Virus record (IMG/VR): IMGVR_UViG_3300008259_005066
Coordinates: 124,001 to 188,000 of that record
Length of the DNA stretch: 64,000 nt
Source: a virus
Strand: one strand, 5' to 3'
Positions within the stretch are counted from its first letter, which is position 1; each line of letters opens with the position of its first letter. Under the pieces are notes generated by a model. That model ran no database searches and had not been told where the DNA came from. It saw only the letters and a program-made list of their open reading frames with translations. Positions 1 through 64,000 of this stretch are shown in pieces. Position numbers and translations under genes: made by a program.

Positions 1-1265
1 ACAAGCACCAGATTGAAAATACGAGGAATATTGATACCAACAGCAGCCACGCCATAGGTAGCAACAATAATTTTATCGGTAGCTTCAGCCACTTCGTCAT
101 ATTCATCCTGTCTGTCCTTTGCTTTGGTGGCGCCTGAAACAAACACAGCACGGTCGCCCAGTCGTTTTACTAGTTCTTGTCCGGCTGTGATACGATCTAC
201 CAGCACGAGAGTGTTGCCTGTTTCGTTAACTTGCCGTATCAAACTGGCCATGGTATCCAACCGCCCTGATTCCTCTAAAAGATATTTCAGTTCGCTTTGA
301 TAGTTGTTGTATTCCACATGGTCTACTAGTTGCACGATGTTGACATGGCACTGCGCCAGCACTCCTCTATCCTGCAGTTCAGCGGCGGCCAGTCGAGATA
401 TCACTGGTCCTAGACTCACATGCAAGGCCTGGAATTCAAAATCTTCTTTGGGTATGGTTCCTGTCAATCCCCAACGGATTGGCACTTGCGCCATCACGCC
501 TGTGAGCAGAGTTTTCAGTGCATCGGCCTTGGCCATGTGCACCTCGTCCACTATCACGCACACTACGCCTTCGATAAATTCACCAATGGTGATTTCTGCT
601 GATTGATTTTTGGTGTTCTTTAACAGCACATTGAGACTCTGCCATGTGCAGATGGTGTGTGTGCGTCCAAACTCTTTGCGGTCTCCGAAGAACACACCCA
701 CGTCCAGACCCATGTTGATGTAGTCTTTTTCTGTCTGTGTCACAAGACTTTTGTTAGGAACTATCACTATGCTACGACCATAAGGTGTCACAGCATGGCT
801 CAGGGCGGCAGTCATGATTGTTTTGCCGGCGCCAGTGGCCACTTCTTGCAGGCATTGAGGGTTGGCAAGAAAGTTGTTGACTATGTCAACTTGGTAGTCT
901 CGCATCATGACAGGTTCGCCGGCATTGGGATGTCCTTTGGGCCAAGAGATGTTAGAGAAAGTGTCTTCTTGCACTTGCTCAAACTCAAAGGTGGTGCGAT
1001 ACTCTCTTTGATCGTCCAGTTCTATGTCGTAACCATATTCTTCCAGCACTGGTATGATTTCAGGCAAGAGGTTTACGTAGGTGCTACCACCCAGTTGGAA
1101 AAAGGAGACCTTGCCATCCCATCGCCCCAATCTTACCGCTGGTAGGTATCTGGCGTAAGGAACATCATATTTGAACTTGTTGACTAGAGTGCGACGTGCA
1201 TCCAGTTCTAGCCCTTCTATCTTGACGTTGACTTCATCTCGTATGCTTAGTCGTGCAGTTCTCAT
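1..1265 (-). CDS. uvsW: UvsW-like superfamily 2 DNA/RNA helicase (3' end outside window)
   Basis: T4 UvsW unwinds branched DNA and R-loops during recombination-dependent replication. About 421 codons are visible from the ATG at 1265 to the window edge, with no stop. An N-terminal part of about 115 residues precedes the motor. Walker A is ATGAGKT (GAGKT at 145-149). The DEAD-box equivalent is VDEVH, followed by a motif III-like LTGT; a second RecA-like domain begins after that. The start is the ATG 6 nt downstream of a TATAAT box, with no Shine-Dalgarno sequence, so the mRNA is probably leaderless. It fits with uvsX, uvsY and 32 further along the same strand. Family assignment is firm; the C-terminal end cannot be assessed. 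Confidence 0.9.
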   Translation of the reverse strand, partial: MRTARLSIRDEVNVKIEGLELDARRTLVNKFKYDVPYARYLPAVRLGRWDGKVSFFQLGGSTYVNLLPEIIPVLEEYGYDIELDDQREYRTTFEFEQVQEDTFSNISWPKGHPNAGEPVMMRDYQVDIVNNFLANPQCLQEVATGAGKTIMTAALSHAVTPYGRSIVIVPNKSLVTQTEKDYINMGLDVGVFFGDRKEFGRTHTICTWQSLNVLLKNTKNQSAEITIGEFIEGVVCVIVDEVHMAKADALKTLLTGVMAQVPIRWGLTGTIPKEDFEFQALHVSLGPVISRLAAAELQDRGVLAQCHVNIVQLVDHVEYNNYQSELKYLLEESGRLDTMASLIRQVNETGNTLVLVDRITAGQELVKRLGDRAVFVSGATKAKDRQDEYDEVAEATDKIIVATYGVAAVGINIPRIFNLVL

Positions 1266-1271
1266 TGTGAT

Positions 1272-1299
1272 ATTATACACTAATTTTGACGTGTGTCAA
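1272..1299 (-). promoter_or_regulatory. sigma70-like promoter of uvsW
   Basis: On the minus strand TTGACA (1299-1294), a 16-nt spacer and TATAAT (1277-1272) lie 6 nt before the uvsW ATG. The expected +1 falls on the A of the start codon. Confidence 0.75.
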
Positions 1300-1302
1300 A
1301 AT
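1283..1302. promoter_or_regulatory. inverted repeat over the uvsW -35 box (possible operator)
   Basis: ATTTTGAC (1283-1290), GTGT, then GTCAAAAT (1295-1302): perfect 8-bp arms around a 4-bp centre, covering the -35 hexamer. The position suits a dimeric repressor. This is inferred from symmetry only. Confidence 0.4.
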
Positions 1303-1309
1303 AATTTGA

Positions 1310-2482
1310 TTAATGTGCATCCATTGCCGTTAGGACCTCGTCAAACAGGCTACGGAAAATACCCAAATGTTTTTGGATTTGCGGTATATCAACTTTCCTA
1401 TGTTTCATAAGTTTGGAAAATCTATCCACAAACTGTTGCCGCCATTGCGGACTGAATTTAACCTTGTCTAACCCATCAATCAGATCTTGTATCCACTGCG
1501 TCTGCTTGGATATCAATCTAAATCTTTGATTGCAATCCTGTAGATACTGTTTCAGTTCGATTTTTTCAGAAACGGTAAGTATGTCCCAAGACCAGCATCC
1601 GGGCGATAGATTGTGCAAAGAAATTGGTGTGCGTTCTCGATTGGCCCAGTCCAAAGTGGCATGCAGATTTTGAATATTAAGCACCTGTGTGACCACATGA
1701 AAATTGAGTTTGATGTTTGATAGTTGTTTCAGTTTTTGGTAATTGCCGATCAAGGTATCCCAGGTGTAAGGGTAACGCATAAGAGCATAGGTTTCTTCTA
1801 TAGCATCTATGCTGATTTGCATTTCAATTGCTTTGATCTCTGTAAGCTTTTTCCAAAGTTCATCAGTCAATACGCTGGCATTGGTTACGATCCTGGCTTC
1901 GAGATTTTTTTCAATGATCTTGTTGCAAATTTTGACGTTGTTTTTGAATAAGAAAAATTCCCCGCCTATGAAACTGACCTGCTCGAGATCAGGTAGCAGA
2001 TCTATAGTTTCCAACACTGTGTCTGTGTTGTCTTTTACATCGATTCTTTGCTTTATGAATCCCAATTGGTAACTTTCTTCGGCATGTTTGCTGGACCATT
2101 CAGGATCACACATAAAACAGGCCATGTTACACACATTGCCAAAAAAAACATCTAACAATTTGATACCCATCTGGTCACTGGCATAGGGTTTTTTCAACAA
2201 CTGTTTTCTAGTGCTGTCTAGACCAATTTGTTCAGATTTCCAACATCTATGACAACCAGGATGTGGTTGCAATCCTTGCAACAAGTTATTTCTGTGCCAG
2301 GACATTTCCTGCCCTTGAAGATATTCGTCAAGACTGGATATAGGACCCTGTGGATCATACACACATCCCGGTTTGAAAATCACTCCATACTGATCATATT
2401 TGCCAGGTATTGAGGCACTATAAGATTCTATTCGTAAAGTAGTAAATGGTGCCGTGCAAAATATTTTGTTGTCTTTGCCCAT
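1310..2482 (-). CDS. Radical SAM protein, phage type
   Basis: About 390 aa. The radical SAM signature CX3CX2C is at residues 118, 122 and 125 (CNMACFMC), expected to bind a 4Fe-4S cluster that cleaves S-adenosylmethionine. A GGE motif follows (FIGGEFF), as in the family. Upstream, GCHRC (77 and 80) adds a second cysteine pair, possibly for an auxiliary cluster. The substrate is unknown. A longer frame reaches 2515, but that start lies inside a terminator, so the ATG at 2482 is chosen; it sits 5 nt after a CTAAGTA box and has no Shine-Dalgarno site. A paralogue with the same architecture is encoded at 15866-17116. Confidence 0.85.
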   Translation of the reverse strand: MGKDNKIFCTAPFTTLRIESYSASIPGKYDQYGVIFKPGCVYDPQGPISSLDEYLQGQEMSWHRNNLLQGLQPHPGCHRCWKSEQIGLDSTRKQLLKKPYASDQMGIKLLDVFFGNVCNMACFMCDPEWSSKHAEESYQLGFIKQRIDVKDNTDTVLETIDLLPDLEQVSFIGGEFFLFKNNVKICNKIIEKNLEARIVTNASVLTDELWKKLTEIKAIEMQISIDAIEETYALMRYPYTWDTLIGNYQKLKQLSNIKLNFHVVTQVLNIQNLHATLDWANRERTPISLHNLSPGCWSWDILTVSEKIELKQYLQDCNQRFRLISKQTQWIQDLIDGLDKVKFSPQWRQQFVDRFSKLMKHRKVDIPQIQKHLGIFRSLFDEVLTAMDAH

Positions 2483-2487
2483 GTGAA

Positions 2488-2494
2488 TACTTAG
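2488..2494 (-). promoter_or_regulatory. late-promoter-like box CTAAGTA, 5 nt before ATG 2482
   Basis: One base differs from the CTAAATA box common in this window. It immediately follows the terminator of the upstream gene, as a new transcription unit would require, and implies a leaderless transcript. Confidence 0.5.
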
Positions 2495-2500
2495 CGAGGT

Positions 2501-2534
2501 CAAAAAAAGAGGCACCTTTTTAAAGGGTGCCTCT
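2501..2534 (-). terminator. Rho-independent terminator after the AAA+ ATPase gene
   Basis: Minus strand: AGAGGCACC, a 9-nt loop, GGTGCCTCT, then a run of seven T. The 9-bp stem is perfect (2526-2534 with 2508-2516). Confidence 0.9.
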
Positions 2535-2540
2535 GTGAAA

Positions 2541-2578
2541 CGGATCGCCTAGGAGCTAGACTATTTGATGGCGATCCG
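2541..2578 (-). other. second perfect hairpin between stop codon and terminator
   Basis: CGGATCGCC (2541-2549) and GGCGATCCG (2570-2578) form a 9-bp stem with a 20-nt loop. It lies between the stop of the AAA+ gene and its terminator and has no T tract. It may protect the 3' end or be an RNA processing site. Confidence 0.5.
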
Positions 2579-2585
2579 GGTAAAC

Positions 2586-3611
2586 TTATTCGTGTCGCAT
2601 GCAGGTATTCTCTGCTAGGGCTTTCCAGTTAGAACTGACTTTGGTCAAGTCTGCCAATTTCAGCGCCATGCGCAGACTGATCTCGCGCATGCGGGCATGG
2701 TTGTCCTGCATGAATTGGACAATCTCATCGCCCTGTTCGGGTGAGAAATCATAGTCCTGGAACAAGTCACCTTTGCGGAAGATCTGCTTGATGCGCAGGA
2801 TCTTGTCGCGGGTGGTGTTCAGCGTAAGGTCCAGGAAGTGACAGCGACTCTGCAAAGCCTCAAGATGATCTTGCAGTTTCTTGCTCTTGAGATGATCAAA
2901 CTTTAGATTGGTGATGAAAATCACCGAACCCTTGAAGTCGAACTGGTCAGGAACACCTTCACGGCGCAACATCGAAGAGTCTGAATTCCAATGGATACGA
3001 CGTTTTTTGCCCGAGTCCAGAGCGGCTTTCAAGATGTTCAGCGCGATGTCATCTAGCAGAATGGAGTCGCAGTCGTCAAACACCAAGACGTTTTTAGGGT
3101 CCGAATGTTTATACAAGGTGCAATACAATCCTATAGGAGTCATGGCACCTTTGATCACTTCATACTTGATCTTGCGACCGCTGATGTTATCAAACAAGCC
3201 GGCCTTTTCCAGTTGATACTCTACCCCGTAGGATTTGCCCACTCCAGGAGGGCCTGTGACAATCATGGCACGGATGTCGCCAGCGATGGCGGCCTTGGTC
3301 ATGTCGTCTAGGATCCCGAACCGTTGCTCAATACGATCCATGATTTCTTCGTCAGTTTCTTCAGGTTTTTCGGTCTTTTTAAATTCTACTACCTTGTTAG
3401 ATTGCGACACAATACCTCCGGTGATTTCGATGTCTTCGATAGAGTCTAGTTTAACACGGATCTCGTCAGGAAAGCCAGGAAAATTATCGCCGTTTTGCAC
3501 GGTTACGAAATTGCCTTTTGCCGAACTGGAGAAATCTTTCACTAGGGTGAAGTTGGTGTTCACGATGGGTTGATTGCGATACACACCGCGCTTGATGAGG
3601 ACTTGCGTCAT
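2586..3611 (-). CDS. AAA+ ATPase (phage type, function unresolved)
   Basis: 341 aa. Walker A GPPGVGKS lies near residues 120-127 and Walker B VLVFDDCD near 175-182. A sensor-1-like stretch (VIFITNL) and an arginine-containing segment (LQSRCHF) follow. The first ~90 residues are non-catalytic, with charged KKTEKPEETDEE before the ATPase core. Related ATPases are common in T4-like phages of aquatic bacteria and are annotated only as AAA family. It does not look like the clamp loader gp44. The gene is monocistronic, with strong sigma70-like promoters, an AAGGAG Shine-Dalgarno site and its own terminator, suggesting early, high expression. Confidence 0.85.
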   Translation of the reverse strand: MTQVLIKRGVYRNQPIVNTNFTLVKDFSSSAKGNFVTVQNGDNFPGFPDEIRVKLDSIEDIEITGGIVSQSNKVVEFKKTEKPEETDEEIMDRIEQRFGILDDMTKAAIAGDIRAMIVTGPPGVGKSYGVEYQLEKAGLFDNISGRKIKYEVIKGAMTPIGLYCTLYKHSDPKNVLVFDDCDSILLDDIALNILKAALDSGKKRRIHWNSDSSMLRREGVPDQFDFKGSVIFITNLKFDHLKSKKLQDHLEALQSRCHFLDLTLNTTRDKILRIKQIFRKGDLFQDYDFSPEQGDEIVQFMQDNHARMREISLRMALKLADLTKVSSNWKALAENTCMRHE

Positions 3612-3643
3612 TGTCTAGGCTCCTTTTTTGTTACTATACCCAT

Positions 3644-3672
3644 ATTATAGCAAAATGGCTAATTCTGGTCAA
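3644..3672 (-). promoter_or_regulatory. consensus sigma70 promoter, proximal, for the AAA+ ATPase
   Basis: TTGACC (3672-3667), 17-nt spacer, TATAAT (3649-3644). It is followed by a leader carrying AAAAAGGAG before the ATG at 3611. Confidence 0.88.
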
Positions 3673-3749
3673 CCTGGGCAAAAATCCCCCATTTTATGGG
3701 TGTTGTTTTTTTGCCACAGATCTATTCTGCTAAAATTTACTATAATTGT

Positions 3750-3778
3750 ATTTTACGGAAAAAGGATTTTGTGGTCAA
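3750..3778 (-). promoter_or_regulatory. second sigma70-like promoter, distal, for the AAA+ ATPase
   Basis: TTGACC (3778-3773), 17-nt spacer, TAAAAT (3755-3750). The -35 lies in a short inverted repeat, TTTTGTGG-N4-CCACAAAA (3767-3786), directly after the preceding terminator. Confidence 0.65.
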
Positions 3779-3782
3779 CCAC

Positions 3783-3808
3783 AAAAAAACCCTGCCGAAG
3801 GCAGGGTT
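3783..3808 (-). terminator. Rho-independent terminator after the 147-aa gene
   Basis: Minus strand AACCCTGCC, TTC loop, GGCAGGGTT, then T5. The 9-bp stem is perfect (3788-3796 with 3800-3808). It lies 21 bp past the stop at 3830. Confidence 0.9.
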
Positions 3809-3829
3809 GTTTTACCATTTGAAACTATA

Positions 3830-4273
3830 TCAGGTGGGTGATACATTACCTGGATTTGTTACATCAATAGTGAACGTGATGGTCTCTCCTGCGCTGATTT
3901 CAAAAAACCAACCGCTCCAGATGGGGCTCTGGGGCGTGCCGCCTGGCATTGGATCCACTGGTGTGGCTGGCCATTCAGGTGCTTGTCCGTTGATTAGGAT
4001 GTCGTTGTTTCTCATATCAAAGCCACAGGTAGATGGATCAGTTGAACGGACTACTTGCCCCACAGTGATTACACCGGATGTGACAGATACTGACACAGGG
4101 GCAGTAACAACAGCGTTGCCTGTCACTGGAATATCTGTAGAAAACAATGTAATTTCTGTGTCTAGCGGTTGTCCAACTCCTACTTGTCCGCTAAAAACTT
4201 CATTGCCATCGATTAAAATTGTTGTTGCCGAGGGTGTTGCAAAAACACGTCCGCGGAATAATACGCTTGCCAT
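3830..4273 (-). CDS. Hypothetical beta-rich protein, possibly virion-associated
   Basis: 147 aa, not recognised. It is rich in Val, Thr, Gly and Pro with alternating hydrophobic strands, like small phage structural or decoration proteins. There is no signal peptide or enzymatic motif. A Shine-Dalgarno site AAAGGA precedes the ATG at 4273, with a ~100-nt leader back to a CTAAATA late box at 4386-4380 and a strong terminator just downstream. The gene is therefore an independent, probably late, single-gene unit. Alternatives such as an immunity protein cannot be excluded. Confidence 0.6.
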   Translation of the reverse strand: MASVLFRGRVFATPSATTILIDGNEVFSGQVGVGQPLDTEITLFSTDIPVTGNAVVTAPVSVSVTSGVITVGQVVRSTDPSTCGFDMRNNDILINGQAPEWPATPVDPMPGGTPQSPIWSGWFFEISAGETITFTIDVTNPGNVSPT

Positions 4274-4347
4274 AATTTTTCCTTTTGAATATCTAAATAC
4301 GACATTAGGCTGGCTATCGCTTGGCTTAGCGCACCCGGATCTTTATC

Positions 4348-4375
4348 GTGCGATACAGCCGTATCCGAACCGCAC
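4348..4375 (-). other. stem-loop in the leader of the 147-aa gene
   Basis: GTGC plus GATAC (4348-4356) can pair with GTATC (4361-4365) and GCAC (4372-4375). The hairpin sits just downstream of the predicted late start site and may stabilise the 5' end. Confidence 0.35.
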
Positions 4376-4379
4376 ATAG

Positions 4380-4386
4380 TATTTAG
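4380..4386 (-). promoter_or_regulatory. late-promoter-like box CTAAATA overlapping a stop codon
   Basis: The TAA of this box is the stop codon of the glycosyltransferase gene ending at 4383. It would drive the 147-aa gene starting at 4273. Confidence 0.6.
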
Positions 4387-5141
4387 CACCAGTGCTGTTC
4401 AATCACAGCATCTTTCACTTCGTGTGGTTTGGGACTGCCATGGAAAATCAACACACTGGTAGAATCTGGTATGTGTGTTCCAGTGCCGGGGGCTAGATAT
4501 TTACGGGTGCGAAAATCAAATCCTCCATCTTTGAGTTGCCAGCGCCAACTTTGCACCCTGGTTTTTTCAAAGTAATTTTCTCGGCCAGGACCCAGTATCT
4601 CATGTAGATAGTCCTGATCACCGTGCCATGCCGTGCGTTTGTGTGCTATTTGCCCAGGATCAAAATGCTGATAAATGTGCGCGAACTTCGCAGGATCAAA
4701 CCACATCATGCTGGAGTTCATGGCTATTTTACTGGGCCGGAACAGATATTTGAAGTCTTGCACAGCCCAGAATCTATCCGTGGGCAATCGCCACACCCAA
4801 TCAAGATTGCCTACGATCACTGTGTCCAGATCCAAATACAGCATGGGTCCTCTATGATGCCGTGGGTTGAATAACTGTATCTTGTACCACCACGATCGTT
4901 TGGGGCCGCGCACACCAGGCCATTCTTCCAAGGCATGATGTATCATGTGACCAGGCACTACTCTGTTGCTTTCGGTATAAACATGCATTCTCACCGGCAG
5001 AGAAAGATTGCGACAAAGAGCATTGTAGAGTTTGTCCACATAGTCCCATGGATACAAGGTGTCGTGTATCAAGCAGGCGCAATCAATATGCTCCAATGTC
5101 GCTGTTTCTACGACAGCGCGGTTTTTATTCTTTTTAACCAT
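4383..5141 (-). CDS. DxD glycosyltransferase (GT8-like)
   Basis: 252 aa. A GT-A fold is suggested by YLDLDTVIVGN, with the metal-binding DxD at residues 104-106, and by a C-terminal HGSPKP. This resembles family 8 enzymes, in which a His-containing C-terminal motif completes metal binding. It would transfer a sugar from a nucleotide-sugar donor to a glycan or protein. The gene ends the glycan operon and overlaps the upstream coding region by 34 nt; the start ATG 5141 follows an AAGG. The closest relative in this window is the N-terminal half of the protein at 7705-9369. Donor and acceptor are unknown. Confidence 0.75.
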   Translation of the reverse strand: MVKKNKNRAVVETATLEHIDCACLIHDTLYPWDYVDKLYNALCRNLSLPVRMHVYTESNRVVPGHMIHHALEEWPGVRGPKRSWWYKIQLFNPRHHRGPMLYLDLDTVIVGNLDWVWRLPTDRFWAVQDFKYLFRPSKIAMNSSMMWFDPAKFAHIYQHFDPGQIAHKRTAWHGDQDYLHEILGPGRENYFEKTRVQSWRWQLKDGGFDFRTRKYLAPGTGTHIPDSTSVLIFHGSPKPHEVKDAVIEQHWC

Positions 5142-5956
5142 GAACCTTGTCTTATTTCATCAACTGTGTATTCTGTGTGGCATATCTCAACTAACCATCG
5201 ATCTCTGTCGTGATCTACCAACGTGTCTAGATCCTCGTATTTGGTACGAATAGGAGCAGCCAAACTGCTGGGATCCACGATGACTTGGCAACCAGACAGG
5301 GCGGCCTGTATGCCCGAGCCACTGTTATAATTTATCAAGGCCCTGCAGTCATAATTGATATCAAAATCATCGTAGGTATTTTTTATAGGGCGAGGCATTT
5401 CTATGGTCACATCTCGAGGCAAAAGACCTGGATCCAATGCACTCCTGGGATGTGGTCTCACGACTATGGGCAAGTCTGTGTGTGAACGAGCCAAGGCGAT
5501 TTGTTGATTGATCCAGTGTTCCATGCTGGGCAATGATTCTACCTGGAAACTCTGTTTGTGTTGCGCGGCTATGATCAATCGTGGTTGGCCCAAGCGCACT
5601 GGATATAGTTTAACTCCCAATTTGGCAGGGCGATCCCAATCAAGATCCGTGGTGTGTCCATAGTATCCCTGTGCGGTGATGTTGTCCACAGCGATCTTCC
5701 ATGTGTGCCCACGTTTCAGTGCGCCCACATCTATCACTATCACCGGTCGGCCGAGATTTTTATAATGCTGATACACTGAACGATTGGGTTGCATGCGACC
5801 GTGCCACAACACCGACCAGATCACCGCTACATCCGCATCTAGAGAATTTTCTCTACGTTGCCATCCCTGTTGAGAACATCGATCCAAAAAGGCTCCCAAC
5901 ACTTCTTTGCTGTTGAGAGCGCACTGAGATGGAAAATAGGCGATGGTCTTGATCAC
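5108..5956 (-). CDS. Capsule-biosynthesis-type glycosyltransferase-like protein
   Basis: About 282 aa with a GTG start at 5956 (CAGGA 6 nt upstream). The frame extends further upstream, but that part is antisense to a clear plus-strand gene. Recognisable segments are PIVVRPHPRSALDP, then INYNSGSGIQAALSG, then DPSSLA. This order (RPHP, then an N-S-x-x-G-I/V-A/E loop, then a DP stretch) is typical of capsule polysaccharide transferases of the Kdo-transferase/CMP-sugar type. It is paralogous to 6755-7708 and to the C-terminal half of 7705-9369. Transcription would have to come through the plus-strand island or from a local promoter. Substrate unknown. Confidence 0.6.
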   Translation of the reverse strand: MIKTIAYFPSQCALNSKEVLGAFLDRCSQQGWQRRENSLDADVAVIWSVLWHGRMQPNRSVYQHYKNLGRPVIVIDVGALKRGHTWKIAVDNITAQGYYGHTTDLDWDRPAKLGVKLYPVRLGQPRLIIAAQHKQSFQVESLPSMEHWINQQIALARSHTDLPIVVRPHPRSALDPGLLPRDVTIEMPRPIKNTYDDFDINYDCRALINYNSGSGIQAALSGCQVIVDPSSLAAPIRTKYEDLDTLVDHDRDRWLVEICHTEYTVDEIRQGSWLKRIKTALS

Positions 5957-5962
5957 TAAATA
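5956..5962 (+). promoter_or_regulatory. late-promoter-like box CTAAATA, 7 nt before ATG 5970
   Basis: Overlaps the GTG start of the divergent gene by one base. Implies a leader of 0-2 nt. Confidence 0.6.
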
Positions 5963-5969
5963 TCCTGCG

Positions 5970-6809
5970 ATGAAATACACAGTAATTACCACGTTCCATG
6001 CCCCGGGTCTCAAACAATATGGCCAGCGCATGATCGACGCTTTTGATCGCCATTGGCCCGGAGATGTGGAACTGATAGTATATGCAGAAAATTGCCAGCC
6101 CAGATCGCCCAGCGATCGTGTGAAGATCCTGGATCTGTTGGCACAGTCACCAGATTTGGTAAATTTCAAAAATCGCTGGGGCAACGATCCCATGGCCAAT
6201 GGGTTGGTGGCCAAAGACACCGGAGTACCGTTCAAAGACAATGCTTTCAAGTGGGATGCAGTGAGATTCAGCCACAAGGTCTTTGCTGTGATCCATGCTT
6301 GCCGCACTCTAGACAGCGACTGGGTGATATGGTTAGATGCAGACACAGTGACTTTCCAGGACGTTCCGGAAAATTTCTTGAGCACCATATGCGAAGATTC
6401 AGCAATGGCCTGTTATCTGGGACGCAGGGAAAAATATCACAGCGAATGCGGATGGGTGGCCTATAATCGGCGCCATCCCGATTTGCTCAGTTTCATGGAC
6501 CGTTGGCATGATCTTTATGTCACAGGAGATCTTTTCCGCCTGCGCGAATATCATGACAGTTTTGTATTTGACGTGATCCGCAAAGACTTCCAGACGCAAC
6601 GACAGACCTCTTTCCACAATCTCAGTCCCGAACTGCCGGGCAAAGGCCCAGGGCATCCTTTTATCGCCAGTCGCTTGGGCCTATACATGGATCACATGAA
6701 AGGCTCTAAACGCAAGGCCTTGGGACATAGCCTACCCGATGATTATGATCGCAATCAAGGATTGAACAGCAGTGTGGGGTATTGGCAAGGAATCTTTGGC
6801 AGGCGCTGA
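5970..6809 (+). CDS. DxD glycosyltransferase-like protein, plus-strand island
   Basis: About 279 aa from the ATG at 5970. WVIWLDADTVTF carries the DxD motif near residue 122. An Rossmann-like N-terminus (YTVITTF) precedes it, and a His-rich C-terminus follows. It is clearly paralogous to the 269-aa protein at 11411-12220, which shares WLDAD, the CGWVAYN/SGFVLID segment and the HMK..KRK near the end. It is the only plus-strand gene in the glycan cassette: it starts 14 bp from a divergent gene and ends 55 bp inside a convergent one. It probably acts on the same glycan as its neighbours. Confidence 0.75.
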   Translation: MKYTVITTFHAPGLKQYGQRMIDAFDRHWPGDVELIVYAENCQPRSPSDRVKILDLLAQSPDLVNFKNRWGNDPMANGLVAKDTGVPFKDNAFKWDAVRFSHKVFAVIHACRTLDSDWVIWLDADTVTFQDVPENFLSTICEDSAMACYLGRREKYHSECGWVAYNRRHPDLLSFMDRWHDLYVTGDLFRLREYHDSFVFDVIRKDFQTQRQTSFHNLSPELPGKGPGHPFIASRLGLYMDHMKGSKRKALGHSLPDDYDRNQGLNSSVGYWQGIFGRR

Positions 6810-7708
6810 CGCATGAATCGCCAGGCTTCACCGCTGGAGATCTCTTCCGAGCTCCAATGGCATTGTGCTAGTTTAGTATAAAACTCTTGTCGATCACCAC
6901 GGCGTGGTGATTCGATCTCTGCTATGTTGTTGCTGGCCCAGGGCCAGGCTTGGCTTTTGGCAGGTCGAGGATCTGTGACAAATGCAGGAACTCCCCACAG
7001 TATGCTGGCCACACCTGGACTGGAATTGTAGGTCACTGTGGCCCAGGTTTGATTGAGATCTTCTCTGATGTCTTGTTGTGTGCTCCAGGCAACCTGGGCC
7101 ACAGATGGTAGTTGTATGGTAGGCACTATGGCTAGATTTCCTGGGTGAGGTCTGATCACAATGGGTCGATCAGTGTGCTGGCGTATCTGAGGCAACAAGG
7201 TATCCAACCACTGTTGCACCGGAACGTCGCCCATGCTCCAACCGCCATTGCGTTGCAGTGCGACCAAGATATTGCGACCGTTGTTGCTCCATCCGCGCTC
7301 GGCGAAACCATAATGGGCTTTGATTCGTTGCCAGCGTTGTAGATCCGGGTCGCGATCAAAATAATAACCAGTGTCAGGAAACACGTCGTCTAGGCTATAA
7401 CGCAGATAACGATTGAAATCTGCAGGTTCCAAGAAACCAAACAGATTGCTGTCCATGGCCAAAGTATGTCCATTGCTTCGCCGTTGTTGTTTGATCACCC
7501 GACGGCGCACTTCGAGGTGTGCGCCGGTTTTCATTCCTATCCAGCCTTGGAGCACTGCCACATCACATTCTACAGGTTCGTCTTGGGTCACTAGATATAC
7601 TTCATCTCCGGCCAACTTGGCACCATGGGCAAATCTAGTCAAGATATCGCGCTTGAATTCGTTTTTAGATTTCCTAGGAACACCAGAGAGGTATACAGCT
7701 ATTTTCAT
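6755..7708 (-). CDS. Capsule-biosynthesis-type glycosyltransferase-like protein
   Basis: 317 aa. The C-terminal half has IVIRPHPGNLA and VTYNSSPGVASILWGVPAFV, the same motif order as at 5108-5956 and in the C-terminal half of 7705-9369. All three end in a similar helix (EEISSGEAW, DEIRQGSWL, EEMRSGYAW). The N-terminal half is different and possibly binds the acceptor. It overlaps the upstream stop by ATGA (7708-7705) and converges with the plus-strand gene at 5970-6809. A role in adding a sugar to a surface polysaccharide is inferred from the family. Confidence 0.6.
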   Translation of the reverse strand: MKIAVYLSGVPRKSKNEFKRDILTRFAHGAKLAGDEVYLVTQDEPVECDVAVLQGWIGMKTGAHLEVRRRVIKQQRRSNGHTLAMDSNLFGFLEPADFNRYLRYSLDDVFPDTGYYFDRDPDLQRWQRIKAHYGFAERGWSNNGRNILVALQRNGGWSMGDVPVQQWLDTLLPQIRQHTDRPIVIRPHPGNLAIVPTIQLPSVAQVAWSTQQDIREDLNQTWATVTYNSSPGVASILWGVPAFVTDPRPAKSQAWPWASNNIAEIESPRRGDRQEFYTKLAQCHWSSEEISSGEAWRFMRQRLPKIPCQYPTLLFNP

Positions 7709-9369
7709 TCTTGTCCGTTTATCACGGCCCAGGCATAGCCTGAGCGCATCTCTTCCACTGTGAACTGATGGTAGGCTAGACAGCGCAAAAGGGCATAGAC
7801 CTGATCAGTGTCCGGCATGAACGGTGTTTCTATAGTGGATAGATCTTTGTTGGACAATGGCTGTGCGGCATTGGGCCCCATGGTAAACACTGGTTTGCCA
7901 TAGATCAAACTTTCCACCGCGGCGATAGAATTGAAAGTGACCACACAATGCACATCTCGGTTGAGTGCATCCTGCATGGTATCCACGCTGGCTCTCACAC
8001 TGCGAGGCTGTTTGAGACGCACTTCAATCTCTCGATCAGTGTATTCTTTGATCGTGGTTATGGTCTTTTCCATCCAGCAATCTAGATCCAGATTCCAATA
8101 TTTCATAGCTTTCTCGCTGGGCGGACAGATCAAGATCTTACTGCCTGGTGTGTGACGATAGGGTCGGACTCTGGTGCGGTCTAATCTATCACTAGGCCGA
8201 TCTTGGATGGGACCTAACCATTGCATGGCATTCTTGGTCACTCTGTGATAGTCTTTGAGTTTTCCGTTACCAAAATATCCTGTGTCGATATAGTAGTAGT
8301 CTCGGCCCTGTTGTTCGCATCGTTGCATTATTTTTTTCTTGGTGATACTGCGCAGAGCGATAGGGTTGTCGCTGTGCTCCACATCTACCCAGGGACTGAT
8401 GCGTCCCATGGCACCGGTGACAAAACTATGCACTATGCCATCATACTTGATACCTTTTTCTTTGGCCTTGCGGCTGACGTCTTCCATTTCACTTATTCCT
8501 ATTAATTGCTTTTGTTCTGGATCACAGGCATATCTCTGGATACGCTGGCACACATCATCATAACCGTGTTGGTTGTAACCGTAGAGATTTTTGCTGTCTT
8601 GGATAGACCAGACCACATCCTTGAGTAACTGCCGTAGTTCCTGGGGGTAATCAAGATTATCGATCTCTTTGGTGCTGTGATCCACTTGTTTGGCACGCAG
8701 ATCACATTGATATTCTTTCCATACATCGCTGTAAGCACAATGGCTGTAGTTGTCAAACCAGGGGCCGCCTTCGGTGTAATGCAGAGCTTTGGGTGTGCCA
8801 TCCCATGGCTGATGATACCATCCTACCAACCAGTTCCACTCGGGTCTGAGTTCGCCAATTTCTTCTTCTTTGAGCCAAGAGAATCTGTGTAGTTCCTGTC
8901 CGGTGGCATTGTTGATATGATAGGGCGTGAGCCATTCGTTTGATTTATGTCCGCAGTTGAACAATATCATGCTGGACCAATTCTTGCGAGGGTAATACTC
9001 TTGTCGCTGGCCATCCATCTTGACAGTGTTTTGTGGGCGATAGTCATGTTTGACCAACATCACGGCATATCGTGGGTCAGCCTGTGCTATGAGTTCTTGT
9101 ATGTCTCCCAACCAGAGGAAATCACAGTCACAAAATATAGCCCAGCCTTTATAGTCATTGAGACGCGGAACTAAAAATCTCGTGAAGGTGAATTCCGTGC
9201 TGGCCTGCACGTCTCTGGGTCTGGTGTAAAGCAGATTCTCTCTCAGATCATCTTGTTTGAGCATATGGATCGTCACAGGCTCGGATGCGTTTTGCTGTAT
9301 GCTGTATTCGCACACATCGGCGGCTATGGGTTCTCGGCTGTCCCAGCCTATGTAAACATTGGTAGTCAT
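7705..9369 (-). CDS. Two-domain glycosyltransferase: GT8-like plus capsule-type domain
   Basis: 554 aa. Residues ~1-230 are a GT-A-like domain with FCDCDFLWLGDI (DxD at 81-83) and a late ALHYTEGGPWF that fits the C-terminal metal-binding His of GT8-like enzymes. Residues ~290-554 match the RPHP-type proteins next door: an IDTGYFG segment, VVTFNSIAAVESLIYGKPVF, and a closing EEMRSGYAW helix. RPHP itself is replaced by VRLKQPRS, so activity of the second domain is uncertain. The fusion suggests two consecutive transfers or a transferase tethered to a glycan-binding module. The stop overlaps the next start (ATGA). Confidence 0.7.
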   Translation of the reverse strand: MTTNVYIGWDSREPIAADVCEYSIQQNASEPVTIHMLKQDDLRENLLYTRPRDVQASTEFTFTRFLVPRLNDYKGWAIFCDCDFLWLGDIQELIAQADPRYAVMLVKHDYRPQNTVKMDGQRQEYYPRKNWSSMILFNCGHKSNEWLTPYHINNATGQELHRFSWLKEEEIGELRPEWNWLVGWYHQPWDGTPKALHYTEGGPWFDNYSHCAYSDVWKEYQCDLRAKQVDHSTKEIDNLDYPQELRQLLKDVVWSIQDSKNLYGYNQHGYDDVCQRIQRYACDPEQKQLIGISEMEDVSRKAKEKGIKYDGIVHSFVTGAMGRISPWVDVEHSDNPIALRSITKKKIMQRCEQQGRDYYYIDTGYFGNGKLKDYHRVTKNAMQWLGPIQDRPSDRLDRTRVRPYRHTPGSKILICPPSEKAMKYWNLDLDCWMEKTITTIKEYTDREIEVRLKQPRSVRASVDTMQDALNRDVHCVVTFNSIAAVESLIYGKPVFTMGPNAAQPLSNKDLSTIETPFMPDTDQVYALLRCLAYHQFTVEEMRSGYAWAVINGQE

Positions 9370-10133
9370 AACTGTCTTTCTATGTCCTCTTCTTCACAAC
9401 GATCACCATACTGTATCTCCACTATCTTGAGCGGGTTAGGATCTTCGTTGACCAACTGATGCCATTCATGTGTGCTGATATGTAGATACTGATGACGCTG
9501 ATAACGGCCCTGTAGTTCAGTGTCCGTGGTAGTTGAATCCACTGTGTAGACCGTGGCTTCGCCCGATGCTACCAACCAGAATTCTGCGCGATCTTGATGA
9601 CGTTGCATGCTGAGAGCGGCTCCTGGCTCTACTGTGAGTTCTTTGACTTTCACTCCCGGTGTTTCATGCAACACGCGATAATAACCCCATGGACGTCGTG
9701 TCTGAGGCGCTTTCCATTCTTCCAGTATCCAGGACGAAGAATTGGCTTTGTTGAATCCACCTATGCCAAACACAAACTTCACATTGTCATCGGCCACATC
9801 CATCTCAGGACAGTTGTAGTCAGTCCTATCACCGCCGTTGGCGAAAATAATCTCATCCTGCGGATAACTCTGCCGACACATCCTGATGGCATTTTTTGCA
9901 GTTCCGTCTGAATCATCAAAATCTATCACGTAGTCCACACCAGCGATAGCCCGTAATATGGCAGTGCGTTCGCGCAGAGGCATGAATGCACGCCCTTTCT
10001 TTTGTCGCAACCATGCATCGGAGTTGGCACCTATCACTAGGATGTCTCCCAGTGCCTTGGCTGCTTGGATGTAAGCAAGGTGCCCAGAATGTATGGGATC
10101 GAATCCCCCGGTTATCAAAACTATTTTCTTCAT
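9366..10133 (-). CDS. Nucleotidyltransferase-cupin fusion (HldE/TagD-like + ManC-type cupin)
   Basis: 255 aa. Residues 1-140 are a cytidylyltransferase-like domain with GGFDPIHSGH (HxGH at 15-18), as in HldE, TagD and GmhD enzymes that activate a sugar or polyol phosphate. Residues ~146-250 match the cupin of mannose-1-phosphate guanylyltransferase/isomerase: RRPWGYY (RPWG at 147-150), then QRHQDRAEFW with a metal-binding His and Glu. The protein could make an NDP-sugar and isomerise or bind the sugar in one polypeptide. It lies in a tight run with a methyltransferase (ATGA overlap at 10133-10130). The combination is unusual; the substrate is unknown. Confidence 0.75.
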   Translation of the reverse strand: MKKIVLITGGFDPIHSGHLAYIQAAKALGDILVIGANSDAWLRQKKGRAFMPLRERTAILRAIAGVDYVIDFDDSDGTAKNAIRMCRQSYPQDEIIFANGGDRTDYNCPEMDVADDNVKFVFGIGGFNKANSSSWILEEWKAPQTRRPWGYYRVLHETPGVKVKELTVEPGAALSMQRHQDRAEFWLVASGEATVYTVDSTTTDTELQGRYQRHQYLHISTHEWHQLVNEDPNPLKIVEIQYGDRCEEEDIERQL

Positions 10134-10690
10134 CGTTTTTCCAATATCACATCATATTTGCTGCCAAACAGTATGGGATTTTTTTCTCGTCTATCGAAAG
10201 GTTCTACTCGTTCCCATACGATATTGACCTGCATGTTTTTAAGTATCTGCTCTCGCCACCAGTCCGGCTCTTTTACGATAAGATGGCAGTTACGCCCATC
10301 GGGTAATAGTTTTTTAGCAGGATGGCAGGCTATGCGGAAAAATCCACAGCGTTGCATCTTGTCGCTCATCACTGCCAGGCTCTGAGCCAAGTGCTCGGGT
10401 TCGATATGTTCGATGGCATCAGTGGATATGATAGTGTCGAAAGTCCGCGTGGGCATGACAGCGAAATCTGGATTGCCTGGATCGTATCCAAACACTTCTA
10501 TGGCAGGAAAATTCTCTTTGATGGTAGCGATCAGCGCACCTTTGCCGCAACCAAAATCAATGAGATCGCGGGGTTGATATTGTTCGATAAATGGTCTGAC
10601 CAATTTGAATTGCTTGGCACCGTTGTTGAACTTGCCTTTTTCATGCATGGCCTGTATCTGTTGTTGATAACTTTGATTGATTATAGTCAT
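10130..10690 (-). CDS. SAM-dependent class I methyltransferase
   Basis: 186 aa. Motif I LIDFGCGKGA lies near residue 40, an acidic ribose-binding end (FGYDPG) follows, then motif-IV-like IISTDAIEHI. It is a small Rossmann methyltransferase without an added domain. It belongs to the glycan operon between the nucleotidyltransferase fusion and the oxygenase, with overlaps at both ends (ATGA), so it probably methylates a sugar or precursor. DNA methylation is unlikely, as there is no (D/N)PPY motif. Confidence 0.75.
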   Translation of the reverse strand: MTIINQSYQQQIQAMHEKGKFNNGAKQFKLVRPFIEQYQPRDLIDFGCGKGALIATIKENFPAIEVFGYDPGNPDFAVMPTRTFDTIISTDAIEHIEPEHLAQSLAVMSDKMQRCGFFRIACHPAKKLLPDGRNCHLIVKEPDWWREQILKNMQVNIVWERVEPFDRREKNPILFGSKYDVILEKR

Positions 10691-11421
10691 ACTCGGAATA
10701 ATTTCCTATCTTGATGTGCGTCTATGTTGATGTATCTGCGCAAACAGTTGGCACCTATACGCGGGGTCACGCCGTGGATGGTATCTGCTGTGTTGAGAAA
10801 CAGTATCATGGTATTGGCACGATACGGAACTGTTCCGGCTGCTGCCACATGATCCGGATTGACTTCTCTGATGCCAGTGTATTCTGGAGCGGGCACCAGT
10901 TTGCGGAACACCTGGATGTCGCCGCCCACGCTGGTGTCTTCGGGTTTGCGCATATACAACAGGCCAGCAAACAGTTCTCGGCTGTTGTCCAAATGCGTGG
11001 TCCTCACTGTGGTATCTTGCTGACCGTTAAGAACGAACTGCACTTCCATCTGCACTGTGCCAGCGCGACCATCATGCCGTTCTGATACTCCTGCATCACG
11101 TAGATCTTGGGCAAACTCTGGATAATACTTTTCCAGGGCTGGTTCAAAAAGATCCAACACACGATTTTTGAAAGACACACTGTTGTGATAGGCCACAAAT
11201 TCTTGCCACAATGGAGACACAGTTCCTGGAACGAATTCATGCTGACGATAACGGCGTGCCTGGAAATGTGTCTTGCCATCCTGCATCATGTGTGCTTCAG
11301 GATACTCTGCTATCAACTGATCATACAATGTCTGCGGTAGAGCATCATGGATGCAAAAATACGGGCAAGGATCCTGTAGGAGATCGTCTTTGGTTATGGT
11401 CTGTGTTACATCAAGATGCAT
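10687..11421 (-). CDS. 2-oxoglutarate/Fe(II) dioxygenase-like protein
   Basis: About 244 aa. A jelly-roll iron site is suggested by THLDNSRELFAGLLYM (HxD), then DTIHGVTPR (distal His), then RRYINI (2OG-binding Arg). This is the order in prolyl-hydroxylase-type enzymes, which hydroxylate using O2 and 2-oxoglutarate. A longer frame to 11478 exists, but ATG 11421 is preferred: it has CAAGGAAA upstream and overlaps the previous stop by only 11 nt. Such enzymes are frequent in aquatic T4-like phages. Here it sits in the glycan operon, so a sugar or a glycoprotein is a plausible substrate. Confidence 0.75.
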   Translation of the reverse strand: MHLDVTQTITKDDLLQDPCPYFCIHDALPQTLYDQLIAEYPEAHMMQDGKTHFQARRYRQHEFVPGTVSPLWQEFVAYHNSVSFKNRVLDLFEPALEKYYPEFAQDLRDAGVSERHDGRAGTVQMEVQFVLNGQQDTTVRTTHLDNSRELFAGLLYMRKPEDTSVGGDIQVFRKLVPAPEYTGIREVNPDHVAAAGTVPYRANTMILFLNTADTIHGVTPRIGANCLRRYINIDAHQDRKLFRV

Positions 11422-12220
11422 CGCTGTTTCCTTGTTGATAAAATGGCTTGATATCATCCGATGATAATTCATGACCATTGAGCCATAATTCTCTATAGGC
11501 CGAAAGAGGCCAGTGTTTTTTTCTCTTGGTTTTCATATGACGGAACCATTCTCCCAACCAATGACCATGTATGGGTGTGCTTTTTTTCCTATGGCATTGA
11601 GATCGAAGATTGACATGATCCACGGTCAATGCCGCATGCATGCATATCTCTCCGTCCCAAAACATCCATGCTGATTCAGGCATGCAAGGCTCAAGATAAT
11701 AGCGCGAATATTCATCTCGGAATTTGGAAAAATCAGCATGTGCAGTGTCGATCAACACGAAGCCACTTTCTGCGGTAACGACCAATCGATCATCCACGGG
11801 CCGACTCACATCAAACAGTGCCACACAGTGATCTTCCAACGCACGATCCAGATGTTGCGATTCAAAAGGACGCATGGTAAAACTATCTGCATCTAACCAG
11901 CATATCCGATCGTGACTGTGATTCATCATATGGACCCAGGCCAGTCCTTTTTTGGTATAGCGTTGAGTATGCTGACTGCCCCAATGAGGCATCAGTGTGG
12001 TTGAGTTCTGCGCGATATGATCAAAGTTTTGACCGCAACAGGTCTGCCAGTCTCTGATCTCAAGTCGAGGATCCGTGGGCAAATCGATATCGTCTTCAAG
12101 ATACACTACCATTTTTGCATCTTGGGGCCAGTGATGCAACCATGAAGCCAGCATCTCCTCGGCGATGATGTCGTATAGCCTGCGATTAAAACTGGTAAAG
12201 CATGTCCAAGTGGGATTCAT
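11411..12220 (-). CDS. DxD glycosyltransferase-like protein
   Basis: 269 aa. CWLDADSFTMRPF holds the DxD. The start TCFTSFNRRLY resembles the first strand of GT-A folds, and SGFVLIDTAH and HMKTKRKKHW correspond to segments in the plus-strand gene at 5970-6809, with which it is paralogous. It overlaps the next gene by 11 nt and the previous by ATGA, so it is co-translated within the glycan operon. Donor and acceptor cannot be read from the sequence. Confidence 0.72.
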   Translation of the reverse strand: MNPTWTCFTSFNRRLYDIIAEEMLASWLHHWPQDAKMVVYLEDDIDLPTDPRLEIRDWQTCCGQNFDHIAQNSTTLMPHWGSQHTQRYTKKGLAWVHMMNHSHDRICWLDADSFTMRPFESQHLDRALEDHCVALFDVSRPVDDRLVVTAESGFVLIDTAHADFSKFRDEYSRYYLEPCMPESAWMFWDGEICMHAALTVDHVNLRSQCHRKKSTPIHGHWLGEWFRHMKTKRKKHWPLSAYRELWLNGHELSSDDIKPFYQQGNSDAS

Positions 12221-12876
12221 GATTTCTGCACCACTACAAATTTTTGTTTGGTGAATTCTTGGTCGGGACCAAAATATTCATCCACGGCTTTTTTAGCGCC
12301 ATCCCAACTGTGATAGTCATCAATCACGAGATACCCACCACTGACCAGTCGAGGATATAACACTTCTAACTCAATCTTTGTGCTGAGATAAAAATCTGTG
12401 TCCAATCTCAAAAATGCTATCTGATCCGGTAGATCCAATGATGTCAAAGTTTGGCTTACATCTCCCTTGATGAAATGTGTCCTATGCGGGGGCAATACCG
12501 ACCATACATTGTTCTGCACATCATCTAGATCGGCTCTGCACCAGTTGCGGCCTTCGTGTCCACCTTTGCGCCATTTTAAACTTTCAGTGGCATGTTTGCC
12601 TTCTCTATAATCATATTCAGACACTCCTTGCATACCTTCAAATGTATCATAGAGCCAATAATCTCTTTCATGATCGTCTACCATGGCAGCGGCCATGATC
12701 TGACCTCCGCGCCAGACGCCACATTCAACCACCGCTCCGGGTATGTCTCGTTGATTGAGATCTTGTATCAGGCGCTGGGTAAAAATCACGAATTTTCCGC
12801 TGGTCATCGTGAACTCGCGCACACGTTCGGCCACTGCAAGTTCCTGTTCGGAATAAGGTCTGTCAGCAGTGATCAT
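12217..12876 (-). CDS. TylF/MycF-type O-methyltransferase
   Basis: 219 aa. Landmarks of the macrocin O-methyltransferase family are present: VVECGVWRGGQ (SAM-binding loop), DTFEGM, LRLDTDFYLST (metal-binding Asp) and YLVIDDYHSWDGAKKAVDEY. TylF enzymes are Mg2+-dependent sugar O-methyltransferases acting on deoxysugars in macrolides; homologues occur in O-antigen and capsule loci. This supports a methylated sugar as the product of the cassette. The gene overlaps both neighbours by ATGA. Confident family call. Confidence 0.88.
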   Translation of the reverse strand: MITADRPYSEQELAVAERVREFTMTSGKFVIFTQRLIQDLNQRDIPGAVVECGVWRGGQIMAAAMVDDHERDYWLYDTFEGMQGVSEYDYREGKHATESLKWRKGGHEGRNWCRADLDDVQNNVWSVLPPHRTHFIKGDVSQTLTSLDLPDQIAFLRLDTDFYLSTKIELEVLYPRLVSGGYLVIDDYHSWDGAKKAVDEYFGPDQEFTKQKFVVVQKS

Positions 12877-13601
12877 CGGTAATTTCCAGCGATGCCATCG
12901 TCGCTGATGTTGTCACCACCATACATGTGCTGTATGGGTATTTCAAATGGTGCATCCTTGACTTTGCGGAACACAGCAGCCACCATGGGATCGCTTTCCC
13001 AGGTATCAAGTTCTAGTTTGCCTCTGTAGCCTTTGTTGCGACCCAGATTGTTGACGTCTAGTTTGTGTAGATATTGGGCATCACTGGATGCGATCCATAA
13101 CTCTCTCAACTCATAATCGTTTTGATTGGCCAAGCACGGAAACAGATTGGGGTTGTAGTTGAAGAATCCATGATCCACCCAGCGATAGAATGGCAGCACA
13201 TGGATCATGAATCCGCCCACACGGCAAAGGTCATGTGCATTCTTGAACACCATGTATTGGTTGAACACATGTTCCCCGGTGCCGTTGTTTGTGACCAGAT
13301 CAAACTGCTCATGGAATCCGTAGGTCTTGGGTATGTCTACGTTGAGATCCATGGCCACTGCATCTCGTTCAGTATTGACGTCAATGGCCAAGTATCGATC
13401 AAACCCTAGACTGAGATACCAATCTTTGGTTCCACCTAATTCTGCGGGCGGAGATATGCCTAGCTTTTGATAGATTTCACCGCGTGCCTTGGTGTTCTTG
13501 AGAGTTTGATTGCCCAGTTCAATGACTGTGGGCCGACGATTAGTTACAAGTTCGGGCGCTACTGAACCCACTGCTTTTGTGATTAGATTGCTGAATCCCA
13601 T
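12873..13601 (-). CDS. SAM-dependent methyltransferase-like protein
   Basis: 242 aa. The class I fold is recognised from PTVIELGNQTL (altered motif I), LAIDVNTERDAVAMDLN (acidic loop), then LVTNNGTGEHVFNQY in place of motif IV and VGGFMIHVLPF. The canonical GxGxG is modified, so catalytic competence is unproven. It is the first minus-strand gene after a late-type promoter, with GGAGGT 3 nt before ATG 13601, and probably leads the lower glycan operon. Confidence 0.6.
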   Translation of the reverse strand: MGFSNLITKAVGSVAPELVTNRRPTVIELGNQTLKNTKARGEIYQKLGISPPAELGGTKDWYLSLGFDRYLAIDVNTERDAVAMDLNVDIPKTYGFHEQFDLVTNNGTGEHVFNQYMVFKNAHDLCRVGGFMIHVLPFYRWVDHGFFNYNPNLFPCLANQNDYELRELWIASSDAQYLHKLDVNNLGRNKGYRGKLELDTWESDPMVAAVFRKVKDAPFEIPIQHMYGGDNISDDGIAGNYR

Positions 13602-13616
13602 GTGACCTCCATGGGG

Positions 13617-13623
13617 TATTTAT
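13617..13623 (-). promoter_or_regulatory. late-promoter-like box ATAAATA upstream of 13601
   Basis: 15 nt before the ATG, with GGAGGT between. One of the leadered late promoters. Confidence 0.55.
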
Positions 13624-13641
13624 CTACGCAGTTTATTGCGA

Positions 13642-14406
13642 TCAATGATCGCCAAAATAGGCCAGGCTTTTGTCCAACCAAGGCAATAACAGATCTCTCT
13701 GGCGCACATAGCCATATCGATCCAAACTTACCACTGCGCTGGAAGGTAACATGCCTCGTTCGGCTAGATGATACCACGACGTGGTCTTGGGATCGCTGGG
13801 CTGATGACCACTGCGATACACTATGATGTTGATCCAGGGATCTGCGGGATTTTTTTGGAAGAATCCCGATGAGCAGTCCCAACCGGTAGTGGCCAACATA
13901 TACATCAAGCTGACCACGGTGTGATTGTAATAACAATGACTGGGCAGGTCAAAGGCCTGGCGCTGGAATTCGATGTTGGTGGTTTGCGGCACCATGAGCA
14001 CCAGCATGGCACCAGGATTGGCGATGTTCCACCAATTGGACAGGCAACCCAGGGGATTGATCATGTATTGGAACGTGTCATGACACCACAGTAGGTCATA
14101 TCGGTGTTTGGTTTGATTGAGAGTCTCTAGATCTTGTTTTATGTAGTGGACGCCGGCACGTCTAGCTGGGGGTGCCAGTGAATCGACCACGGTATCCACA
14201 CCTGTGCAAGTGATATTGAGAGGTCTAGGGTTGTCATCTCTGGTGGTTCGGGTGGCCCACCAGGTGAGATCCAGAGCATCTGCTCCGCATCCTAGGTCTA
14301 TCACGCGGCCCACGCTTTCCATGAAATCGTCGTGTTCATACAGCGATTCCAGCACTTGAAGACTGTGCTCGTGGCTGGCTTGTGGGCTTGAGAATCCTTT
14401 ATGCAT
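13642..14406 (-). CDS. SAM-dependent class I methyltransferase
   Basis: 254 aa. VIDLGCGADALDL is motif I; CTGVDTVVD is the second strand with its acidic end; YIKQDLETL and LLWCHDTFQYMINP continue the Rossmann order. The C-terminal ~70 residues are a small extra domain. The gene overlaps the preceding one by 8 nt and lies 40 bp upstream of the next promoter-led gene. Its product is likely another glycan methyltransferase, but a small-molecule or lipid substrate is equally compatible. Confidence 0.72.
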   Translation of the reverse strand: MHKGFSSPQASHEHSLQVLESLYEHDDFMESVGRVIDLGCGADALDLTWWATRTTRDDNPRPLNITCTGVDTVVDSLAPPARRAGVHYIKQDLETLNQTKHRYDLLWCHDTFQYMINPLGCLSNWWNIANPGAMLVLMVPQTTNIEFQRQAFDLPSHCYYNHTVVSLMYMLATTGWDCSSGFFQKNPADPWINIIVYRSGHQPSDPKTTSWYHLAERGMLPSSAVVSLDRYGYVRQRDLLLPWLDKSLAYFGDH

Positions 14407-15427
14407 GAGAAAATTCTTCCAATATCTGTGTATGCCTAACTATGGCTGTGGCATGTATATAGTCGATCAGTTGAGCATTGGCTTGCAATCGATCCCAATG
14501 TTGTTGTCTCAATTCTACCATGTCTTGCTGGCTGACACGATGCACCAATTGCACTACCTGAGTCATGCGCACCCAGGGATCTGGTATATCATCATATGAG
14601 TGATTGTCAAACACATCATCAAACACATCAAACCCCATGCGCCTCACTTGGGCCACCAAGCCGGGCACTGCATACCAAACAGGAAACTGATGCCATGCCA
14701 TGGCTTTGAAAGTTTTTTCTGTGATAAAAATACTGCGCCAGGTGTTGGGGTCGATCTGGCTGGAACTTTCTACTACTAGATTCACAGGTGCTCGATAGAA
14801 AAAATCATGATCTATGCGATGCTGAAAAACTTGATCAGCCATAGGGCGGTCAACAATCATGGGATATGGTCGCGGCCATATCAACTGCTTGATGTCATCG
14901 CTGGGCTCCACACCATTGGTGCCAAACGTCATTATCAGTTCATCAGATCTGAATTTTGATAGCAGCCGTTTTGCGAGATTCGCTCTGCCGATGCTGGGCC
15001 TTCGCATGAGACAGGTCAGTCGGTGCGTCATTGGCAAGCCTGCCCAGTTGATGCGGTAATGCCGAAGATGATCATACCAATTACCATTGTAGATCAATCT
15101 GTCGGGCAGTGATGTAGCTCGATAAGGCAATCGATCAATCTGTTCTACACAACTGAATATTACCCGGAAATTTTCAACAGGAACCTGTCTTCTTTGACAT
15201 AACAAATCAAACATTCCTTGCATGTCTCCAGCATCAATGCCTTCGGGCTTGAGATCAAAAACCCAAATATAATCGCGGGCATCGTTCAATGAAAGTCTGT
15301 GTTGTTCAAGATCCTGTTCCAGTAATGGAACAAACCCATCGGATCTCAGTTCTTGTGAAGTGATATTGCGCCAAGCATCATAATATAAAACTCGGCCATT
15401 GTCATGCAGTCGTAAACGACTGATCAT
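14399..15427 (-). CDS. Glycosyltransferase-like protein of the EKTFKA family
   Basis: About 342 aa from ATG 15427, which overlaps the uvsY stop as ATGA; a longer frame to 15484 is rejected for that reason. The C-terminal part has FITEKTFKAMAWHQFPVW, then MGFDVFDDVFDNHSYDD. The same motif (SEKIWKPIAAGQLFLV ... LGFHTFCDDYD) occurs in the 356-aa protein at 62881-63951. The T/S-E-K-x-x-K-x-(I/M) signature is shared with the C-terminal nucleotide-binding half of GT10/exostosin-like transferases. It begins the glycan cassette while being translationally coupled to uvsY. Confidence 0.55.
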   Translation of the reverse strand: MISRLRLHDNGRVLYYDAWRNITSQELRSDGFVPLLEQDLEQHRLSLNDARDYIWVFDLKPEGIDAGDMQGMFDLLCQRRQVPVENFRVIFSCVEQIDRLPYRATSLPDRLIYNGNWYDHLRHYRINWAGLPMTHRLTCLMRRPSIGRANLAKRLLSKFRSDELIMTFGTNGVEPSDDIKQLIWPRPYPMIVDRPMADQVFQHRIDHDFFYRAPVNLVVESSSQIDPNTWRSIFITEKTFKAMAWHQFPVWYAVPGLVAQVRRMGFDVFDDVFDNHSYDDIPDPWVRMTQVVQLVHRVSQQDMVELRQQHWDRLQANAQLIDYIHATAIVRHTQILEEFSHA

Positions 15428-15876
15428 ACCTGGATGTCTTCCATCCCCGCTGTGCGCAAGCGGACGATATGTCCCATTTGCCATTGTTTAGTATCAAGCC
15501 CTTTCATGATACCCAACCAACGATTACGTAAGAGAGCCACTTCGTTGATGATGGTCTCAAAATCAATGACCTCGTCCTCGCCATCTACATATTTTTCCGC
15601 GTCTCGGCTGGTCAGCGCCCGGGCGTAACCCTCGAGATACTTCTGGAAATGGCGACGGCGGATCTTGCGCAATTGGATATTGAGATAGTTTAAGATGGCT
15701 TCTATCTCTTGCAATTGGTTAAAACGATGTTCAGTGATACCGGGCAATTCCTTGATATTGGTTTCAACAAAGCCACCGATCCTGCACTCGCGTTTGGCTT
15801 CCTCTAGCTCGCGCTCGTAGTGTGCTATAAAATCTGGAATAGCACTCAGGTTAGCAACTACTCGGCTATACCACAT
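15424..15876 (-). CDS. uvsY: UvsY-like recombination mediator
   Basis: 150 aa, near T4 UvsY (137 aa). UvsY loads UvsX recombinase on gp32-coated ssDNA. The sequence is mostly helical and charged, with YLEGYARALTSRDAEKYVDG and ALLRNRWLGIMKGL..GHIVRLRTAGMED, which I recognise as the conserved C-terminal half of UvsY in aquatic T4-like phages. It lies downstream of uvsX and 32 on the same strand, matching its partners. The 3' end of the intervening radical SAM gene overlaps its start by 11 nt. Confidence 0.82.
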   Translation of the reverse strand: MWYSRVVANLSAIPDFIAHYERELEEAKRECRIGGFVETNIKELPGITEHRFNQLQEIEAILNYLNIQLRKIRRRHFQKYLEGYARALTSRDAEKYVDGEDEVIDFETIINEVALLRNRWLGIMKGLDTKQWQMGHIVRLRTAGMEDIQV

Positions 15877-17116
15877 TATCTATTTCCTTGACCAGCCACG
15901 GAAATGTTTTGCGCCAACTATTACCCCTACGACGATCTTTTTCATCAAGGAATAATTTGAGATCAGATTTACATTGTAGATCTGGTTGAGAATTTTCGAT
16001 TCGATCTCGTATTCCTTGCATATATTTGAGGGATGTCTGATCCTGTTCGGTATCTGTTGGCATGAGATCTAGTATGCGATCAAAATCTTCTTGGAAAATT
16101 CCTTTTCCAACTATATGAGGCATGAGATATCCAGGTTGTGGACTGATGGCAGAAAAATAATGTCCTACAGGATGCTGATTCCTCCACGATGATAGTTTTT
16201 CCAACAGTTGAGGCATGGTCTTGATAGTTAGCACTGATATAGTCTGATTGATATTAATGGTCAACCACTTGTGTGTCAATAGAGTTAGGAAATTTTTTTC
16301 CCATGATGCCAAATCAACTCCATATCGGACATATTCTTGTTCAGGTCCCCAGCAGTCGATGCTACAGGTTATGTCAATGCGCTTGAGATGTTTCTTTACC
16401 AGCAAAGAACGGAATATTTTCACAAATTTATCTAGTTTGTCTTGAGAAACCATTAGATTGGTCACTATACCTAATTCAAGATCGGAGTGTGGATTATTTT
16501 CAAAAAACTCTAACAATTTCTCAAACTCAGCCTGATAGAATGGTTCCCCTCCTAGCACATTGAACCTACGCAAGGATCCAGAATTTTTATCCATCCAGGA
16601 CCAAAATTTTTCCAACAGTGCTGGATAGTTTTGTGGGCGAGGTGCTGGCGTCAGTTTGATATGTCCAGCTATGAAGTCACCAAATTTGACATTTTCCTGA
16701 TGTAGTTTACTGCTCAATTCTGGCAAACAATAAAGGCAGGCCAGATTGCAAGTGTTGTTAAAAAAAACTTCCAATATTGTCGGAGATACTGTAATGGCTG
16801 TTGGATCATGGCCTAACTCCGGCGGAACCAGGTCAGGAATATTGAGATGCAACATCCTATCACTGAACCCGCCCGACTGTTCTATTTCTCTACAGTATCC
16901 ACAACTTTCTTTGGGCCATTGGCCGTCCAACATTGCGATACGCTCTTGTTTTTTTTTCTCGGTGTTATGGAAATCGTCAAAATTTTCTACAGTCAAAGGA
17001 CTCCAACCTGTGCGATGACAACTGGCTGTAGTTTCATCGTGTAGATACAGGGTAGACCAATTCCATTTTAATTGACAAGCAGTGGCAGTTTTGATTGGGA
17101 AATATTTCGCAGACAT
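15866..17116 (-). CDS. Radical SAM protein, phage type (second copy)
   Basis: 416 aa. The cluster-binding CX3CX2C is at 123, 127 and 130 (CNLACLYC), with NVLGGEPFY as the SAM-binding GGE motif. CGYC at 72-75 mirrors the GCHRC pair of the paralogue at 1310-2482, and both have a reduced-similarity C-terminal third. ATG 17116 overlaps the previous stop (TGATG). It sits between uvsX and uvsY, so it is expressed with recombination genes, but nothing in the sequence shows a role in recombination. Possible substrates are peptides or nucleotides. Confidence 0.85.
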   Translation of the reverse strand: MSAKYFPIKTATACQLKWNWSTLYLHDETTASCHRTGWSPLTVENFDDFHNTEKKKQERIAMLDGQWPKESCGYCREIEQSGGFSDRMLHLNIPDLVPPELGHDPTAITVSPTILEVFFNNTCNLACLYCLPELSSKLHQENVKFGDFIAGHIKLTPAPRPQNYPALLEKFWSWMDKNSGSLRRFNVLGGEPFYQAEFEKLLEFFENNPHSDLELGIVTNLMVSQDKLDKFVKIFRSLLVKKHLKRIDITCSIDCWGPEQEYVRYGVDLASWEKNFLTLLTHKWLTININQTISVLTIKTMPQLLEKLSSWRNQHPVGHYFSAISPQPGYLMPHIVGKGIFQEDFDRILDLMPTDTEQDQTSLKYMQGIRDRIENSQPDLQCKSDLKLFLDEKDRRRGNSWRKTFPWLVKEIDNVV

Positions 17117-17355
17117 CAATACTCGTCATCGTAATCGTCTTCTTCATCTTCCCCAAGATCTTCTTCTTCCTTGAGATATTCTGCCAAGGCACGTTTTACG
17201 TCGCCATCGCCCTTGAATGAATTTTTGATTTCTTCGGCGCTGACGTCGTTGTCAATCAATACCGTGACCAAGGTTTCTGCGGCTTCAGATCTGTCTACAG
17301 AGTTGACATAGCGTTTGACTTCGGTCCAAATTTCTGCGGCTAATTCTACTGACAT
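17116..17355 (-). CDS. Small acidic protein downstream of uvsX
   Basis: 79 aa. The N-terminal ~60 residues look helical (ELAAEIWTEVKRYV); the C-terminus is a strongly acidic tail with D/E-rich EEEDLGEDEEDDYDDEY. The tail resembles DNA mimics and gp32-type tails, so it may contact a basic protein such as UvsX, but this is inference. It lies 3 nt after uvsX and overlaps the radical SAM start (TGATG). Not recognised as a named family. Confidence 0.6.
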   Translation of the reverse strand: MSVELAAEIWTEVKRYVNSVDRSEAAETLVTVLIDNDVSAEEIKNSFKGDGDVKRALAEYLKEEEDLGEDEEDDYDDEY

Positions 17356-17358
17356 CAG

Positions 17359-18417
17359 TTATTCCTCCTGTTCTGATTCAGCAATACTTACCTCAGTCTT
17401 CTGATTTTGGAAATCTCGCATGACTTTGTCAAGGCAACCGTCTTCGTTGGATTCCCAGCCTTTGCGGAAGTATTTAATGATCTCTCCTTCGCTGGTCACA
17501 AACATGAGTTTGTTGCCATCTTTCTTTAACATACCTTTTTTCTCTGCCAAGTCGGTGAGTCCGGAATAAGGATTCATACCTGTTTCATAGGGGATCTTGA
17601 CCTGCACACCTTCGAATGGTTTGGCATAGCGTGTTTTCATCACTTTACAAGCAGATCGGATACCCATGACATCTGAAATTTTGTTGCCATCTTCATCTTC
17701 TTTGAGTTTGAGTTTGCGCATGGCAACCACAATACTAGAAGCATAGATAAAGCCTTGACCGCCGGAGATTTTATCATCAGGATCGAACATGTCTTGGCTG
17801 GCATAGGTATGATTGGTACACACCATGCCCACGTTGTAGTTACCAAACATGTTTACGCAGTTACGCACCAAAGCAGTAAGGCTCTTGGCTTTGCGACCTA
17901 GGTCACCTTTCATGTCACCGGCTTCAAACTGGTTCACGTCAGTGGGTGTGAGCAACATACCCACAGAGTCGATCACAAACATGACCTTGGGGCGTTCATC
18001 TGCAGGCAAGCCTTTGTAGTCAGCCATGAATGTTGAAATAGTTTTGGCCACATCATCGATCATGGCCATGCTCAGTTTTAACAGTTTCCGTTCATCTGTA
18101 TCCACCCCCAGGGCGTGCAACCATGCTTCGTCCAAGGCGTTCTCTGTGTCAATCAATACCACAAAAATACCTTGTTCCTGCGCATGCTTGACGATGTTGC
18201 CACTACAGATATAACTTTTGCCTGCACCAGACTCACCGGCGAACACAGTGACCTTGCCCAAGGGCACACCTTTGTTAAAGTCTCCAGAGATAAGATAATT
18301 CAAGGCGAAATTACCTGTAGAGATCCAGTCTGTTGGATCATTGAAACCGATACTCAATCCATCGATTGATTTTGTTATTTCCTTGCGGAATTTTGAAACG
18401 TCAAAGGGTTTACCCAT
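17359..18417 (-). CDS. uvsX: UvsX RecA-like recombinase
   Basis: 352 aa. The strand-exchange ATPase of T4-like phages. Walker A GESGAGKS is at residues 61-68; Walker B is VMFVIDSVGML; the catalytic Glu region lies in LIDTENALDE. A glycine-rich L2-like segment (KISGGQGFIYASS) follows. The length is slightly shorter than T4 UvsX (391 aa). It lies downstream of gene 32, separated by a hairpin, and upstream of uvsY. It works with gp32 and UvsY on ssDNA. Confidence 0.93.
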   Translation of the reverse strand: MGKPFDVSKFRKEITKSIDGLSIGFNDPTDWISTGNFALNYLISGDFNKGVPLGKVTVFAGESGAGKSYICSGNIVKHAQEQGIFVVLIDTENALDEAWLHALGVDTDERKLLKLSMAMIDDVAKTISTFMADYKGLPADERPKVMFVIDSVGMLLTPTDVNQFEAGDMKGDLGRKAKSLTALVRNCVNMFGNYNVGMVCTNHTYASQDMFDPDDKISGGQGFIYASSIVVAMRKLKLKEDEDGNKISDVMGIRSACKVMKTRYAKPFEGVQVKIPYETGMNPYSGLTDLAEKKGMLKKDGNKLMFVTSEGEIIKYFRKGWESNEDGCLDKVMRDFQNQKTEVSIAESEQEE

Positions 18418-18436
18418 ATTTCACCTGTCTAGAAGA

Positions 18437-18458
18437 ACACAGGGGCGAACCCCTGTGT
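18437..18458 (-). terminator. hairpin with TTCG loop between genes 32 and uvsX
   Basis: Minus strand ACACAGGGG-TTCG-CCCCTGTGT, a perfect 9-bp stem followed by TCTTCT instead of a clean T run. It could be a partial terminator or processing site that keeps gp32 in excess over UvsX. Confidence 0.6.
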
Positions 18459-18473
18459 GATTGCTCGTATATA

Positions 18474-19463
18474 TTACTGTTTGTTTTGACGTGCGCGGAT
18501 CATGGCCAAGATGTCTTGGGCATTTTGTGCACCTGGTTTGGCCTGCACCGGCGCTGTGGGCGTGGGTGCGTCATCGCCTTCGTCGAACGAGATGGCAGTA
18601 GAAACAGGTGCCGACTTCTCCACTGGTGCGGCTGATTCTACAACAGTTTCAGAGCCTGTGGAAGAACCTTGCGGAGCCGCTACACCAGCCGGACGGAAGT
18701 ATGCACCCCAACGGTCGGGATCGTAAGGTTTGCCGTCGACAGAAGCCTCAAACATTTCTTTCATAACTTTGAGTTCTGCTTCGCCGGGTTTCTTAGGAAG
18801 GAAGTCGGACAAATTGAACAAGCCATGAGCCTCGATCGCGGCCTGTTCTGCTTCTGTCAACGCACTCTCCTTACGAGCCCATTTGGAGGTTGAGTAGTCT
18901 GCGTAACCACCTTTGGATGTCTTGGTGATACGGAAATCCAGACCACGCATCAAGTCTGTTGGCAACTCTTCCAGTTCTGGATCCATGAGTGCGGACTTGA
19001 TTGTTTGGAAAATCTGAGGACCGATGATGAATCGGCGTATGGGATTTTCCGGTGTCTTGTCATCTGCCAGGGGATTTTCGCGGACGAATCCTTGCATGAT
19101 GTATGAACGCTTCTTCCAATACTTACGGCCCATGTCTTCAAGGGCTTTGTCTTTGAACCAGGTGCGCACTTCTGCCAAGATCGGGCAAGCATCGCCCCAC
19201 ATCTCTACGCAGGGAACCTGCACTTGGACCTGTTTGGAATCCATTTCCCCTTTGACGCCATTGAATGGCAGTTTGATCATCGCCCGTTCGACCCAGAAGA
19301 AAGTGTTCTTTGAGTCGCCGTCAGGAAGGAAACGAAGCGTTGCGCTCTGTCCTTCATCGATGTTCCAGTGGGGGTAAATTGCGTTGTCGCCGCCTTGTGA
19401 TTGTCCGCCTTTGTTCGACTCTGCGGCTTGTAGTCGAGCGCGGATTTCTGCTAATGATGCCAT
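18474..19463 (-). CDS. 32: gp32-like single-stranded DNA-binding protein
   Basis: 329 aa. It coats ssDNA in replication and recombination. The core is recognised from the CVEMWGDACPILAEVRTWF and MGRKYWKKRSYIMQGFV segments that typify the OB fold in aquatic T4-like phages. Only two cysteines (85 and 93) fall in the zinc-loop region, against His plus three Cys in T4, so zinc binding may be lost or different. The C-terminal ~80 residues are low-complexity linker with an acidic patch (DEGDDA), but the extreme end is basic (IRARQNKQ), unlike the acidic tip of T4 gp32. IRAR also occurs at residues 7-10. Confidence 0.85.
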   Translation of the reverse strand: MASLAEIRARLQAAESNKGGQSQGGDNAIYPHWNIDEGQSATLRFLPDGDSKNTFFWVERAMIKLPFNGVKGEMDSKQVQVQVPCVEMWGDACPILAEVRTWFKDKALEDMGRKYWKKRSYIMQGFVRENPLADDKTPENPIRRFIIGPQIFQTIKSALMDPELEELPTDLMRGLDFRITKTSKGGYADYSTSKWARKESALTEAEQAAIEAHGLFNLSDFLPKKPGEAELKVMKEMFEASVDGKPYDPDRWGAYFRPAGVAAPQGSSTGSETVVESAAPVEKSAPVSTAISFDEGDDAPTPTAPVQAKPGAQNAQDILAMIRARQNKQ

Positions 19464-19526
19464 AATAGAAATTGTCCTTTCAAGAAATTTTAAATTGCCT
19501 ATATATGCCTTGCATACACCCTACTG

Positions 19527-19560
19527 AGTGTAGCATAGATATTTAGCATGTCAATGTCAA
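19527..19560 (-). promoter_or_regulatory. 32: composite promoter region upstream of gene 32
   Basis: Two overlapping TTGACA hexamers (19560-19555 and 19554-19549) pair with weak -10s (TATGCT at 17 nt, TACACT at 16 nt). A late box CTAAATA lies at 19546-19540. The gene may thus be read early and late. The Shine-Dalgarno candidate is AAAGGA before ATG 19463. Confidence 0.5.
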
Positions 19561-19595
19561 AAGGCGATTTTTCTTTTGAACATTGATTTTGGCAT

Positions 19596-19602
19596 GTAAA
19601 TA
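19596..19602 (+). promoter_or_regulatory. late-promoter-like box GTAAATA, 7 nt before ATG 19610
   Basis: No Shine-Dalgarno site between box and ATG. Divergent from the gene 32 promoter. Confidence 0.55.
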
Positions 19603-19609
19603 TCGGCAT

Positions 19610-20170
19610 ATGACACAGTATAACACATCTACACAACAAGTCAAGATATATGATCAAGTCTGTCAATTGCAATCAGTGGCACCGAACTGTTGGCTTGTGG
19701 ATGAGTGTTTTTGCTCCGAAACATTGTCATGGATGCAGGACATTGTGATAAACGAACAAAATCAATTCGCAGTTTCACGACCCCATCGCAGACTGATGTT
19801 GCAACCGGGCCCGGATCATGCCCGATTACAACAGATAGGGTTGGATATCATACCTTCATTGAATCAGATCTCTGGATTGGATCTCAATCTCATGATAGTG
19901 AAATTTTGGCTAGACTTGCCGGGCTTTGCCTGCCAGACACATTCAGATTCACCAGACATCATAGTTACCTATCAAGTCTATGTTGACATTTGGTCTTCAA
20001 AACAGGATCCCTGTCACGGTATCGAATTCTTGCATGTGGATCCGCCATACAAGTTAGAGTTGGCCAATAACAAAGGTTATATCAATGTCAATACCGATCT
20101 CAAACCTCATAGGGTATTGCCTGGAATCGGCACACGTGCCAGCGTGACATTTCAATACAATTTGGTATAA
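19610..20170 (+). CDS. 2OG-Fe(II) oxygenase-like protein
   Basis: About 186 aa from ATG 19610; an in-frame start at 19583 lies upstream of the late box. A double-stranded beta-helix iron site is suggested by QTHSDSPDIIVTYQVYVD (HxD), then LKPHRVLPGIGTRASVTF (distal His followed by an Arg). It is a plus-strand island: divergent from gene 32 and overlapping the 3' end of the next minus gene by 19 bp. Substrate unknown. Confidence 0.55.
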   Translation: MTQYNTSTQQVKIYDQVCQLQSVAPNCWLVDECFCSETLSWMQDIVINEQNQFAVSRPHRRLMLQPGPDHARLQQIGLDIIPSLNQISGLDLNLMIVKFWLDLPGFACQTHSDSPDIIVTYQVYVDIWSSKQDPCHGIEFLHVDPPYKLELANNKGYINVNTDLKPHRVLPGIGTRASVTFQYNLV

Positions 20171-20715
20171 CTCAATACCAGCACTTCTCTCACTGTGTTG
20201 CCCGGCACGCAGGACAGCATGCCACAGAATCCACGAGGTTCATTGACATAGATGCTGGCTAGATTGGGTTCATAATTGACCACATCAACATCGTGTCTAG
20301 TGAGCCGGCGCATAGGCTGATAGTCTAGTTCGCTTTCCGCATTGACCTGGCTGTCATGACAGAAACAGAATGCCATACGGCAGTCGGATTCTTCGCCCAT
20401 GCCAATCTGCACCTGCACCAAGATGTCAGGATGTAGCCTGTGCATCATTATGGAACTGCCGGCTAGATCGATGCTGACATAGGCCACTTGCGGTGCCAGA
20501 GGCCGGCCGACCAGTTGGCTCACACGTTCAGTGTTGGCTTCTACTATCTGTTGTAATTCGGGAGTGTCTGACCATGGTGTGAGCAAACGGTCGTCATACT
20601 GCATGGAAAATGGCACGCGAGATCGTCTATATGCCAGTTTGATCGATCGCCATTGATCGGGTTCAAAGAAATCTTTGGCCGTCCACAGTTGCTGATTGAT
20701 CCGGACAGCGTTCAT
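20152..20715 (-). CDS. Degenerate 2OG-Fe(II) oxygenase-like protein
   Basis: 187 aa. HRLHPDILVQVQIGMG provides an HxD-like pair, and the end (GNTVREVLVLSY) parallels GIGTRASVTFQY in the convergent neighbour, but the expected distal His before it is not seen (SCVPGN). So it is either catalytically dead or a member of another jelly-roll family. It starts with an ATGA overlap on the stop of the 503-aa gene and is co-translated with it. The fold call is tentative. Confidence 0.4.
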   Translation of the reverse strand: MNAVRINQQLWTAKDFFEPDQWRSIKLAYRRSRVPFSMQYDDRLLTPWSDTPELQQIVEANTERVSQLVGRPLAPQVAYVSIDLAGSSIMMHRLHPDILVQVQIGMGEESDCRMAFCFCHDSQVNAESELDYQPMRRLTRHDVDVVNYEPNLASIYVNEPRGFCGMLSCVPGNTVREVLVLSYTKLY

Positions 20716-22223
20716 GACCGAGCTAGATTCAATAATCTATCTAGCCCTTGGCTTTCTTTGATGCCTATATATTCGGTTCGTTGACCAGCGGGTCTGATGC
20801 CCACTTCCATGCTGGGGTATTTGTTCTTGAGATTCTGTGCGTGTTTCCGGGCCTGCTCACGATTGCCATATTGATGTAGGCCGGATTCGATACCATCACG
20901 CCTGCGTATCACATCATAGGGTCCTTGAGCATCTGGTTCTGCAGAGATGTCGCCCATGGCCAATCTTTTTACCTGTCCTTCTTTGACTGCATCAAGGTCT
21001 ATGGCATCCATACCTGGTATGCCCAACTGTTCCAATCTTTTTTGCACACGAGGATCGTCCCACACATTGGCGTCAGGGTTGGTCATGGCCATGTCTTCCA
21101 AGATGTCAAACAGTTCGTCGTCGCCAATGATGTCATACAGTTGTTCTGTGGCATTGGAAGCATCAGGTCCCACGATGAGATCTTTGCTCATCAAGATCTG
21201 TAATTTTTTTACCTGCTCAGGAGTCTCTGGTATGGCCCAGGTGCCTTCCATCACACGGTCAGTCCATGATTCAAATTCGTCGGCTTCGGGGAGATCCTGT
21301 TCTTGCAGTCGTGCCAGCACAGGCAAGGCCTGTTCTACTCTAGGATCCAAAGTCTGTTTCACGAACAATTCGCGTATGGTCTCCACTGCTTCGTCTATCT
21401 CTGTGATCTCAGCAGGATCAAAACTGTCACGTTCTTCGTGATAGCCTCTGCGACCTATCATCTTCTTGGCCTTGGCTTTGAGATCAGCGTAGTGGCGTAT
21501 GGCAGCTTCTACCATGTGCGCGGCTTCACCGGTATAGTCACGATGCCGTGCCGCACGCACGAAGTTGCTGAGCGTTTTCATCTCATCCACGATCTCTGTG
21601 ATGTGGATGCCAAAGGCATCGTAGGGTGTGCCACCTTCGGCCACGTGTCGTGCCAGCATGCGACCATGTGTGAGGCTGCGGCTGGGCACACGGAAACGTT
21701 CACCTTCGGCATTCTCTACATAGAGGCTTTCGATATGGCGGAAACGTGCATCACCTTCACCCAAGGTTTTGTTGTGTTTGATCACAAGCCGTGCGCGATT
21801 GGGTTGATCTGAGTAGGAAATCTTGCGGTTGCCATAGTAGCCTTCAAACAGGCTTTCTTTGACGGCAGCCATGGTCTTCATGTTGTATTTGAGTCTGCTG
21901 AGATTTTTTACGTTAAACGTGAGCAGATTGCGTTTGGCGAACATGCGAACCAGATACAGGAAATCATACCAGTCGCCACGATCATTGCCTTCCATGGCTC
22001 GTGCCATGTTGTCTCCAAAATACATGTCCAGGTTGTTTTCACCGTCCAGGGCCACTACCACAGTGCCATAGTCCTTTTCAGGAGTGGCATAGTCAAAACT
22101 GATGATGTCTGCATCAGCAGGATCAGCGGCGGGTTTGCCTTGGCTGTCCAGGGCTTCGGGTTCAAAATCCTGCGCTACGAGCAGGTCATATAGTTGGCGT
22201 GCGGGTGTGTTTTTATCGCTCAT
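20712..22223 (-). CDS. Conserved phage hypothetical protein downstream of terminase
   Basis: 503 aa, no enzymatic motif recognised. Segments such as RMFAKRNLLTFNVKNLSRLKYNM and SLTHGRMLARHVAEGGTPYDAFGIHI recall long unnamed proteins in aquatic T4-like phages. It is charged, without membrane segments; a helical middle (~230-300) precedes an acidic, proline-containing part. The C-terminus ends in IKESQGLDRLLNLARS. A leaderless late promoter implies late expression, so a virion or assembly role is likely, but none is shown. Confidence 0.6.
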   Translation of the reverse strand: MSDKNTPARQLYDLLVAQDFEPEALDSQGKPAADPADADIISFDYATPEKDYGTVVVALDGENNLDMYFGDNMARAMEGNDRGDWYDFLYLVRMFAKRNLLTFNVKNLSRLKYNMKTMAAVKESLFEGYYGNRKISYSDQPNRARLVIKHNKTLGEGDARFRHIESLYVENAEGERFRVPSRSLTHGRMLARHVAEGGTPYDAFGIHITEIVDEMKTLSNFVRAARHRDYTGEAAHMVEAAIRHYADLKAKAKKMIGRRGYHEERDSFDPAEITEIDEAVETIRELFVKQTLDPRVEQALPVLARLQEQDLPEADEFESWTDRVMEGTWAIPETPEQVKKLQILMSKDLIVGPDASNATEQLYDIIGDDELFDILEDMAMTNPDANVWDDPRVQKRLEQLGIPGMDAIDLDAVKEGQVKRLAMGDISAEPDAQGPYDVIRRRDGIESGLHQYGNREQARKHAQNLKNKYPSMEVGIRPAGQRTEYIGIKESQGLDRLLNLARS

Positions 22224-22230
22224 GGTATTA

Positions 22231-22237
22231 TATTTAT
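22231..22237 (-). promoter_or_regulatory. late-promoter-like box ATAAATA, 7 nt before ATG 22223
   Basis: The first A of the box is the last base of the terminase TAA stop. No Shine-Dalgarno site. Confidence 0.55.
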
Positions 22238-23802
22238 TAGAACACGGCTATGAAGGGCATGGGTTCTATGATGGTATCCGAATGATCACGCAGTTGTGTG
22301 TCCAGTTCTTGATGATAACTCTGGAGCAGTTGCATCATGCGCACAGCCAACAGCGTGGCCATGACAAGATCATCGGTTTCGCCTACTTTGGCCGCGTAAC
22401 TGGCACCGTGCGCTATGAAGTTCTTGAGTTCAGTGATGAGGCTGGCAGAATTAATGCGCATCCTACCAGTTTCAATGAGATTTTTCAGTTTGGCGCAGGC
22501 CGCCAGTTTGGGCTTGTTGGTGGTGTTGAATCCTTTGCGATATCTGCGTCCGCCGCCACTGCTGGGATCGCTGAGGAAATAGCCCTGGATGTTTTCTTCG
22601 CCATATTCTGCTATGGATATCAAGGCAGCTTCGCCAATGGTATTGTTCTCCACTGTAAAATAGATGCTTTTGGAATCACGCAGTGTTTCATTAATGTGTT
22701 TGCACACATCGGCCAAGATGCGAACCTGGCTGGGAATGTCGGTCCGGTTGTGCCGCCATTCGGCTACCTGTTCTGTGGTGTTGGCATCAAACACCTGGAT
22801 GGCCGACGGGTCTCCCCCGGTGCCCAGGCTAGGGTCCAGGGCTACTACATAGATATGCTCTTTGTTTATGGGTTTGAACCAGCGCACCTGTCCAGTCTTG
22901 TAGATGGGTTCAGTGGCCACAAGATCGATCAGTTTAGTAGGAGCGATCAAGGTCTCGTCGTCGATGATGAATTCGCAGTCCATCTCTCGGCGGAAACGTT
23001 CTTCGCCCAGTATGGCTTTTTGCTGTGAAGCCCAGGCATCGTCACGGTCAGGATGTTCGCGCCAATATGCACGGAAAGCCCGGAAACCATTCTGCCCTAT
23101 TTCTGTGGGATTGCCGTAGTCATCTTCCAGTTTGTTGGCCAGTTTCCAGATCAGCGCAAACTGATCTTCGTCTGAATTGGGCGTGGACGTAACAATGGCT
23201 TTACCACCAGTTGACAGCGTGGGTGTGATGGAAGTCCAAAACTCTTTGGCTATGCCCGGGCGCACGAACGCAAACTCGTCGCAGTAGAGCAAGGTTATTG
23301 ACATACCACGACCGGTGTTTTCTGTTGTGGTCTGGCTGACGATACGTGATCCATTGTCAAATTCTATAGATCCTTTGTTGTAACTCACAACCCCTGCCCT
23401 GATATGATCTGGACAGGCTTCATAGGCATAACGAACACGTTGCATGATCTCCTGTGCGCCCAGATACTTGTGGGCGGCCACCAAGATGGTCGAATCCGGA
23501 ACGAACATGGCATACCACAGCAGATAGCCTGCTGCCGAAGTAGATTTGCCCGTTTGCCTAGGCATCATGGATATAGAGAATCTATAATTGTGATAGGTCT
23601 CGATCAAGCGTTCTTGGAATTCATAGGGCTGATACAGCATCTTACCATACAAGGGATGTTGTATGTAGAAAAAATGACTCATGAAGTAAGTAGGACCCGA
23701 TTCAGGATCCGCACATTTCACGAACTCATCGACCTGCTGTTCAGTGTAAGGCATCCTGCGATGCGGTTGCTTGATAAGGACGCCTTCGAGACTCTTGGAC
23801 AT
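22237..23802 (-). CDS. 17: Terminase large subunit gp17 (ATPase/nuclease)
   Basis: 521 aa. The DNA-packaging motor. Walker A-type MMPRQTGKS is at residues 79-87; Walker B with catalytic Glu is LLYCDEFAF (DE at 175-176); the coupling motif is IVTSTP. The C-terminal RNase H-like nuclease shows YVVALDPSLGTGGDPSA with a metal-binding Asp. T4 gp17 is 610 aa, so this is compact. ATG 23802 is preferred over a TTG at 23817; it lies 5 nt after GTAAGTA. It works with gp16 (31114-31596) and the portal, which is not in the window. Confidence 0.95.
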   Translation of the reverse strand: MSKSLEGVLIKQPHRRMPYTEQQVDEFVKCADPESGPTYFMSHFFYIQHPLYGKMLYQPYEFQERLIETYHNYRFSISMMPRQTGKSTSAAGYLLWYAMFVPDSTILVAAHKYLGAQEIMQRVRYAYEACPDHIRAGVVSYNKGSIEFDNGSRIVSQTTTENTGRGMSITLLYCDEFAFVRPGIAKEFWTSITPTLSTGGKAIVTSTPNSDEDQFALIWKLANKLEDDYGNPTEIGQNGFRAFRAYWREHPDRDDAWASQQKAILGEERFRREMDCEFIIDDETLIAPTKLIDLVATEPIYKTGQVRWFKPINKEHIYVVALDPSLGTGGDPSAIQVFDANTTEQVAEWRHNRTDIPSQVRILADVCKHINETLRDSKSIYFTVENNTIGEAALISIAEYGEENIQGYFLSDPSSGGGRRYRKGFNTTNKPKLAACAKLKNLIETGRMRINSASLITELKNFIAHGASYAAKVGETDDLVMATLLAVRMMQLLQSYHQELDTQLRDHSDTIIEPMPFIAVF

Positions 23803-23807
23803 ACTGT

Positions 23808-23814
23808 TACTTAC
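23808..23814 (-). promoter_or_regulatory. late-promoter-like box GTAAGTA, 5 nt before the terminase ATG
   Basis: The G-variant also seen before 2482 and 63951. Back to back with the HNH promoter. Confidence 0.45.
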
Positions 23815-23828
23815 CAAAATATACGCCG

Positions 23829-23835
23829 ATAAATA
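23829..23835 (+). promoter_or_regulatory. late-promoter-like box ATAAATA, 5 nt before the HNH ATG
   Basis: Lies in the 38-bp divergent gap between terminase and HNH genes. Predicted leaderless start. Confidence 0.6.
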
Positions 23836-23840
23836 TCATT

Positions 23841-24377
23841 ATGAGCGACACGTTAGTATTAGCACCAGACTATCAACCAGTAAACTACTTGCCGCTGTCA
23901 ACCATAGATTGGCAGACTGCTATCAAACTGTTCTTCTTGGACAAGATCCAAGTGCTAGAATGGTATGACGATTGGACTGTGCGCAGTGCCAAATTGGAAA
24001 TGCGTGTGCCTGCTGTGGCTGTCACAAAGAAAGGATTTGGTAAGAATGGTGGTATGCGTTTCAGCCGCCAGAATCTCTATCTGCGTGATCTGTTTACTTG
24101 CCAATATTGCAATGACACCTTGGGCGCAAGACATCTAACCATAGACCATGTGTTGCCCAGAGCACAAGGTGGCATCACTTCTTGGGAAAACTGCGTGACC
24201 TGTTGCAAGACCTGCAACTCCAACAAAGGCAACAAGGTGTGGAGGCCAAACAAAACTCCTTACAAGCCTAACTACTGGAAGTTGGTAGATTCAGTGAAGA
24301 GCACTTATCGAGGGGTGCGGCATCCTTCGTGGCATCTGTATCTGGGCCTCAAAGAAGAACAGATACGAACCTACTGA
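23841..24377 (+). CDS. HNH endonuclease
   Basis: 178 aa. Zinc pair CQYC (87, 90), catalytic IDHVLPRAQGG (D102, H103), ENC with Asn 117, then CKTCNSNKGN as the second Cys pair. This is the full HNH/McrA-type site. Free-standing HNH nucleases beside large terminase genes assist packaging in several phages (HK97-type), while others are homing endonucleases. Here it is divergent from gene 17 with its own late promoter, which favours a late role. The stop overlaps the convergent thermonuclease gene by 7 bp. Confidence 0.9.
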   Translation: MSDTLVLAPDYQPVNYLPLSTIDWQTAIKLFFLDKIQVLEWYDDWTVRSAKLEMRVPAVAVTKKGFGKNGGMRFSRQNLYLRDLFTCQYCNDTLGARHLTIDHVLPRAQGGITSWENCVTCCKTCNSNKGNKVWRPNKTPYKPNYWKLVDSVKSTYRGVRHPSWHLYLGLKEEQIRTY

Positions 24378-24811
24378 CACCACGACTGCTTGGCGTCACC
24401 GTAGTATTCTCTGGCGAATCCATTTTTAATCAATTCAGCACGTAGGCTCACACCATTCAGTATGATATCTCCCAGAACACGACCACCGAACTTGTCCCAG
24501 GCATAGAGTGTGACTTGGTGCTTTTGTGTTGATGCAACTGCTTGTTTGGTAAAGGCACTGGCAGCTTCACCACGTTGTGCTTCGCTGGGGCACTGAGATC
24601 GGTGTCCTTTTTCTGGAGTGTCAACACCATAGATGCGGACAGCAAGTTCTGGCTTGAGCGGTCGAGGAAGAAACGGCGCACTGATAACAATAGTGTCGCC
24701 GTCGCTGACCCTTAGTATTTGTGCGTCATAGGTAACGCCTTGTGGTGCTTTTTGTGCCAAGGCTGGAACTGCTATGGCTATGAGCAGTGCTAAAAAAACG
24801 TAGAGTTTCAT
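24371..24811 (-). CDS. Secreted thermonuclease (SNase-like)
   Basis: 146 aa. The N-terminus is a signal peptide (KLYVFLALLIAIAVPALA, cleavage probably after ALA at 19). The mature part has DGDT (37-40), R59, VDTPE (D64, E67) and GGRVLGD (R111). The spacings R59-D64-E67-R111 equal those of R35-D40-E43-R87 in staphylococcal nuclease. ATG 24811 with AAAGGA upstream is chosen over a longer frame that overlaps the preceding gene. Export suggests it degrades DNA in the periplasm or outside the cell. Unusual for a T4-like late region. Confidence 0.88.
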   Translation of the reverse strand: MKLYVFLALLIAIAVPALAQKAPQGVTYDAQILRVSDGDTIVISAPFLPRPLKPELAVRIYGVDTPEKGHRSQCPSEAQRGEAASAFTKQAVASTQKHQVTLYAWDKFGGRVLGDIILNGVSLRAELIKNGFAREYYGDAKQSWCQ

Positions 24812-24822
24812 CTTGATATCCT

Positions 24823-26445
24823 TTATGTTATTTCTTGCCATTCCACACTGGCATAGACGTCTTGATTGGTGCCGGTGGTGGCCATGGTAATCACATACTC
24901 GTATGGTGTGCCAGTAAAAGGCTCTCGCTCCAGCTGATATTCAAAAGTAAATGTTTCTTGCGTGGGAGAACCTGTGCTCTGGTTGGTTGAGTTTATGAAT
25001 GACTGTTCAGCGATGTCGCCTGACACCAAGGCTGTGGGAGCGAGGTTGTATTGCACTGAACTGTCTACAGCTGAATCCGTCCATGAGCCACCTGATGTGA
25101 TGGCTTTTTTATAGATTCGGAACTGGAATATGCTGGCAGCCACAGGTACCAGGCTGTAGTTTATGGGTATAACCACGGCATTGAGATTGGTGCTCTTGAG
25201 TCGGATAGCGATAACGGGTTTAAAAGTCTGATCATTGGGCAAGCGAACCGGAGTGCCTATGGCATGACTGGCGGCTCTGGGATTGCCTGATCCACTCAGT
25301 TGGAATCCACCTTCAGAGATCACTGTGCTACAGATCTGTGTCATCATGCTGGTGCCGGCGACAGCGCCAGTGTTGGTTATTTCATAGCGTATGGGCAAGG
25401 TGGCCGTGGTCATGTAGACCTTGGTGTTGCCCGGTTGATTGGCATGAGGAAATGAATGACAGATAATATACGCACCGTTGATGACAAAGCCCACACGCAC
25501 TGAGCCCACGCCCAGCCACTCCACATCAGCAAAAAAGATCTGTGTTCGATCAGGATACAGCGTGATACCAGACGGATTGGTCACAGGTCCTGTGCCATTG
25601 AGTTGATCGACATTCCAGGCATCTTGTCTGATACGCTCTTCCACTCCAGTGGATCCTGAACGTATGACCATGTAGTTGTAGGATCCATCGTTTTCAAAAT
25701 ACACACCGTCGTTGGCATCAAACAAGCCCACACGCTGGCGGAGATTTGTCTTTGGTGTGTTAAAACAAAATGTGTTCAGTGTGAGTTGGCTCTTGCCAGG
25801 CTGGTAAGGAAATGGCTTCAGCGTTTCTCTCAGCACTGAATCGCCCGACGCTGTGCCCACGTTGAGCTGATAGGAACTCTGAGCGGCTACATATACCACG
25901 TTGCCAGTGCCAGATATGGAGTTAGCAAACTGGCCATGATCGTAGTAGCGAGCCTGAGTTTCAAACAGGCTAACAGGTTCAGACACACGCAGACGCCCAA
26001 ACGCATCGGCAGTGGCTCCGCCAAACCCAGATATCACTACATTGGCGTCATCAGCCAGCACCACATTGGCCGTGCCAGTGATGCCCACATTGCCATCTAT
26101 GGTTATGCTTCCACCACCATCAACCACAGTGACGTTGGCAGTGATACCCGCGATGTTTCCGGTTATGCCCACATTGCCCGACGTTATAGCGACATTGGTG
26201 TTGCCTGAGATCACCCAAGGTGTGGTGCCCTGGAAAACAGTGACATTGCCCGATATGGGCATGGTGTTGCCTGTGAGATCGATATTACCCAGTGCGCCAA
26301 TGCTTATATTGCCCACTGACACATTGCCAACTAGCACAGCGTTGGTGCGGACAAATACGTTGCCGGTGGCCTCGTCCAGCTCCAGGGCCTGCGTTATGTT
26401 ACGTAGATACCACGGTGCTACGTTAGCTGGATTTGGATAGGCCAT
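24823..26445 (-). CDS. Virion structural protein, fibre-like
   Basis: 540 aa. Residues ~35-160 carry repeated hydrophobic-G-N-V strands (VSGNVTV, VGITGNI), similar to the fibres further downstream; the remaining ~380 residues are a beta-rich non-repetitive domain with no catalytic motif. The N-terminus MAYPNPANVAPWYLRNITQ resembles attachment ends of small virion proteins. It is led by a leaderless CTAAATA box at 26459-26453 and followed by the thermonuclease 12 nt downstream. A receptor-binding or head-fibre function is inferred. Confidence 0.6.
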   Translation of the reverse strand: MAYPNPANVAPWYLRNITQALELDEATGNVFVRTNAVLVGNVSVGNISIGALGNIDLTGNTMPISGNVTVFQGTTPWVISGNTNVAITSGNVGITGNIAGITANVTVVDGGGSITIDGNVGITGTANVVLADDANVVISGFGGATADAFGRLRVSEPVSLFETQARYYDHGQFANSISGTGNVVYVAAQSSYQLNVGTASGDSVLRETLKPFPYQPGKSQLTLNTFCFNTPKTNLRQRVGLFDANDGVYFENDGSYNYMVIRSGSTGVEERIRQDAWNVDQLNGTGPVTNPSGITLYPDRTQIFFADVEWLGVGSVRVGFVINGAYIICHSFPHANQPGNTKVYMTTATLPIRYEITNTGAVAGTSMMTQICSTVISEGGFQLSGSGNPRAASHAIGTPVRLPNDQTFKPVIAIRLKSTNLNAVVIPINYSLVPVAASIFQFRIYKKAITSGGSWTDSAVDSSVQYNLAPTALVSGDIAEQSFINSTNQSTGSPTQETFTFEYQLEREPFTGTPYEYVITMATTGTNQDVYASVEWQEIT

Positions 26446-26452
26446 AATATAC

Positions 26453-26459
26453 TATTTAG
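26453..26459 (-). promoter_or_regulatory. late-promoter-like box CTAAATA, 7 nt before ATG 26445
   Basis: No Shine-Dalgarno site. Starts a two-gene unit of structural protein and thermonuclease. Confidence 0.6.
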
Positions 26460-26485
26460 CTAGGGCTGGTAGCGCAACAAAGTGG

Positions 26486-27121
26486 CTAAACTTGTACCAC
26501 AGTCACTATGACGCTGGGTACCACAGGGCCTGGACCTTCACTGGCCAGTGCCACAATATCAATGCCAGCAAAACTACTCCACCAGGCCAACTTTACATGG
26601 TCACCGGCTGCCAAGGACTCCACATAGTTCCAACCAACGACCACTTTGTTATTGTTGCCTGTAAAGGTGGTGACGCCACCAGAGTCTGGCACAGTGTTGC
26701 CATTTTTTTCCAGCCATATTTCCATGTTGTGTGTGCCGCCACCAGTTTGCAGGAATTGTGCGCTGAATTGGATGTCATAAACACCGGCAAAATCCACAGT
26801 GATTTCATCGCCACTGACTATGCTCACATGATTGTTGCTGGAGGTGGTGTTGAACTGCATGTAGTTGACATTGCCAGTGTCGTTGTTCTGATTGGTGGTA
26901 TCGTAGAACGATCCGTAGAACTTGGTGGCATTGGCATTGGCCAACAACACCAGATTGCCGTTGTTGTCACCAGCATACAAGTTCAGGGCGTTTTGTTCTA
27001 CTACCAGTTCTGCTGGCCTTGCATTGCCATTGTATTGGCCCACAGTGACCTGGGCATTGTCCTTCATGGCCGCCCGGCTGATGCCGGTTATGTCGCTGTA
27101 GGGTGGTGGCGGGCTGGCCAT
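26486..27121 (-). CDS. Virion protein with C1q/TNF-like C-terminal domain
   Basis: 211 aa. The N-terminal third (AELVVEQNALNLYAGDNNGNLVLLA) is a short beta region seen in phage fibre adaptors. From ~95 on, the order GVYDIQFSAQFLQTGGG, NMEIWLEKNG and LAAGDHVKLAWWSS matches a jelly roll of the C1q/TNF type, common at phage fibre tips and head decorations. The start overlaps the preceding stop (TAATG), so it is translated with the capsid-targeted genes upstream. Likely a surface decoration. Confidence 0.6.
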   Translation of the reverse strand: MASPPPPYSDITGISRAAMKDNAQVTVGQYNGNARPAELVVEQNALNLYAGDNNGNLVLLANANATKFYGSFYDTTNQNNDTGNVNYMQFNTTSSNNHVSIVSGDEITVDFAGVYDIQFSAQFLQTGGGTHNMEIWLEKNGNTVPDSGGVTTFTGNNNKVVVGWNYVESLAAGDHVKLAWWSSFAGIDIVALASEGPGPVVPSVIVTVVQV

Positions 27122-27525
27122 TATCTAGGATATCCTCTGAAACTTTTTATAGGGCTGGTAGCATTGGTAGTGCTGGGCTCCTGGCTCTTCTCTGAAGTCA
27201 CTAATTTTTTGCCACCTGGCGTGTTGGTCATTTTCAACGCACGGTCAATCACGGGCTTTATGCCTGCGTTCATGCCTGCGATCACTCCGTGTTCGCCAAA
27301 TGCTGTTTCTGAACTCCATTCAGGTTTGAACGGATCGATGCCATTGTTCTGTGGATTCAGTGCAGAAGCGTAGTCAGCACGAGCACGGGCGATGGCCACC
27401 ATGAATCTGTAGTTGTTGTAAGGATCTGATGCTGACAATCCAGGGATCACGTAGGTGTGTTGCATGGGAGACTCTTGTTCTGGCGCCAATGTTTTTTGCT
27501 CAGCGACAAACTCTCGGGCTCTCAT
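27121..27525 (-). CDS. Putative internal head protein with capsid-targeting N-terminus (A)
   Basis: 134 aa. It begins MRAREFVAEQ, a short amphipathic segment ending in a VAE-type site like the capsid-targeting sequences of T4 internal proteins, which gp21 protease cuts after (I/L)xE. It ends SPIKSFRGYPR, nearly identical to the end of the neighbour at 27522-27893. ATGA overlap with that neighbour. The middle is not recognised. The role is inferred only from the termini. Confidence 0.5.
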   Translation of the reverse strand: MRAREFVAEQKTLAPEQESPMQHTYVIPGLSASDPYNNYRFMVAIARARADYASALNPQNNGIDPFKPEWSSETAFGEHGVIAGMNAGIKPVIDRALKMTNTPGGKKLVTSEKSQEPSTTNATSPIKSFRGYPR

Positions 27526-27893
27526 CGAGGATATCCTCGGAAACCTTTGATGGGACTCTTTGGGTTACCACCGGGTGCTTCTTGGCTGCGCATGTCGCCG
27601 TTGTTTAGATCATGGTGTATGCTGCCTACTGCATCGTAGGCCTGCCGAAGCATGGCCGCTTCTTCTTCAGTATAAGGAAAAGCGATGTCGTAATTGTGTG
27701 CCCACGATGCACTGGGGATATCTATAGGATTTACACCATCTGCTGAGGCCACGGCCATCATCACTCGATTCAGTTCGTAGTAGCGATCGCGACCATCGGC
27801 ATCTTTGAAACGATGAACACCACGAGTGCTCCATCTCTGTCGCTTGGTCATCTTACCTTCTGGACTTTCAACGATAAATTCGCGTGCTCGCAC
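27522..27893 (-). CDS. Putative internal head protein with capsid-targeting N-terminus (B)
   Basis: 123 aa with a GTG start and AAGGAG upstream. N-terminus MRAREFIVES has an IVE-type cleavage site; C-terminus SPIKGFRGYPR matches protein A. In between it is rich in charged and aromatic residues (RHYELNR-like, TEEEAAMLRQAYDAVG) and has no enzymatic motif. It was probably generated by duplication together with protein A. Not a recognised family. Confidence 0.5.
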   Translation of the reverse strand: MRAREFIVESPEGKMTKRQRWSTRGVHRFKDADGRDRYYELNRVMMAVASADGVNPIDIPSASWAHNYDIAFPYTEEEAAMLRQAYDAVGSIHHDLNNGDMRSQEAPGGNPKSPIKGFRGYPR

Positions 27894-27902
27894 GATTGCT
27901 CC

Positions 27903-28181
27903 TTAGAACACGCTTTCTTGTGCTGAGCTCGCTGTGCCTAGTTCCAAAGCAGTAAAAGGTGTTCCGGTAACGGTCACCTTGTTACCAGCACCAGCATAGA
28001 CTTCAAACACAGTATTAGCCGGTATGCTGATAGGTGCTGAATAGATATTGCCTACCGCAGCCGCACTGCCGAGTGCTGTAGCATAGGCTTGATATGTCAC
28101 GGTGTTAGCCCCGGTGGCGATCTGCAGTTTATCTGAGTAGACTGTAGCGTTTGCTAGACTGGTGTAGACGTTTGCGGCCAT
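27903..28181 (-). CDS. Small beta-rich virion protein
   Basis: 92 aa, low in charge, rich in Ala, Thr, Val and Gly. The ending PFTALELG, plus NTVFEVYAGAGNKVTVTG, resembles QLYAGSEKLLLGPGDTV in the 104-aa protein at 60430-60744, suggesting a shared small fold used as a decoration or fibre-attachment module. Shine-Dalgarno AAGGA before ATG 28181. It lies among the capsid-targeted genes but lacks such an N-terminus. Confidence 0.55.
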   Translation of the reverse strand: MAANVYTSLANATVYSDKLQIATGANTVTYQAYATALGSAAAVGNIYSAPISIPANTVFEVYAGAGNKVTVTGTPFTALELGTASSAQESVF

Positions 28182-28196
28182 TGTTGTTTTTCCTTA

Positions 28197-28832
28197 TTAC
28201 CACGCACGGCAAGACCAATATCTTGCCTTTGTTCTTGGTCCCGGATTGTCGCAGTTGTGTCGGGCACGGAATGATCGGCGACGTGCAGGATTGGACTTCT
28301 TGATCTTCATGGTCTTTTGACCCAACCGTTTGGCTGATGTTCCACCATGACCAAAGTTTACTTTCTTGATATTGCCCGAACTGGGATCACGGACATATAC
28401 TTTGAATTTCTTGACGTCGCCACGCATGGGTTTGCCCAGGGGAACTTTGCGACCTTGATATTCAGCTTCACCAATGGGGTCATCGGCGGCTGTGCCGTCG
28501 GGTGCACCAGGTTGGCTGTCCGAAGCAGGTTCTTCTTGTGTGGGATCTTCGCTGACCAAAGTATCATCTACGCTCATGGACTCTTCCATGTCTTTGCAAG
28601 AGCATGCTTCCTGCATGCATTCAGAGCAGGTATCTTCTACAGTGTATCCATAACTTTCCAGTATGCTGATCAGTTTGGCGTCGGCTTCGATGCACAGTCT
28701 ATCTTCTTCCACGCCAATGATATGGCTTTCGATCAAGCAATCTTCTTGGATGTTGATAGCAAAATCATCACCAACGGCCGGATTGTCCATCCATTGTTCA
28801 GATTCGGCGAGATAATCTTTGAAAGTTTTCAT
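28197..28832 (-). CDS. Putative internal head protein, capsid-targeting N-terminus, DUF5872-like C-terminus
   Basis: About 211 aa. It begins MKTFKDYLAES, very close to T4 internal proteins (MKTYQEFI-EA), with an LAE site. A Cys cluster (CSECMQEACSC) lies near residue 87. The basic C-terminal ~75 residues (KKFKVYVRDPSSGNIKKVNFG ... RSFRARHNC) match a domain common in aquatic T4-like phages, known as DUF5872 to my recollection. A basic, packaged DNA-binding protein would fit. The start overlaps the preceding stop (ATGATG). Confidence 0.6.
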   Translation of the reverse strand: MKTFKDYLAESEQWMDNPAVGDDFAINIQEDCLIESHIIGVEEDRLCIEADAKLISILESYGYTVEDTCSECMQEACSCKDMEESMSVDDTLVSEDPTQEEPASDSQPGAPDGTAADDPIGEAEYQGRKVPLGKPMRGDVKKFKVYVRDPSSGNIKKVNFGHGGTSAKRLGQKTMKIKKSNPARRRSFRARHNCDNPGPRTKARYWSCRAW

Positions 28833-30472
28833 CATGCTTTGTATTGTTGATACAGTTTGCTCAAATGTGATTCAAGTTCTTCGGCTTCTTGCACACGCAC
28901 TGCTGTGACAGGCACAGTGGTCTGACCGTTGCCTGCTATGTCACGTTTTTGCTTGTTGAGACCGCCTGCGATGGTCTTGGTCATGTAGTCTGCAGTTTGT
29001 GTTTCTGCTTCGGGTGCGTTGGCCACATCTTCTTGGCCTTCGGCCATTTGCTCGCAACCACAAGGTGTGGAACCGCATGCAGGGCATGTTTCTTCGTAGC
29101 CACCAGCCGACCCCATGCCAGCCAGTTTCAGTATCTGTGCCAGTTTTACAGCATCGTCATCTGACGCTGTCACAGACAGATTCTTTTCGCCGTTTTCACC
29201 CACTGACATGTTGATGCTCATGCCTTCCGTGAGCACTTCGCTGAGTCTGCGATTGTAGCTTTCTGTGATCTGGCTTTCATACACGCCTTTACCAAATATC
29301 ATACCTTTTTTCCCTTTTCCTGTGGCAGGAGCCGTGGCCACTGATCCGGCCACTGTGGACTCTTCAGTTTCCTCTTTGCCTTTTTTCTTGGCCATCTTGG
29401 TGGCAGTAGCATACATCACTTCTTCACCACGCTCGCCATAACGCTTTTCAAAGTCGCCTTTGGATTTCTTCATTGACTTCACAAACTTTTCGCGCTTGTC
29501 CATTTCAGGCTTTGACAGTTTGCGCTCGGGCATGACTTCTTCTGCGTCTTCAGCATCACTGGCCTTGACATAGTCACGTGCTGTGTCAAGATAGTCCAGG
29601 GCCTTGGTGATCTTTGACTGCACCCACTCTGGTAAATTCTCATCTGCATCAAGTATGCTGTGTAATTCTTTGGCTGCATCCATCACCGTGTGTAACTGTT
29701 CACGGGCCATGTCGCCTTCGCGATCGTATTCACCTTTATCTACGAGACTAATACTATCAATATCGCCTTCTTTGATAGCACCTTTTTTCAGCAATTTGCT
29801 CTTGCCTGTGGGGCCTTTAGCACCGATGGCATGCTTGGTGCCCTTGGGTCGGCCACGTCCACGCTTTTCAGCACTGGGATCTTTGCGGCCTGGTTTGAGG
29901 TTGCCGTGCTCATCGTAGTCATCGTCACTGCCTGTATTGTCGTCATCATGACGACGTGTGTGTTGCACACCGCGATCGGTTTTCTTCAGCGTGCCTTTGG
30001 TTGTTTTCACTGTGTCGCCTGATCGGGCTCTGCGATCAAAGTCATCGCGATCATCAAATTCATATTCGCGCACTGGTTCCATGTCTCCGTCACCGTCTAG
30101 GTCGGCCATCTTCTTGCCAGCGGCACGAGCTTTTGCAAGATTACCTGTGAACCGGTTGCCTTCTTCCATGTCATCTTCATTGGTTTTGCGCAGTTTGGCC
30201 AACACAGCGCCAGCCACTTTCTCGCCACGCTCTTTGCTACCATATCGCTCACCGGCTGACTTTGCGATCTGCGCAAAGGCCTTGCCAGGTTTACCGATGT
30301 CTTTGCCGGCACGTGCGGCCTTGGCCGAATAGGATGCTTCGTCTACTTCTTTGGCCGCCGACTTCATTGGTTCTGTTTTGTTGCCATCTTTGTCCAGATC
30401 CAGAAAGTCTGGTTTGGAACCACGACCTTCCAGCAAGTTCATTTTACCTAGTATGTCATACATGTTGTTCAT
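28832..30472 (-). CDS. Prohead core/scaffold-like internal protein
   Basis: About 546 aa from ATG 30472 (AAGGAAA upstream); a longer frame to 30562 overlaps the previous gene and is rejected. N-terminus MNNMYDILGKMNLLEG carries an LLE site. Further candidate prohead-protease sites are ITE and LTE near residues 400-420 (ESQITES, EVLTEG). The protein is very rich in Lys, Asp and Glu, with a DLDKDGNKTEP segment and basic repeats, consistent with scaffold material or packaged filler. A Cys cluster (CPACGSTPCGC) lies near the C-terminus, whose end SHLSKLYQQYKA is helical. Confidence 0.5.
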   Translation of the reverse strand: MNNMYDILGKMNLLEGRGSKPDFLDLDKDGNKTEPMKSAAKEVDEASYSAKAARAGKDIGKPGKAFAQIAKSAGERYGSKERGEKVAGAVLAKLRKTNEDDMEEGNRFTGNLAKARAAGKKMADLDGDGDMEPVREYEFDDRDDFDRRARSGDTVKTTKGTLKKTDRGVQHTRRHDDDNTGSDDDYDEHGNLKPGRKDPSAEKRGRGRPKGTKHAIGAKGPTGKSKLLKKGAIKEGDIDSISLVDKGEYDREGDMAREQLHTVMDAAKELHSILDADENLPEWVQSKITKALDYLDTARDYVKASDAEDAEEVMPERKLSKPEMDKREKFVKSMKKSKGDFEKRYGERGEEVMYATATKMAKKKGKEETEESTVAGSVATAPATGKGKKGMIFGKGVYESQITESYNRRLSEVLTEGMSINMSVGENGEKNLSVTASDDDAVKLAQILKLAGMGSAGGYEETCPACGSTPCGCEQMAEGQEDVANAPEAETQTADYMTKTIAGGLNKQKRDIAGNGQTTVPVTAVRVQEAEELESHLSKLYQQYKA

Positions 30473-30482
30473 TTTGTTTTCC

Positions 30483-31088
30483 TTATCTGGCAGAGCTGTG
30501 GACAGCCGGTATCTTGTTTTGTTTCGTCCCCACGGGGCTGACGTCTCCCATGGGGAAATCATTGGAAGTCACAGCAGGCGGTGTCTTGCCACCAGCCACA
30601 GTGAAATCGCTCTTGTATGCGTTCTTGACCACTACCTGATGTTCTTTGGGAGCGGCTGAGTAATCTTTCTTGAGATCTCGTTGCTGTTTGTCAGGCGCAG
30701 GAAAATCTGTATCGGTCAAGACGTTTTTGTTTTCTACATCTTGCTTGGCACGCTCTTCATCCATGCTGTCTGCATATTTCTTGTCTTGCATTAGAATGTT
30801 GTTGGGATTGAGTTTCAGCAATTCAGCTATCTGGGTGATTTGGGGAGGTGTTGCAGGATAGTTGAAAGTAACATCAAAGAAAGTCATTGATTCATTGTTG
30901 CACTGTGGGAAATCTTTGAGCTGTTTCTGCACAGGTGTTTTTTTCACGTCGCTCATTGACACTACATCAAACTGCTTGAGCTTGTCTTTGAATGCGGGCA
31001 TAAAGCCCTCAGGCATGTCTCCTGCTATCTTGATGCGATAATCATACGTGTGTTTTGATTCTGTTAGGTATTCTGCAAAAGTTTTCAT
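30483..31088 (-). CDS. Putative internal head protein with capsid-targeting N-terminus (C)
   Basis: 201 aa. It begins MKTFAEYLTES, close to the T4 internal-protein signal, with an LTE site expected to be cut by prohead protease. The body is Lys-rich and contains FPAP and PVGTK segments, with no catalytic motif. It is the first gene of the internal-protein run, after a CTAAATA late box at 31112-31106 and AGGGG. Injection into the host with DNA, as for T4 IP proteins, is possible. Confidence 0.55.
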   Translation of the reverse strand: MKTFAEYLTESKHTYDYRIKIAGDMPEGFMPAFKDKLKQFDVVSMSDVKKTPVQKQLKDFPQCNNESMTFFDVTFNYPATPPQITQIAELLKLNPNNILMQDKKYADSMDEERAKQDVENKNVLTDTDFPAPDKQQRDLKKDYSAAPKEHQVVVKNAYKSDFTVAGGKTPPAVTSNDFPMGDVSPVGTKQNKIPAVHSSAR

Positions 31089-31105
31089 ATCAATCCCCTA
31101 TATCA

Positions 31106-31112
31106 TATTTAG
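31106..31112 (-). promoter_or_regulatory. late-promoter-like box CTAAATA for the internal-protein operon
   Basis: 17 nt before ATG 31088, with AGGGG in the leader. Lies directly after the gp16 stop (31114-31116). Confidence 0.6.
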
Positions 31113-31113
31113 C

Positions 31114-31596
31114 CTATTCTGGCTTCTTTGGTTGTTCGCGGCGCACAAGGCGTTCCAGCATTTCGTTGCGATCCAGCACATGCCCTGTGCCTGTGACGGG
31201 TATGTCTCCGTCGTTGGACTCGCGATCCAGTTTGGCTTTCTGCATCTGTAACTGTATCATCTTGAGTTTTTTGTTCATCTTGGCTGTTTTGGCCGTGATA
31301 GCGTGACCCAGCATGGTGCTGGCCACGGAAAATATCTCTGATGCATAGCGGCTGTCTACCTGCATGCCCAGATCCATGAGATCGTCAAAACTTTCTCGTG
31401 CCTTGCCGGCCAATTCGTCCATTTCTTCGTCTGATGCTTCCAGGCCTCGCACAGCGGGCAATGCTTGCTCGATCTTGTCAAGAGTGGCCAGAGTTTCGGG
31501 CAATACAGGCAGGGCAGGTTCAGAGGGAGTTTGATCGTCTATGGATTCATCCTCTTTGCGAGGCAGATCAAACAGTTCTTCTAATTTTCTCGTCAT
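31114..31596 (-). CDS. 16: Terminase small subunit gp16-like
   Basis: 160 aa (T4 gp16 is 164). It recognises DNA and stimulates the gp17 ATPase during packaging. The start TRKLEELFDLP, an acidic linker, and the central helix pair (YASEIFSVASTMLGHAITAKTAKMNKKLKMIQLQM) correspond to the coiled-coil core of gp16. ATG 31596 is 4 nt from a GTAAATA box. Unlike T4, it is not adjacent to gene 17, which lies 7 kb away. Confidence 0.75.
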   Translation of the reverse strand: MTRKLEELFDLPRKEDESIDDQTPSEPALPVLPETLATLDKIEQALPAVRGLEASDEEMDELAGKARESFDDLMDLGMQVDSRYASEIFSVASTMLGHAITAKTAKMNKKLKMIQLQMQKAKLDRESNDGDIPVTGTGHVLDRNEMLERLVRREQPKKPE

Positions 31597-31600
31597 GCGG

Positions 31601-31607
31601 TATTTAC
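31601..31607 (-). promoter_or_regulatory. late-promoter-like box GTAAATA inside an inverted repeat
   Basis: 4 nt before ATG 31596. The box is enclosed by GCGGTA-TT-TACCGC (31597-31610), a perfect palindrome that could also be a protein-binding site. Confidence 0.5.
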
Positions 31608-31610
31608 CGC

Positions 31611-32045
31611 TTATTTTTTACCGTTGCGGAAGATGTCGTCTTCGGTTATCACCCGGAACTGGATGCCTTGGCGGCGGCACCACTTCGAAGCGGCATCCCA
31701 TTTGGCGTAGTTCACTGCCACTATGGCACGGTCACGGGCACTGGCCTTGCTTTCCAGGATGCTTTGCTTTTTGGGCTTGATTTCGATCAGTTCAGTGATC
31801 ACTCTGCTGTCTCGGGTGCGATATTGCACCAAGAAATCAGGAATATAGTTGGTCATTTTGCCTGTGAGCGGATTGCGATATGGGATAGCAATGCTCTCGC
31901 TGGCCCATCCCACTATGGAATCGTTGTTGTCACAGAAACGCATGAAAGCATGTTCCCAACCCGAACGATATTTGGGTCGGCCTTTGCCTAGATATTTGTT
32001 GGGATTGCGGACTTCAAAAAATCCCTGTGCATAGTTGCGGCTCAT
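31611..32045 (-). CDS. 4: gp4-like head completion protein (nuclease fold)
   Basis: 144 aa (T4 gp4 is about 150). It starts with YAQGFFEVRNPNKYLGKG, then YRSGWEHAFMRFCDNN, VGWASESIAIPY, and PDFLVQYRTRDSRVITELIEIKPKK, the order of gp4/TnsA-type endonucleases with the catalytic D and ExK visible. It trims or seals DNA at head completion before tail joining. Overlaps its neighbours by ATGA or a few bases in the gp16 operon. Confidence 0.85.
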   Translation of the reverse strand: MSRNYAQGFFEVRNPNKYLGKGRPKYRSGWEHAFMRFCDNNDSIVGWASESIAIPYRNPLTGKMTNYIPDFLVQYRTRDSRVITELIEIKPKKQSILESKASARDRAIVAVNYAKWDAASKWCRRQGIQFRVITEDDIFRNGKK

Positions 32046-32401
32046 GGTAACACATTGCGGGCCGCATAGAAGTTAGGTTGCACCACGGCATTCACACCCA
32101 ACAGCGTGGCGTTGCTTCTTTGGTTGTTGAGATAGTAACACAAGGTAGATGTCAATTGTAACTGGTCTTGTCCTTGTATTTCTTGGAGCAATTCCAGCAC
32201 AGGACGTCTACTGTAATCTGCTACCTGGAACAGACTCACTGTAAAATTTTTGGCTGCGGTCTTGTCTTTGAAAATCCTAGCAAAATAACTGTAGACCGCA
32301 TCGTATTGATCCACAGGAACTTCTACGGCAAATTCGTAAAAATTATCAAACACCCTGACAGTCATGTCAAGTCTTGGATCGGTATAGTTTACTGTGCTCA
32401 T
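32042..32401 (-). CDS. Small conserved virion-region protein
   Basis: 119 aa. No named family, but sequences with YTDPRL near the start and QLTSTLCYYLNNQRSNATLLGV near the end are familiar from aquatic T4-like phages beside gp4. No motif points to an enzyme. Translationally coupled on both sides (ATGA at 32045 and 32401). Baseplate or head-to-tail function is possible from context only. Confidence 0.55.
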   Translation of the reverse strand: MSTVNYTDPRLDMTVRVFDNFYEFAVEVPVDQYDAVYSYFARIFKDKTAAKNFTVSLFQVADYSRRPVLELLQEIQGQDQLQLTSTLCYYLNNQRSNATLLGVNAVVQPNFYAARNVLP

Positions 32402-33666
32402 CGTATGTTGTTATTTACTTGTTGATTTACAGGCTGTATGGTCCTACCAGTGCGTGTGAATTCTGTAGGCACTGCCTGGGTAGTAGGTCCTGACAGAGTA
32501 GGTTCGGCTGTTCTCGGCGAAGCCGGATCAGTGGTAGTGGAATTCTGTTGCACCGGAACTTTGGGGAAGAAAAATCCGTCGGCGGCGTTGGCTGTTTGTC
32601 TCACAGCGCCTGGTAACTGCCCTCGGATCACATCCTGCACCACGGCATTGGCTTCATTGCGCACTATGCTCTGGAGATTTTTGCCTTTGAAAGTCTGATA
32701 GGCAGTGCCGGCTTTTTGCACGGCACCAATGATGCCCAATACAGAACCCGACTGTAGATCGTTCACTATGCCTCCCACTGTGTCTACTAAACCACCCTGT
32801 CCCAATATGGTCGCGTTGTTGCCCAACCGATCCAGAGGACTGCGCACTGTGTCGTAGCGTGATGGATCGGCAAATCCTTTGATGTTGGCACTGGGCCGAG
32901 AAGTATCGATCTTGCCTTGATAGTATTTCACTGTCTCGTAACGCAAGGTCATCTGATGTTCCATGGTGCCGGTGTTTTGGCTGTAATCATAGGTGTCATG
33001 CCGGAAATCGGTGATCATGGGGTTGATCAAAACATAGGCGCAGAAATCATGCTGGCTCATGCCATATATGGTGATGTCGCGGAAGAATGGTGGTTTGCCA
33101 TTGGGTGCCGACACACCATCACTGTAGGACTCACCAACATAACCCCAGTCGTTCACAGTGCGTTGATCGTTGTAGATGTCTCGACCGTTGTAACTGAGTT
33201 TGGGATCACCGCCGTTGCCGCTCTGGCCGGCGCTGCCTTGTGTGACGGGCACACCCCAATATTGTTGGGTAGGATCTTTGTAGTAGTATGCGAAATAGTT
33301 ATACCACAGGCTCCGCACCAGATCGCTGCCATCATCGTGGAACACGATTTGGCAAGGGTTGTAGTCTATGCGCTTCTGGACCAATCGCTTGCGATTGTAT
33401 TGATTCATTGTGTCAACTTCGATGTTGTAGTTGGGAAGTTGTGCTGTTTTTACCAATAGTCCAATGTTGTCTCGTTCCTGGCGATTGAACACTTCGGCCA
33501 ACTTGGGGATTTCAATGGTGTTGAGATTAAAGTAGACATGGAAGAGATATTTAAAACGAGGCGCCAGCTCATATCCGTTGGCACGGAAAGTCTTGCTGGC
33601 GTGTGTGTAGTCCTTTAGATAGTCGCTTCCAAAGAACCCCTTGAGGAAGTCCGCTCCAAAGGCCAT
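32398..33666 (-). CDS. Tail-tube-fold baseplate protein (gp54-like)
   Basis: 422 aa. The order FKYLFHVYFNL ... NIGLLVKTAQLPNYNIEVDTMNQYNRKRLVQ ... FRHDTYDYSQNTGTMEHQMTLRYETV matches the tube fold also found in gp19 next door, with a long loop inserted (~125-200). T4 gp54 is the tube-like protein capping the baseplate, so this is likely its counterpart. The C-terminal ~170 residues are low-complexity and Gln/Pro-rich. It is 6 nt from the tube gene. Confidence 0.6.
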   Translation of the reverse strand: MAFGADFLKGFFGSDYLKDYTHASKTFRANGYELAPRFKYLFHVYFNLNTIEIPKLAEVFNRQERDNIGLLVKTAQLPNYNIEVDTMNQYNRKRLVQKRIDYNPCQIVFHDDGSDLVRSLWYNYFAYYYKDPTQQYWGVPVTQGSAGQSGNGGDPKLSYNGRDIYNDQRTVNDWGYVGESYSDGVSAPNGKPPFFRDITIYGMSQHDFCAYVLINPMITDFRHDTYDYSQNTGTMEHQMTLRYETVKYYQGKIDTSRPSANIKGFADPSRYDTVRSPLDRLGNNATILGQGGLVDTVGGIVNDLQSGSVLGIIGAVQKAGTAYQTFKGKNLQSIVRNEANAVVQDVIRGQLPGAVRQTANAADGFFFPKVPVQQNSTTTDPASPRTAEPTLSGPTTQAVPTEFTRTGRTIQPVNQQVNNNIR

Positions 33667-33672
33667 GATTGA

Positions 33673-34290
33673 TTAGCCGGTTACTACGTCGCCCAGTGTT
33701 CTACCTACTGTGGCACCAACACCAGAACCAATCGGTGTCTGGATGGCATTGTCATAACGCAAGGTCATGGAAACTGTGACTGCGGCACTCTCACCGTAGT
33801 TCAAATCGTTGTAGTTCACTGTGCTCAAGTAGCAACCATACAGTTCCCAAGTTTCAAGCACGTTGGGCGCAAACGCACCATTACCACCGTCCAGTATTTC
33901 ACAGCGTGTGGTGAATTTGTAGTCGATACCTGAAGCGGCTGAAGCCTGCTCTACGAAATCCAACTGCTTCTGCAGTTGTTCGCCAACCAGTTTAGAAACG
34001 TTGCCACCGGCATCGTCACGCAATTCACATGTGACAGCTTCCCAATTGTATTTGCCTGCGAGATAGATGGTGCTGTTATATACCGGCACTTCAATCTCTG
34101 GAAAGTTGATTGTAGGGCGTGTGAAACTGATCACCTGTTTGGTGAGTTCAGTTCTTGGTGTGCTTACGCCAAGATTCTCAAACACCACTCTGAAGCGATA
34201 CTTGAGTTTGGGCATCAGCAAACCCTGGGTTGGGCTTGACTGATCACTTGCCAACGGCACTGTCATTCTGTTCAATGATGCGATAGACAT
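33673..34290 (-). CDS. 19: Tail tube protein gp19
   Basis: 205 aa (T4 gp19 163 aa). Recognised by the N-terminal KLKYRFRVVFENLG, the central FTRPTINFPEIEVPVYNSTIYLAGKYNWE and the closing AVTVSMTLRYDNA, as in myovirus tube monomers. It forms the inner tube through which DNA passes. A late box 27 nt upstream and AGGAG indicate strong late expression, and the sheath terminator isolates it from the sheath gene. Confidence 0.9.
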   Translation of the reverse strand: MSIASLNRMTVPLASDQSSPTQGLLMPKLKYRFRVVFENLGVSTPRTELTKQVISFTRPTINFPEIEVPVYNSTIYLAGKYNWEAVTCELRDDAGGNVSKLVGEQLQKQLDFVEQASAASGIDYKFTTRCEILDGGNGAFAPNVLETWELYGCYLSTVNYNDLNYGESAAVTVSMTLRYDNAIQTPIGSGVGATVGRTLGDVVTG

Positions 34291-34317
34291 ACTGGTCTCC
34301 TGAATCCTTATTGCAAT

Positions 34318-34324
34318 TATTTAT
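34318..34324 (-). promoter_or_regulatory. late-promoter-like box ATAAATA for gene 19
   Basis: 27 nt before ATG 34290, with CAGGAG in the leader. Confidence 0.65.
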
Positions 34325-34340
34325 CTGAGATGAGATCAAA

Positions 34341-34366
34341 AAAAATGGGGCCAAAGCCCCATTTTT
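34341..34366 (-). terminator. bidirectional-looking terminator between sheath and tube genes
   Basis: 11-bp stem AAAAATGGGGC (34341-34351) with GCCCCATTTTT (34356-34366) and CAAA loop. A/T tracts on both sides; on the minus strand it ends the sheath unit. Confidence 0.9.
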
Positions 34367-34383
34367 CTGCACTAGCGATACCG

Positions 34384-37242
34384 TTAGACGGTGCTTGCGG
34401 TAGCAACATCGCCTGCGGCAATCTCACCTGTGTTCTTGATACGAACCGGTATGTAGATGAATTCAACTGCTTTCACAGGCTCGATTGCGATGTCAACATA
34501 GAGTTCGTTGCGATCGATACGAGCCGGTGTGTTGTTTGATTCATCACACACAACCAGGTAGTCGTAAACACCACGCTTGGCCACAAGATCGTTCAACAAG
34601 TTAGAGATAGCATTGGATATCTCATCACGAGTGATCTGATCATTGGGTTCAAACACAAAGCTCTTGCCAATGGTTTCAAGGCGTCCACGCAAGAATGCAA
34701 TCAAACGTGCCACATTGATACGATCCAGTGCCGACGGTGTTGCAGCTTCGGTCTTGTTACCGTAGTTGGTTATGCCCGTGCCAGGTATGAACGTGATCGG
34801 GTTGATCTTGTTTTCATACAAGGTATCACGTATGCTTTGACGGATCGCTGTTGAGATAAACTGTCCGGTCTGGGCATTGACATATCCCAACGAAAACGCA
34901 TTGTCAACCACACCGCGGCGTGTGCCGGCAGGTGCCAACCATGGGAACGAAACTTCGTCGCTACGCAGGATAGTGCGCAACATCATATGGCTGGGCGGTT
35001 GCACCACTGTGCCACCAGTCAAATCTGTGGTTTGGCATGATGGATAGAACGTGCCAAGATACGCATCAGCTGTGACCAGTCCATCTTCTCCGTCTAAACC
35101 AGCACCACCAGCATTGGTCGCCCATGCAGTGATAGCGTCGGCTGTGTCAGGCAAGCGCATTGGTGTGTCACCAACTACAAACGCTGTGTTGTTGCGCTCA
35201 TTGTTGAGTGCTATCATATTCACTATCAATTCTGGATAGTTGGGTGTGGCGATCAAATTGAACTGGCGTTGTTCTTCGCGCAGATCTTGATTGCCATCTA
35301 TCGATGATTTCATGGCCTGCACCACCATGTTCCGCACTGCTTTGCGACCCATGTAAGGTGATCCATCGTTTTTCAATCCGCTGGCAGTGACCCATGCATC
35401 AGTGACTGTGCCTGTGAAATCAGGATAGTCAGTGGCATTGAAGTAATCTACCTGGAAGCTCTTGACGTTGAATCCTGAACGACGCAGGTTGAATGCCAAC
35501 ATGCCTGCAGGATACAATGTATACTCAGGTGCATCTGGATCCAGATACGAGCTGGCCAGCAAACTGGTTATGGTTGGAATTGGAGCAGTGATAGGATCTG
35601 TGTCACCGTTGGTAGCCCAACGGAAGTCAGCGAACAGCACACCATTTTCGGTGGTCTGGTCGGTGTTGTCGATCAATACCCATTGATCTGCACCGTCTAC
35701 TGATTGCCAACGCTTGATCACTGGATACAGTTCAAGATCGCTGGTGTCGATCCAGAGATCACCATAGACCAGTGGAGTATCGTCACTTTGCACAGTGGGT
35801 GCTGTGACAGAAATGATTGGTCCAGCGGGATCTGTCTGTGTCAAATTGTAACCGCGCACATCATTGCTGAGTGTGCGATATCCAACCCAGGCATTGCCAC
35901 TATTGATCATGATGTCAACTTGATCTGTGGCAGAATAATACCACAAGCGTCCATCAGCAGGATCTTGGCTAGGTGCCACGTCGCTGGCAGTGTATGTGAA
36001 TGTGGGTGCACCTACCCAGTTAGATAGGATCAACTGATTGCTCACACCTGCTCGCACTCCAGTGACTGATGTATTGATACCTGCATCTGCCACGGGTGTG
36101 CCGGATGTGTCTTCAAGCACGATGCTACCACCTTGGGTGTGCTGTATCTGGATGGCGCCATCTGATGTCACGCCTGCTGTGACTGGAGCACCGGATGGTA
36201 TAGCGGCCAAAAATGCTGTGACAAAATCTGCCGCTGTGGTTCCGCCCAGCGTGGCTGTGACCGCGGTGGTCAGTGTATCACTGTTTTTCACGCTCCAGGA
36301 GATAGTGAACTGTTCGCCGTTGACAAATGTTGGTGATGTGTCGTCACCAATGATGATTGTGTTACCGCTGGCCAGACGCTCAAGGATCTTGATAGTGAAT
36401 GTGAAGTCTTCGTCCACATCATATTGAGCATAGGTCGAACCTGCTGTGATGTTGCGACCACCACCAGCCGGATCTAGAGCCTTGTTTGCGCTCTGATCGT
36501 TGGCATAAAGTGGACAACTCTGTTGCACAAACAGTCCCAATGTGGAATCATATTTCTTCACTGCGAGATCCGCACCTTGGTTTACTGTATTGGTCTTGTT
36601 CCATACCGAACCAGTTGGATGTGGCTCTGTGTCAGTGGTCCTCCAGCGTGGAACTGTGTAGTTTGGACTCTGTTGTAGCACAGGTGCATAGTAGATGCGT
36701 GGTGTGATTCCTAGATCGGTCAACAGAGTTCCTGTGCCGTTGGCTATGTCAAGGATACCGTTGCCATCATCAGTGGATCCATCATTGGATCCGTTGGAAT
36801 CGATGTAGATTTCCAACTTGCCACTGACATTCTTGGCACTGATGCCAGGAACGTTGGCTGCATTGATTGCCGAGGCCATGGCAGTGACCGTGGTTCCAGC
36901 GATAGTAACCAACTGATCATTGAGGTAAATGCTTTGTGCATTGGTCAATGTGGGATTGGTTTGGGTTCCTATCACTGAGGGCCATGAGTTTTTCCAATCA
37001 TCTGACCCCACTAACACCCAGGTATTGGCAGCAACCACTGGATCACTGACAGTGTTACCTGGAGATTTGAAATAGGTATAGTTGTTGGCATTCACGGCTA
37101 CCACAGCATAGTCACCGATGTTACCGATGCTGTCCAAAGGAGCAGTGGTAGTGTCCAATGGATCTATCAAGTCATCTGCTGATGTGATCACTATGGGTGT
37201 CTTGTTGGTAAATGTGTTGCAGTGGCCGATGTATCTAACCAA
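34384..37242 (-). CDS. 18: Tail sheath gp18, 3' fragment (about 950 codons)
   Basis: Contains most of the contractile sheath protein. Landmarks: FTNKTPIVITSADDL at the 5' end, GMLAFNLRRSGFNVKSFQV, RRGVVDNAFSLGYV, TPSALDRINVARLIAFLRG, and the end GVYDYLVVCDESNNTP ... IEPVKAVEFIYIPVRI, which is diagnostic for gp18. It has no proper start: its frame is -1 to the 5' fragment (37191-37646). Joined, the protein would be about 1087 residues, far longer than T4 gp18 (659), because of large inserted surface domains. Confidence 0.9.
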   Translation of the reverse strand: MVRYIGHCNTFTNKTPIVITSADDLIDPLDTTTAPLDSIGNIGDYAVVAVNANNYTYFKSPGNTVSDPVVAANTWVLVGSDDWKNSWPSVIGTQTNPTLTNAQSIYLNDQLVTIAGTTVTAMASAINAANVPGISAKNVSGKLEIYIDSNGSNDGSTDDGNGILDIANGTGTLLTDLGITPRIYYAPVLQQSPNYTVPRWRTTDTEPHPTGSVWNKTNTVNQGADLAVKKYDSTLGLFVQQSCPLYANDQSANKALDPAGGGRNITAGSTYAQYDVDEDFTFTIKILERLASGNTIIIGDDTSPTFVNGEQFTISWSVKNSDTLTTAVTATLGGTTAADFVTAFLAAIPSGAPVTAGVTSDGAIQIQHTQGGSIVLEDTSGTPVADAGINTSVTGVRAGVSNQLILSNWVGAPTFTYTASDVAPSQDPADGRLWYYSATDQVDIMINSGNAWVGYRTLSNDVRGYNLTQTDPAGPIISVTAPTVQSDDTPLVYGDLWIDTSDLELYPVIKRWQSVDGADQWVLIDNTDQTTENGVLFADFRWATNGDTDPITAPIPTITSLLASSYLDPDAPEYTLYPAGMLAFNLRRSGFNVKSFQVDYFNATDYPDFTGTVTDAWVTASGLKNDGSPYMGRKAVRNMVVQAMKSSIDGNQDLREEQRQFNLIATPNYPELIVNMIALNNERNNTAFVVGDTPMRLPDTADAITAWATNAGGAGLDGEDGLVTADAYLGTFYPSCQTTDLTGGTVVQPPSHMMLRTILRSDEVSFPWLAPAGTRRGVVDNAFSLGYVNAQTGQFISTAIRQSIRDTLYENKINPITFIPGTGITNYGNKTEAATPSALDRINVARLIAFLRGRLETIGKSFVFEPNDQITRDEISNAISNLLNDLVAKRGVYDYLVVCDESNNTPARIDRNELYVDIAIEPVKAVEFIYIPVRIKNTGEIAAGDVATASTV

Positions 37243-37646
37243 TAGTCACCGTTGTTGGGTGCACCTGTGGGGCGTGTCAAACTGGCTGTGAGTTCGCTCA
37301 AGTCAATGTTGGCACGCTGGACGTATGCACGATTGGAAATGCCTAGAACAGAATAGGCTGCGAGCAGACCGTATTCGTTAAGTTCATAACCATTGATTGG
37401 TGTGCCTGCTGTGGTTTTGTAGAAGAATGGGTTACCAAATGTGTTGACCAAATCTCTTTGGCTAGAGATTAAATAAACTCGATTTGCGTTGACCTCTGTG
37501 GTGCCGGCAGCCACGCCAACACCGCTACCACTGATCTTGTTTTGCGCTGTGGCTATCAAGATAAATGGTACTGAATTTGTAGGAGCTGGTAGATAGTTGG
37601 ATTCATCTATGATCGTAACTTCTACGCCTGGGCTAAGTAGTGCCAT
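37191..37646 (-). CDS. 18: Tail sheath gp18, 5' fragment with frameshift
   Basis: Starts MALLSPGVEVTIIDES, the typical sheath N-terminus, followed by YVQRANIDLSELTASL and GDYWLDTSATA. The frame then stops (37191) after an unrelated THLPTRHP. The downstream frame resumes sheath sequence at FTNKTP. In sheath proteins known to me about ten further residues lie between WLDTSATA and FTNKT, so a deletion of about 28 nt (3n+1) near 37215-37235 is the simplest explanation. Shine-Dalgarno AAAGGA and a late box precede ATG 37646. Confidence 0.85.
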   Translation of the reverse strand: MALLSPGVEVTIIDESNYLPAPTNSVPFILIATAQNKISGSGVGVAAGTTEVNANRVYLISSQRDLVNTFGNPFFYKTTAGTPINGYELNEYGLLAAYSVLGISNRAYVQRANIDLSELTASLTRPTGAPNNGDYWLDTSATATHLPTRHP

Positions 37647-37674
37647 GTGTCTGTTCCTTTAAAAGTGCTATTGA

Positions 37675-37681
37675 TATTTAG
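37675..37681 (-). promoter_or_regulatory. late-promoter-like box CTAAATA for the sheath gene
   Basis: 28 nt before ATG 37646 with AAAGGA in the leader. Divergent from the box at 37732-37738. Confidence 0.65.
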
Positions 37682-37731
37682 CGGCACACACCAAAACCAC
37701 CATCTAACCTTGCCCTTACCTAAGGTTTTGC

Positions 37732-37738
37732 TTAAATA
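37732..37738 (+). promoter_or_regulatory. late-promoter-like box TTAAATA, 5 nt before ATG 37744
   Basis: No Shine-Dalgarno site. Leaderless geometry. Confidence 0.5.
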
Positions 37739-37743
37739 TCTGC

Positions 37744-38091
37744 ATGTCAAGACCCCTGTGCAAAGCCTGCAACAAACGACCATCTGCCGTGAATTGCTAT
37801 CGTGGCGATAAGATCTACTATCGCAGTCGTTGCGACAACTGCATCAGGAAAGATCGTCGGCAAAAACCAACAGAACCCAGATGGAAACAGGCAGGATACA
37901 AGAAAAAAATGATCTGTGACCGCTGTGGATTCCGCGCCAAAGTCCAGTCTCAGACTCTAGTATATCATGTAGATGGTAATCTCAACAACTCTGAACTGCG
38001 TAATCTCCGTAGCGTGTGCCTTAATTGCACAGCCGAGATCATGAGAGAGGACTTGCCTTGGCGACGCGGAGATCTCGAAGAAGATCGGTGA
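37744..38091 (+). CDS. Zinc-finger protein with HNH-like spacing
   Basis: 115 aa. Cysteine pairs CKAC and CDNC in the first 40 residues and CDRC and CLNC in the second half. YHVDGNLNNSELRNLRSVCLNC has the H-N-N-C-C spacing of minimal HNH folds, but the usual DH catalytic pair is replaced by YHVDG, so nuclease activity is uncertain. Very basic, likely nucleic-acid-binding. Such proteins next to gp18 are familiar in aquatic T4-like phages. The 3' end overlaps the dNMP kinase gene by 53 bp. Confidence 0.6.
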   Translation: MSRPLCKACNKRPSAVNCYRGDKIYYRSRCDNCIRKDRRQKPTEPRWKQAGYKKKMICDRCGFRAKVQSQTLVYHVDGNLNNSELRNLRSVCLNCTAEIMREDLPWRRGDLEEDR

Positions 38092-38683
38092 TCTGCTGGA
38101 ACAGTTGGTCCATGGTGCCGTTGTTGTCTATCACTGCATCGAATTCCGTGCCCACCCAGGCAGTTTCACTGGCATGTATTCCTATGCTACCTAGCATCTG
38201 AGATGCTCCATTTGTGCCGAGATTGGCCTGTTGGGCCACTGCATACCATTCGGGCTCTGGCCCGCGGACCACACGGATAACTATGCCGCCCTGGGCCCGG
38301 ATAGCACTAATCTCATTAGGGAAACGACAGTCAGAAATCACCACATCATCCTGTGATGTGCGCAGTTTGTTTTCAAGGCTGGCAATCCAGATATCGTCAT
38401 GGAAAGCCCGACGGCACACTTCGGTGCCCCAATACTGTAGCACCCAACGTGGTGTGATCACTTGTCCAAGACGCTTTGACCACCACTCATCCACTTGTTC
38501 ACGCCACTCTCGGGCCTGTTTGGTGCGCCCTTCCAGCATGGTGCGATCCCAGCCAAACACAGCCGCACAGGCATCTTTCAGCGTGTTGGCGAAACTTTCT
38601 CTACGGAATTGATGTATGTTCACAAGATAATCAGCGATGGTATCTTTGCCTGAACCTATGAATCCGCATACTCCTATGATCAT
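38039..38683 (-). CDS. 1: Deoxynucleoside monophosphate kinase (gp1-like)
   Basis: About 214 aa from ATG 38683; a longer frame to 38746 overlaps the DexA-like gene, while 38683 forms an ATGA overlap. P-loop GFIGSGKDTIADYL near residue 12, VLQYWGTEVCR, then DCRFPNE and VIRVVRG, in the order of T4 gp1 (241 aa). It phosphorylates dNMPs for phage DNA synthesis. Convergent with the zinc-finger gene. Confidence 0.85.
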   Translation of the reverse strand: MIIGVCGFIGSGKDTIADYLVNIHQFRRESFANTLKDACAAVFGWDRTMLEGRTKQAREWREQVDEWWSKRLGQVITPRWVLQYWGTEVCRRAFHDDIWIASLENKLRTSQDDVVISDCRFPNEISAIRAQGGIVIRVVRGPEPEWYAVAQQANLGTNGASQMLGSIGIHASETAWVGTEFDAVIDNNGTMDQLFQQITDLLRDLRVAKASPLS

Positions 38684-39201
38684 ACCAGTTCCTTTACTTT
38701 GAGATATTCCAAACAGTCCCACAATAACCGTATCTGCCTCCGGCAATCTTCCAGGGCATGATGGCTGGCAGGGTATTTTTGTAGATTGGGGACCAAACTA
38801 AACAGAGTGCGGCTGTCTCGCACAGAGAAAAACTTCCAGGGCAGGGCCATGTTTTCACTCTTGTAAGCATGCTCTAGGATGTTCATGTCATAGGTCGGTC
38901 CTTGGGCCCAAACATGCCTAGCGTGCCAGGCCAAGCGATGCAGGCCTTCCAGGGCTTCACGCAAAGGTATGCGATTGTCCTCGCCAAATGCTTCTTCGCG
39001 GATGTCTGCGGGTTGGGTGGCCCACCATTGCAGTGTGCTTTCATCTATGGCGCGGCCTTCTTGGCTTTCCAGCGTGACCCGGGCATAGAATTCTCTACCA
39101 AAAAAGCCACGCTCCAAGGGATTGAACTCCTGGGCCGCTATGGTCAGTATGGTGGTGTCGGGTGTGGTCGCAAGACCCTCTATGTCAATCATTAAATCCA
39201 T
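38680..39201 (-). CDS. dexA: DexA-like 3'-5' exonuclease (DEDD)
   Basis: 173 aa (T4 DexA 227). MIDIEGL gives the first D-x-E, QGPTYDMNIL the second Asp, and HHALEDCRRQ the His and final Asp of a DEDDh site. The segment QWWATQPADIREEAF resembles the corresponding helix of DexA. It degrades ssDNA. ATG 39201 lies 6 nt after TATAAT, with ATGA coupling to the kinase. Confidence 0.82.
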   Translation of the reverse strand: MDLMIDIEGLATTPDTTILTIAAQEFNPLERGFFGREFYARVTLESQEGRAIDESTLQWWATQPADIREEAFGEDNRIPLREALEGLHRLAWHARHVWAQGPTYDMNILEHAYKSENMALPWKFFSVRDSRTLFSLVPNLQKYPASHHALEDCRRQIRLLWDCLEYLKVKELV

Positions 39202-39207
39202 TCAATG

Positions 39208-39213
39208 ATTATA
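39208..39213 (-). promoter_or_regulatory. TATAAT -10 box, 6 nt before the dexA ATG
   Basis: No good -35 is seen at 16-18 nt. Same leaderless geometry as uvsW. Could be read with an activator, as T4 middle promoters are. Confidence 0.5.
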
Positions 39214-39244
39214 ACAGAGATTTTGGTTAGATGCTAGAGAGTTG

Positions 39245-40015
39245 TTAGCCAATGACAAAAGTCAGCGGTTGGCTGGCATCCACATAGCGTTTGAGTTCAT
39301 CTATGAGTATGTCCATGGCTTCTTTGGCTTCGGTTTTCATGGCCGCACCATTGAGGCTGGTCCCGCCCTGTGGTCCGGCGATCTGGGCAAACTTTTCACG
39401 TGCTTCGCCGATGATCATTTTGCATGCGGCTACCATATAATCGCGGATCCACTGTTGGATCTGGATATTGGCCAGCAAAGCAATTTCGGGTTTGAGTTGA
39501 TATACCCACAGCAAAAGCACTTCACCTTCACCTTTGGGATCACGCATGAACTGTATCTGCTTGGTGACAGGGTTGTAGGTGTAGTTCATGAAACCACCAA
39601 ACATCCTGGCTGCCAACTCTACATATTGGGTATAGAAATCATAAGTGGCCAACCCACCAGCAGAACTGTAGTTCAACAAATAGGTGTTCAGCGTGGCACT
39701 GGAGAACGGATCAAAACTGGAACTGTATGGGCCTTGTATGTTGCCAATGGTGCGGCGGAACACTTGGCGCACAACTTGAACTTCTTGCGGTAGCGTGTAG
39801 ATGTTGACGTTTTCTATCAACGGCAGGAAGATATAGCATTCTTCGTAGGCATTTTCTGCTCGTTGGCGATAGGTGCCGATGGTTCGTTGATAGGCCGCTT
39901 CATAGTGTGCAGGATCTAACTCAAGATCGATGATCTGATCGCCCAACTGGAGTTGCACATATTCGATGAGGTTTTGCTTTAATGTTTCTAGCGTTGATGC
40001 AGTCTGATCTACCAT
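39245..40015 (-). CDS. 13: Neck protein gp13-like
   Basis: 256 aa (T4 gp13 309). It connects head and tail. Recognised by IIDLELDPAHYEAAYQRTIGTYR at the start, WIRDYMVAACKMIIGEAREKFAQIAGPQGG and the closing DELKRYVDASQPLTFVIG, parallel to the same regions in T4 gp13. Gene 14, its partner, is 2.7 kb away on the opposite strand, unlike the 13-14-15 cluster of T4. Late box 18 nt upstream, AGGAG present. Confidence 0.8.
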   Translation of the reverse strand: MVDQTASTLETLKQNLIEYVQLQLGDQIIDLELDPAHYEAAYQRTIGTYRQRAENAYEECYIFLPLIENVNIYTLPQEVQVVRQVFRRTIGNIQGPYSSSFDPFSSATLNTYLLNYSSAGGLATYDFYTQYVELAARMFGGFMNYTYNPVTKQIQFMRDPKGEGEVLLLWVYQLKPEIALLANIQIQQWIRDYMVAACKMIIGEAREKFAQIAGPQGGTSLNGAAMKTEAKEAMDILIDELKRYVDASQPLTFVIG

Positions 40016-40033
40016 TACAGGCTCCTATACAAC

Positions 40034-40040
40034 TATTTAG
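40034..40040 (-). promoter_or_regulatory. late-promoter-like box CTAAATA for gene 13
   Basis: Contains the TAA stop of the amidinotransferase-like gene. 18 nt before ATG 40015 with AGGAG between. Confidence 0.6.
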
Positions 40041-41197
40041 CGGAAGAAGTCCTGACAATGGCCCTCACGTGAAATGTCATTGGTCACACAATGAATACCA
40101 CAGTCCCAAAAATATTTGTGTCGGAACGGGACAACATGCACTTCTATACCGTGTCGCGCACAGGCTTTTTCGACTCGATCGTTGTGGGTAGAAACCACGA
40201 TATTTTTGGGATCTACGATCAGGATATTGACATCAAACACAGTTTCTGACACCTGTCCAACCCATTCATCAAAGTAATGATCTACCATGTTTATGAGATT
40301 GTTATCTTGCTCAAATCCCGGCATAAACCACCGTCCTTTGTTGCGTTTCATACTGAACTCAAACTCTCTCATGTGGGCATAATTGCTGGGTGGTAGATAC
40401 ACCACTTCCCATCCTGGAAAAGTATCCGCATAGGTGGGCACATCATTGAGACTGACTATCAAACCTGGTGTAACAGGGCAATACACAGCATCTCCGTGAC
40501 CGCCCGAATTGACCACATGATTTCTCGTGGTCGGAAATAATGCATTAACTTGATCTAATATGGCTTTTTTATCATCATAGTAAGTCTGCGTGGCAAAGTA
40601 TAGATCTTGGCCAATGCGACTCACAAAGCACCCATTGATGAAATCGAGATCAGTGTAAACTATATCTGTGCCACTGCTCTTTATCTCGTTTAAAATATGC
40701 GGATAAAAATCCAATTTGGCGTCAAGATGTTGTTGATCTATTCCACAGAATATTTCAAACTTCTTACGAACATCGTCGGCATACTCAGGCCAAGCATCAT
40801 AGAAATCTTTTGGACGCACATAATCGGGCCACCAATTCATTTTGTTCTGGCGATAAAATACCGACCAGGCATGACTGGCATTTGGCTCTCGCGGTATCCA
40901 GAAACGATCCTGGATCATGATAAAATAATCACGAGGAGCGGTGGGTGGTTGCACCCATTTGCCATCGATATAAAGACTATCGAGATTTTCTGGAAACTGG
41001 GGCCTCACCACCCGGACCCCAAATCGATCTTGCAAGAGTGTAATCAGTCCTTGATAATCTTCTTCAGTTTCTTGTGCAAGATTTTCAAATTTTTCGCGGG
41101 TCTTCGAATCTTTGATCCACTTGTAAAATTCGGGCGGATATGTTCGTCCCACCATGCATACTTTGAGTGGATCCCAGTGTTGGTATACGGAATACAT
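40037..41197 (-). CDS. Amidinotransferase-like enzyme (arginine deiminase superfamily)
   Basis: 386 aa, close to glycine amidinotransferase length. NSGGHGDAVYC carries the H-x-D type site (H234); DCGIHCVTNDIS ends in the catalytic Cys (C370) with the typical G-x-H-C-x-T pattern. WEVVYLPP and an acidic DIVYTDLDFINGC complete the propeller signature. Enzymes of this family move an amidino group from arginine or hydrolyse it. ATG 41197 is chosen; an alternative TTG at 41209 overlaps the previous stop. A metabolic gene between structural genes is unusual. Confidence 0.72.
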   Translation of the reverse strand: MYSVYQHWDPLKVCMVGRTYPPEFYKWIKDSKTREKFENLAQETEEDYQGLITLLQDRFGVRVVRPQFPENLDSLYIDGKWVQPPTAPRDYFIMIQDRFWIPREPNASHAWSVFYRQNKMNWWPDYVRPKDFYDAWPEYADDVRKKFEIFCGIDQQHLDAKLDFYPHILNEIKSSGTDIVYTDLDFINGCFVSRIGQDLYFATQTYYDDKKAILDQVNALFPTTRNHVVNSGGHGDAVYCPVTPGLIVSLNDVPTYADTFPGWEVVYLPPSNYAHMREFEFSMKRNKGRWFMPGFEQDNNLINMVDHYFDEWVGQVSETVFDVNILIVDPKNIVVSTHNDRVEKACARHGIEVHVVPFRHKYFWDCGIHCVTNDISREGHCQDFFR

Positions 41198-41205
41198 TAG
41201 ATCTT

Positions 41206-42357
41206 TCAATAGGTTTTCAAGATAACAAGATTTTCATTTCCGCGACCATTGAACTTGATCTCCGTGGCTTTGATATCTTTGAAGTATTTACGAGCCGCGG
41301 GTTTACCACTTGACAAAAGTGCTTTGAGTTGTTCTGCAGGTTTTCTCAAGGTTTTCTGTTGCGTCAGTGTAGGGTCAAAACCCACGATACTGGACCCTTT
41401 GACGCTCACAGTGCCTGCATGAGTATCTGCTACCACATGCACCAGTTTGCGTTTTTTGGTATCATACAACCATGCTTCTGAAGCACCAACCAATTTGGCC
41501 GGTGATTCGGATGTGAGTTTGAGTTCAGCAAAGTCTTTCAAAAACTTGAACTTGGCACTTTGTTTTTCTGGACTCACGGCTTTTTTGGCACGCGGCTTGC
41601 GCTCGACTTTCTTGATCTGCACATAACTGCCACAGTCGGCAATAACCTGCTCGGCAAACTTTACGAAGTTTTTGATCTGGATTTTGCTCCAGGGGCTGTA
41701 ACCTTCTACCAATTGCGCATCTCGGCCTGCGAGCACTTCCTCAAATTCGCTTAGGCGATTTTTCCAATGATCGGCGATGGTATTCACCATCTGCGGTGCC
41801 ACATTCATACCACGCAGGATGGTGATAGGCTTGAAGTCTGCTGACATTTTGGCGCCGGATACGATGAAGTCGTCAAACATGCCCTCAAGTTCGCCCGCAC
41901 ACTCTGAGACTTTTTCACGCAGGCGATCCTGGATGGTAGGACCTCGGACCAACTCTTTTTCCGCTGTTTTGATTACTTCTTTTATAGCACGAATGCTTTT
42001 TAGATGCGCAACAATGGCATTGTCTACTGTGAGTTCTTCGTGTTCATTAAACTGATACCCCATGAGGTTCATGCGGCACAACCAGCCTACTTGGTTGCCG
42101 ATGGTGCTTTCTGGCACGCGACCAAAGTCTTTGGCATCCCGCTGGCGATCGTTGCGGATCAACCAATCGATCACAAACTCTTTCACGGTTTTTTTGTCAT
42201 AGTGATAGCCATACCAAGTAAAGGCCGCGATCAACTTGCTGTTGCGATTTTCCGTGTCGGGTTGGGTGCGCCATTCGGGTTCGGAACCTGTGTATTTGAG
42301 ATCCGGAGATTTCGGGTGCAGGGCCTTGAGTGGTTTGAGTGCTGTTTGAGTTTTCAT
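41206..42357 (-). CDS. Hypothetical conserved phage protein
   Basis: 383 aa, no family recognised. Predicted mixed helical and basic. The N-terminal part (AAFTWYGYHYDKKTVKEFVIDW) and the long helix around TAEKELVRGPTIQDRLREKV are notable. The C-terminal ~130 residues contain AWLYDTKKRKLVHVVAD and TLRKPAEQLKALLSSG, suggesting a small nucleic-acid-binding fold. AAGGAG 5 nt before ATG 42357; overlaps the upstream small gene by ATGA. Confidence 0.6.
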   Translation of the reverse strand: MKTQTALKPLKALHPKSPDLKYTGSEPEWRTQPDTENRNSKLIAAFTWYGYHYDKKTVKEFVIDWLIRNDRQRDAKDFGRVPESTIGNQVGWLCRMNLMGYQFNEHEELTVDNAIVAHLKSIRAIKEVIKTAEKELVRGPTIQDRLREKVSECAGELEGMFDDFIVSGAKMSADFKPITILRGMNVAPQMVNTIADHWKNRLSEFEEVLAGRDAQLVEGYSPWSKIQIKNFVKFAEQVIADCGSYVQIKKVERKPRAKKAVSPEKQSAKFKFLKDFAELKLTSESPAKLVGASEAWLYDTKKRKLVHVVADTHAGTVSVKGSSIVGFDPTLTQQKTLRKPAEQLKALLSSGKPAARKYFKDIKATEIKFNGRGNENLVILKTY

Positions 42358-42626
42358 CTTTGCTCCTTGTGCATGAGTTTAGCCATCAATATATGTGCTT
42401 CAAAATTTTTCAATACTTCCTCTGCCCTGACCAGTAGATCATCAAACAAGGAAGATCCACGTCCACGACGACGACAGTTGACCCATTCCGAATCGGCTTG
42501 TGCCAGCAATTCATACACAGCACGGTGCCAGGTATAAAATTCTCTGGTGCCCATACTGGCGCCTATGCTGTTGCGATGTGCTTGATCCAAACGATCATGC
42601 AATTTTTGCCAATCTTCCAGGTCCAT
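42354..42626 (-). CDS. Small hypothetical protein, leaderless
   Basis: 90 aa, mostly helical (RLDQAHRNSIGA, AVYELLAQAD, VRAEEVLKNFEAHIL), with a basic RRRGRG loop. Not recognised. The ATG at 42626 is 5 nt after TAAAAT of a strong TTGACC-N17-TAAAAT promoter, so translation likely starts at the first transcribed base. Leads a unit with the 383-aa protein and the amidinotransferase-like enzyme, probably early or middle. Confidence 0.6.
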   Translation of the reverse strand: MDLEDWQKLHDRLDQAHRNSIGASMGTREFYTWHRAVYELLAQADSEWVNCRRRGRGSSLFDDLLVRAEEVLKNFEAHILMAKLMHKEQR

Positions 42627-42631
42627 TGTGT

Positions 42632-42660
42632 ATTTTAGCACTTTCGGAAAATCTGGTCAA
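42632..42660 (-). promoter_or_regulatory. sigma70-like promoter TTGACC-N17-TAAAAT
   Basis: TTGACC (42660-42655), 17-nt spacer, TAAAAT (42637-42632). Same hexamers and spacing as the distal promoter at 3778-3750. Confidence 0.8.
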
Positions 42661-42667
42661 CCTACCC

Positions 42668-42674
42668 ATAAATA
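42668..42674 (+). promoter_or_regulatory. late-promoter-like box ATAAATA, 7 nt before ATG 42682
   Basis: Divergent from, and adjacent to, the sigma70-like promoter. No Shine-Dalgarno site. Confidence 0.65.
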
Positions 42675-42681
42675 CAGCACT

Positions 42682-44010
42682 ATGCCCAGATTAAGCCTTT
42701 ATCGCCCCAACAGGCAAAACGATTACAAGTTTTTGGACCAAACCATAGCCGAAATGTATCAGGTTGGCGGCTTGGACATCTTTGTCCACAAGTATCTGGG
42801 CCCGCAACCACATGGCGACGATAGCAGTAGCCAAACTGGTGGCACACAAGATGCCACACAACCAGCCTACAGCTATACCAATCCCTTGTTCGTGGAAGAT
42901 CTGTTGCTGATAGAAAATCGCGACAGAAAATACGATCAAGACATCTATATCATGCGCGGTGTTTACAATCAGCAGGATATCGACTTTGATCTCAGCCAGT
43001 TTGGCCTGTTCTTGAACAATGACACCCTGTTCATCACTTTCCATTATAACGTGATGATCGATACCATGGGTCGCAAACTGATGTCGGGTGACGTGCTAGA
43101 ATTTCCCAATCTCCGCGATTACAACCCACTGAACACAGCACTACCAAAAGCCCTGCCTCGCTACTATGTGATCCAGGATGCGGCATTTGCTTCAGAAGGT
43201 TTCAGCCAAACCTGGTTGCCGCACCTGTGGCGAGTGAAAGCCACGCCCTTGGTTGGTGCGCAAGAATACAACGACATACTGAACAAACCTTTTGCTCAAG
43301 ACAATATCTGGGATCCGGGCAACTACTATCCGTCAGGAAGCATAGTGCTCTACGGCGACACCTATTACCGTGCCATACAGAACACTCCGACCAGCACTGA
43401 AATAACCAACACTACCTACTGGCAAGTCTACACTCCCGAAACCATCCAGGAGTCGATCGGCACACGCAAGAAAGATTACGAACTCAACGACGCCATACTC
43501 ACACAGGCCGAATACGAAGTTCCGTTGTCAGGCTACGACACAGTTAAGTTTTACATCGTGCCCACCAACCCAGATGGCACGCCTGCTGATCCTGCTTCCA
43601 TCCCCACTGCCGATTACACAGTGGTCACTGTGGATACCACGCTGACCAATGTCAGCGATGGCAATGTGAGTCCTACTGGTGACGGCTACACATCAGGTTA
43701 TTTGACCGGTGATGGTATCGCACCCAATGGCCTGCCTGTGACACCGGGTATAGCGTTCCCATTGAATCCCAGCCAAGGCGATTATGCCTTGCGCCTGGAC
43801 TACTTTCCCAATCGCTTGTTCCGATTCAACGGTGCTCGTTGGGTCAAGATCGAAGACAATGTGCGCACCAATCTCACTCCGGGTCCAGACAACAAGACCA
43901 TGCGGTCGGGCTTCGTCAACAACACCAACACAACACAGACTGCCGATCGTGGACCCATACCACAGCGTCAAGGACTGTCCAATATTCTCAAACCCGAGGC
44001 GGATAACTGA
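42682..44010 (+). CDS. 14: Neck protein gp14-like
   Basis: 442 aa, longer than T4 gp14 (256). The N-terminal half contains the gp14 core: NRQNDYKFLDQTIAEMYQVGG, MRGVYNQQDIDFDLSQFGLFL, DVLEFPNLRDYNP and FSQTWLPHLWRVKATPL. Two extra beta regions, including a carbohydrate-binding-like stretch (WDPGNYYPSGSIVLYGDTYYRAI), follow. It closes the head portal ring with gp13. ATG 42682 after a leaderless late box; the stop overlaps gene 15 as TGATG. Confidence 0.8.
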   Translation: MPRLSLYRPNRQNDYKFLDQTIAEMYQVGGLDIFVHKYLGPQPHGDDSSSQTGGTQDATQPAYSYTNPLFVEDLLLIENRDRKYDQDIYIMRGVYNQQDIDFDLSQFGLFLNNDTLFITFHYNVMIDTMGRKLMSGDVLEFPNLRDYNPLNTALPKALPRYYVIQDAAFASEGFSQTWLPHLWRVKATPLVGAQEYNDILNKPFAQDNIWDPGNYYPSGSIVLYGDTYYRAIQNTPTSTEITNTTYWQVYTPETIQESIGTRKKDYELNDAILTQAEYEVPLSGYDTVKFYIVPTNPDGTPADPASIPTADYTVVTVDTTLTNVSDGNVSPTGDGYTSGYLTGDGIAPNGLPVTPGIAFPLNPSQGDYALRLDYFPNRLFRFNGARWVKIEDNVRTNLTPGPDNKTMRSGFVNNTNTTQTADRGPIPQRQGLSNILKPEADN

Positions 44011-45398
44011 TGCAACAATTCTTCTACGACGAACAGATACGCAGATTCCTGCTACAGTTTACCAGGATGTTTTCCAACTTCCAGTGCGAATATGGGCGTA
44101 ACGACGAAGGTGTAAAAGGCCTTATCCGTGTGCCCATCCGTTACGGTGACGCCAGCCGCCAGGCACAGACTGTGCTACAAAACAATTCGGCGTCAACACT
44201 GCCATCTACACCGCTGATGACATTTTATGTCACTGATCTCGAATATGCACGTGATCGTGTGCAAGAGCCTTACTATGTGGAAAAGACCAATGTGCGCCAA
44301 CGTTATTGGGACACCGATACACAAAGTTATGAGACCACACAAGGCAATGCGTTTACCATAGAACGCTTGATGCCTGTGCCTTTTAATTTGAAACTGCGAT
44401 TGGATCTTTGGACTTCCAATACCAACCAGAAACTACAGATCTTGGAGCAGATATTGACACTGTTCAATCCTGCGTTGGAAATACAAAGCACAGACAACTT
44501 CTTGGATTGGACCAGCCTTTCGGTATGCGAACTAGAATCGGTGACATGGAGTTCAAGATCCATACCACAAGGCACCGAAGATCCCATAGATATCGCCACG
44601 CTACAATTCACACTGCCTATCTGGATATCACCGCCGGCCAAGGTCAAGAAACTGGGCGTGGTGCAGAAAATCGTAGCGTCAATATTTGACTCCAATGGCG
44701 ACGCCATAGAAGCCATAACCAACAATGATCTGCTGTTGGGAACAAGGCAGAAATTCACGCCCTACAACTATCAGGTGCTATTGATAGGCAATCAACTGCA
44801 GGTATTACAACCATCAGCAGTGGTGCCGGGCAAAGGCACTATCAATCCTGACAGTTCGCCACCATCCAATGTGTTTTGGCATGCTGTGGTCAATGAGTTT
44901 GGTGACTTGCAGAATGGCATCAGTCAAGTAAGGCTTGACAATCCGTTTGATGGCACTATAATAGTGGGAACAGTGGCCTATCACCCATCGGACGATAGAT
45001 TCCTTTTGTTTACCATAGATGAAGATACCATACCTACAAATACATTGGACCCTGTGAACGCCATCATCGATCCCCAACGCAAAGGCCCTGAGGCAGGATT
45101 GCCTGCTGCCGCTGCCGGACAGCGATATCTCTTGGTCAATGATACCGGAGCCGCCGACTATGGCAGTGGTGCACCCGCATGGACTGGCGTCAATGGAGAG
45201 ATATTGCATGCCGACGCCAACGACATCATAGAATATGACGGTGAAAAATGGAACATAGCATTCAAGAGCGATCAACTCACAGATGTGCAATATGTCACAA
45301 ACATAACCACCAATATACAGTATCGCTGGGCAGCCGGAGAGTGGTTAAAGAGTTATGAAGGACTGTATCCGTCAGGCGAATGGAGTCTAGTGCTTTGA
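44010..45398 (+). CDS. 15: gp15-like tail terminator protein
   Basis: 462 aa; T4 gp15 is 272. FFYDEQIRRFLLQFTRMFSNFQCEYG and LIRVPIRYGDASRQ at the start, and FNLKLRLDLWTSNTNQKLQILEQILTLFNPALE in the middle, match gp15. It caps the tube and sheath and joins tail to neck. The C-terminal ~200 residues are an added beta domain. Translationally coupled to gene 14. Confidence 0.8.
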   Translation: MQQFFYDEQIRRFLLQFTRMFSNFQCEYGRNDEGVKGLIRVPIRYGDASRQAQTVLQNNSASTLPSTPLMTFYVTDLEYARDRVQEPYYVEKTNVRQRYWDTDTQSYETTQGNAFTIERLMPVPFNLKLRLDLWTSNTNQKLQILEQILTLFNPALEIQSTDNFLDWTSLSVCELESVTWSSRSIPQGTEDPIDIATLQFTLPIWISPPAKVKKLGVVQKIVASIFDSNGDAIEAITNNDLLLGTRQKFTPYNYQVLLIGNQLQVLQPSAVVPGKGTINPDSSPPSNVFWHAVVNEFGDLQNGISQVRLDNPFDGTIIVGTVAYHPSDDRFLLFTIDEDTIPTNTLDPVNAIIDPQRKGPEAGLPAAAAGQRYLLVNDTGAADYGSGAPAWTGVNGEILHADANDIIEYDGEKWNIAFKSDQLTDVQYVTNITTNIQYRWAAGEWLKSYEGLYPSGEWSLVL

Positions 45399-45820
45399 AT
45401 GCAGTGGGTGTTTGGTTCTATTCCGTATCAACCGATCGTTATCTCTATCTCTTAAGGAATGACGATCGTAACCCCGGAACTTGGGGATTGCCTGGTGGCA
45501 AAGCCCTGGCCAACGAAACCTTGATAGAAACCATACGCAGAGAATGCATTGAAGAACTGGGTTCGTGGCCCCAGGAGATCCGATTGGTGCCTATAGAAAA
45601 ATTCACTAGCCCTGATGGCAAGTTCCATTATCATACGTTTTTCTGTAGCGTTGCAAAAGAATTTGTGCCTGAACTAAACGAAGAACATCAAGGTTATGCC
45701 TGGATTGATTCGCATACTTGGCCTAGGCCGTTGCATCCGGGCCTATGGTCGACAGTGAACTTTGATGAAGTCAAACAAAAAATGACACAGGTGCAACGCC
45801 TGCATCACACATCACAGTAA
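45380..45820 (+). CDS. Nudix hydrolase
   Basis: 146 aa. The complete Nudix box GKALANETLIETIRRECIEELG fits GX5EX7REUXEEXGU. It hydrolyses a nucleoside diphosphate linked to a moiety X; T4 NudE is a functional precedent. The ATG at 45380 lies inside the end of gene 15 (19-nt overlap); a TTG at 45395 is the alternative. The end overlaps the convergent MptE-like gene by 16 bp. An NDP-sugar substrate would connect it to the glycan cassette, as speculation. Confidence 0.88.
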   Translation: MESSALNAVGVWFYSVSTDRYLYLLRNDDRNPGTWGLPGGKALANETLIETIRRECIEELGSWPQEIRLVPIEKFTSPDGKFHYHTFFCSVAKEFVPELNEEHQGYAWIDSHTWPRPLHPGLWSTVNFDEVKQKMTQVQRLHHTSQ

Positions 45821-46476
45821 GTGATGAATCTGCGATAGTCCCACACGTCAACGTTGGCAAAATTGCGCCATGAATTGGGCGGCGGAGCGCCGTCGGTAAC
45901 AAGATAAAATTTCACACCCGGATATGCACGGAACACATGAGGCATGTCAGCTGTGCTTTGTGTGTCAATCACACAGTGAGGATTGATGCCATCCACACCA
46001 ATTATGAATACTTCTTGGTGACCATCAAAGGCAGCGATGTAGGCAGCTCGGGCACCTGGACTCAGTCTCACGGCATAAGGCACAGGATACAGTTGTTCAG
46101 GAAAACGCAAACAGTTGCGAGTGCTGGAATACACCACTGTGTTGGTAGTGTAATTTTTGGCTACCATGTCAGATAATTCTTTGACATTGGTCTCTATATA
46201 AAAGTCGCAACGTATCTTGCGCCACACTCCATCACAACCATAGGTCTGCAATTTCTTCTGCCCTAACAGACCACCTTTGTGATTTTCTAACACACGGACC
46301 ACGTCTTCTCTGGCCGTTTCATCTTGTCCAATCACAGCGGCCCTGCCAGATATGTGTTGATTGGAAATAGAGTTAGGAACGAATTCTCTATTTTGTATTT
46401 TCATTCCACCTTTGTAAGTGGTATCTGTGATGATGAATTCACCATCATAATGTTCGCGAAAACGTGCTGTTATCAT
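45805..46476 (-). CDS. MptE/DUF115-like protein
   Basis: 223 aa. LQTYGCDGVWRKIRCDFYIETN parallels YGCNALYRTFTPDVLIATD in the protein at 61384-61971, and both have a later GxRAAYIAA..GHQEVFIIGVDG or GPNAVALACLDGYHCIYLLGFDL motif. The family includes MptE-like phosphotransferases and DUF115 flagellin-glycosylation (Maf-like) proteins. Here it sits beside tail fibres, to which it is translationally coupled (ATGA 46476-46473). A role in fibre glycosylation is inference. Confidence 0.5.
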   Translation of the reverse strand: MITARFREHYDGEFIITDTTYKGGMKIQNREFVPNSISNQHISGRAAVIGQDETAREDVVRVLENHKGGLLGQKKLQTYGCDGVWRKIRCDFYIETNVKELSDMVAKNYTTNTVVYSSTRNCLRFPEQLYPVPYAVRLSPGARAAYIAAFDGHQEVFIIGVDGINPHCVIDTQSTADMPHVFRAYPGVKFYLVTDGAPPPNSWRNFANVDVWDYRRFITYCDV

Positions 46477-47141
46477 AATCTTCCCACCATTATTTCAATG
46501 GTGCCCTCTTCAGTTGACTGATGATTGTCCAGTGCTTTGCCTAATACTACGCCCGGAGTATATTGGGTCACTGGCAAGGCCATGGCCACACCCGGAGTGT
46601 CGCTGGAACACAACAAATCACCTTTGGAAATCTGTCCTTTGACCCGACAAGGGACCCGCCCAATCAGGGCCACTGGTGCTACAAATTCACCTTCCAATCC
46701 GCGATTCATCAGCACGCCAGGATTTTCAGACACAGTGCCGGCGATAGACGACTGGCATGCTTGTGTGCTTTGTGTGACTTCTTGATCTCCGCCTATGACC
46801 AAAACTGTGCCCACAGGATATTCTGCGTCAGCTAGATATCTTTCAGCCACGTCAGCGTATTGTGCTGATGTGGCTTTAACAAATGCAGTATTAAAATATG
46901 CTGTAGCGTTTCCTATGTTACCCACACCGTTACTGCTGGCATTTTCAAAGCCATTGATAAAACTCTTGTTTGACATTGACTGCACAGCGTTAGCACCTAT
47001 CAATTGATAACCACCTGGGTGTGAACCATCATGCACACGGATCACTTCTAAATCAGTGTCAATGCTTAACTCGCCGGCAGAACCAGTGAATGAGTTATTT
47101 TGTGCTGTGGTTCCCCTGCGGAACTGTAAAACGGTTGGCAT
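46473..47141 (-). CDS. Short tail-fibre protein with Mtd-like N-terminus and G2-like C-module
   Basis: 222 aa. The N-terminus VLQFRRGTTAQNNSFTGSAGELSIDTDLEV is the adaptor segment seen in phage tail tropism proteins. From ~90 on is a C-module (ATSAQYADVAERYLAD ... GTVLVIGGDQEVT ... GKALDN ... EIMVGRL) that also ends the fibres at 51330-54875 and 54934-56262. This module resembles the peptidase G2/endosialidase-type chaperone region, though no catalytic residues are claimed. Late box and AGGAG upstream. Confidence 0.65.
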   Translation of the reverse strand: MPTVLQFRRGTTAQNNSFTGSAGELSIDTDLEVIRVHDGSHPGGYQLIGANAVQSMSNKSFINGFENASSNGVGNIGNATAYFNTAFVKATSAQYADVAERYLADAEYPVGTVLVIGGDQEVTQSTQACQSSIAGTVSENPGVLMNRGLEGEFVAPVALIGRVPCRVKGQISKGDLLCSSDTPGVAMALPVTQYTPGVVLGKALDNHQSTEEGTIEIMVGRL

Positions 47142-47159
47142 TGAATTCTCCTGTTTCTT

Positions 47160-47170
47160 TATTTATTTAG
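47160..47170 (-). promoter_or_regulatory. late-promoter-like boxes CTAAATA/ATAAATA overlapping a fibre stop
   Basis: Tandem overlapping boxes CTAAATAAATA. The TAA at 47169-47167 is the stop of the 1361-aa fibre. AGGAG precedes ATG 47141. Confidence 0.65.
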
Positions 47171-50100
47171 GTTAACACACCAAGATCCACACCCTCTAGC
47201 ACTTCGCCCACTGGGTCCATCATGCTGTAAACTTCGCCCAAGTTCACACCAAACGGATCCGTGGCTGATGATTCAAACGGTGCTTCCTGCACAGTCTGGA
47301 CGAAATTGTAGCTGAGGTCAAAATTACCCGTGGAGCCAGGCACCGGTTGCACCGTGGAGTTAGGATACTGGGTAGCACCACCACCTCCACCACCGCCACT
47401 CTGATCTTCCCATGTAAGTCCACCAGCACCATTGGTAGTGAGAACTTGGGCGGCATTGCCATACCCACTAGGAAATATATAGGTAAAATTTCCGGTCAGT
47501 GTAGCCGGTGATCGGAGTCCTATATAGTTGCTGTTGTCACTGTCGTTGAGGAACAGTATACCGCGATTTTGTATTTCAACGTTGGACGACGCTTTGATCA
47601 GAGCGCCAGTGACGTTGCCTGTGGCCACTAATTGTCCTGTGGTAACAAGATTACCACCAGTGATGTTACCCGTGGCGTCAACGCGACCTGCTGTAGTGAT
47701 ATTTCCACCTGACACATTGCCAGTGGCAATTACTTGACTTCCTGTTGTTAAATTACCGCCTGTGACATTGCCTGTCACATCTAAACTTGTAAGTGTGCCT
47801 AGAGATGTGATATTGGGCTGTGCGGCCGTGTTCAACGTTCCTGTGAGCGTGGTTGCAACTATGGTAGAAGCACCTAGATTACCAACGTTGGCGTTACCGG
47901 TGACAGACAACACTCCGGATGTTATGAGGTTGCCGCCTGTGATGTTGCCCGTGGCCACTACCTGTGCACCGGTAGTAAGATTGCCACCAGTGACATTTCC
48001 AGACGCTGTCAAACTGGTCAATGTTCCTAGAGAACTTATATTAGGTTGTGCTGCCGTGGTCAGTGTGCCGGTTATCAGCGTTCCACTTAGGTTGCCGCTG
48101 GTAATGTTTCCAGTGACCCCTAATGATGTTAACGTGCCAACCGAAGTAATGTTGGGTTGTGCCGCTGTTGTTACTGTGCCTGCTGTGGTGGCTGCGCCTG
48201 TCAAGTCACCCACGAATGTGGTCGAGGTCACACTGGTCAGGCCAGCCACGGTGGTCACTGTGGCGCCCAGTGTGAGTGCTGTTGATCCCAGTGTGACAGC
48301 GGCATTGGCCAATCTTGCCTGTGCCAAGGTGCCACTTGAAATATTGTCAGCACTGATACTGGAGACGTTGGCGCCTGATCCATTGAGTGTGCCCACGAAG
48401 TTGCCACTGGTGACATTGCCTGTGACGGCCAAATTTGTGAGTGTGCCAACTGAGGTAATGTTGGTTTGTGCGGCTGTGCTTATGGTTCCTGTCAGTGTAG
48501 TTGCTGTGACTGTGGTAGCTCCAAGATTGCCCACGTTGGCATTGCCAGTGGCAGATATTGTTGCGGATTCAAGCCCACCAACTATGAGATTACCATAGTT
48601 GTTTACTGTGACAACATCATTTGATACTGATACATTGGTGGCTGCTATGAGTTTACCTGCTGAGTTATCATAGCCCATGAAAGCGGCCTGTTCTGTGGTA
48701 GTGTAATACCAAAGTTCCTGGCCTCGATCTTTGCCGTCGTTGCTGGTCAGCGGTGTGTTGTTAGCGCCACGACCTAACCCAATGATTGGATCAACTACGT
48801 TAAGATTGGTGACGTTGACGGAAATAATATTGCCACTCACAGTAAGATTTCCTGCTATTGTGACGTTGTCGCTGGCAGTAAGTGTTCCTGTTGACACTGT
48901 GCCTGTAGTGACCAAATTGCCACCCGAGACATTACCGGTGGCAGTTAAACTTGTCAGTGTACCAACGGATGTAACATTGGGTTGTGCGGCTGTTTCTAGA
49001 GTACCAGTAACAGTAGTGAATGCACCCCGTGTTCCGGAAATATTACCAGAACCCACGTTTCCAGTCACGCTCAACGAATCAAGTGTTCCCACTGATGTGA
49101 TATTTGTTTGTGCGGCAGTGGTCAGCGTGCCAATGATATTGGTACCAATGAGATTACCACCAGTGACGTTGCCTGTTGCTGTGACTTGCCCTGCGGTAAC
49201 GATATTGCCGCCGGTGACGTTGCCAGTGGCTGTGATTGTTGTTCCTGCTGATACCAGCCCTGCAGTAACAAGATTGCCACCTGTGATGTTGCCGGTGGCG
49301 TCAACACGACCTGCTGTGACGAGATTGCCACCTGTGACATTGCCAGTAGCTACTACCAATCCTGCTGTGCCAAGATTGCCCACGTTGGCATTGCCGGTAG
49401 CATTGAGTGTACCGGTGATGTTAGCACCTGTTGTGGTGGCTACAAGCACTATGGAAGAATTTGGAGCCAACGCGATATTGGCAGCAGATGTGGTATTGAT
49501 TTGTAGTGAAGTTCCAGAATCAAAGATGTTACCACTGAGTAAAAGATTGGCACCCGACACATTGCCGGTGATATTGGCATTGCCAGACACGCTTAAAGAA
49601 TTAGCTATAGAAACAATGGCATTGGCCAAAAATGACACAGTGCCGTTACCTGCTACTGGACCAACACTAATGTTAGTTGTAGATCCTGCCGCCCCGAGTG
49701 TTCCAATACTAATGGTCTTGGTTGACCCAGATGCAGTGACTCCGTTGCCAATGGCAATAGTTTGAGTTGCAGTGCTACGGCCAATGGCAATTGCACCAGT
49801 GGCTGAGGTGCCACCAATGGTCAAAGGACCACTGGTCTGGCCGGTCATTATATTGAGTGTGCCACTGGTTATGGTAGTGAATAAACTGGTGGTGCCGGTG
49901 GTAGTTGTAGTTGCCACATTAGGCGTAGACATTGATGTAGCATGGCTGGCTAACGCAACAGTCAAAATATTAGTGCTGGGATTGAAAGTTAGGCCTGTAT
50001 CATCAGCGAATAGTGATCTATAACCACCAGCTGAGCCACTTGGACTTACATAAGGTAAATTGTAGGTTACGTTGTCATCTGGAGATTCTGTAACAAATAT

Positions 50101-51252
50101 AAAGTTTGCGACATTGGCCGTGCCTGCAAGATTTCCAATAAAGTTAGGAGCTGTGATATTGCCAGTGGCATTGATGGTGCCAGTGACATTGGCGCCTGTG
50201 GTTGTTGCGACTACTACGTTTGTTCCATTTGGAGCAAGTGTAACATTACCACTTGATCCAGTGATCAAGAACAATGCACCTGTATCAACAATATTACCAG
50301 ATAGATTTATATTGCCACCGGTTATGTTGCCAGTGGCTGTGATCTGCCCTGCTGTGCCAAGATTGCCCACGTTGGCATTGCCAGAAACGGTAATAGCAGT
50401 TAAGTTAGCATTGGTAGCACCCAGGTTACCAACGTTGGCATTGCCCGTCGCTGACAGCACGCCACTGGTTATAAGGTTACCGCCGGTGATATTGCCCGTG
50501 GCCACAACAGTATTGGCATTGACTTCTGGAGAAGCTCCTGATAATACAGTCGTGCCGCCAGCAGGATTGGTAATGATAACTGCTGTGGCATTGGCAGAGA
50601 TTTGTGCGTTGCCAAGATAGATAGTGGAGTTGGCTAGATAGATATCTTTCCATCGGCTAGTAGTTGTACCTAGATCGTAAGTGACATTGGCCCCAGGTAA
50701 TACGCTACCATAAAAAGTTGGACTGTCATTGACTGCAAATGTTATAGTATCTGTTGTAGCATTGCCTGTGATTACAATGTTATTGCCAGTTGAGAATGTA
50801 ACTGTGTCGCCCACAATGTCTGCCAGTACCGCAGTGCCATTGGCATAGATGTTGCCAAACGCGAATGCAGAGTTCTGTTCAAAGGTCAGTGCAGTGACGC
50901 CAATGGTGATGGGATCGTTTGTGGTCAGTTTCCACTGGGTGTCTTTATAGGTCACACCTTCGGTGACCATGACGATGGTTCCAGCATTGAGTTCGCCGGA
51001 CTCGTTGGTATCTACTGATCTAATCCAAGTGCCATTTGATCCTGTGCCCAACACTGATACCTGATAAACACCGTTTTGGCTACCAGTGGATTGGCCGGCT
51101 ACTAGGATTCTGCTACCTATGCTCAAACTCACACCATCCACTGTGCTGGGCGCACCGCCTGCCAGTGTGACGTCGGTCAGCGTGATCACGCGGACCGCTT
51201 GTTTGTAGTCTATGTCAAATATCTGATAGGCGCGAGGTTTAGTTAATCCCAT
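47167..51252 (-). CDS. Large repetitive tail fibre protein
   Basis: 1361 aa. The first ~130 residues hold an attachment domain (VTLTDVTLAGGAPSTVDG, VYQVSVLGTGSNGTW, QWKLTTNDPI). The middle ~1000 residues are short beta repeats of the form A-T-G-N-(V/I)-T-G-G-N-L, giving a long shaft. The end (YNFVQTVQEAPFES and a Pro/Glu-rich tail) lacks the C-module of the other fibres. The repeats hold dense Asn-X-Thr/Ser sequences. Receptor recognition is likely at the C-terminus. Confidence 0.75.
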   Translation of the reverse strand: MGLTKPRAYQIFDIDYKQAVRVITLTDVTLAGGAPSTVDGVSLSIGSRILVAGQSTGSQNGVYQVSVLGTGSNGTWIRSVDTNESGELNAGTIVMVTEGVTYKDTQWKLTTNDPITIGVTALTFEQNSAFAFGNIYANGTAVLADIVGDTVTFSTGNNIVITGNATTDTITFAVNDSPTFYGSVLPGANVTYDLGTTTSRWKDIYLANSTIYLGNAQISANATAVIITNPAGGTTVLSGASPEVNANTVVATGNITGGNLITSGVLSATGNANVGNLGATNANLTAITVSGNANVGNLGTAGQITATGNITGGNINLSGNIVDTGALFLITGSSGNVTLAPNGTNVVVATTTGANVTGTINATGNITAPNFIGNLAGTANVANFIFVTESPDDNVTYNLPYVSPSGSAGGYRSLFADDTGLTFNPSTNILTVALASHATSMSTPNVATTTTTGTTSLFTTITSGTLNIMTGQTSGPLTIGGTSATGAIAIGRSTATQTIAIGNGVTASGSTKTISIGTLGAAGSTTNISVGPVAGNGTVSFLANAIVSIANSLSVSGNANITGNVSGANLLLSGNIFDSGTSLQINTTSAANIALAPNSSIVLVATTTGANITGTLNATGNANVGNLGTAGLVVATGNVTGGNLVTAGRVDATGNITGGNLVTAGLVSAGTTITATGNVTGGNIVTAGQVTATGNVTGGNLIGTNIIGTLTTAAQTNITSVGTLDSLSVTGNVGSGNISGTRGAFTTVTGTLETAAQPNVTSVGTLTSLTATGNVSGGNLVTTGTVSTGTLTASDNVTIAGNLTVSGNIISVNVTNLNVVDPIIGLGRGANNTPLTSNDGKDRGQELWYYTTTEQAAFMGYDNSAGKLIAATNVSVSNDVVTVNNYGNLIVGGLESATISATGNANVGNLGATTVTATTLTGTISTAAQTNITSVGTLTNLAVTGNVTSGNFVGTLNGSGANVSSISADNISSGTLAQARLANAAVTLGSTALTLGATVTTVAGLTSVTSTTFVGDLTGAATTAGTVTTAAQPNITSVGTLTSLGVTGNITSGNLSGTLITGTLTTAAQPNISSLGTLTSLTASGNVTGGNLTTGAQVVATGNITGGNLITSGVLSVTGNANVGNLGASTIVATTLTGTLNTAAQPNITSLGTLTSLDVTGNVTGGNLTTGSQVIATGNVSGGNITTAGRVDATGNITGGNLVTTGQLVATGNVTGALIKASSNVEIQNRGILFLNDSDNSNYIGLRSPATLTGNFTYIFPSGYGNAAQVLTTNGAGGLTWEDQSGGGGGGGATQYPNSTVQPVPGSTGNFDLSYNFVQTVQEAPFESSATDPFGVNLGEVYSMMDPVGEVLEGVDLGVLT
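47580..50560 (-). repeat. Degenerate repeat array coding fibre shaft (GN-V/I-T type)
   Basis: Blocks of about 36-60 nt recur, coding ATGN(V/I)TGGNL plus a variable spacer. The DNA is degenerate and interrupted by other fibre segments, including YNFG.. and GLGRGANNTPL stretches also found in other fibres here. Confidence 0.7.
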
Positions 51253-51271
51253 GTTTTACCCAGGTTTGATA

Positions 51272-51278
51272 TATTTAT
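51272..51278 (-). promoter_or_regulatory. late-promoter-like box ATAAATA for the 1361-aa fibre
   Basis: 19 nt before ATG 51252. The Shine-Dalgarno is weak (TGGG). Confidence 0.5.
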
Positions 51279-51282
51279 GGAA

Positions 51283-51313
51283 AAAAATAGGGCCAACCAG
51301 TGGCCCTATTTTT
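51283..51313 (-). terminator. bidirectional-looking terminator between fibre genes
   Basis: 12-bp stem AAAAATAGGGCC (51283-51294) with GGCCCTATTTTT (51302-51313), 7-nt loop, T run on both strands. Ends the 1181-aa fibre on the minus strand. Confidence 0.9.
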
Positions 51314-51329
51314 GGTAAGTTTGCGCAGA

Positions 51330-54300
51330 TTACAGGCGCCCTACTACGACTTCTATCACACCTTCCGTGCCATCAAAGTCTTCCAGTGCTTTGCCTATCA
51401 CAGTGCCCACACGTGGATCTGGTTCGGCTCTAGCACGACCATCTGCTGTGGATACCATCATGTCGCCTTTGCGCACAGGACCTGTGACCCGGGTTGGTAC
51501 ACGACCTGTGAGTGCTACAGCAACAATGTGATCACCTTCCAGTGCAGAATTCATGATGTAACTTGGATTGGTAGAAATCACACCAGCCACACGCTTGCAT
51601 GCTTCTTCGGTGCAACCTGTGACTTCGGCTGATCCGCCAAAACATACCACTGTGCCGGGTTCTAGATTGGTATCTGCCGCATACATCTCGGCCAAGTCAG
51701 CGTATTGTGCTGAGGTGGCTTTGGCAAATATGGTATTGAAATAACTGCTGGATGTTCCAATGTTGCCTACACCGTTGGCCTGCAGATTGTTGATACCAGC
51801 CGAAGTAAATGACACAATACCAGAACCGCCTACATTGATATTGACATTACCGTTGCTGGTAGCGCAACTCACATTGGACGTTCCATTGGCGATGGTAGTG
51901 GTATCAACGTTATTGGAACTCAGTGTGCCAGGTGTTGTTCCATCCGGTCCAAAGAATGCCAAGGTGTTGCCCGAGGTGTTCTTGAGGACGATGTTGCCCA
52001 GCGTGATCGAGTTACCACTGAAGTAGCCATCTCTCCATCTCAGCGCAGAACTGCCCAAATCATAAGTGACGTTGGCTGTGGGTATCAAATCACCGGTGAT
52101 ACGCACATCGTTGTCGGTGTCAACCACTTCCACGGCAGCATTGCCGTTGACGTTAGAAATACCTTTGACCGTGACCGTGGTAGTGATCTCTCGCACCTCG
52201 ATAGTATCAGACACCAGAGGTGCTTCTGTAAATGTCAGCACATTGCCTGTCACGGAATAGGCCAACACAGGAATCTGTAGCACACCGTTGATCGAAACGA
52301 TACAGGAGTCTGTGGTCTGGCTAGTGCCCAATGTGTATGCTACAGTAGATCCATCTCCGTTGAACACTTCTGAATCGATTACTGTGAACACAGTGCCCGC
52401 AGATACCCACGAGTCTGCATCATAGAATTCCAAACTGTCCAGCGTGGTGTTGAAACGGATCATACCAGTGACGCCAGTGGCCGGACGCTGTGCGGAGTTA
52501 CCGCGTGGTATCAGGATTGAGTTACTGGATTGGAATGAAACTACGGCATTGGCTACCTGTGTGGAGTTACCAAATGACGCTGTAGACGTGCCTGCATCAA
52601 CATAGAATATGTTGGCAGTGGTGTCACTGTTGACCGCAAAGTCTGTGTCAGAGCTGTCACTGTTTACTGTGACGCGACCTGTGCGGCTGGTTATACTGGC
52701 AACATATAAATTGCCGTTGGTGATATCAATGCCTTGTGTAGATGCTACTGCACGCACATTGGCTTCTGCTGTGTTGCCAACAAATATTTTTACGTTGCCG
52801 TTGGTAGAACCCAGCATTAAATTACCACGTGACGTGCTTCCACCTGTTTGTGCGTTGGCCACTACGTATAAGTAACCGTCATTGAGTGAAGAAGTGTCGC
52901 CAAAGAAAGCAGGATCATCATGAGTGCTGGAACCAATACCCATGTCAATGAAAAATGTGGAGTCGGTTCCGTTGTCAGCAGTGGCCACATAGTCTGTAGA
53001 TGCAATGGGGCCAGCGTTGATGTTTTCAAAGTTAATCTGGCTGTATGAATTGGTGTTGCCCGAAAACTGTGCTACTATGTTGGAACCCAGAGGGGTAAAT
53101 CCTGCAACACCTGCTTGTATGGCCAAGTTACCTGTGGGCGCTTGACCAAAGAAAATACCAGAAACATTGGCTACGATATTGCTTGTGGAAGTAAAGGTAC
53201 CAATTACTGTGCCATTGCCGGTTATGTAGAGTTGTTGTGCATTGATATTGCCACTCAACGCATTGAGATTGGCCGAAGTGTTGATATTGCCTGTGGCATC
53301 GATGCGGCCGCCTGTGGATATATTACCGCCTGTGATGTTACCAAGAACGGTCAATGCATCAGTAGTGGCATCATATGTGATTCCTGCATCACCGGCAATT
53401 AAACCGTTGTTGTTGAACAAAATCTGTGTGTTAGAACCTGGCGCTACAAATGGACCAGAAATGTTGCCTACTGATACTACGCTTTCAGCATAGATATTGC
53501 CTGCTTGGAACGTGCCATACTGCACCACATTGACGATGTTGTTTCCGCTGAAGTTTACATTGGCAGCAGCTACAACGTTGCCGGTAGAGTTATCCCAGAA
53601 TACCGAAGCATTACCTTTGCCTGTGGCTGCTTTGTAGTATTCCATGTAGATACCACGATCCATACCATCATCTGAGGTCAACGGTGCTCCATTGGCACCT
53701 GTGCCCATGATGATTATGGGATCTTCTACCCGCAAGTCATCGATGTTGATGTAGGTCAGATTGCCTTGGACCACTAAGTTGCCACCAATAGTAGCGTTGC
53801 CTGTGGTCTCCAGATGAACAGCATACAGAGTGCTGTTAGCAGTGATATTGCCACCAAAAATATTGCCAGTGGCAGAAATGTTTGCTCCGCTGGAAATCAA
53901 ACCGGTTGCCACAACAGCGGCGTTTGATATAAGATTACCACCGGTAATATTGCCAGTTGCGGATACAGTGGTGGCAGCAGATACGGAAGCATTACTTACC
54001 ACATTGCCACCTGTGACATTGCCAGTGGCACTCACAGTGGTTGCCGCTGACACTGCGGCGTTGCTTACTAGGTTACCACCAGTGATGTTACCGGTAGTGT
54101 TTATTTGTCCAGATACACTGAGGTTGCCAAGAGCCAGATTACCAGTAATGGTAACGTTACCAATCACAGCGCCACTGGAAATCAAATTACCAGCAGTGAC
54201 ATTACCTGTGGCATCGATGTTGCCAGTGGTAGAAATGTTACCACCGGATATGTTACCAGTGGTTGTTGAAATATTGCCTGCGGCTATGACAGCCGCATTG

Positions 54301-54875
54301 GAAACCAAGTTACCACCGGTGATGTTACCGGTAGCGGAAATTTGACCCACTGTGGAAAGATTGCCGGCACGCACATTGCCAGTGATGGCTGCATCCGTGA
54401 TAATATTGCCGACCAAACTTGTGGTGCCGTTGATGACGATGTTGCCACCAATGTTGGCGTCATTGGTGTGGAAACTGGCGTAACTAGCGATAGTGACCGT
54501 GGTATTGGTAGTGGTGTCATTGGTGAATACCGTGACAAACTCACCTTGAGATTCATCCCAAACAAAAGCGATGTTTTGGCTGCTGCCACGTTCGCCAATG
54601 AAACCAATGTCCAAACTAGGAGCACCTGATTGATTGGCGGCCAGCAACAGTATGGGATCTTCAATAACAACACTGACTGTGTCAATGGTTGTGGTAGTTC
54701 CGTTGACTGTCAAGTTGCCAGATACTGTAAGATCTGATCCGTAGACCAGACTGTTGGCTATTTTGCCTGCTGTGATTGAGTAATCTTGCAGTTTGACGCC
54801 TGCGTTGATACCAAGGTATACGTTACCGGTTGATGAATCGGTAATCTGATTGTTTTTTATCCGTGTAATGGCCAT
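51330..54875 (-). CDS. Large tail fibre protein with C-module
   Basis: 1181 aa. N-terminus MAITRIKNNQITDSSTGNVYLG is a tail-attachment type start, followed by an EDPILLLAAN segment recurring in other fibres here. A shaft of ISATGNITGGNLVSNAA repeats follows, then a beta domain (LIPRGNSAQRPATG, FTVIDSEVFNGDG), and finally the ~170-residue C-module (FAKATSAQYADLAEMYAAD ... EVVVGRL). It is complete, so it serves as the template for how the broken fibre at 54934-59980 should look. Confidence 0.75.
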   Translation of the reverse strand: MAITRIKNNQITDSSTGNVYLGINAGVKLQDYSITAGKIANSLVYGSDLTVSGNLTVNGTTTTIDTVSVVIEDPILLLAANQSGAPSLDIGFIGERGSSQNIAFVWDESQGEFVTVFTNDTTTNTTVTIASYASFHTNDANIGGNIVINGTTSLVGNIITDAAITGNVRAGNLSTVGQISATGNITGGNLVSNAAVIAAGNISTTTGNISGGNISTTGNIDATGNVTAGNLISSGAVIGNVTITGNLALGNLSVSGQINTTGNITGGNLVSNAAVSAATTVSATGNVTGGNVVSNASVSAATTVSATGNITGGNLISNAAVVATGLISSGANISATGNIFGGNITANSTLYAVHLETTGNATIGGNLVVQGNLTYINIDDLRVEDPIIIMGTGANGAPLTSDDGMDRGIYMEYYKAATGKGNASVFWDNSTGNVVAAANVNFSGNNIVNVVQYGTFQAGNIYAESVVSVGNISGPFVAPGSNTQILFNNNGLIAGDAGITYDATTDALTVLGNITGGNISTGGRIDATGNINTSANLNALSGNINAQQLYITGNGTVIGTFTSTSNIVANVSGIFFGQAPTGNLAIQAGVAGFTPLGSNIVAQFSGNTNSYSQINFENINAGPIASTDYVATADNGTDSTFFIDMGIGSSTHDDPAFFGDTSSLNDGYLYVVANAQTGGSTSRGNLMLGSTNGNVKIFVGNTAEANVRAVASTQGIDITNGNLYVASITSRTGRVTVNSDSSDTDFAVNSDTTANIFYVDAGTSTASFGNSTQVANAVVSFQSSNSILIPRGNSAQRPATGVTGMIRFNTTLDSLEFYDADSWVSAGTVFTVIDSEVFNGDGSTVAYTLGTSQTTDSCIVSINGVLQIPVLAYSVTGNVLTFTEAPLVSDTIEVREITTTVTVKGISNVNGNAAVEVVDTDNDVRITGDLIPTANVTYDLGSSALRWRDGYFSGNSITLGNIVLKNTSGNTLAFFGPDGTTPGTLSSNNVDTTTIANGTSNVSCATSNGNVNINVGGSGIVSFTSAGINNLQANGVGNIGTSSSYFNTIFAKATSAQYADLAEMYAADTNLEPGTVVCFGGSAEVTGCTEEACKRVAGVISTNPSYIMNSALEGDHIVAVALTGRVPTRVTGPVRKGDMMVSTADGRARAEPDPRVGTVIGKALEDFDGTEGVIEVVVGRL
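53830..54370 (-). repeat. Fibre shaft repeats, about 60-nt units
   Basis: Repeated coding for ATGN(V/I)(T/S)GGN-(L/I) plus SNAAV spacer. Near-identical sequences recur at 56243-58240 in the next fibre, giving dispersed homology. Confidence 0.7.
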
Positions 54876-54905
54876 AATATGTCACTTCGCTCCGCTCTAT
54901 GGTAT

Positions 54906-54912
54906 TATTTAG
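54906..54912 (-). promoter_or_regulatory. late-promoter-like box CTAAATA for the 1181-aa fibre
   Basis: 30 nt before ATG 54875. GGAG lies 14 nt from the ATG, so the ribosome site is weak. Confidence 0.5.
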
Positions 54913-54933
54913 CGGTCCGGCCAAAAAGATCTG

Positions 54934-56262
54934 TTACCAGGCGCCAATCACTATCATAATTTTGTGCGGGCCTGCACCGCACGTTTCCAGTGCTTTGCCC
55001 ACGATCACACCCGGGCGCCAGTCATTATCTGCTAGTTTTTCTGCATGTCCAGCACGGCCTGACGTGGTCAGCACATCGCCTTTGGCCACAGGACCTACCA
55101 CCCAGCAAGGTACACGTCCTGCCATGGCTATGGGCACACCTGCTTGACCTGCGTTCATGATATAGGCAGGATCAGTGGAAATCACACCGGCCAATCGTTG
55201 ATCAGCATACTGGTAACTTTCTGTGACTTCGCTGTCGCCCGCAAAAATCATTACCCACCCGGGCTGATAAGCGCCATCGGCAGCAAAATATTCCGCCAAG
55301 TCCGCATACTGAGCAGATGTTGCTTTGGCAAATATAGTATTGAAATATGTGCCGCTGGAACCAATGTTGCCAACGCCGTTGGCATTGTTGTTGAATATGT
55401 TGCCTACACTTAAATTGCCAGTGCCAACATCTAGCCCGCCGCCGCTGGATATCGTGGCAGGAGTGGTCCCATCTGCGGCAAAGAAACCAATGGCATTGCC
55501 AGTTTGGTTGGTCAGTATCACGTTGCCAAGATAGATCGAATTGCCTGCTAGATATAGATCATTCCATCTCAGAGTGGTGTTGCCCAAATCATAAGTGACG
55601 TTGGCTGTCGGTAACAGATTGCCTGTGATATTGACTTGTGCGGTAGCGTCACTGACATTTACAATAGCATTGCCAGCGGAGTTGCTGATTTCTGTGACCA
55701 CTTGTAACTGGCTTATGAAACGTATTTCAATTTGATCCGCCACCGATGGAGCTTCTGTGAATGTTATGACGTTGCCTGTGACAGAGTAAGCAAAAACAGG
55801 AACTTGGCTCACACCGTTGATGCTGACCAAAATAGAATCAGATGTAGCAGTTTCATTCAAGGCAAATACCGAAGTTGCGCCATCGCCATTGATAATTTGG
55901 CTGGTGATATCTACTAAATCTTGACCTACCACATCCCACTCAGTGCCGTCATAGACTTCGACCAACAATGTATTGGTATTGAATCGCAACGCACCTTGAT
56001 CAGGTGATCCGGGACGCTGTGCAGTATTACCCGTGGGTATGGTCAGCGCAGTGGTACTAGTAATCTGTGTCACACCAGCAGAGGCAGGTATCAGCACTAG
56101 ATTACCTGTTGTGGCTGTTAAAGTAACGTTGGTGTTGGATGTGATTGCTGTGCCGTCAATGGTAAAGTTATCAACTATCAACTGGCCTTGGATATTGGCT
56201 GTGGTTCCATTGAAGGTAAAGTTAGCACTGTCCACTAGATAACTAGTTTCCGCCGGTGACAT
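54934..56262 (-). CDS. Tail fibre, C-terminal fragment (frameshifted from 56243-59980)
   Basis: 442 codons. It has no adaptor domain and no ribosome site, and its ATG lies in a shaft repeat of the preceding gene (20-nt overlap, +1 frame). It continues as YLVDSANFTFNGTTANIQGQL, the same beta domain as in the complete fibre (TGNTAQRPGSPDQG; QIINGDGATSVF), and the C-module ATSAQYADLAEYFAAD. It is best read as the 3' part of one fibre gene of about 1682 codons broken by a 1-nt gain or 2-nt loss near 56245-56262. Confidence 0.7.
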   Translation of the reverse strand: MSPAETSYLVDSANFTFNGTTANIQGQLIVDNFTIDGTAITSNTNVTLTATTGNLVLIPASAGVTQITSTTALTIPTGNTAQRPGSPDQGALRFNTNTLLVEVYDGTEWDVVGQDLVDITSQIINGDGATSVFALNETATSDSILVSINGVSQVPVFAYSVTGNVITFTEAPSVADQIEIRFISQLQVVTEISNSAGNAIVNVSDATAQVNITGNLLPTANVTYDLGNTTLRWNDLYLAGNSIYLGNVILTNQTGNAIGFFAADGTTPATISSGGGLDVGTGNLSVGNIFNNNANGVGNIGSSGTYFNTIFAKATSAQYADLAEYFAADGAYQPGWVMIFAGDSEVTESYQYADQRLAGVISTDPAYIMNAGQAGVPIAMAGRVPCWVVGPVAKGDVLTTSGRAGHAEKLADNDWRPGVIVGKALETCGAGPHKIMIVIGAW

Positions 56263-59200
56263 TGCCTGTGGCCGATATGGTAGTTGCTGCCGATACGGCA
56301 GAATTGGAAATTAAATTACCAACACTGACGTTGCCATTGACGTTTGCCTGTCCTGTGGCTGAGATATTGGCCACATACAAATCGGTTATGCTAACATTGC
56401 CAACCACTGCTGAATTGGCAATGAGATAGTTGCCCTGCACGTTGGCTGGCGTGGTTATGTTGCCTGTGCTGGTCAGTGTTCCTAGATTGATGATGTTACC
56501 ACTGGTCACATTGGCCAAGATAGTGATATTACCACCATTGATGTTGCCGGATCCTACAGATAAATTACCTGCTGTGACGTTGGCGACAATGACTGCGCTG
56601 TTGGCTATGTTTAGATCTTGTCCCGATATCAATGCGTTGGATATGACATTGCCACCAGTGATGTTACCAGTGGCAGTGATTGTTGTAGACGCACTGATCG
56701 CGGCATTGGAAACTAAATTACCACCGGTAATGTTACCGGTAGCTGATACAGTAGTAGCAGCCGATACAGCGGCGTTTGATGTCAAGTTACCACCGGTAAC
56801 ATTACCGGTAACATTGACGTATCCGGTGGCTGAGATATTTCCTACATCTAGATCTGTGATCGTGACATTGCCAATCACGGCTGAATTAGCAATGAGATAG
56901 TTGCCTTGCACATTGGCAGGAGTGGTGATGTTACCGGTACTGTCTATTGTTCCAAGATTAACGATGTTACCACTGTTTACATTGACTGTTACAGTGATAT
57001 TTCCAGTTGAAATATTTCCAGAACCAGTAGAAACATTACCTGCTGTGACGTTGGCAGTAATGACAGCACTGTTAGCGATAGAAAGATCTTGACCAGTGAT
57101 CAATGCGTTGGCTATGACATTGCCACCAGTGATGTTTCCTGTGGCAGAAATTTGGCCTGCTGTGGCTAGATTACCGCTGACTGTGTTGCCAACAATCAGC
57201 GCAGATTCTCCGTAGAGATTACCAATTTGCCAAGTTCCAAATTGATTGACAGTCACTATCTCGTTGGCGATGGTCACATCTTTGGCTGCCAGGAGATTTC
57301 CTGCGGAATTATCGTAACCTATGAAAGCAGATTTCTCAGAAGTTGAATAATACCACAGTTGCTCGCCGCGATCCTTGCCATCATTGGTAGTCAATGGAGT
57401 GTTGTTGGCTCCACGACCCATGGAAATGATTGGGTCCTCAATGTTGAGGCTGGTCACATTGTTGTAGACTAAATCGCCATTGACAGTGAGATTGCCATCT
57501 ATGATAGCATCGCCGTTGACTTGTAGATTGCCTTGGGCAGTGATGTCATCGCCAGTGATTGACCCAGTCACAGTGAGCGTGTCTGTTTGGATGTTACCAC
57601 CGGTGCCATATCCTACCTGGAAGATATTGGTTGCTTGGTCATAGGTTAAATTAGCGGATGCGCCAAAATCACTGTTGAGGTTGTATTGTATCTGGGTATT
57701 GGACCCAGCGGGCTGTTGGAAATCAACAGGAGCACCATTGGCATAATAGTATCCATCAGTGAGTATGTTGCCCACTGCGGCATTGCCGGTGATCGTGAGT
57801 GTGATTCCACTGATAGAACCGTTGGATATGATATTGCCACCCGTGATGTTACCAGTGGCAGTGACAGTGGTAGCGGCCGATATGGCAGCATTGGATATGA
57901 CATTGCCACCCGTGATATTACCAGTGGCCGATATAGTGGTTGTGGCTGATATGGCAGCATTTGAAGTCACATTGCCACCGGTGATATTGCCAGTGGCAGA
58001 AATTGTAGTCACAGCAGATATGGCAGCGTTTGACACTAAATTACCACCTGTGATATTGCCAGTGGCACTCACAGTGGTAGCGGCACTGATAGCGGCATTT
58101 GATGTCAAGTTACCACCGGTGATGTTACCAGTGGCCGATATAGTGGTTGTGGCTGATATGGCAGCATTGGATATCACATTGCCACCCCATACATTACCCG
58201 TGGCTGCCACAAATCCTTGAGTGCTGAGATTACCGACTATCGCTGTTTCGGTGGCTGTGAGAGTCGCGGTATAGACACCAAGATTGGCATTTAGATTGGC
58301 GGCCGTGATATTGCCATTGACTGTGAGGCTGTTGCCTACAGCATTACCAATGTTGGGTGTGACCAAATTGGCCCCGGGCTTGACTGATATATTGCCCGAT
58401 CCGTCAAAGGCCGTGGTGTCGTTGTCCACCTTGGCAGCGAACACAGTGCCATTGAGCACCAAACCTGCGGCTGTGTTGGCCGAGTAGACTTGGCTGGCAC
58501 TAAACTGTGTGAATTCAATGTTAGCATAGCCAATGATAAATGGACCTGGAGGTGCTGTTTTTACATAACTTTCTCCGGCTCCGGTGTTACCTGCCTGAAC
58601 ATAGAAATAGGAACCTTGGTCCAGACCAGTGGAAGTATCTGGTTCGTATGTATCCGTATCGCTAGAACGTGTGAGTATCCATGGCGCAGACACATTACCA
58701 GTCTGGCTGACCACATACACACCATTTTCATAGGCCAAGGCTTGCTGATAAACCAACACACGCTGACCCACTGTGGGATTGACACCATCCACGGTGAGTT
58801 GAGCATTGACATTGGCAGTGAGCGTGGCTCCTATACCAGAATTCACTGTCACACCTTGTGTGAGACCAGCCGCCGATGTGATGTTGGCCACTGGTACACC
58901 ATTGTAAATGGTAGTGAGCACGGCCGCTGATGCATTGGGAGTAGATACTACAAAATAAGCAGTGTTGCCTGCGATGCCAGAAAAAGAATTTGCAAACCAC
59001 AGTTGATCATTGATCTGCAGATTGGCCGCTGAAGAAAACACTACCACGTTACCTGCTATGGTATCTGTCACTGTGAAAGTGTTGCCGCCTTGGGTATAAG
59101 TTGCGGCGGGCAATGCTACCGGAGTCTCAACATAGACTGGAGTGTGGATATGGATTCCCGATGACACCGCATCGTCAACATATTGTTTGGTAGCGGCATC

Positions 59201-59980
59201 ATAGGACTGTTGTGGATTGGACAGCCCATTGATCCACTGTGAGTTCATCACTATGTTGCCAGTGCCGTCCCATTGTAGCACACCGCTGGCAGAATTCAGC
59301 GTGAGATCACCAGAACTGGTTGTGACAGTGTTGGTTACAATGTTGGGTGCTGTCACATTGCCAATGGCCACTATGTTGCCAGAAGAATACAAGTTGCCAC
59401 CATTGATATTGCCAGTGGCCGTGATTGTTGTGGCCGCTGAAATAGCGGCGTTGGATATGACATTGCCACCCGTGATATTACCAGTGGCAGTGACAGTGGT
59501 AGCGGCCGATATGGCAGCATTGGACACGATGTTGCCACCTGTGACATTGCCACCCACTGTGACTGTGTTTGAAATGTTTACGATATTGCCAGTGAAATAC
59601 TCCTGCACCACCAGATTGGCCACTACCAGGTTGCCAGATATGCTGACATTACCTATCACAGCGCCGGTGGATATCAAGTTACCAGCAGTTAAATTCGCAG
59701 TGACGGCTACATTGGTGCCATCATAGGTAAATCCAGAATTAGTTAGAGCTAACTGTGTAGACCCAGCATAAAATACGCCATTGGCCGTGGCCGAAGTGAT
59801 GCGAACATTTGACGCATTGGCCACACCCAAAACTGTGAAATCATCCGCAGGTGTGCTGGTTAGCACGCCAACACGATTGTTGTCTACATCAAAGTAGATC
59901 AGGTTGCCCTGGATGCTGAGATTGGCACCACGTTGCAGGTTGTCCTGCAATATATTGCCGGAAATGCGAGATATTGCCAT
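56243..59980 (-). CDS. Large repetitive tail fibre, N-terminal fragment
   Basis: 1245 codons. N-terminus MAISRISGNILQDNLQ is fibre-like; ~260-500 hold the same adaptor-type domain (QRVLVYQQALAYENGVYVV, SYVKTAPPGPF) as in the 1361-aa fibre. Two blocks of 20-residue repeats (SATGNITGGNVISNAAISA) flank it. It stops abruptly inside a repeat (GNVTGGN, TAG at 56243-56245). AAGGG precedes ATG 59980 with a late box. The C-terminal part is in the +1 frame at 54934-56262. Confidence 0.75.
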   Translation of the reverse strand: MAISRISGNILQDNLQRGANLSIQGNLIYFDVDNNRVGVLTSTPADDFTVLGVANASNVRITSATANGVFYAGSTQLALTNSGFTYDGTNVAVTANLTAGNLISTGAVIGNVSISGNLVVANLVVQEYFTGNIVNISNTVTVGGNVTGGNIVSNAAISAATTVTATGNITGGNVISNAAISAATTITATGNINGGNLYSSGNIVAIGNVTAPNIVTNTVTTSSGDLTLNSASGVLQWDGTGNIVMNSQWINGLSNPQQSYDAATKQYVDDAVSSGIHIHTPVYVETPVALPAATYTQGGNTFTVTDTIAGNVVVFSSAANLQINDQLWFANSFSGIAGNTAYFVVSTPNASAAVLTTIYNGVPVANITSAAGLTQGVTVNSGIGATLTANVNAQLTVDGVNPTVGQRVLVYQQALAYENGVYVVSQTGNVSAPWILTRSSDTDTYEPDTSTGLDQGSYFYVQAGNTGAGESYVKTAPPGPFIIGYANIEFTQFSASQVYSANTAAGLVLNGTVFAAKVDNDTTAFDGSGNISVKPGANLVTPNIGNAVGNSLTVNGNITAANLNANLGVYTATLTATETAIVGNLSTQGFVAATGNVWGGNVISNAAISATTTISATGNITGGNLTSNAAISAATTVSATGNITGGNLVSNAAISAVTTISATGNITGGNVTSNAAISATTTISATGNITGGNVISNAAISAATTVTATGNITGGNIISNGSISGITLTITGNAAVGNILTDGYYYANGAPVDFQQPAGSNTQIQYNLNSDFGASANLTYDQATNIFQVGYGTGGNIQTDTLTVTGSITGDDITAQGNLQVNGDAIIDGNLTVNGDLVYNNVTSLNIEDPIISMGRGANNTPLTTNDGKDRGEQLWYYSTSEKSAFIGYDNSAGNLLAAKDVTIANEIVTVNQFGTWQIGNLYGESALIVGNTVSGNLATAGQISATGNITGGNVIANALITGQDLSIANSAVITANVTAGNVSTGSGNISTGNITVTVNVNSGNIVNLGTIDSTGNITTPANVQGNYLIANSAVIGNVTITDLDVGNISATGYVNVTGNVTGGNLTSNAAVSAATTVSATGNITGGNLVSNAAISASTTITATGNITGGNVISNALISGQDLNIANSAVIVANVTAGNLSVGSGNINGGNITILANVTSGNIINLGTLTSTGNITTPANVQGNYLIANSAVVGNVSITDLYVANISATGQANVNGNVSVGNLISNSAVSAATTISATGNVTGGN
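57780..58240 (-). repeat. Tandem 60-nt repeats in fibre shaft
   Basis: Successive 60-nt units coding for a 20-residue ISA-TT-x-ATGNITGGN-x-x-SNAA block. Some units differ by only a few bases (e.g. those from 57831 and 57891). Similar units occur at 59400-59560 and 56640-56800. Confidence 0.8.
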
Positions 59981-59996
59981 CGATAGCCCTTTTTAC

Positions 59997-60003
59997 TATT
60001 TAT
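59997..60003 (-). promoter_or_regulatory. late-promoter-like box ATAAATA for the fibre at 59980
   Basis: 16 nt before the ATG, with AAGGG in the leader. Confidence 0.6.
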
Positions 60004-60007
60004 GGGC

Positions 60008-60430
60008 TTATGGTTGTGTGGGCGCGACCACGCTCCTGATGACGTTTATGGGCTCGCCATCGGGCGGAGCCGAAGTAAAAGTTATGTCGTAACCACCGCC
60101 CGTGATTGAGTATGTGGTACCAGGTTGCTGATACACAGAACCTATGAACACAATGACTTGATCATCTGCAGAAATTGCTGTGGTATTGGTGAGGCTAAAA
60201 GTCAAGGTAGAGCCATCGCCGGTGTCGCTGTAGACATCTACATTGAGTTCTCCGCCTATGCCCACAGGGCGAAATACAGAACCGTTGAAAAATTCCAGCG
60301 TGCCTATGTCTGTGTTATAACGGAAACTGCCAAAAACCGGTGCTGTGGGACGTGTGCTGGAATCGCCAGCAGGAACCACTATGCTGGAACTACCGCTTTG
60401 CAGTTGACGATTTTTGACAAAGTAACCCAT
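60008..60430 (-). CDS. Small fibre-associated protein
   Basis: 140 aa. STRPTAPVFGSFRYNTDIGTLEFFNG and IGSVYQQPGTTYSITGGGYDITFTSAPPDGEPI match segments inside the large fibres (TGNTAQRPG..GALRFNTNT; TFTEAP). It thus looks like a stand-alone version of the fibre beta domain. TAATG overlap with the next gene upstream. No catalytic motif. Confidence 0.6.
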   Translation of the reverse strand: MGYFVKNRQLQSGSSSIVVPAGDSSTRPTAPVFGSFRYNTDIGTLEFFNGSVFRPVGIGGELNVDVYSDTGDGSTLTFSLTNTTAISADDQVIVFIGSVYQQPGTTYSITGGGYDITFTSAPPDGEPINVIRSVVAPTQP

Positions 60431-60744
60431 TAGATAGTGGTGAAACTTGCGACTGTGGTGATAGCATTGTTGGCATTGGCATCGGCCCGCACTGTATCGC
60501 CTGGTCCCAACAGCAGTTTTTCACTGCCCGCATACAATTGATAGGTATCGTTGGCAGTGATCAACAGTTGGCTCAATATGGTGTTGCTGTTGCCGGCTGA
60601 GCTACCGCTGGGCACCACATACACATTGGCAACCACGTTGCCAGCTGAGTAGTTTGTGAAACTCAAAAATGTGATAGCCGTGTTGCCCGAACTGGTGTAG
60701 ATATTACCGGCTGCTGTTGTTACGTTTCCTACTGCTATAGTCAT
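60430..60744 (-). CDS. Small beta-rich virion protein
   Basis: 104 aa, Thr/Ala/Val/Gly-rich. The ANDTYQLYAGSEKLLLGPGDTV segment resembles that in the 92-aa protein at 27903-28181, so both may share a small virion fold. It lies between the 140-aa and 210-aa fibre-associated genes. The ATG 60744 follows AAGGA. No enzymatic motif. Confidence 0.55.
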   Translation of the reverse strand: MTIAVGNVTTAAGNIYTSSGNTAITFLSFTNYSAGNVVANVYVVPSGSSAGNSNTILSQLLITANDTYQLYAGSEKLLLGPGDTVRADANANNAITTVASFTTI

Positions 60745-60754
60745 GATCTGTTCC

Positions 60755-61387
60755 TTAGAATATTATGCTGAAAACAATGGCTTTGGATTTGCTTATCAAC
60801 TCATCCTGATTGGCATCGTTGTTGAAGTATATGCCAGTGCCTCCGCTACCAGGCACATCGGATGTTATTGTGGCCGCATTGCCAATGGCAGTGGGAGTGG
60901 CGCCGTTGTATTCCAGCACCAAAGTTCCATCTAGTGTGAGTTCGCTGGTGGCATAATCAAATGTCAGACCGGCATTGCCACCAAATGTGCCATCTCCGTT
61001 GTTGAACTGCACCGCTGTGTTTGAACCACCCGGAACTACTGTGTTACCTGTGGCGATAGGAGTCCATGATCCTGTCAAGCCCGTGGTGTCTGTGGACGAG
61101 GTCAGTTCCCATTGTGCTGTGTTGTTGTTGTATCGCAGGCCTGCAAAGTTTGAAGCAGTGCGATGCGTGAGCAAACCAGAATTTGATGCGTAGCTTCCTG
61201 TGTTGGACGAGTTGACCAGGATGAACGGATCTTTGACATTGAGTTCGTCCACATTGATATAGGTCAAATTACCTTGCACCGTCAAGTTTCCACTCACAGT
61301 GGTATCCGTGTCGATATAGACCTTCTGCGTGGGAGGATCAATGGTCTGGATGTAGTAATCGCCGTCGATGCGTTTGTAACTGGTCAT
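60755..61387 (-). CDS. Fibre-like protein, short
   Basis: 210 aa. GNLTVQGNLTYINVDELNVKDPFIL is the same module as GNLTVNGDLVYNNVTSLNIEDPIIS in the long fibres, and GGSNTAVQFNNGDGTFGGNAGLTFD matches GSNTQILFNNNGLIAGDAGITYD. It is thus a shortened fibre composed of the central modules. AAGGG 8 nt before ATG 61387 and a late box indicate late expression. Likely an accessory fibre or adaptor. Confidence 0.6.
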   Translation of the reverse strand: MTSYKRIDGDYYIQTIDPPTQKVYIDTDTTVSGNLTVQGNLTYINVDELNVKDPFILVNSSNTGSYASNSGLLTHRTASNFAGLRYNNNTAQWELTSSTDTTGLTGSWTPIATGNTVVPGGSNTAVQFNNGDGTFGGNAGLTFDYATSELTLDGTLVLEYNGATPTAIGNAATITSDVPGSGGTGIYFNNDANQDELISKSKAIVFSIIF

Positions 61388-61971
61388 ATCTGCCCTTTTG
61401 CTGTATTTAGCAGGGTTTGGAATTCCAAAATTGGCATGCTACGCAGATTTTTCACTGTGTCAAAACCGGCCACTCGAGCGGATTGCAGGCCTTCTACCCG
61501 TATGAATTCTCTGGCAGGAAAATCCCCACAGATCTGTATGATCTGTTTGACCCAATTGCCGCTGAATGTGGGCGGATCCTGGCTTTTTTTGTAGAACTGC
61601 GTGTCAGCATAGAGATTGTTGAACTGCCCATTGGTGGTTCCAAGATCAAATCCCAGCAGGTAAATGCAGTGATATCCATCAAGACAAGCCAAGGCCACTG
61701 CATTGGGACCGGAACTGAATCCTTGATATTTGCTGTCCAATCTGTGCGCACCGCTTTCAGGCAAGGGTTTGCGGGTGTAGAAACGATGCTTCTTGGCATA
61801 GCCCGAATCTTGTATGGCCGTGGCGATGGGACGGTCAGTGGCTATCAGCACATCAGGTGTGAACGTGCGATACAAGGCATTGCATCCATACACTGGCCCT
61901 TGTGTTTTCAATTGTGCAAGATCGATGGGTTCGCGGCTGCGGCCGTTGCCCAAAACAAATGCTGTGGTCAT
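61384..61971 (-). CDS. MptE/DUF115-like protein
   Basis: 195 aa. FVLGNGRSREPIDLAQL (Gly-rich nucleotide-binding start), YGCNALYRTFTPDVLIATD, then SGPNAVALACLDGYHCIYLLGFDLG. This pattern is common in marine phages and is placed with MptE-like or DUF115 proteins, some of which handle nucleotide-activated sugars or pterins. Paralogous to 45805-46476. The ATG at 61971 lies directly against the T-tract of a terminator, and the stop overlaps the 210-aa gene (ATGA). Confidence 0.55.
   Translation of the reverse strand: MTTAFVLGNGRSREPIDLAQLKTQGPVYGCNALYRTFTPDVLIATDRPIATAIQDSGYAKKHRFYTRKPLPESGAHRLDSKYQGFSSGPNAVALACLDGYHCIYLLGFDLGTTNGQFNNLYADTQFYKKSQDPPTFSGNWVKQIIQICGDFPAREFIRVEGLQSARVAGFDTVKNLRSMPILEFQTLLNTAKGQI
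61404..61410 (-). promoter_or_regulatory. late-promoter-like box CTAAATA for ATG 61387
   Basis: Lies inside the 3' end of the MptE-like gene, 16 nt before the ATG, with AAGGG between. Confidence 0.55.
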
Positions 61972-62006
61972 AAAAAATCCTCCCTGTATGTATCTGGGGA
62001 GGATTT
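61972..62006 (-). terminator. Rho-independent terminator abutting a start codon
   Basis: Minus strand AAATCCTCCC, 12-nt loop, GGGAGGATTT, TTT, then ATG of the next gene. 10-bp perfect stem (61975-61984 with 61997-62006). Confidence 0.85.
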
Positions 62007-62022
62007 CCGAGCCTTAGGTATT

Positions 62023-62784
62023 TTAGCTGTTGTAGTTTTCTACGATGCCAAGATCCAAAAGATTCTGCTGTGTGCCTGTGTTACCAGATCCGGTTGTGCC
62101 CGATTTGATAACTGTGCCTTCGTCTGTAAAGAAGTTGGCAGCATAACGCACATCATTGACCACGCTGGTGGCAGCATAGGTAGATCCACCTGTGAAGTCC
62201 AAGATGAACTTGTTGGTCAACTTGCTGATACGGCGTGCTGTAGAGTCATTCAATGTGAACGTGATGTTCATATTGCCCGAAGTCAATGTTGTATCGGCTT
62301 CGTCGGCTAAGATGCAAACACCAACTGCGTTTACTCGACCTGTGCCGGTGCTACCAAGTGCGGCTGTAGCAGTAAAGATTTGACCCACTGTGGGTGTGCC
62401 AGTTACTCCGTAAGCAGTCCAATTGGTGTCGCCAACAACAGTGATGCGATACGCTGTGCCTGATACCAATGCTGTGCGAGCGGTCGTGCCACCAACCAAG
62501 AACTTGTGTGCGCCTTTTTGTGTGATGATGTAACCATCTTCTTCAGCAAAACCTGTGATACGCACACGGCATTTCACAGTGGGATAGTTTGCTGAATCCA
62601 CTGTGTTGGATCCACCAACCACACCTTCATATTCAGTGGCCGAACCAGGTGTGAAACCTGTGGGTACCACGGGTGCTGTCAGTGCTGAAAAAGGATTGAA
62701 GCCGATGTCAACTCCGGGATTAGCGCCGGTTGAAGAGTTATAACTCGTTTCCGAGATGTTTTTGATTTTGAGAGGACGTCCCAT
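62023..62784 (-). CDS. Putative virion structural protein
   Basis: 253 aa. Starts MGRPLKIKN, an opening seen in conserved virion proteins of aquatic T4-like phages, then a beta-rich body with Gly/Thr/Val; a central TAYRITVVGDTNWTAYG ... VGQIFTAT segment is an inserted module. No enzymatic motif. AAGGAG precedes ATG 62784 after a 93-nt leader with two short hairpins; a strong terminator follows. Highly expressed single-gene unit. Confidence 0.6.
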   Translation of the reverse strand: MGRPLKIKNISETSYNSSTGANPGVDIGFNPFSALTAPVVPTGFTPGSATEYEGVVGGSNTVDSANYPTVKCRVRITGFAEEDGYIITQKGAHKFLVGGTTARTALVSGTAYRITVVGDTNWTAYGVTGTPTVGQIFTATAALGSTGTGRVNAVGVCILADEADTTLTSGNMNITFTLNDSTARRISKLTNKFILDFTGGSTYAATSVVNDVRYAANFFTDEGTVIKSGTTGSGNTGTQQNLLDLGIVENYNS

Positions 62785-62877
62785 TTTGTTTTCTCCTTAA
62801 AGAAGCCCAATGCGGGTTCTAGCCGCTACGCAGGGGGTTGATGCCTGCATAAAACGCTGAATTGCGTTGTGTAAGAG

Positions 62878-62884
62878 TATTTAT
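62878..62884 (-). promoter_or_regulatory. late-promoter-like box ATAAATA overlapping a stop codon
   Basis: TAA (62883-62881) is the stop of the next gene upstream. Drives the 253-aa virion gene through a 93-nt leader. Confidence 0.55.
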
Positions 62885-63951
62885 GATCTTTCGCCATTAA
62901 GCAGGGCTACCACCGGTGCCAGGATCTGTTGTTCCACATTGCCTGAATGGAACCAATGGAAATTGTGTTCAATATGGAAACGATTGGCATGCCACCAATC
63001 TCGTGTGTCTGCGTGATGCTGATTGACCACTTCGGCCACGAGATGCAACCTACTGCTGAAATTCTGTTTGAGATCATAGTCATCACAGAAAGTATGGAAT
63101 CCCAGTCGTTTCAACCATGCAGTGGTTCCAGGCGCACCCACCACAAGGAATAGTTGTCCGGCAGCGATGGGTTTCCAGATCTTTTCGCTAGTAAAACTGA
63201 TCAAGGCCGATGTCTCTGTGACCACATTGCACCATGCATCTTGATAGGCTGGATGCGCCAAAGAATGGTCGTTTTGTCCTAAGGTTTCGCCTTGCCATGC
63301 CATGGGAAAATCTCGTATGTTTGTGATGCATCGTTGTGCCAGTTCATCGCCTATGAGATTGGCCAATCCACGATATTGGTATGCAGTGATTGGATGCCCC
63401 TGATAGGGACAGCGATCATAGAAACTGTAGATAAACTTGTCCAGCAGTCCAAGATCTTTGACCATGGTATAGAACACCAAACGATGGAACGTGGGATTGC
63501 GATTGAGACAGGAGAACGCATGTGTTCTATCATGACTGGGGAACTCGCGACACAGCGATTGTTTTTTAAAAACAAACAACCAACTGGGATATGTAATCTC
63601 TCGGAGATGTTGATGCTGTGTGAGATCAAACTGGCTCAAACCAAAAAAACAAGGTATACGGAATTCACCAGCGATGTTATCCAGTATGATAGACTTGTCT
63701 CGATAGTCTGTGACAGGATCTTGCGTGCCGTCAAATATGATCTGTTCAAATCTGATGTTATCGGCGCTGGCCCGATCAACCACGGTCTTTACGTAATGTT
63801 CTATGTCTTGACCTTTGACTAAATTGCAGTCAATGACCAGGGTTGGACGATGGACCTGTTTCAACAACGGTTCATAGTGCTGGTGAGGATTGTTTTCAAC
63901 AAAATCAAACTGATCAGTGTTGAAGTTGTAGCGCCAATGCAGATCTTGCAT
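62881..63951 (-). CDS. Glycosyltransferase-like protein of the EKTFKA family
   Basis: 356 aa. C-terminal half: LISFTSEKIWKPIAAGQLFLVVGAPGTTAWLKRLGFHTFCDDYD, the same motif order as the protein at 14399-15427. The first half (PCFFGLSQFDL, FVFKKQSL, AFSCLNRNP) is distinct; the SCLNR-x-P opening is typical of this phage family. It may transfer a sugar to fibres, being next to them. The start is ATG 63951, 5 nt after ATAAGTA. Confidence 0.55.
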   Translation of the reverse strand: MQDLHWRYNFNTDQFDFVENNPHQHYEPLLKQVHRPTLVIDCNLVKGQDIEHYVKTVVDRASADNIRFEQIIFDGTQDPVTDYRDKSIILDNIAGEFRIPCFFGLSQFDLTQHQHLREITYPSWLFVFKKQSLCREFPSHDRTHAFSCLNRNPTFHRLVFYTMVKDLGLLDKFIYSFYDRCPYQGHPITAYQYRGLANLIGDELAQRCITNIRDFPMAWQGETLGQNDHSLAHPAYQDAWCNVVTETSALISFTSEKIWKPIAAGQLFLVVGAPGTTAWLKRLGFHTFCDDYDLKQNFSSRLHLVAEVVNQHHADTRDWWHANRFHIEHNFHWFHSGNVEQQILAPVVALLNGERS

Positions 63952-63956
63952 CGCAA

Positions 63957-63963
63957 TACTTAT
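63957..63963 (-). promoter_or_regulatory. late-promoter-like box ATAAGTA, 5 nt before ATG 63951
   Basis: G-variant as before 2482 and 23802. No Shine-Dalgarno site. Confidence 0.45.
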
Positions 63964-64000
63964 GGTGTTTTTACTATCAGACTATGATTGGCTGGTGGGG

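Follow-up and report, generated by a model that had tools for sequence, protein, structure and literature searches.

Clusters of sugar and glycosyltransferase (GT) genes have already been described in phages, and their purpose is usually guessed. For example, jumbo cyanophages carry clusters with HIGH-type nucleotidyltransferases (NTases), cupin isomerases and several GTs, joined in some by methyltransferases and 2-oxoglutarate (2OG) enzymes, and host polysaccharide was favoured as the target (Iyer et al. 2021, PMC7824862). Chlorovirus PBCV-1 uses virus-encoded GTs to make an elaborate glycan on its own capsid protein (PMC11571054). The likeness to the locus described here lies in those virus-encoded GTs; PBCV-1 is an unrelated virus, and for our cassette a glycan is predicted. 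Within the literature library searched, a query for demonstrated glycosylation of phage virions returned a predicted case only (PMC11256854).

The present cassette is a new variant of these clusters. It lies in a window of 64,000 nucleotides (positions 124,001 to 188,000 of IMG/VR record IMGVR_UViG_3300008259_005066) from a T4-like jumbo phage with a genome of about 360 kb, joined from two overlapping contigs; contig G001, from the same phage, is >99.9% identical to this record across the overlap. Megablast against named phages gave no match. Unlike in the jumbo cyanophage clusters (PMC7824862), the NTase and cupin form one protein, no epimerases lie inside the cassette, the site between uvsY and an AAA+ ATPase gene is fixed, and late-promoter-like sites are present. 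These sites hint at when the cassette is expressed, which sets the candidate targets apart. The best reading, to which we give a probability of roughly 0.55, is that the virion, probably its fibres, is glycosylated late and in the cytoplasm.

The island spans 4383-15484 and holds 13 ORFs (g1 to g13), 12 on the minus strand and one divergent on the plus strand, rather than the eleven genes counted in the earlier note. Profile matches agree with the borders proposed there, namely uvsY (15424..15876, minus strand; phrog_231, E=2.7e-13) and the AAA+ ATPase (2586..3611, minus strand; PF00004, E=1.5e-4; phrog_1250, E=3e-87), with a small gene of 147 aa (3830-4273) between the latter and the cassette. 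The island adjoins recombination genes, an observation counted against a virion target. Coupling by overlaps, also proposed earlier, holds for six junctions of exactly 4 nt and for longer ones; the sole sizeable gap of the minus-strand run (40 nt) contains a late-promoter-like site, and the plus-strand gene g3 stands head to head with its neighbour. Of the eight GT domains, four are of the GT-A type, three are GT-B domains with the KpsC/WbbB fold and one is a GT10-like transferase; they are accompanied by the NTase-cupin fusion, TylF, three further methyltransferases and a 2OG oxygenase. No membrane-like segments were found in any cassette protein. Two twitch-domain radical SAM genes flank the region, and a PADLOC search returned just weak viperin matches, to these radical SAM genes.

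The most conserved core gene is g6 (9366..10133, minus strand), in which a cytidylyltransferase-type NTase (PF01467, E=2e-14) is fused to a type II cupin of the mannose-6-phosphate isomerase (PMI) type (PF01050, E=3e-22). Like AlgA/WbpW-type guanylyltransferase/mannose-6-phosphate isomerases, it has a C-terminal type II PMI cupin with the conserved Q-x-H-x-x-R-x-E (Q177-x-H179-x-x-R182-x-E184, invariant in 28 sequences). However, its N-terminal half is an HxGH cytidylyl/adenylyltransferase of PF01467 and not a PF00483-type guanylyltransferase, and its score against TIGR01479 (74 bits) falls far under the cut-off of 373. Judged by profile score (70.8 bits against TIGR02199, curated cut-off 181.5), g6 is related to the HldE heptose-1-P adenylyltransferase but is no equivalogue of it. 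Bacterial relatives of the fusion occur in surface-polysaccharide loci, including SAR86 polysaccharide and heptose loci, which was also counted against a virion target.

Several GTs resemble capsule and O-antigen enzymes. g4 (6755..7708, minus strand; AF2 pLDDT 91.7) matches KpsC structure 8fuw in Foldseek (E=1e-8, prob 1.0, TM about 0.5), and g2 (5108..5956, minus strand) is likewise KpsC-like; its open frame runs from 5956 on to 6388 in a part that is not conserved, and the true start is a GTG near 5956. Both have the overall GT-B fold and the RxHP nucleotide motif found in the retaining beta-Kdo transferases KpsC (GT107) and WbbB (GT99), the CMP-binding (K/R)xHP motif being R186-x-H188-P189 in g4 and R166-P-H168-P169 in g2. 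By-eye alignment to the KpsC peptide, in contrast, places Gly (g4, Q152-RNG-G156) or Ser (g2, Q131-HKQ-S135) where the nucleophilic Asp of QxxxD should be, which makes a donor or mechanism other than that of KpsC/WbbB probable. In g5 (7705..9369, minus strand), a GT8-like GT-A domain with a DGD motif is fused to a KpsC-like GT-B domain that has lost (K/R)xHP in the window's copy (phrog_28018, E=1.6e-54; WbbM, E=1.5e-4; homology to g4); in most relatives these are two separate genes. Homologues of both halves adjoin a tail gene and a sialyltransferase-like gene in CcrColossus-type Caulobacter phages, although, unlike in the cassette, without the NTase-cupin or methylase set alongside.

The remaining GTs are more diverse. 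g1 (4383..5141, minus strand; phrog_1962, E=4e-24) is a GT8-like GT-A transferase whose DLD motif (D104-L-D106) is invariant in 20 relatives. The GT-A transferase g3 (5970-6809, plus strand; DAD motif, conserved start MKYTV at 5970) gave an AF2 model with pLDDT 89 and Foldseek matches to GT6/GT8 structures at E~1e-6, and g9 (11411..12220, minus strand) is its paralogue (blastp E=3e-7). Sequence-only PDB searches with g2, g3 and g4 returned no matches. g13 (14399..15484, minus strand; conserved E...TEK motif) is a candidate GT10-like, fucosyltransferase-type GT-B enzyme, its profile from 11 relatives giving a weak GT10 match in the PDB (E=0.012).

Modifying enzymes fill much of the rest. The TylF-type O-methyltransferase g10 (12217..12876, minus strand; PF05711, the TylF macrocin O-methyltransferase family, E=8e-30) scores 104 bits against a gathering score of 23. 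It is joined by g7 (10130..10690, minus strand; PF13489, E=6e-8; phrog_24759, E=8e-25), the class I methyltransferase g12 (13642..14406, minus strand; PF08241, E=1.5e-5), which adjoins uvsY in most relatives by gene order, and the probable methyltransferase g11 (12873..13601, minus strand; PF13489, weak at E=0.014), which opens the coupled run g11-to-g4 and has a dN/dS of 0.05-0.1. g8 (10687..11478, minus strand) matches 2OG/Fe(II) oxygenases weakly (PF13640, E=6e-4), with the H-x-D...H/R pattern (H-x-D ... HGVTPR) conserved in 4 relatives. The earlier note had named GT-A and capsule-type transferases, an NTase-cupin fusion, TylF with three other methyltransferases and a 2OG oxygenase; all are borne out by structure prediction or profile searches at the values above. 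There is strong support for reading the island as a module for glycan synthesis and methylation. It stops short of the near-minimal pathway for making, methylating and adding a sugar once proposed, as the genome encodes dehydratases, aminotransferases and a heptose kinase outside the cassette.

Unsupervised motif finding identified [ACT]TAAATA as the genome's top upstream 7-mer type, preceding 11 of the 32 virion-region genes in the window (0.5 expected). The exact TATAAATA has no match in the window, the phage mostly using [CAT]TAAATA. One site, ATAAATA (13617..13623, minus strand), lies 22 nt before g11 in the sole sizeable minus-strand gap; another, CTAAATA (5956..5962, plus strand), precedes g3, overlaps the g2 start codon and is conserved in relatives. 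Among relative loci, the motif lies upstream of g6 in 67 of 103 (1.7 expected), g3 in 23/68, g2 in 17/57 and g11 in 4/6, and is near-absent before uvsY (0/126), uvsX (1/122), AAA (0/26) and g12 (0/46). With close copies removed, it still precedes g6 in 22/28, in most cases at a distance of exactly 12 nt from the ATG. The operon leaders of the cassette thus carry the phage's late-promoter-like motif, which suggests late expression, as predicted from the motif, and points to a virion sugar coat rather than to the host cell or viral DNA.

Sugar genes also lie beside the fibre genes of this phage, which, together with the late-promoter-like placement, is why the virion is favoured as the target. 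On contig G001, fibre genes lead, without a change of strand, into four genes of GT type and genes for a radical SAM protein, a GDP-sugar dehydratase, a homologue of heptose kinase (E=6e-31) and an epimerase. In the window, a GT10-like paralogue of g13 (62881..63951, minus strand; by tblastn and alignment) sits inside the fibre region; beside it, a sialyltransferase/MptE-like gene (61384..61971, minus strand; relatives in 9/16 records) shares 4 nt with a fibre gene and may work together with the cassette. The MptE-like neighbours of the earlier note reduce to one weak match here (E=0.009, under cut-off), Pfam preferring CST-I at E=0.013. Homologues of g5 beside tail or capsid genes in other phages were likewise counted for a virion target. 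Of the targets that note had offered (host glycans, virion fibres or DNA), the virion is best supported, on other grounds than those given there. Its clue from Asn-X-Ser/Thr density in the fibres was rejected: the enrichment is real, but reversed [ST]-X-N is enriched to the same degree (in the largest fibre, z 4.9 vs 4.2), so the density reflects repeat periodicity.

Under glycosylation of the virion, a soluble cytoplasmic pathway, switched on late, would decorate the phage's own virion proteins, with tail fibres or other proteins of the surface as the likeliest targets. g6 would isomerise and cytidylylate (or adenylylate) a sugar phosphate, plausibly of heptose, GT-A and KpsC-like GT-B enzymes would assemble a short chain that is capped or varied by TylF, the other methyltransferases and the oxygenase, and a virion protein would be the acceptor. 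The GT folds and motifs, methyltransferases, NTase and cupin domains and late-promoter-like sites before operon leaders are the better-supported steps, being directly observed or well supported. A cytidylyltransferase fused to an isomerase, and transferases of KpsC fold that lack the known nucleophile, both as predicted from sequence and models, would be new biochemistry.

The main rival, distinctly less probable yet to be taken seriously, is that during infection the cassette remodels a glycan on the surface of the host (LPS core, O-antigen or capsule) and so blocks superinfection. The capsule and O-antigen origin of the KpsC/WbbB/WbbM-like folds, the SAR86 loci and the interpretation of similar jumbo cyanophage clusters (PMC7824862) all fit this. 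However, late-promoter placement is the wrong timing for exclusion, the sugar genes adjoin fibres, and the Wzx/Wzy-type components PF01943 (flippase) and PF02397 (initiating transferase) were not found in five records. A soluble pathway lacking both was counted for a virion target, although LPS-core-type enzymes can be soluble too, which keeps the lack of a flippase from being decisive. An improbable reading is that the product of the cassette is a diffusible small molecule bearing sugars, or a modified peptide, for which the flanking radical SAM proteins would serve as maturases; TylF, 2OG and carbamoyltransferase enzymes are typical of secondary metabolism, but no peptide precursor or scaffold-building enzyme was seen, a small tailoring set would hardly need eight GT domains, and gene orders in relatives show that the radical SAM copies and the island vary independently. 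Glycosylation of DNA is known from some T4-like phages. Transfer to the phage DNA as a hypermodified base evading restriction is nevertheless unlikely here and the least probable reading: GTs and the 2OG oxygenase adjoin recombination genes and the phage has a GTP cyclohydrolase I gene outside the cassette, but the thymidylate-synthase/dCMP-hydroxymethylase family (PF00303) is missing from the genome and ten relatives, C5-methylase (PF00145) from five records and TET/JBP (PF12851) from the 209-kb record, QueC-like matches are partial and weak, so that these routes were rejected, and the cassette is placed late.

Glycosylation of the virion would also give meaning to variation at the site, as hypervariable island content could provide each phage with a distinct sugar coat. 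It is a tentative proposal, at somewhat under even odds, that a widespread uncultured T4-like jumbo phage lineage has a dedicated late-expressed virion glycosylation system, with a hypervariable island, a new NTase-cupin enzyme, nucleophile-less KpsC-like transferases and an exchangeable sugar coat per phage. In phage Mosig, the cluster adjoins RuvC/RNR genes and not virion genes, which was counted against a virion target. Relatives hold 0-16 kb at the island site, including empty sites and inverted blocks.

Flanked by uvsY (15424-15876) on one side and an AAA+ ATPase gene (2586-3611) on the other are 13 open reading frames, g1 to g13, spanning 4383-15484, together with a small gene encoding 147 amino acids (3830-4273). 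Twelve of the 13 are tightly coupled on the minus strand, with overlaps of exactly 4 nt at six junctions and 8 to 68 nt at others, and the sole sizeable gap among them is 40 nt (g12/g11). g3 is a plus-strand gene that runs divergently from g2. The conserved ATG of g3 at 5970 and the GTG of g2 at 5956 put their start codons 13 nt apart; an open frame extending g2 to 6388 is not common to relatives. A short reading frame (about 54 amino acids; 4213-4389, minus strand), directly preceded by CTAAATA at 4386-4380, overlaps the 147-residue gene.

Few cassette proteins were named by Pfam or PHROGs, and the rest were assigned from structure prediction and profiles. The g4 model (pLDDT 92) is nearest to the beta-Kdo transferases KpsC and WbbB (E=1e-8); within the cassette it has homologues in g2 and in the C-terminal half of g5. 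Known KpsC/WbbB-type families are defined by a QxxxD nucleophile (PMC10148158, PMC12887879). g4 and g2 both keep the CMP-binding RxHP motif but carry Gly and Ser, respectively, at the nucleophile position, and were therefore not filed as GT99/GT107. g3 (pLDDT 89) is a GT-A enzyme close to GT6/GT8 structures, with an invariant DAD motif and a paralogue in g9, while DLD in g1 and DxD in the N-terminal half of g5 are likewise invariant. g13 looks like GT10 by a weak profile match (E=0.012). g6 joins a cytidylyltransferase-type NTase domain, matching ethanolamine-phosphate (E=9e-18) and glycerol-3-phosphate (E=8e-14) cytidylyltransferases, to a type II PMI cupin in which Q-x-H-x-x-R-x-E is invariant. 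The remaining enzymes are TylF, three more methyltransferases and one 2OG oxygenase.

In 21 loci that include both uvsY and the AAA gene, the space between the two ranges from empty (L129) or a single methyltransferase (L132, L135, L143) to about 16 kb; L012, L038, L062 and L130 carry the block in inverted orientation. A core of g6, the g5 N-terminal half, g5 C-terminal half/g4, the divergent g3/g2 pair and g1 recurs, being present in 15 and absent in three of 18 loci selected solely for uvsX and having 6 kb or more beyond uvsY. Where measurable, dN/dS is 0.05-0.23, with dS near saturation, indicating purifying selection. uvsY and the complete core also occur on L205. This 335-kb contig, from a Marinimicrobia MAG bin, looks like phage rather than host DNA.

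An unsupervised 7-mer count upstream of 257 reading frames ranked CTAAATA and ATAAATA highest, a late-promoter signature of the T4 type (in T4 itself, TATAAATA). Of the 32 virion-region genes in the window, 11 have this motif upstream, where 0.5 would be expected. Within the cassette it stands before g3 (5956-5962) and before g11 (13617-13623), the gene that opens the coupled run down to g4. Among relatives, where g6 is often the first gene of the run, it precedes g6 in 67/103 loci; in the same set it is almost never found ahead of uvsX, uvsY, g12 or the AAA gene. By motif matches rather than measured promoters, the island looks like a late module set in non-late surroundings. In most of the 22 non-redundant g6 copies with the motif, it lies exactly 12 nt from the ATG, a fixed spacing that suggests late mRNAs that would be nearly leaderless. 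This spacing is seen in L015, L020, L029 and other loci (GCAGATAAATATCTGCATG), and in some loci the motif sits inside a GCAGATA-AA-TATCTGC inverted repeat.

The window's 209-kb record covers only part of the genome: it shares a stretch of >99.9% identity with contig G001 (315,778 bp), for a calculated joint span of ~362 kb. G001 contributes two NDP-sugar regions (epimerases, GDP-mannose-dehydratase-like enzymes, DegT aminotransferases, a GHMP kinase and a carbamoyltransferase). One follows the fibre genes on the same strand and also encodes four glycosyltransferase-type proteins (one a g13 paralogue), a radical SAM protein and a D-glycero-D-manno-heptose kinase homologue. Such gene content makes it probable that the phage produces special sugars of its own. 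A further metabolic cluster (L195, G001:180001-200000) contains GTP cyclohydrolase I, E1 dehydrogenase, DegT aminotransferases and epimerases. In the window, the edge of the fibre cluster holds a protein with an Mtd_N (major tropism determinant N-terminal) domain (46473-47141).

Cytoplasmic glycosylation of virion proteins is the favoured role, given the predicted late timing, the fibre-adjacent sugar genes, the lack of membrane segments in cassette proteins and the failure to find a flippase or initiating transferase in five records. The Asn-X-Ser/Thr density of the fibres, which the earlier note took as a hint of glycosylation, proved to be an artefact of beta-repeat periodicity. Host-surface modification, the role read into similar jumbo-cyanophage clusters, is a less likely alternative; in its favour, surface-polysaccharide loci are the source of the enzyme folds and also of the bacterial relatives. 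g6 has relatives in 573 or more IMG/VR stretches. Among named phage records none reaches 80% coverage of g6, but bacterial genomes (SAR86, SAR11 and others) do, mostly at 41-55% identity. In one SAR86 genome the relative adjoins an NDP-sugar dehydratase, an NTP transferase, GmhB and GmhA, suggesting a heptose pathway; in another it lies near NusG-type and Wzz genes, a typical surface-polysaccharide locus. Phage DNA is disfavoured as the target by the late timing and by the absence of the known DNA-modification enzymes from the records searched.

Radical SAM paralogues number at least seven across the genome. Two flank the island (1310-2515 and 15866-17119), both scoring above the NF033640 twitch-domain cut-off, and other copies lie in stretches L162, L163/L164, L165, L169 and L170.

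Follow-up and report, generated by a model that had tools for sequence, protein, structure and literature searches.

Studies of leaderless translation have mostly used mycobacteria or a handful of cases in E. coli. Among phages and mobile DNA, leaderless cases such as lambda, P2 and Tn1721 are few (PMC4633059). The AR9 paper calls phage transcripts often leaderless, yet the leaders of AR9 itself measure 26-491 nt. The late promoters of T4 carry the consensus TATAAATA, which spans positions -13 to -6 (PMC1524935). Our search of the open-licence literature turned up no T4-type phage with leaderless late genes, which does not prove that none exists. The sequence described here appears to join T4-type late promoters with leaderless mRNAs, both of them already known.

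The window, i.e., the whole stretch of 64,000 nucleotides that was analysed, corresponds to positions 124001-188000 of a 209,518-bp virus record (48% GC). PHROG matches in the record revealed T4-type terminase, tail sheath and portal genes, and the terminase can be aligned to T4 gp17 at 29%. Gene starts were taken from a home-made caller that relies on coding potential alone and is blind to the box. The starts of minus-strand genes are quoted as their high-end coordinate, and the spacing d counts the bases lying between the end of TAARTA and the ATG.

A first-pass annotation of this DNA had placed TAARTA 4 to 7 nt before eleven ATGs, and all 11 boxes were found at these starts. On the minus strand, TAAGTA precedes at d=5 the genes of a radical SAM protein (box 2488-2493, gene 1310-2482) and of the terminase large subunit (box 23808-23813, gene 22237-23802), as well as gene 62881-63951 (box 63957-63962), where a purine, G, occupies +5. 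The same spacing separates TAAATA from the plus-strand ATGs of an HNH endonuclease gene (box 23830-23835, gene 23841-24377) and of gene 37744-38091, which has a weak HNH match (box 37733-37738). At d=4, TAAATA (31601-31606) precedes the minus-strand gene 31114-31596. The other boxes are TAAATA at d=7. On the plus strand, they stand before gene 5970-6809 (box 5957-5962; 279 aa, coding score 115), gene 19610-20170 (box 19597-19602) and the virion structural protein gene 42682-44010 (box 42669-42674; implied leader ACT). On the minus strand, they precede two virion structural protein genes, 20712-22223 (box 22231-22236), where an A at +5 followed by CC implies a 3-nt leader ACC, and 24823-26445, a phrog_1645 protein (box 26453-26458; implied leader ATT). 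The terminase and HNH endonuclease genes lie back to back at 23802-23841, with two putative near-class late promoters inside 38 bp, and close relatives (L018 and L020) retain this box pair. The greedy caller overlooked gene 5970-6809, as it had extended a minus-strand ORF (5108-6388) across it. The first 420 bases of this ORF are almost without coding signal, the opposite plus-strand ORF has such a signal, and the true start of the minus-strand gene is probably near 5900-5956. Elsewhere in the record, a phage peptide deformylase gene (13066-13512, minus strand) is likewise of the near class.

The late box also lies farther from starts, and several such minus-strand genes of the window served as leadered comparisons. 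They are gene 12873-13601 (box 13617-13622, d=15, SD GGAGG), gene 30483-31088 (box 31106-31111, d=17, SD AGGGG), gene 39245-40015 (box 40034-40039, d=18, SD AGGAG), gene 46473-47141 (box 47160-47165, d=18, SD AGGAG), gene 47167-51252 (box 51272-51277, d=19), gene 56243-59980 (box 59997-60002, d=16, SD AAAGGG) and gene 60755-61387 (box 61404-61409, d=16, SD AAGGG). At 13590-13622, an out-of-frame ATG stands at d=4 after the box, and the true, SD-led ATG comes 11 nt later (TAAATAccccATGgaggtcacATG); at this one gene, the two arrangements overlap. Over the whole record the spacing is two-peaked, with 20 cases at d4-8, 2 at d9-14 and 31 at d15-31, and in about one third of the starts with a box, that box abuts the ATG. 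The initial view that promoter-proximal genes look leaderless holds for the near cases, about 25 genome-wide, whereas some 60% of the late promoters near starts lie at 15-31 nt and are mostly SD-led. The two-mode translation proposed with it is seen as a near box without SD against a far box with SD, with the amendment that the late promoters themselves also split into two modes.

Very probably, these features reflect a T4-type late transcription system giving rise to many leaderless mRNAs alongside SD-led ones. A large uncultured T4-type phage would transcribe its late genes from TAARTA promoters with a gp55-type sigma factor on the host RNA polymerase. At about 25 promoters the box stands 4-8 nt from the ATG. 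Transcription would start on the A of AUG at d=4 and 5 and, at most of those with d=7 and 8, on a purine three bases before AUG. A box this near would leave the mRNA no room for an SD, so that it would be translated leaderless or nearly so, the ribosome recognizing an AUG at or near the 5′ end. Late promoters of a second set, 15-31 nt upstream, would give ordinary SD-led mRNAs, and operon-internal genes would use an SD or a stop-start overlap. Read-through transcripts from upstream promoters could be translated as well. The use of the boxes, the exact 5′ ends and the leaderless translation are what we infer from features that are established in the sequence: the spacing, its two peaks, the lack of SD, the initiator-type bases, the conservation in the clade and the gp55 homologue.

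The arrangement is conserved among uncultured relatives, taken as 80 IMG/VR loci carrying a related terminase (best-segment identity 66-88%; 1.04 Mb). Counted over all their genes, the box is found 40 times at d=4, 93 at d=5, 11 at d=6, 48 at d=7 and 5 at d=8, the spacing of 6 being rarer than 5 and 7. The near class (d4-8) totals 197 cases, compared with 9 at d9-14 and 100 at d15-31. At least one near case occurs in 76 of the 80 loci; one locus, L072, has far-class promoters only. The terminase ATG has its box at exactly d=5 at 28 of the 80 loci, with diverged flanking DNA. Six larger relatives (91-332 kb, complete or nearly) have 35, 10, 13, 12, 8 and 5 near cases, and 1-2 each at d9-14. Marine relatives at 56-59% identity, which came from probably misbinned contigs in GTDB genome bins, likewise show near boxes and retain the arrangement of the phrog_1645 gene starting at 26445. 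The bins of these clade contigs (L153-L159) are labelled Neomarinimicrobiota, Euryarchaeota, Betaproteobacteria, Pelagibacter and Rickettsiales. They were rejected as a guide to the host, since the seven hits are spread over five unrelated groups and are most likely misbinned. Protein families number 78 after near promoters and 90 after far ones. Twenty-two families have both forms, in different phages, and genes therefore switch across the spacing gap between near and far.

With the T4 box at -13 to -6, +1 would be the sixth base past the box, that is the A of the ATG at d=5; this rule is borrowed from T4, and the gp55 of the clade is diverged. In the d=5 class, the base before the ATG (the fifth past the box) is a purine in 1 of 43 protein families and a pyrimidine in 42, compared with 54% purine and 46% pyrimidine in box-less genes (p=2e-12). 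Such an exclusion would be expected if a purine at this position drew the start to itself, leaving the mRNA with a leader of 1 nt. Among the d=7 genes, 14 of 20 families have a purine as the fifth base past the box (Fisher p=1e-8; one family gives 36 of the 66 d=7 genes, and 20 contribute in all). The two bases before the ATG are there mostly pyrimidines, and the d=8 class is alike, shifted by one. An absent leader, with +1 on the A of AUG, is thereby implied for the d=4/5 classes. For the d=7/8 class a 3-nt leader is most likely, rather than none, a reading less secure than that of the 0-nt leader. The earlier suggestion of a +1 at or next to the AUG is supported at d=5, by the T4 box position and the purine exclusion, and gives way at d=7/8 to the probable 3-nt leader.

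The boxes might also be promoters from which initiation takes place a few nucleotides upstream of the T4 position, producing leaders of 2-6 nt. The calibration of +1 on T4 alone and the divergence of gp55 speak in its favour. However, purines are shunned right before AUG at d=5 and are present at an equal distance from the box at d=7, which points to a +1 at the fifth to sixth base. Furthermore, the start is ATG-specific: ATG is strongly preferred at the near boxes, the start-like codons at d=5 after TAARTA in the record being ATG in 15 cases, GTG in 3, TTG in 2 and CTG in 1. We consider such short leaders very unlikely.

If transcription from the near boxes begins on the AUG or three bases before it, a more general rule may be put forward, tentatively and with some doubt. 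The leader could be discrete and strictly selected, being 0 nt (d=4/5), 3 nt in the order purine, pyrimidine, pyrimidine (d=7/8), or no shorter than about 10 nt and accompanied by an SD, intermediates being avoided and the sigma70-type +1 also falling on the AUG. A 3-nt leader would then correspond to one codon in the E site with AUG in the P site, and this would hint at a rule of geometry, undescribed before, for leaderless initiation by 70S ribosomes.

The near starts also differ in their translation signals. Strong SD pairing is predicted at 0 of 20 near starts; the share is 65% for far starts, 37% for starts lacking a box and 9% for random positions. An in-frame downstream ATG with a strong SD within 30 codons is absent from all 20 near genes, and the homology of the terminase starts at residue 1. 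The 4-nt stop-start overlap with an upstream gene is found in 1% of near genes and 32% of box-less genes (seven contigs). A/T-rich start contexts serve some bacteria, and TAARTA-ATG could be such a signal, replacing the SD on transcripts that begin further upstream; the near starts without SD fit this explanation too. Against it, the identical box is also found at 15-31 nt alongside an SD. The box matches the T4 late promoter in a phage that encodes a gp55 homologue, the near genes are nearly devoid of 4-nt overlaps, and the presence of a purine at one set distance from the box distinguishes d=7 from d=5, as an initiator would. We hold this explanation to be very unlikely.

The spacing was further compared with the background of the same genome. 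TAARTA occurs at 126 sites in the whole record. Fifteen of them are followed by an ATG at exactly d=5 and nine at d=7, where other positions have about 3 each. The box stands at d4-8 before 20 of 250 called ATG starts and 13 of 8,627 other ATGs, the latter 13 including some real starts overlooked by the caller. Twenty of 59 boxes fall inside one 5-nt slot (binomial p=2e-8). TAAATA at d=5 and d=7 emerges de novo among the top enriched words before starts, beside AAGGAG. Same-letter scrambles of the motif fall short of TAAATA, the nearest (AAATAT, ATAAAT and GTAAAT) overlapping the box itself. The motif count against random background, which the first-pass annotation had proposed, was run and gave a clearly non-random spacing here and in about 80 related contigs; the random-background explanation was rejected by the chance, motif-scrambling and reversed-pattern controls. 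That an A/T-rich box happens to precede ATGs, by chance or through an annotation artefact, is suggested by the picking of the first examples by eye and is hardly credible given the excess at called starts, the weaker scrambled motifs, the conservation in relatives and the lack of enrichment in eight cultured T4-type phages.

Late regions of these cultured phages were run through the same programs as the clade. No start with a box at d4-8 was found in those of T4, S-PM2, S-SRM01, Atu_ph07, Phosso, Vibrio 2.275 and Serratia BF. Over whole genomes, TAAATA has an ATG at d=4/5 in 61 cases versus 12 at d=10/11 in four clade members, and in 77 versus 84 in the eight cultured phages. In the terminase tree, a single branch (support 91/94) sets the sampled clade members apart, PA5oct being their immediate neighbour outside it; the label used in the tree marks the clade and not each locus (L072, for instance, has far-class promoters only).

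The record encodes a gp55 homologue of 308 aa outside the window (record 206172-207098, minus strand; E=2e-12 to S-PM2 gp55), also present in four relatives. The match sits in the C-terminal half of the protein. Compared with cyanophage gp55, this protein and those of the relatives have about 170-190 extra N-terminal residues. A search with PHROG 223 for a gp45-type clamp gave no match in the record, and it matched no control genome either. Neither bS21 nor IF3 had a match in the record, so nothing found suggests that the phage alters the ribosome for leaderless use. The three sigma70-like cases of the first-pass annotation were also found, all on the minus strand: TATAAT at 1272-1277 (d=6 to ATG 1265, in a gene that leaves the window at its left edge) and at 39208-39213 (d=6 to ATG 39201), and a -10-like TAAAAT at 42632-42637 (d=5 to ATG 42626). 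When seven contigs were pooled, TATAAT preceded starts at d5 in 6 cases, at d6 in 12 and at d7-13 in four in total, many with an extended TG. This spacing agrees with the three cases above and suggests leaderless starts beyond the late genes; a few promoters of the early type (TATAAT at 5-6 nt from the ATG) likewise appear leaderless.

If the proposed reading is true, a group of uncultured phages with many relatives in environmental metagenomes runs much of its virion expression on mRNAs that bypass the SD. Translation of the late genes would be uncoupled from SD-based regulation and from host factors of 30S initiation. Dozens of natural gene pairs, leaderless versus SD-led, would be at hand for testing leaderless translation. 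The box spacing also provides a simple rule to correct gene starts in genomes of the clade.

The nearest cultured relative by terminase (52%) is Pseudomonas phage PA5oct (Wroclawvirus). It resembles the clade in its T4-type terminase and in TAAATA boxes with an SD at 19-29 nt, but 50 kb of it contain a single box at 4-8 nt, and its whole genome shows no enrichment (20 sites at d=4/5 versus 27 at d=10/11). T4 shares the TAAATA core, the gp55-type sigma and the late structural genes, and the far SD-led promoters described here resemble its own. However, in the 50-kb late region of T4, 0 called starts have a box at 4-8 nt, most boxes being at 22-28 nt, usually with an SD. Furthermore, the first T of TATAAATA is unconserved here, and G is tolerated (TAAGTA). 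As for lambda, P2, Tn1721 and mycobacteria, the likeness consists of a 5′-terminal AUG without SD and of the coexistence of leadered and leaderless genes (PMC4633059). The difference from lambda, P2 and Tn1721 is that here much of the late programme (terminase, portal and other virion genes) would be leaderless, through a phage-specific class of promoters.
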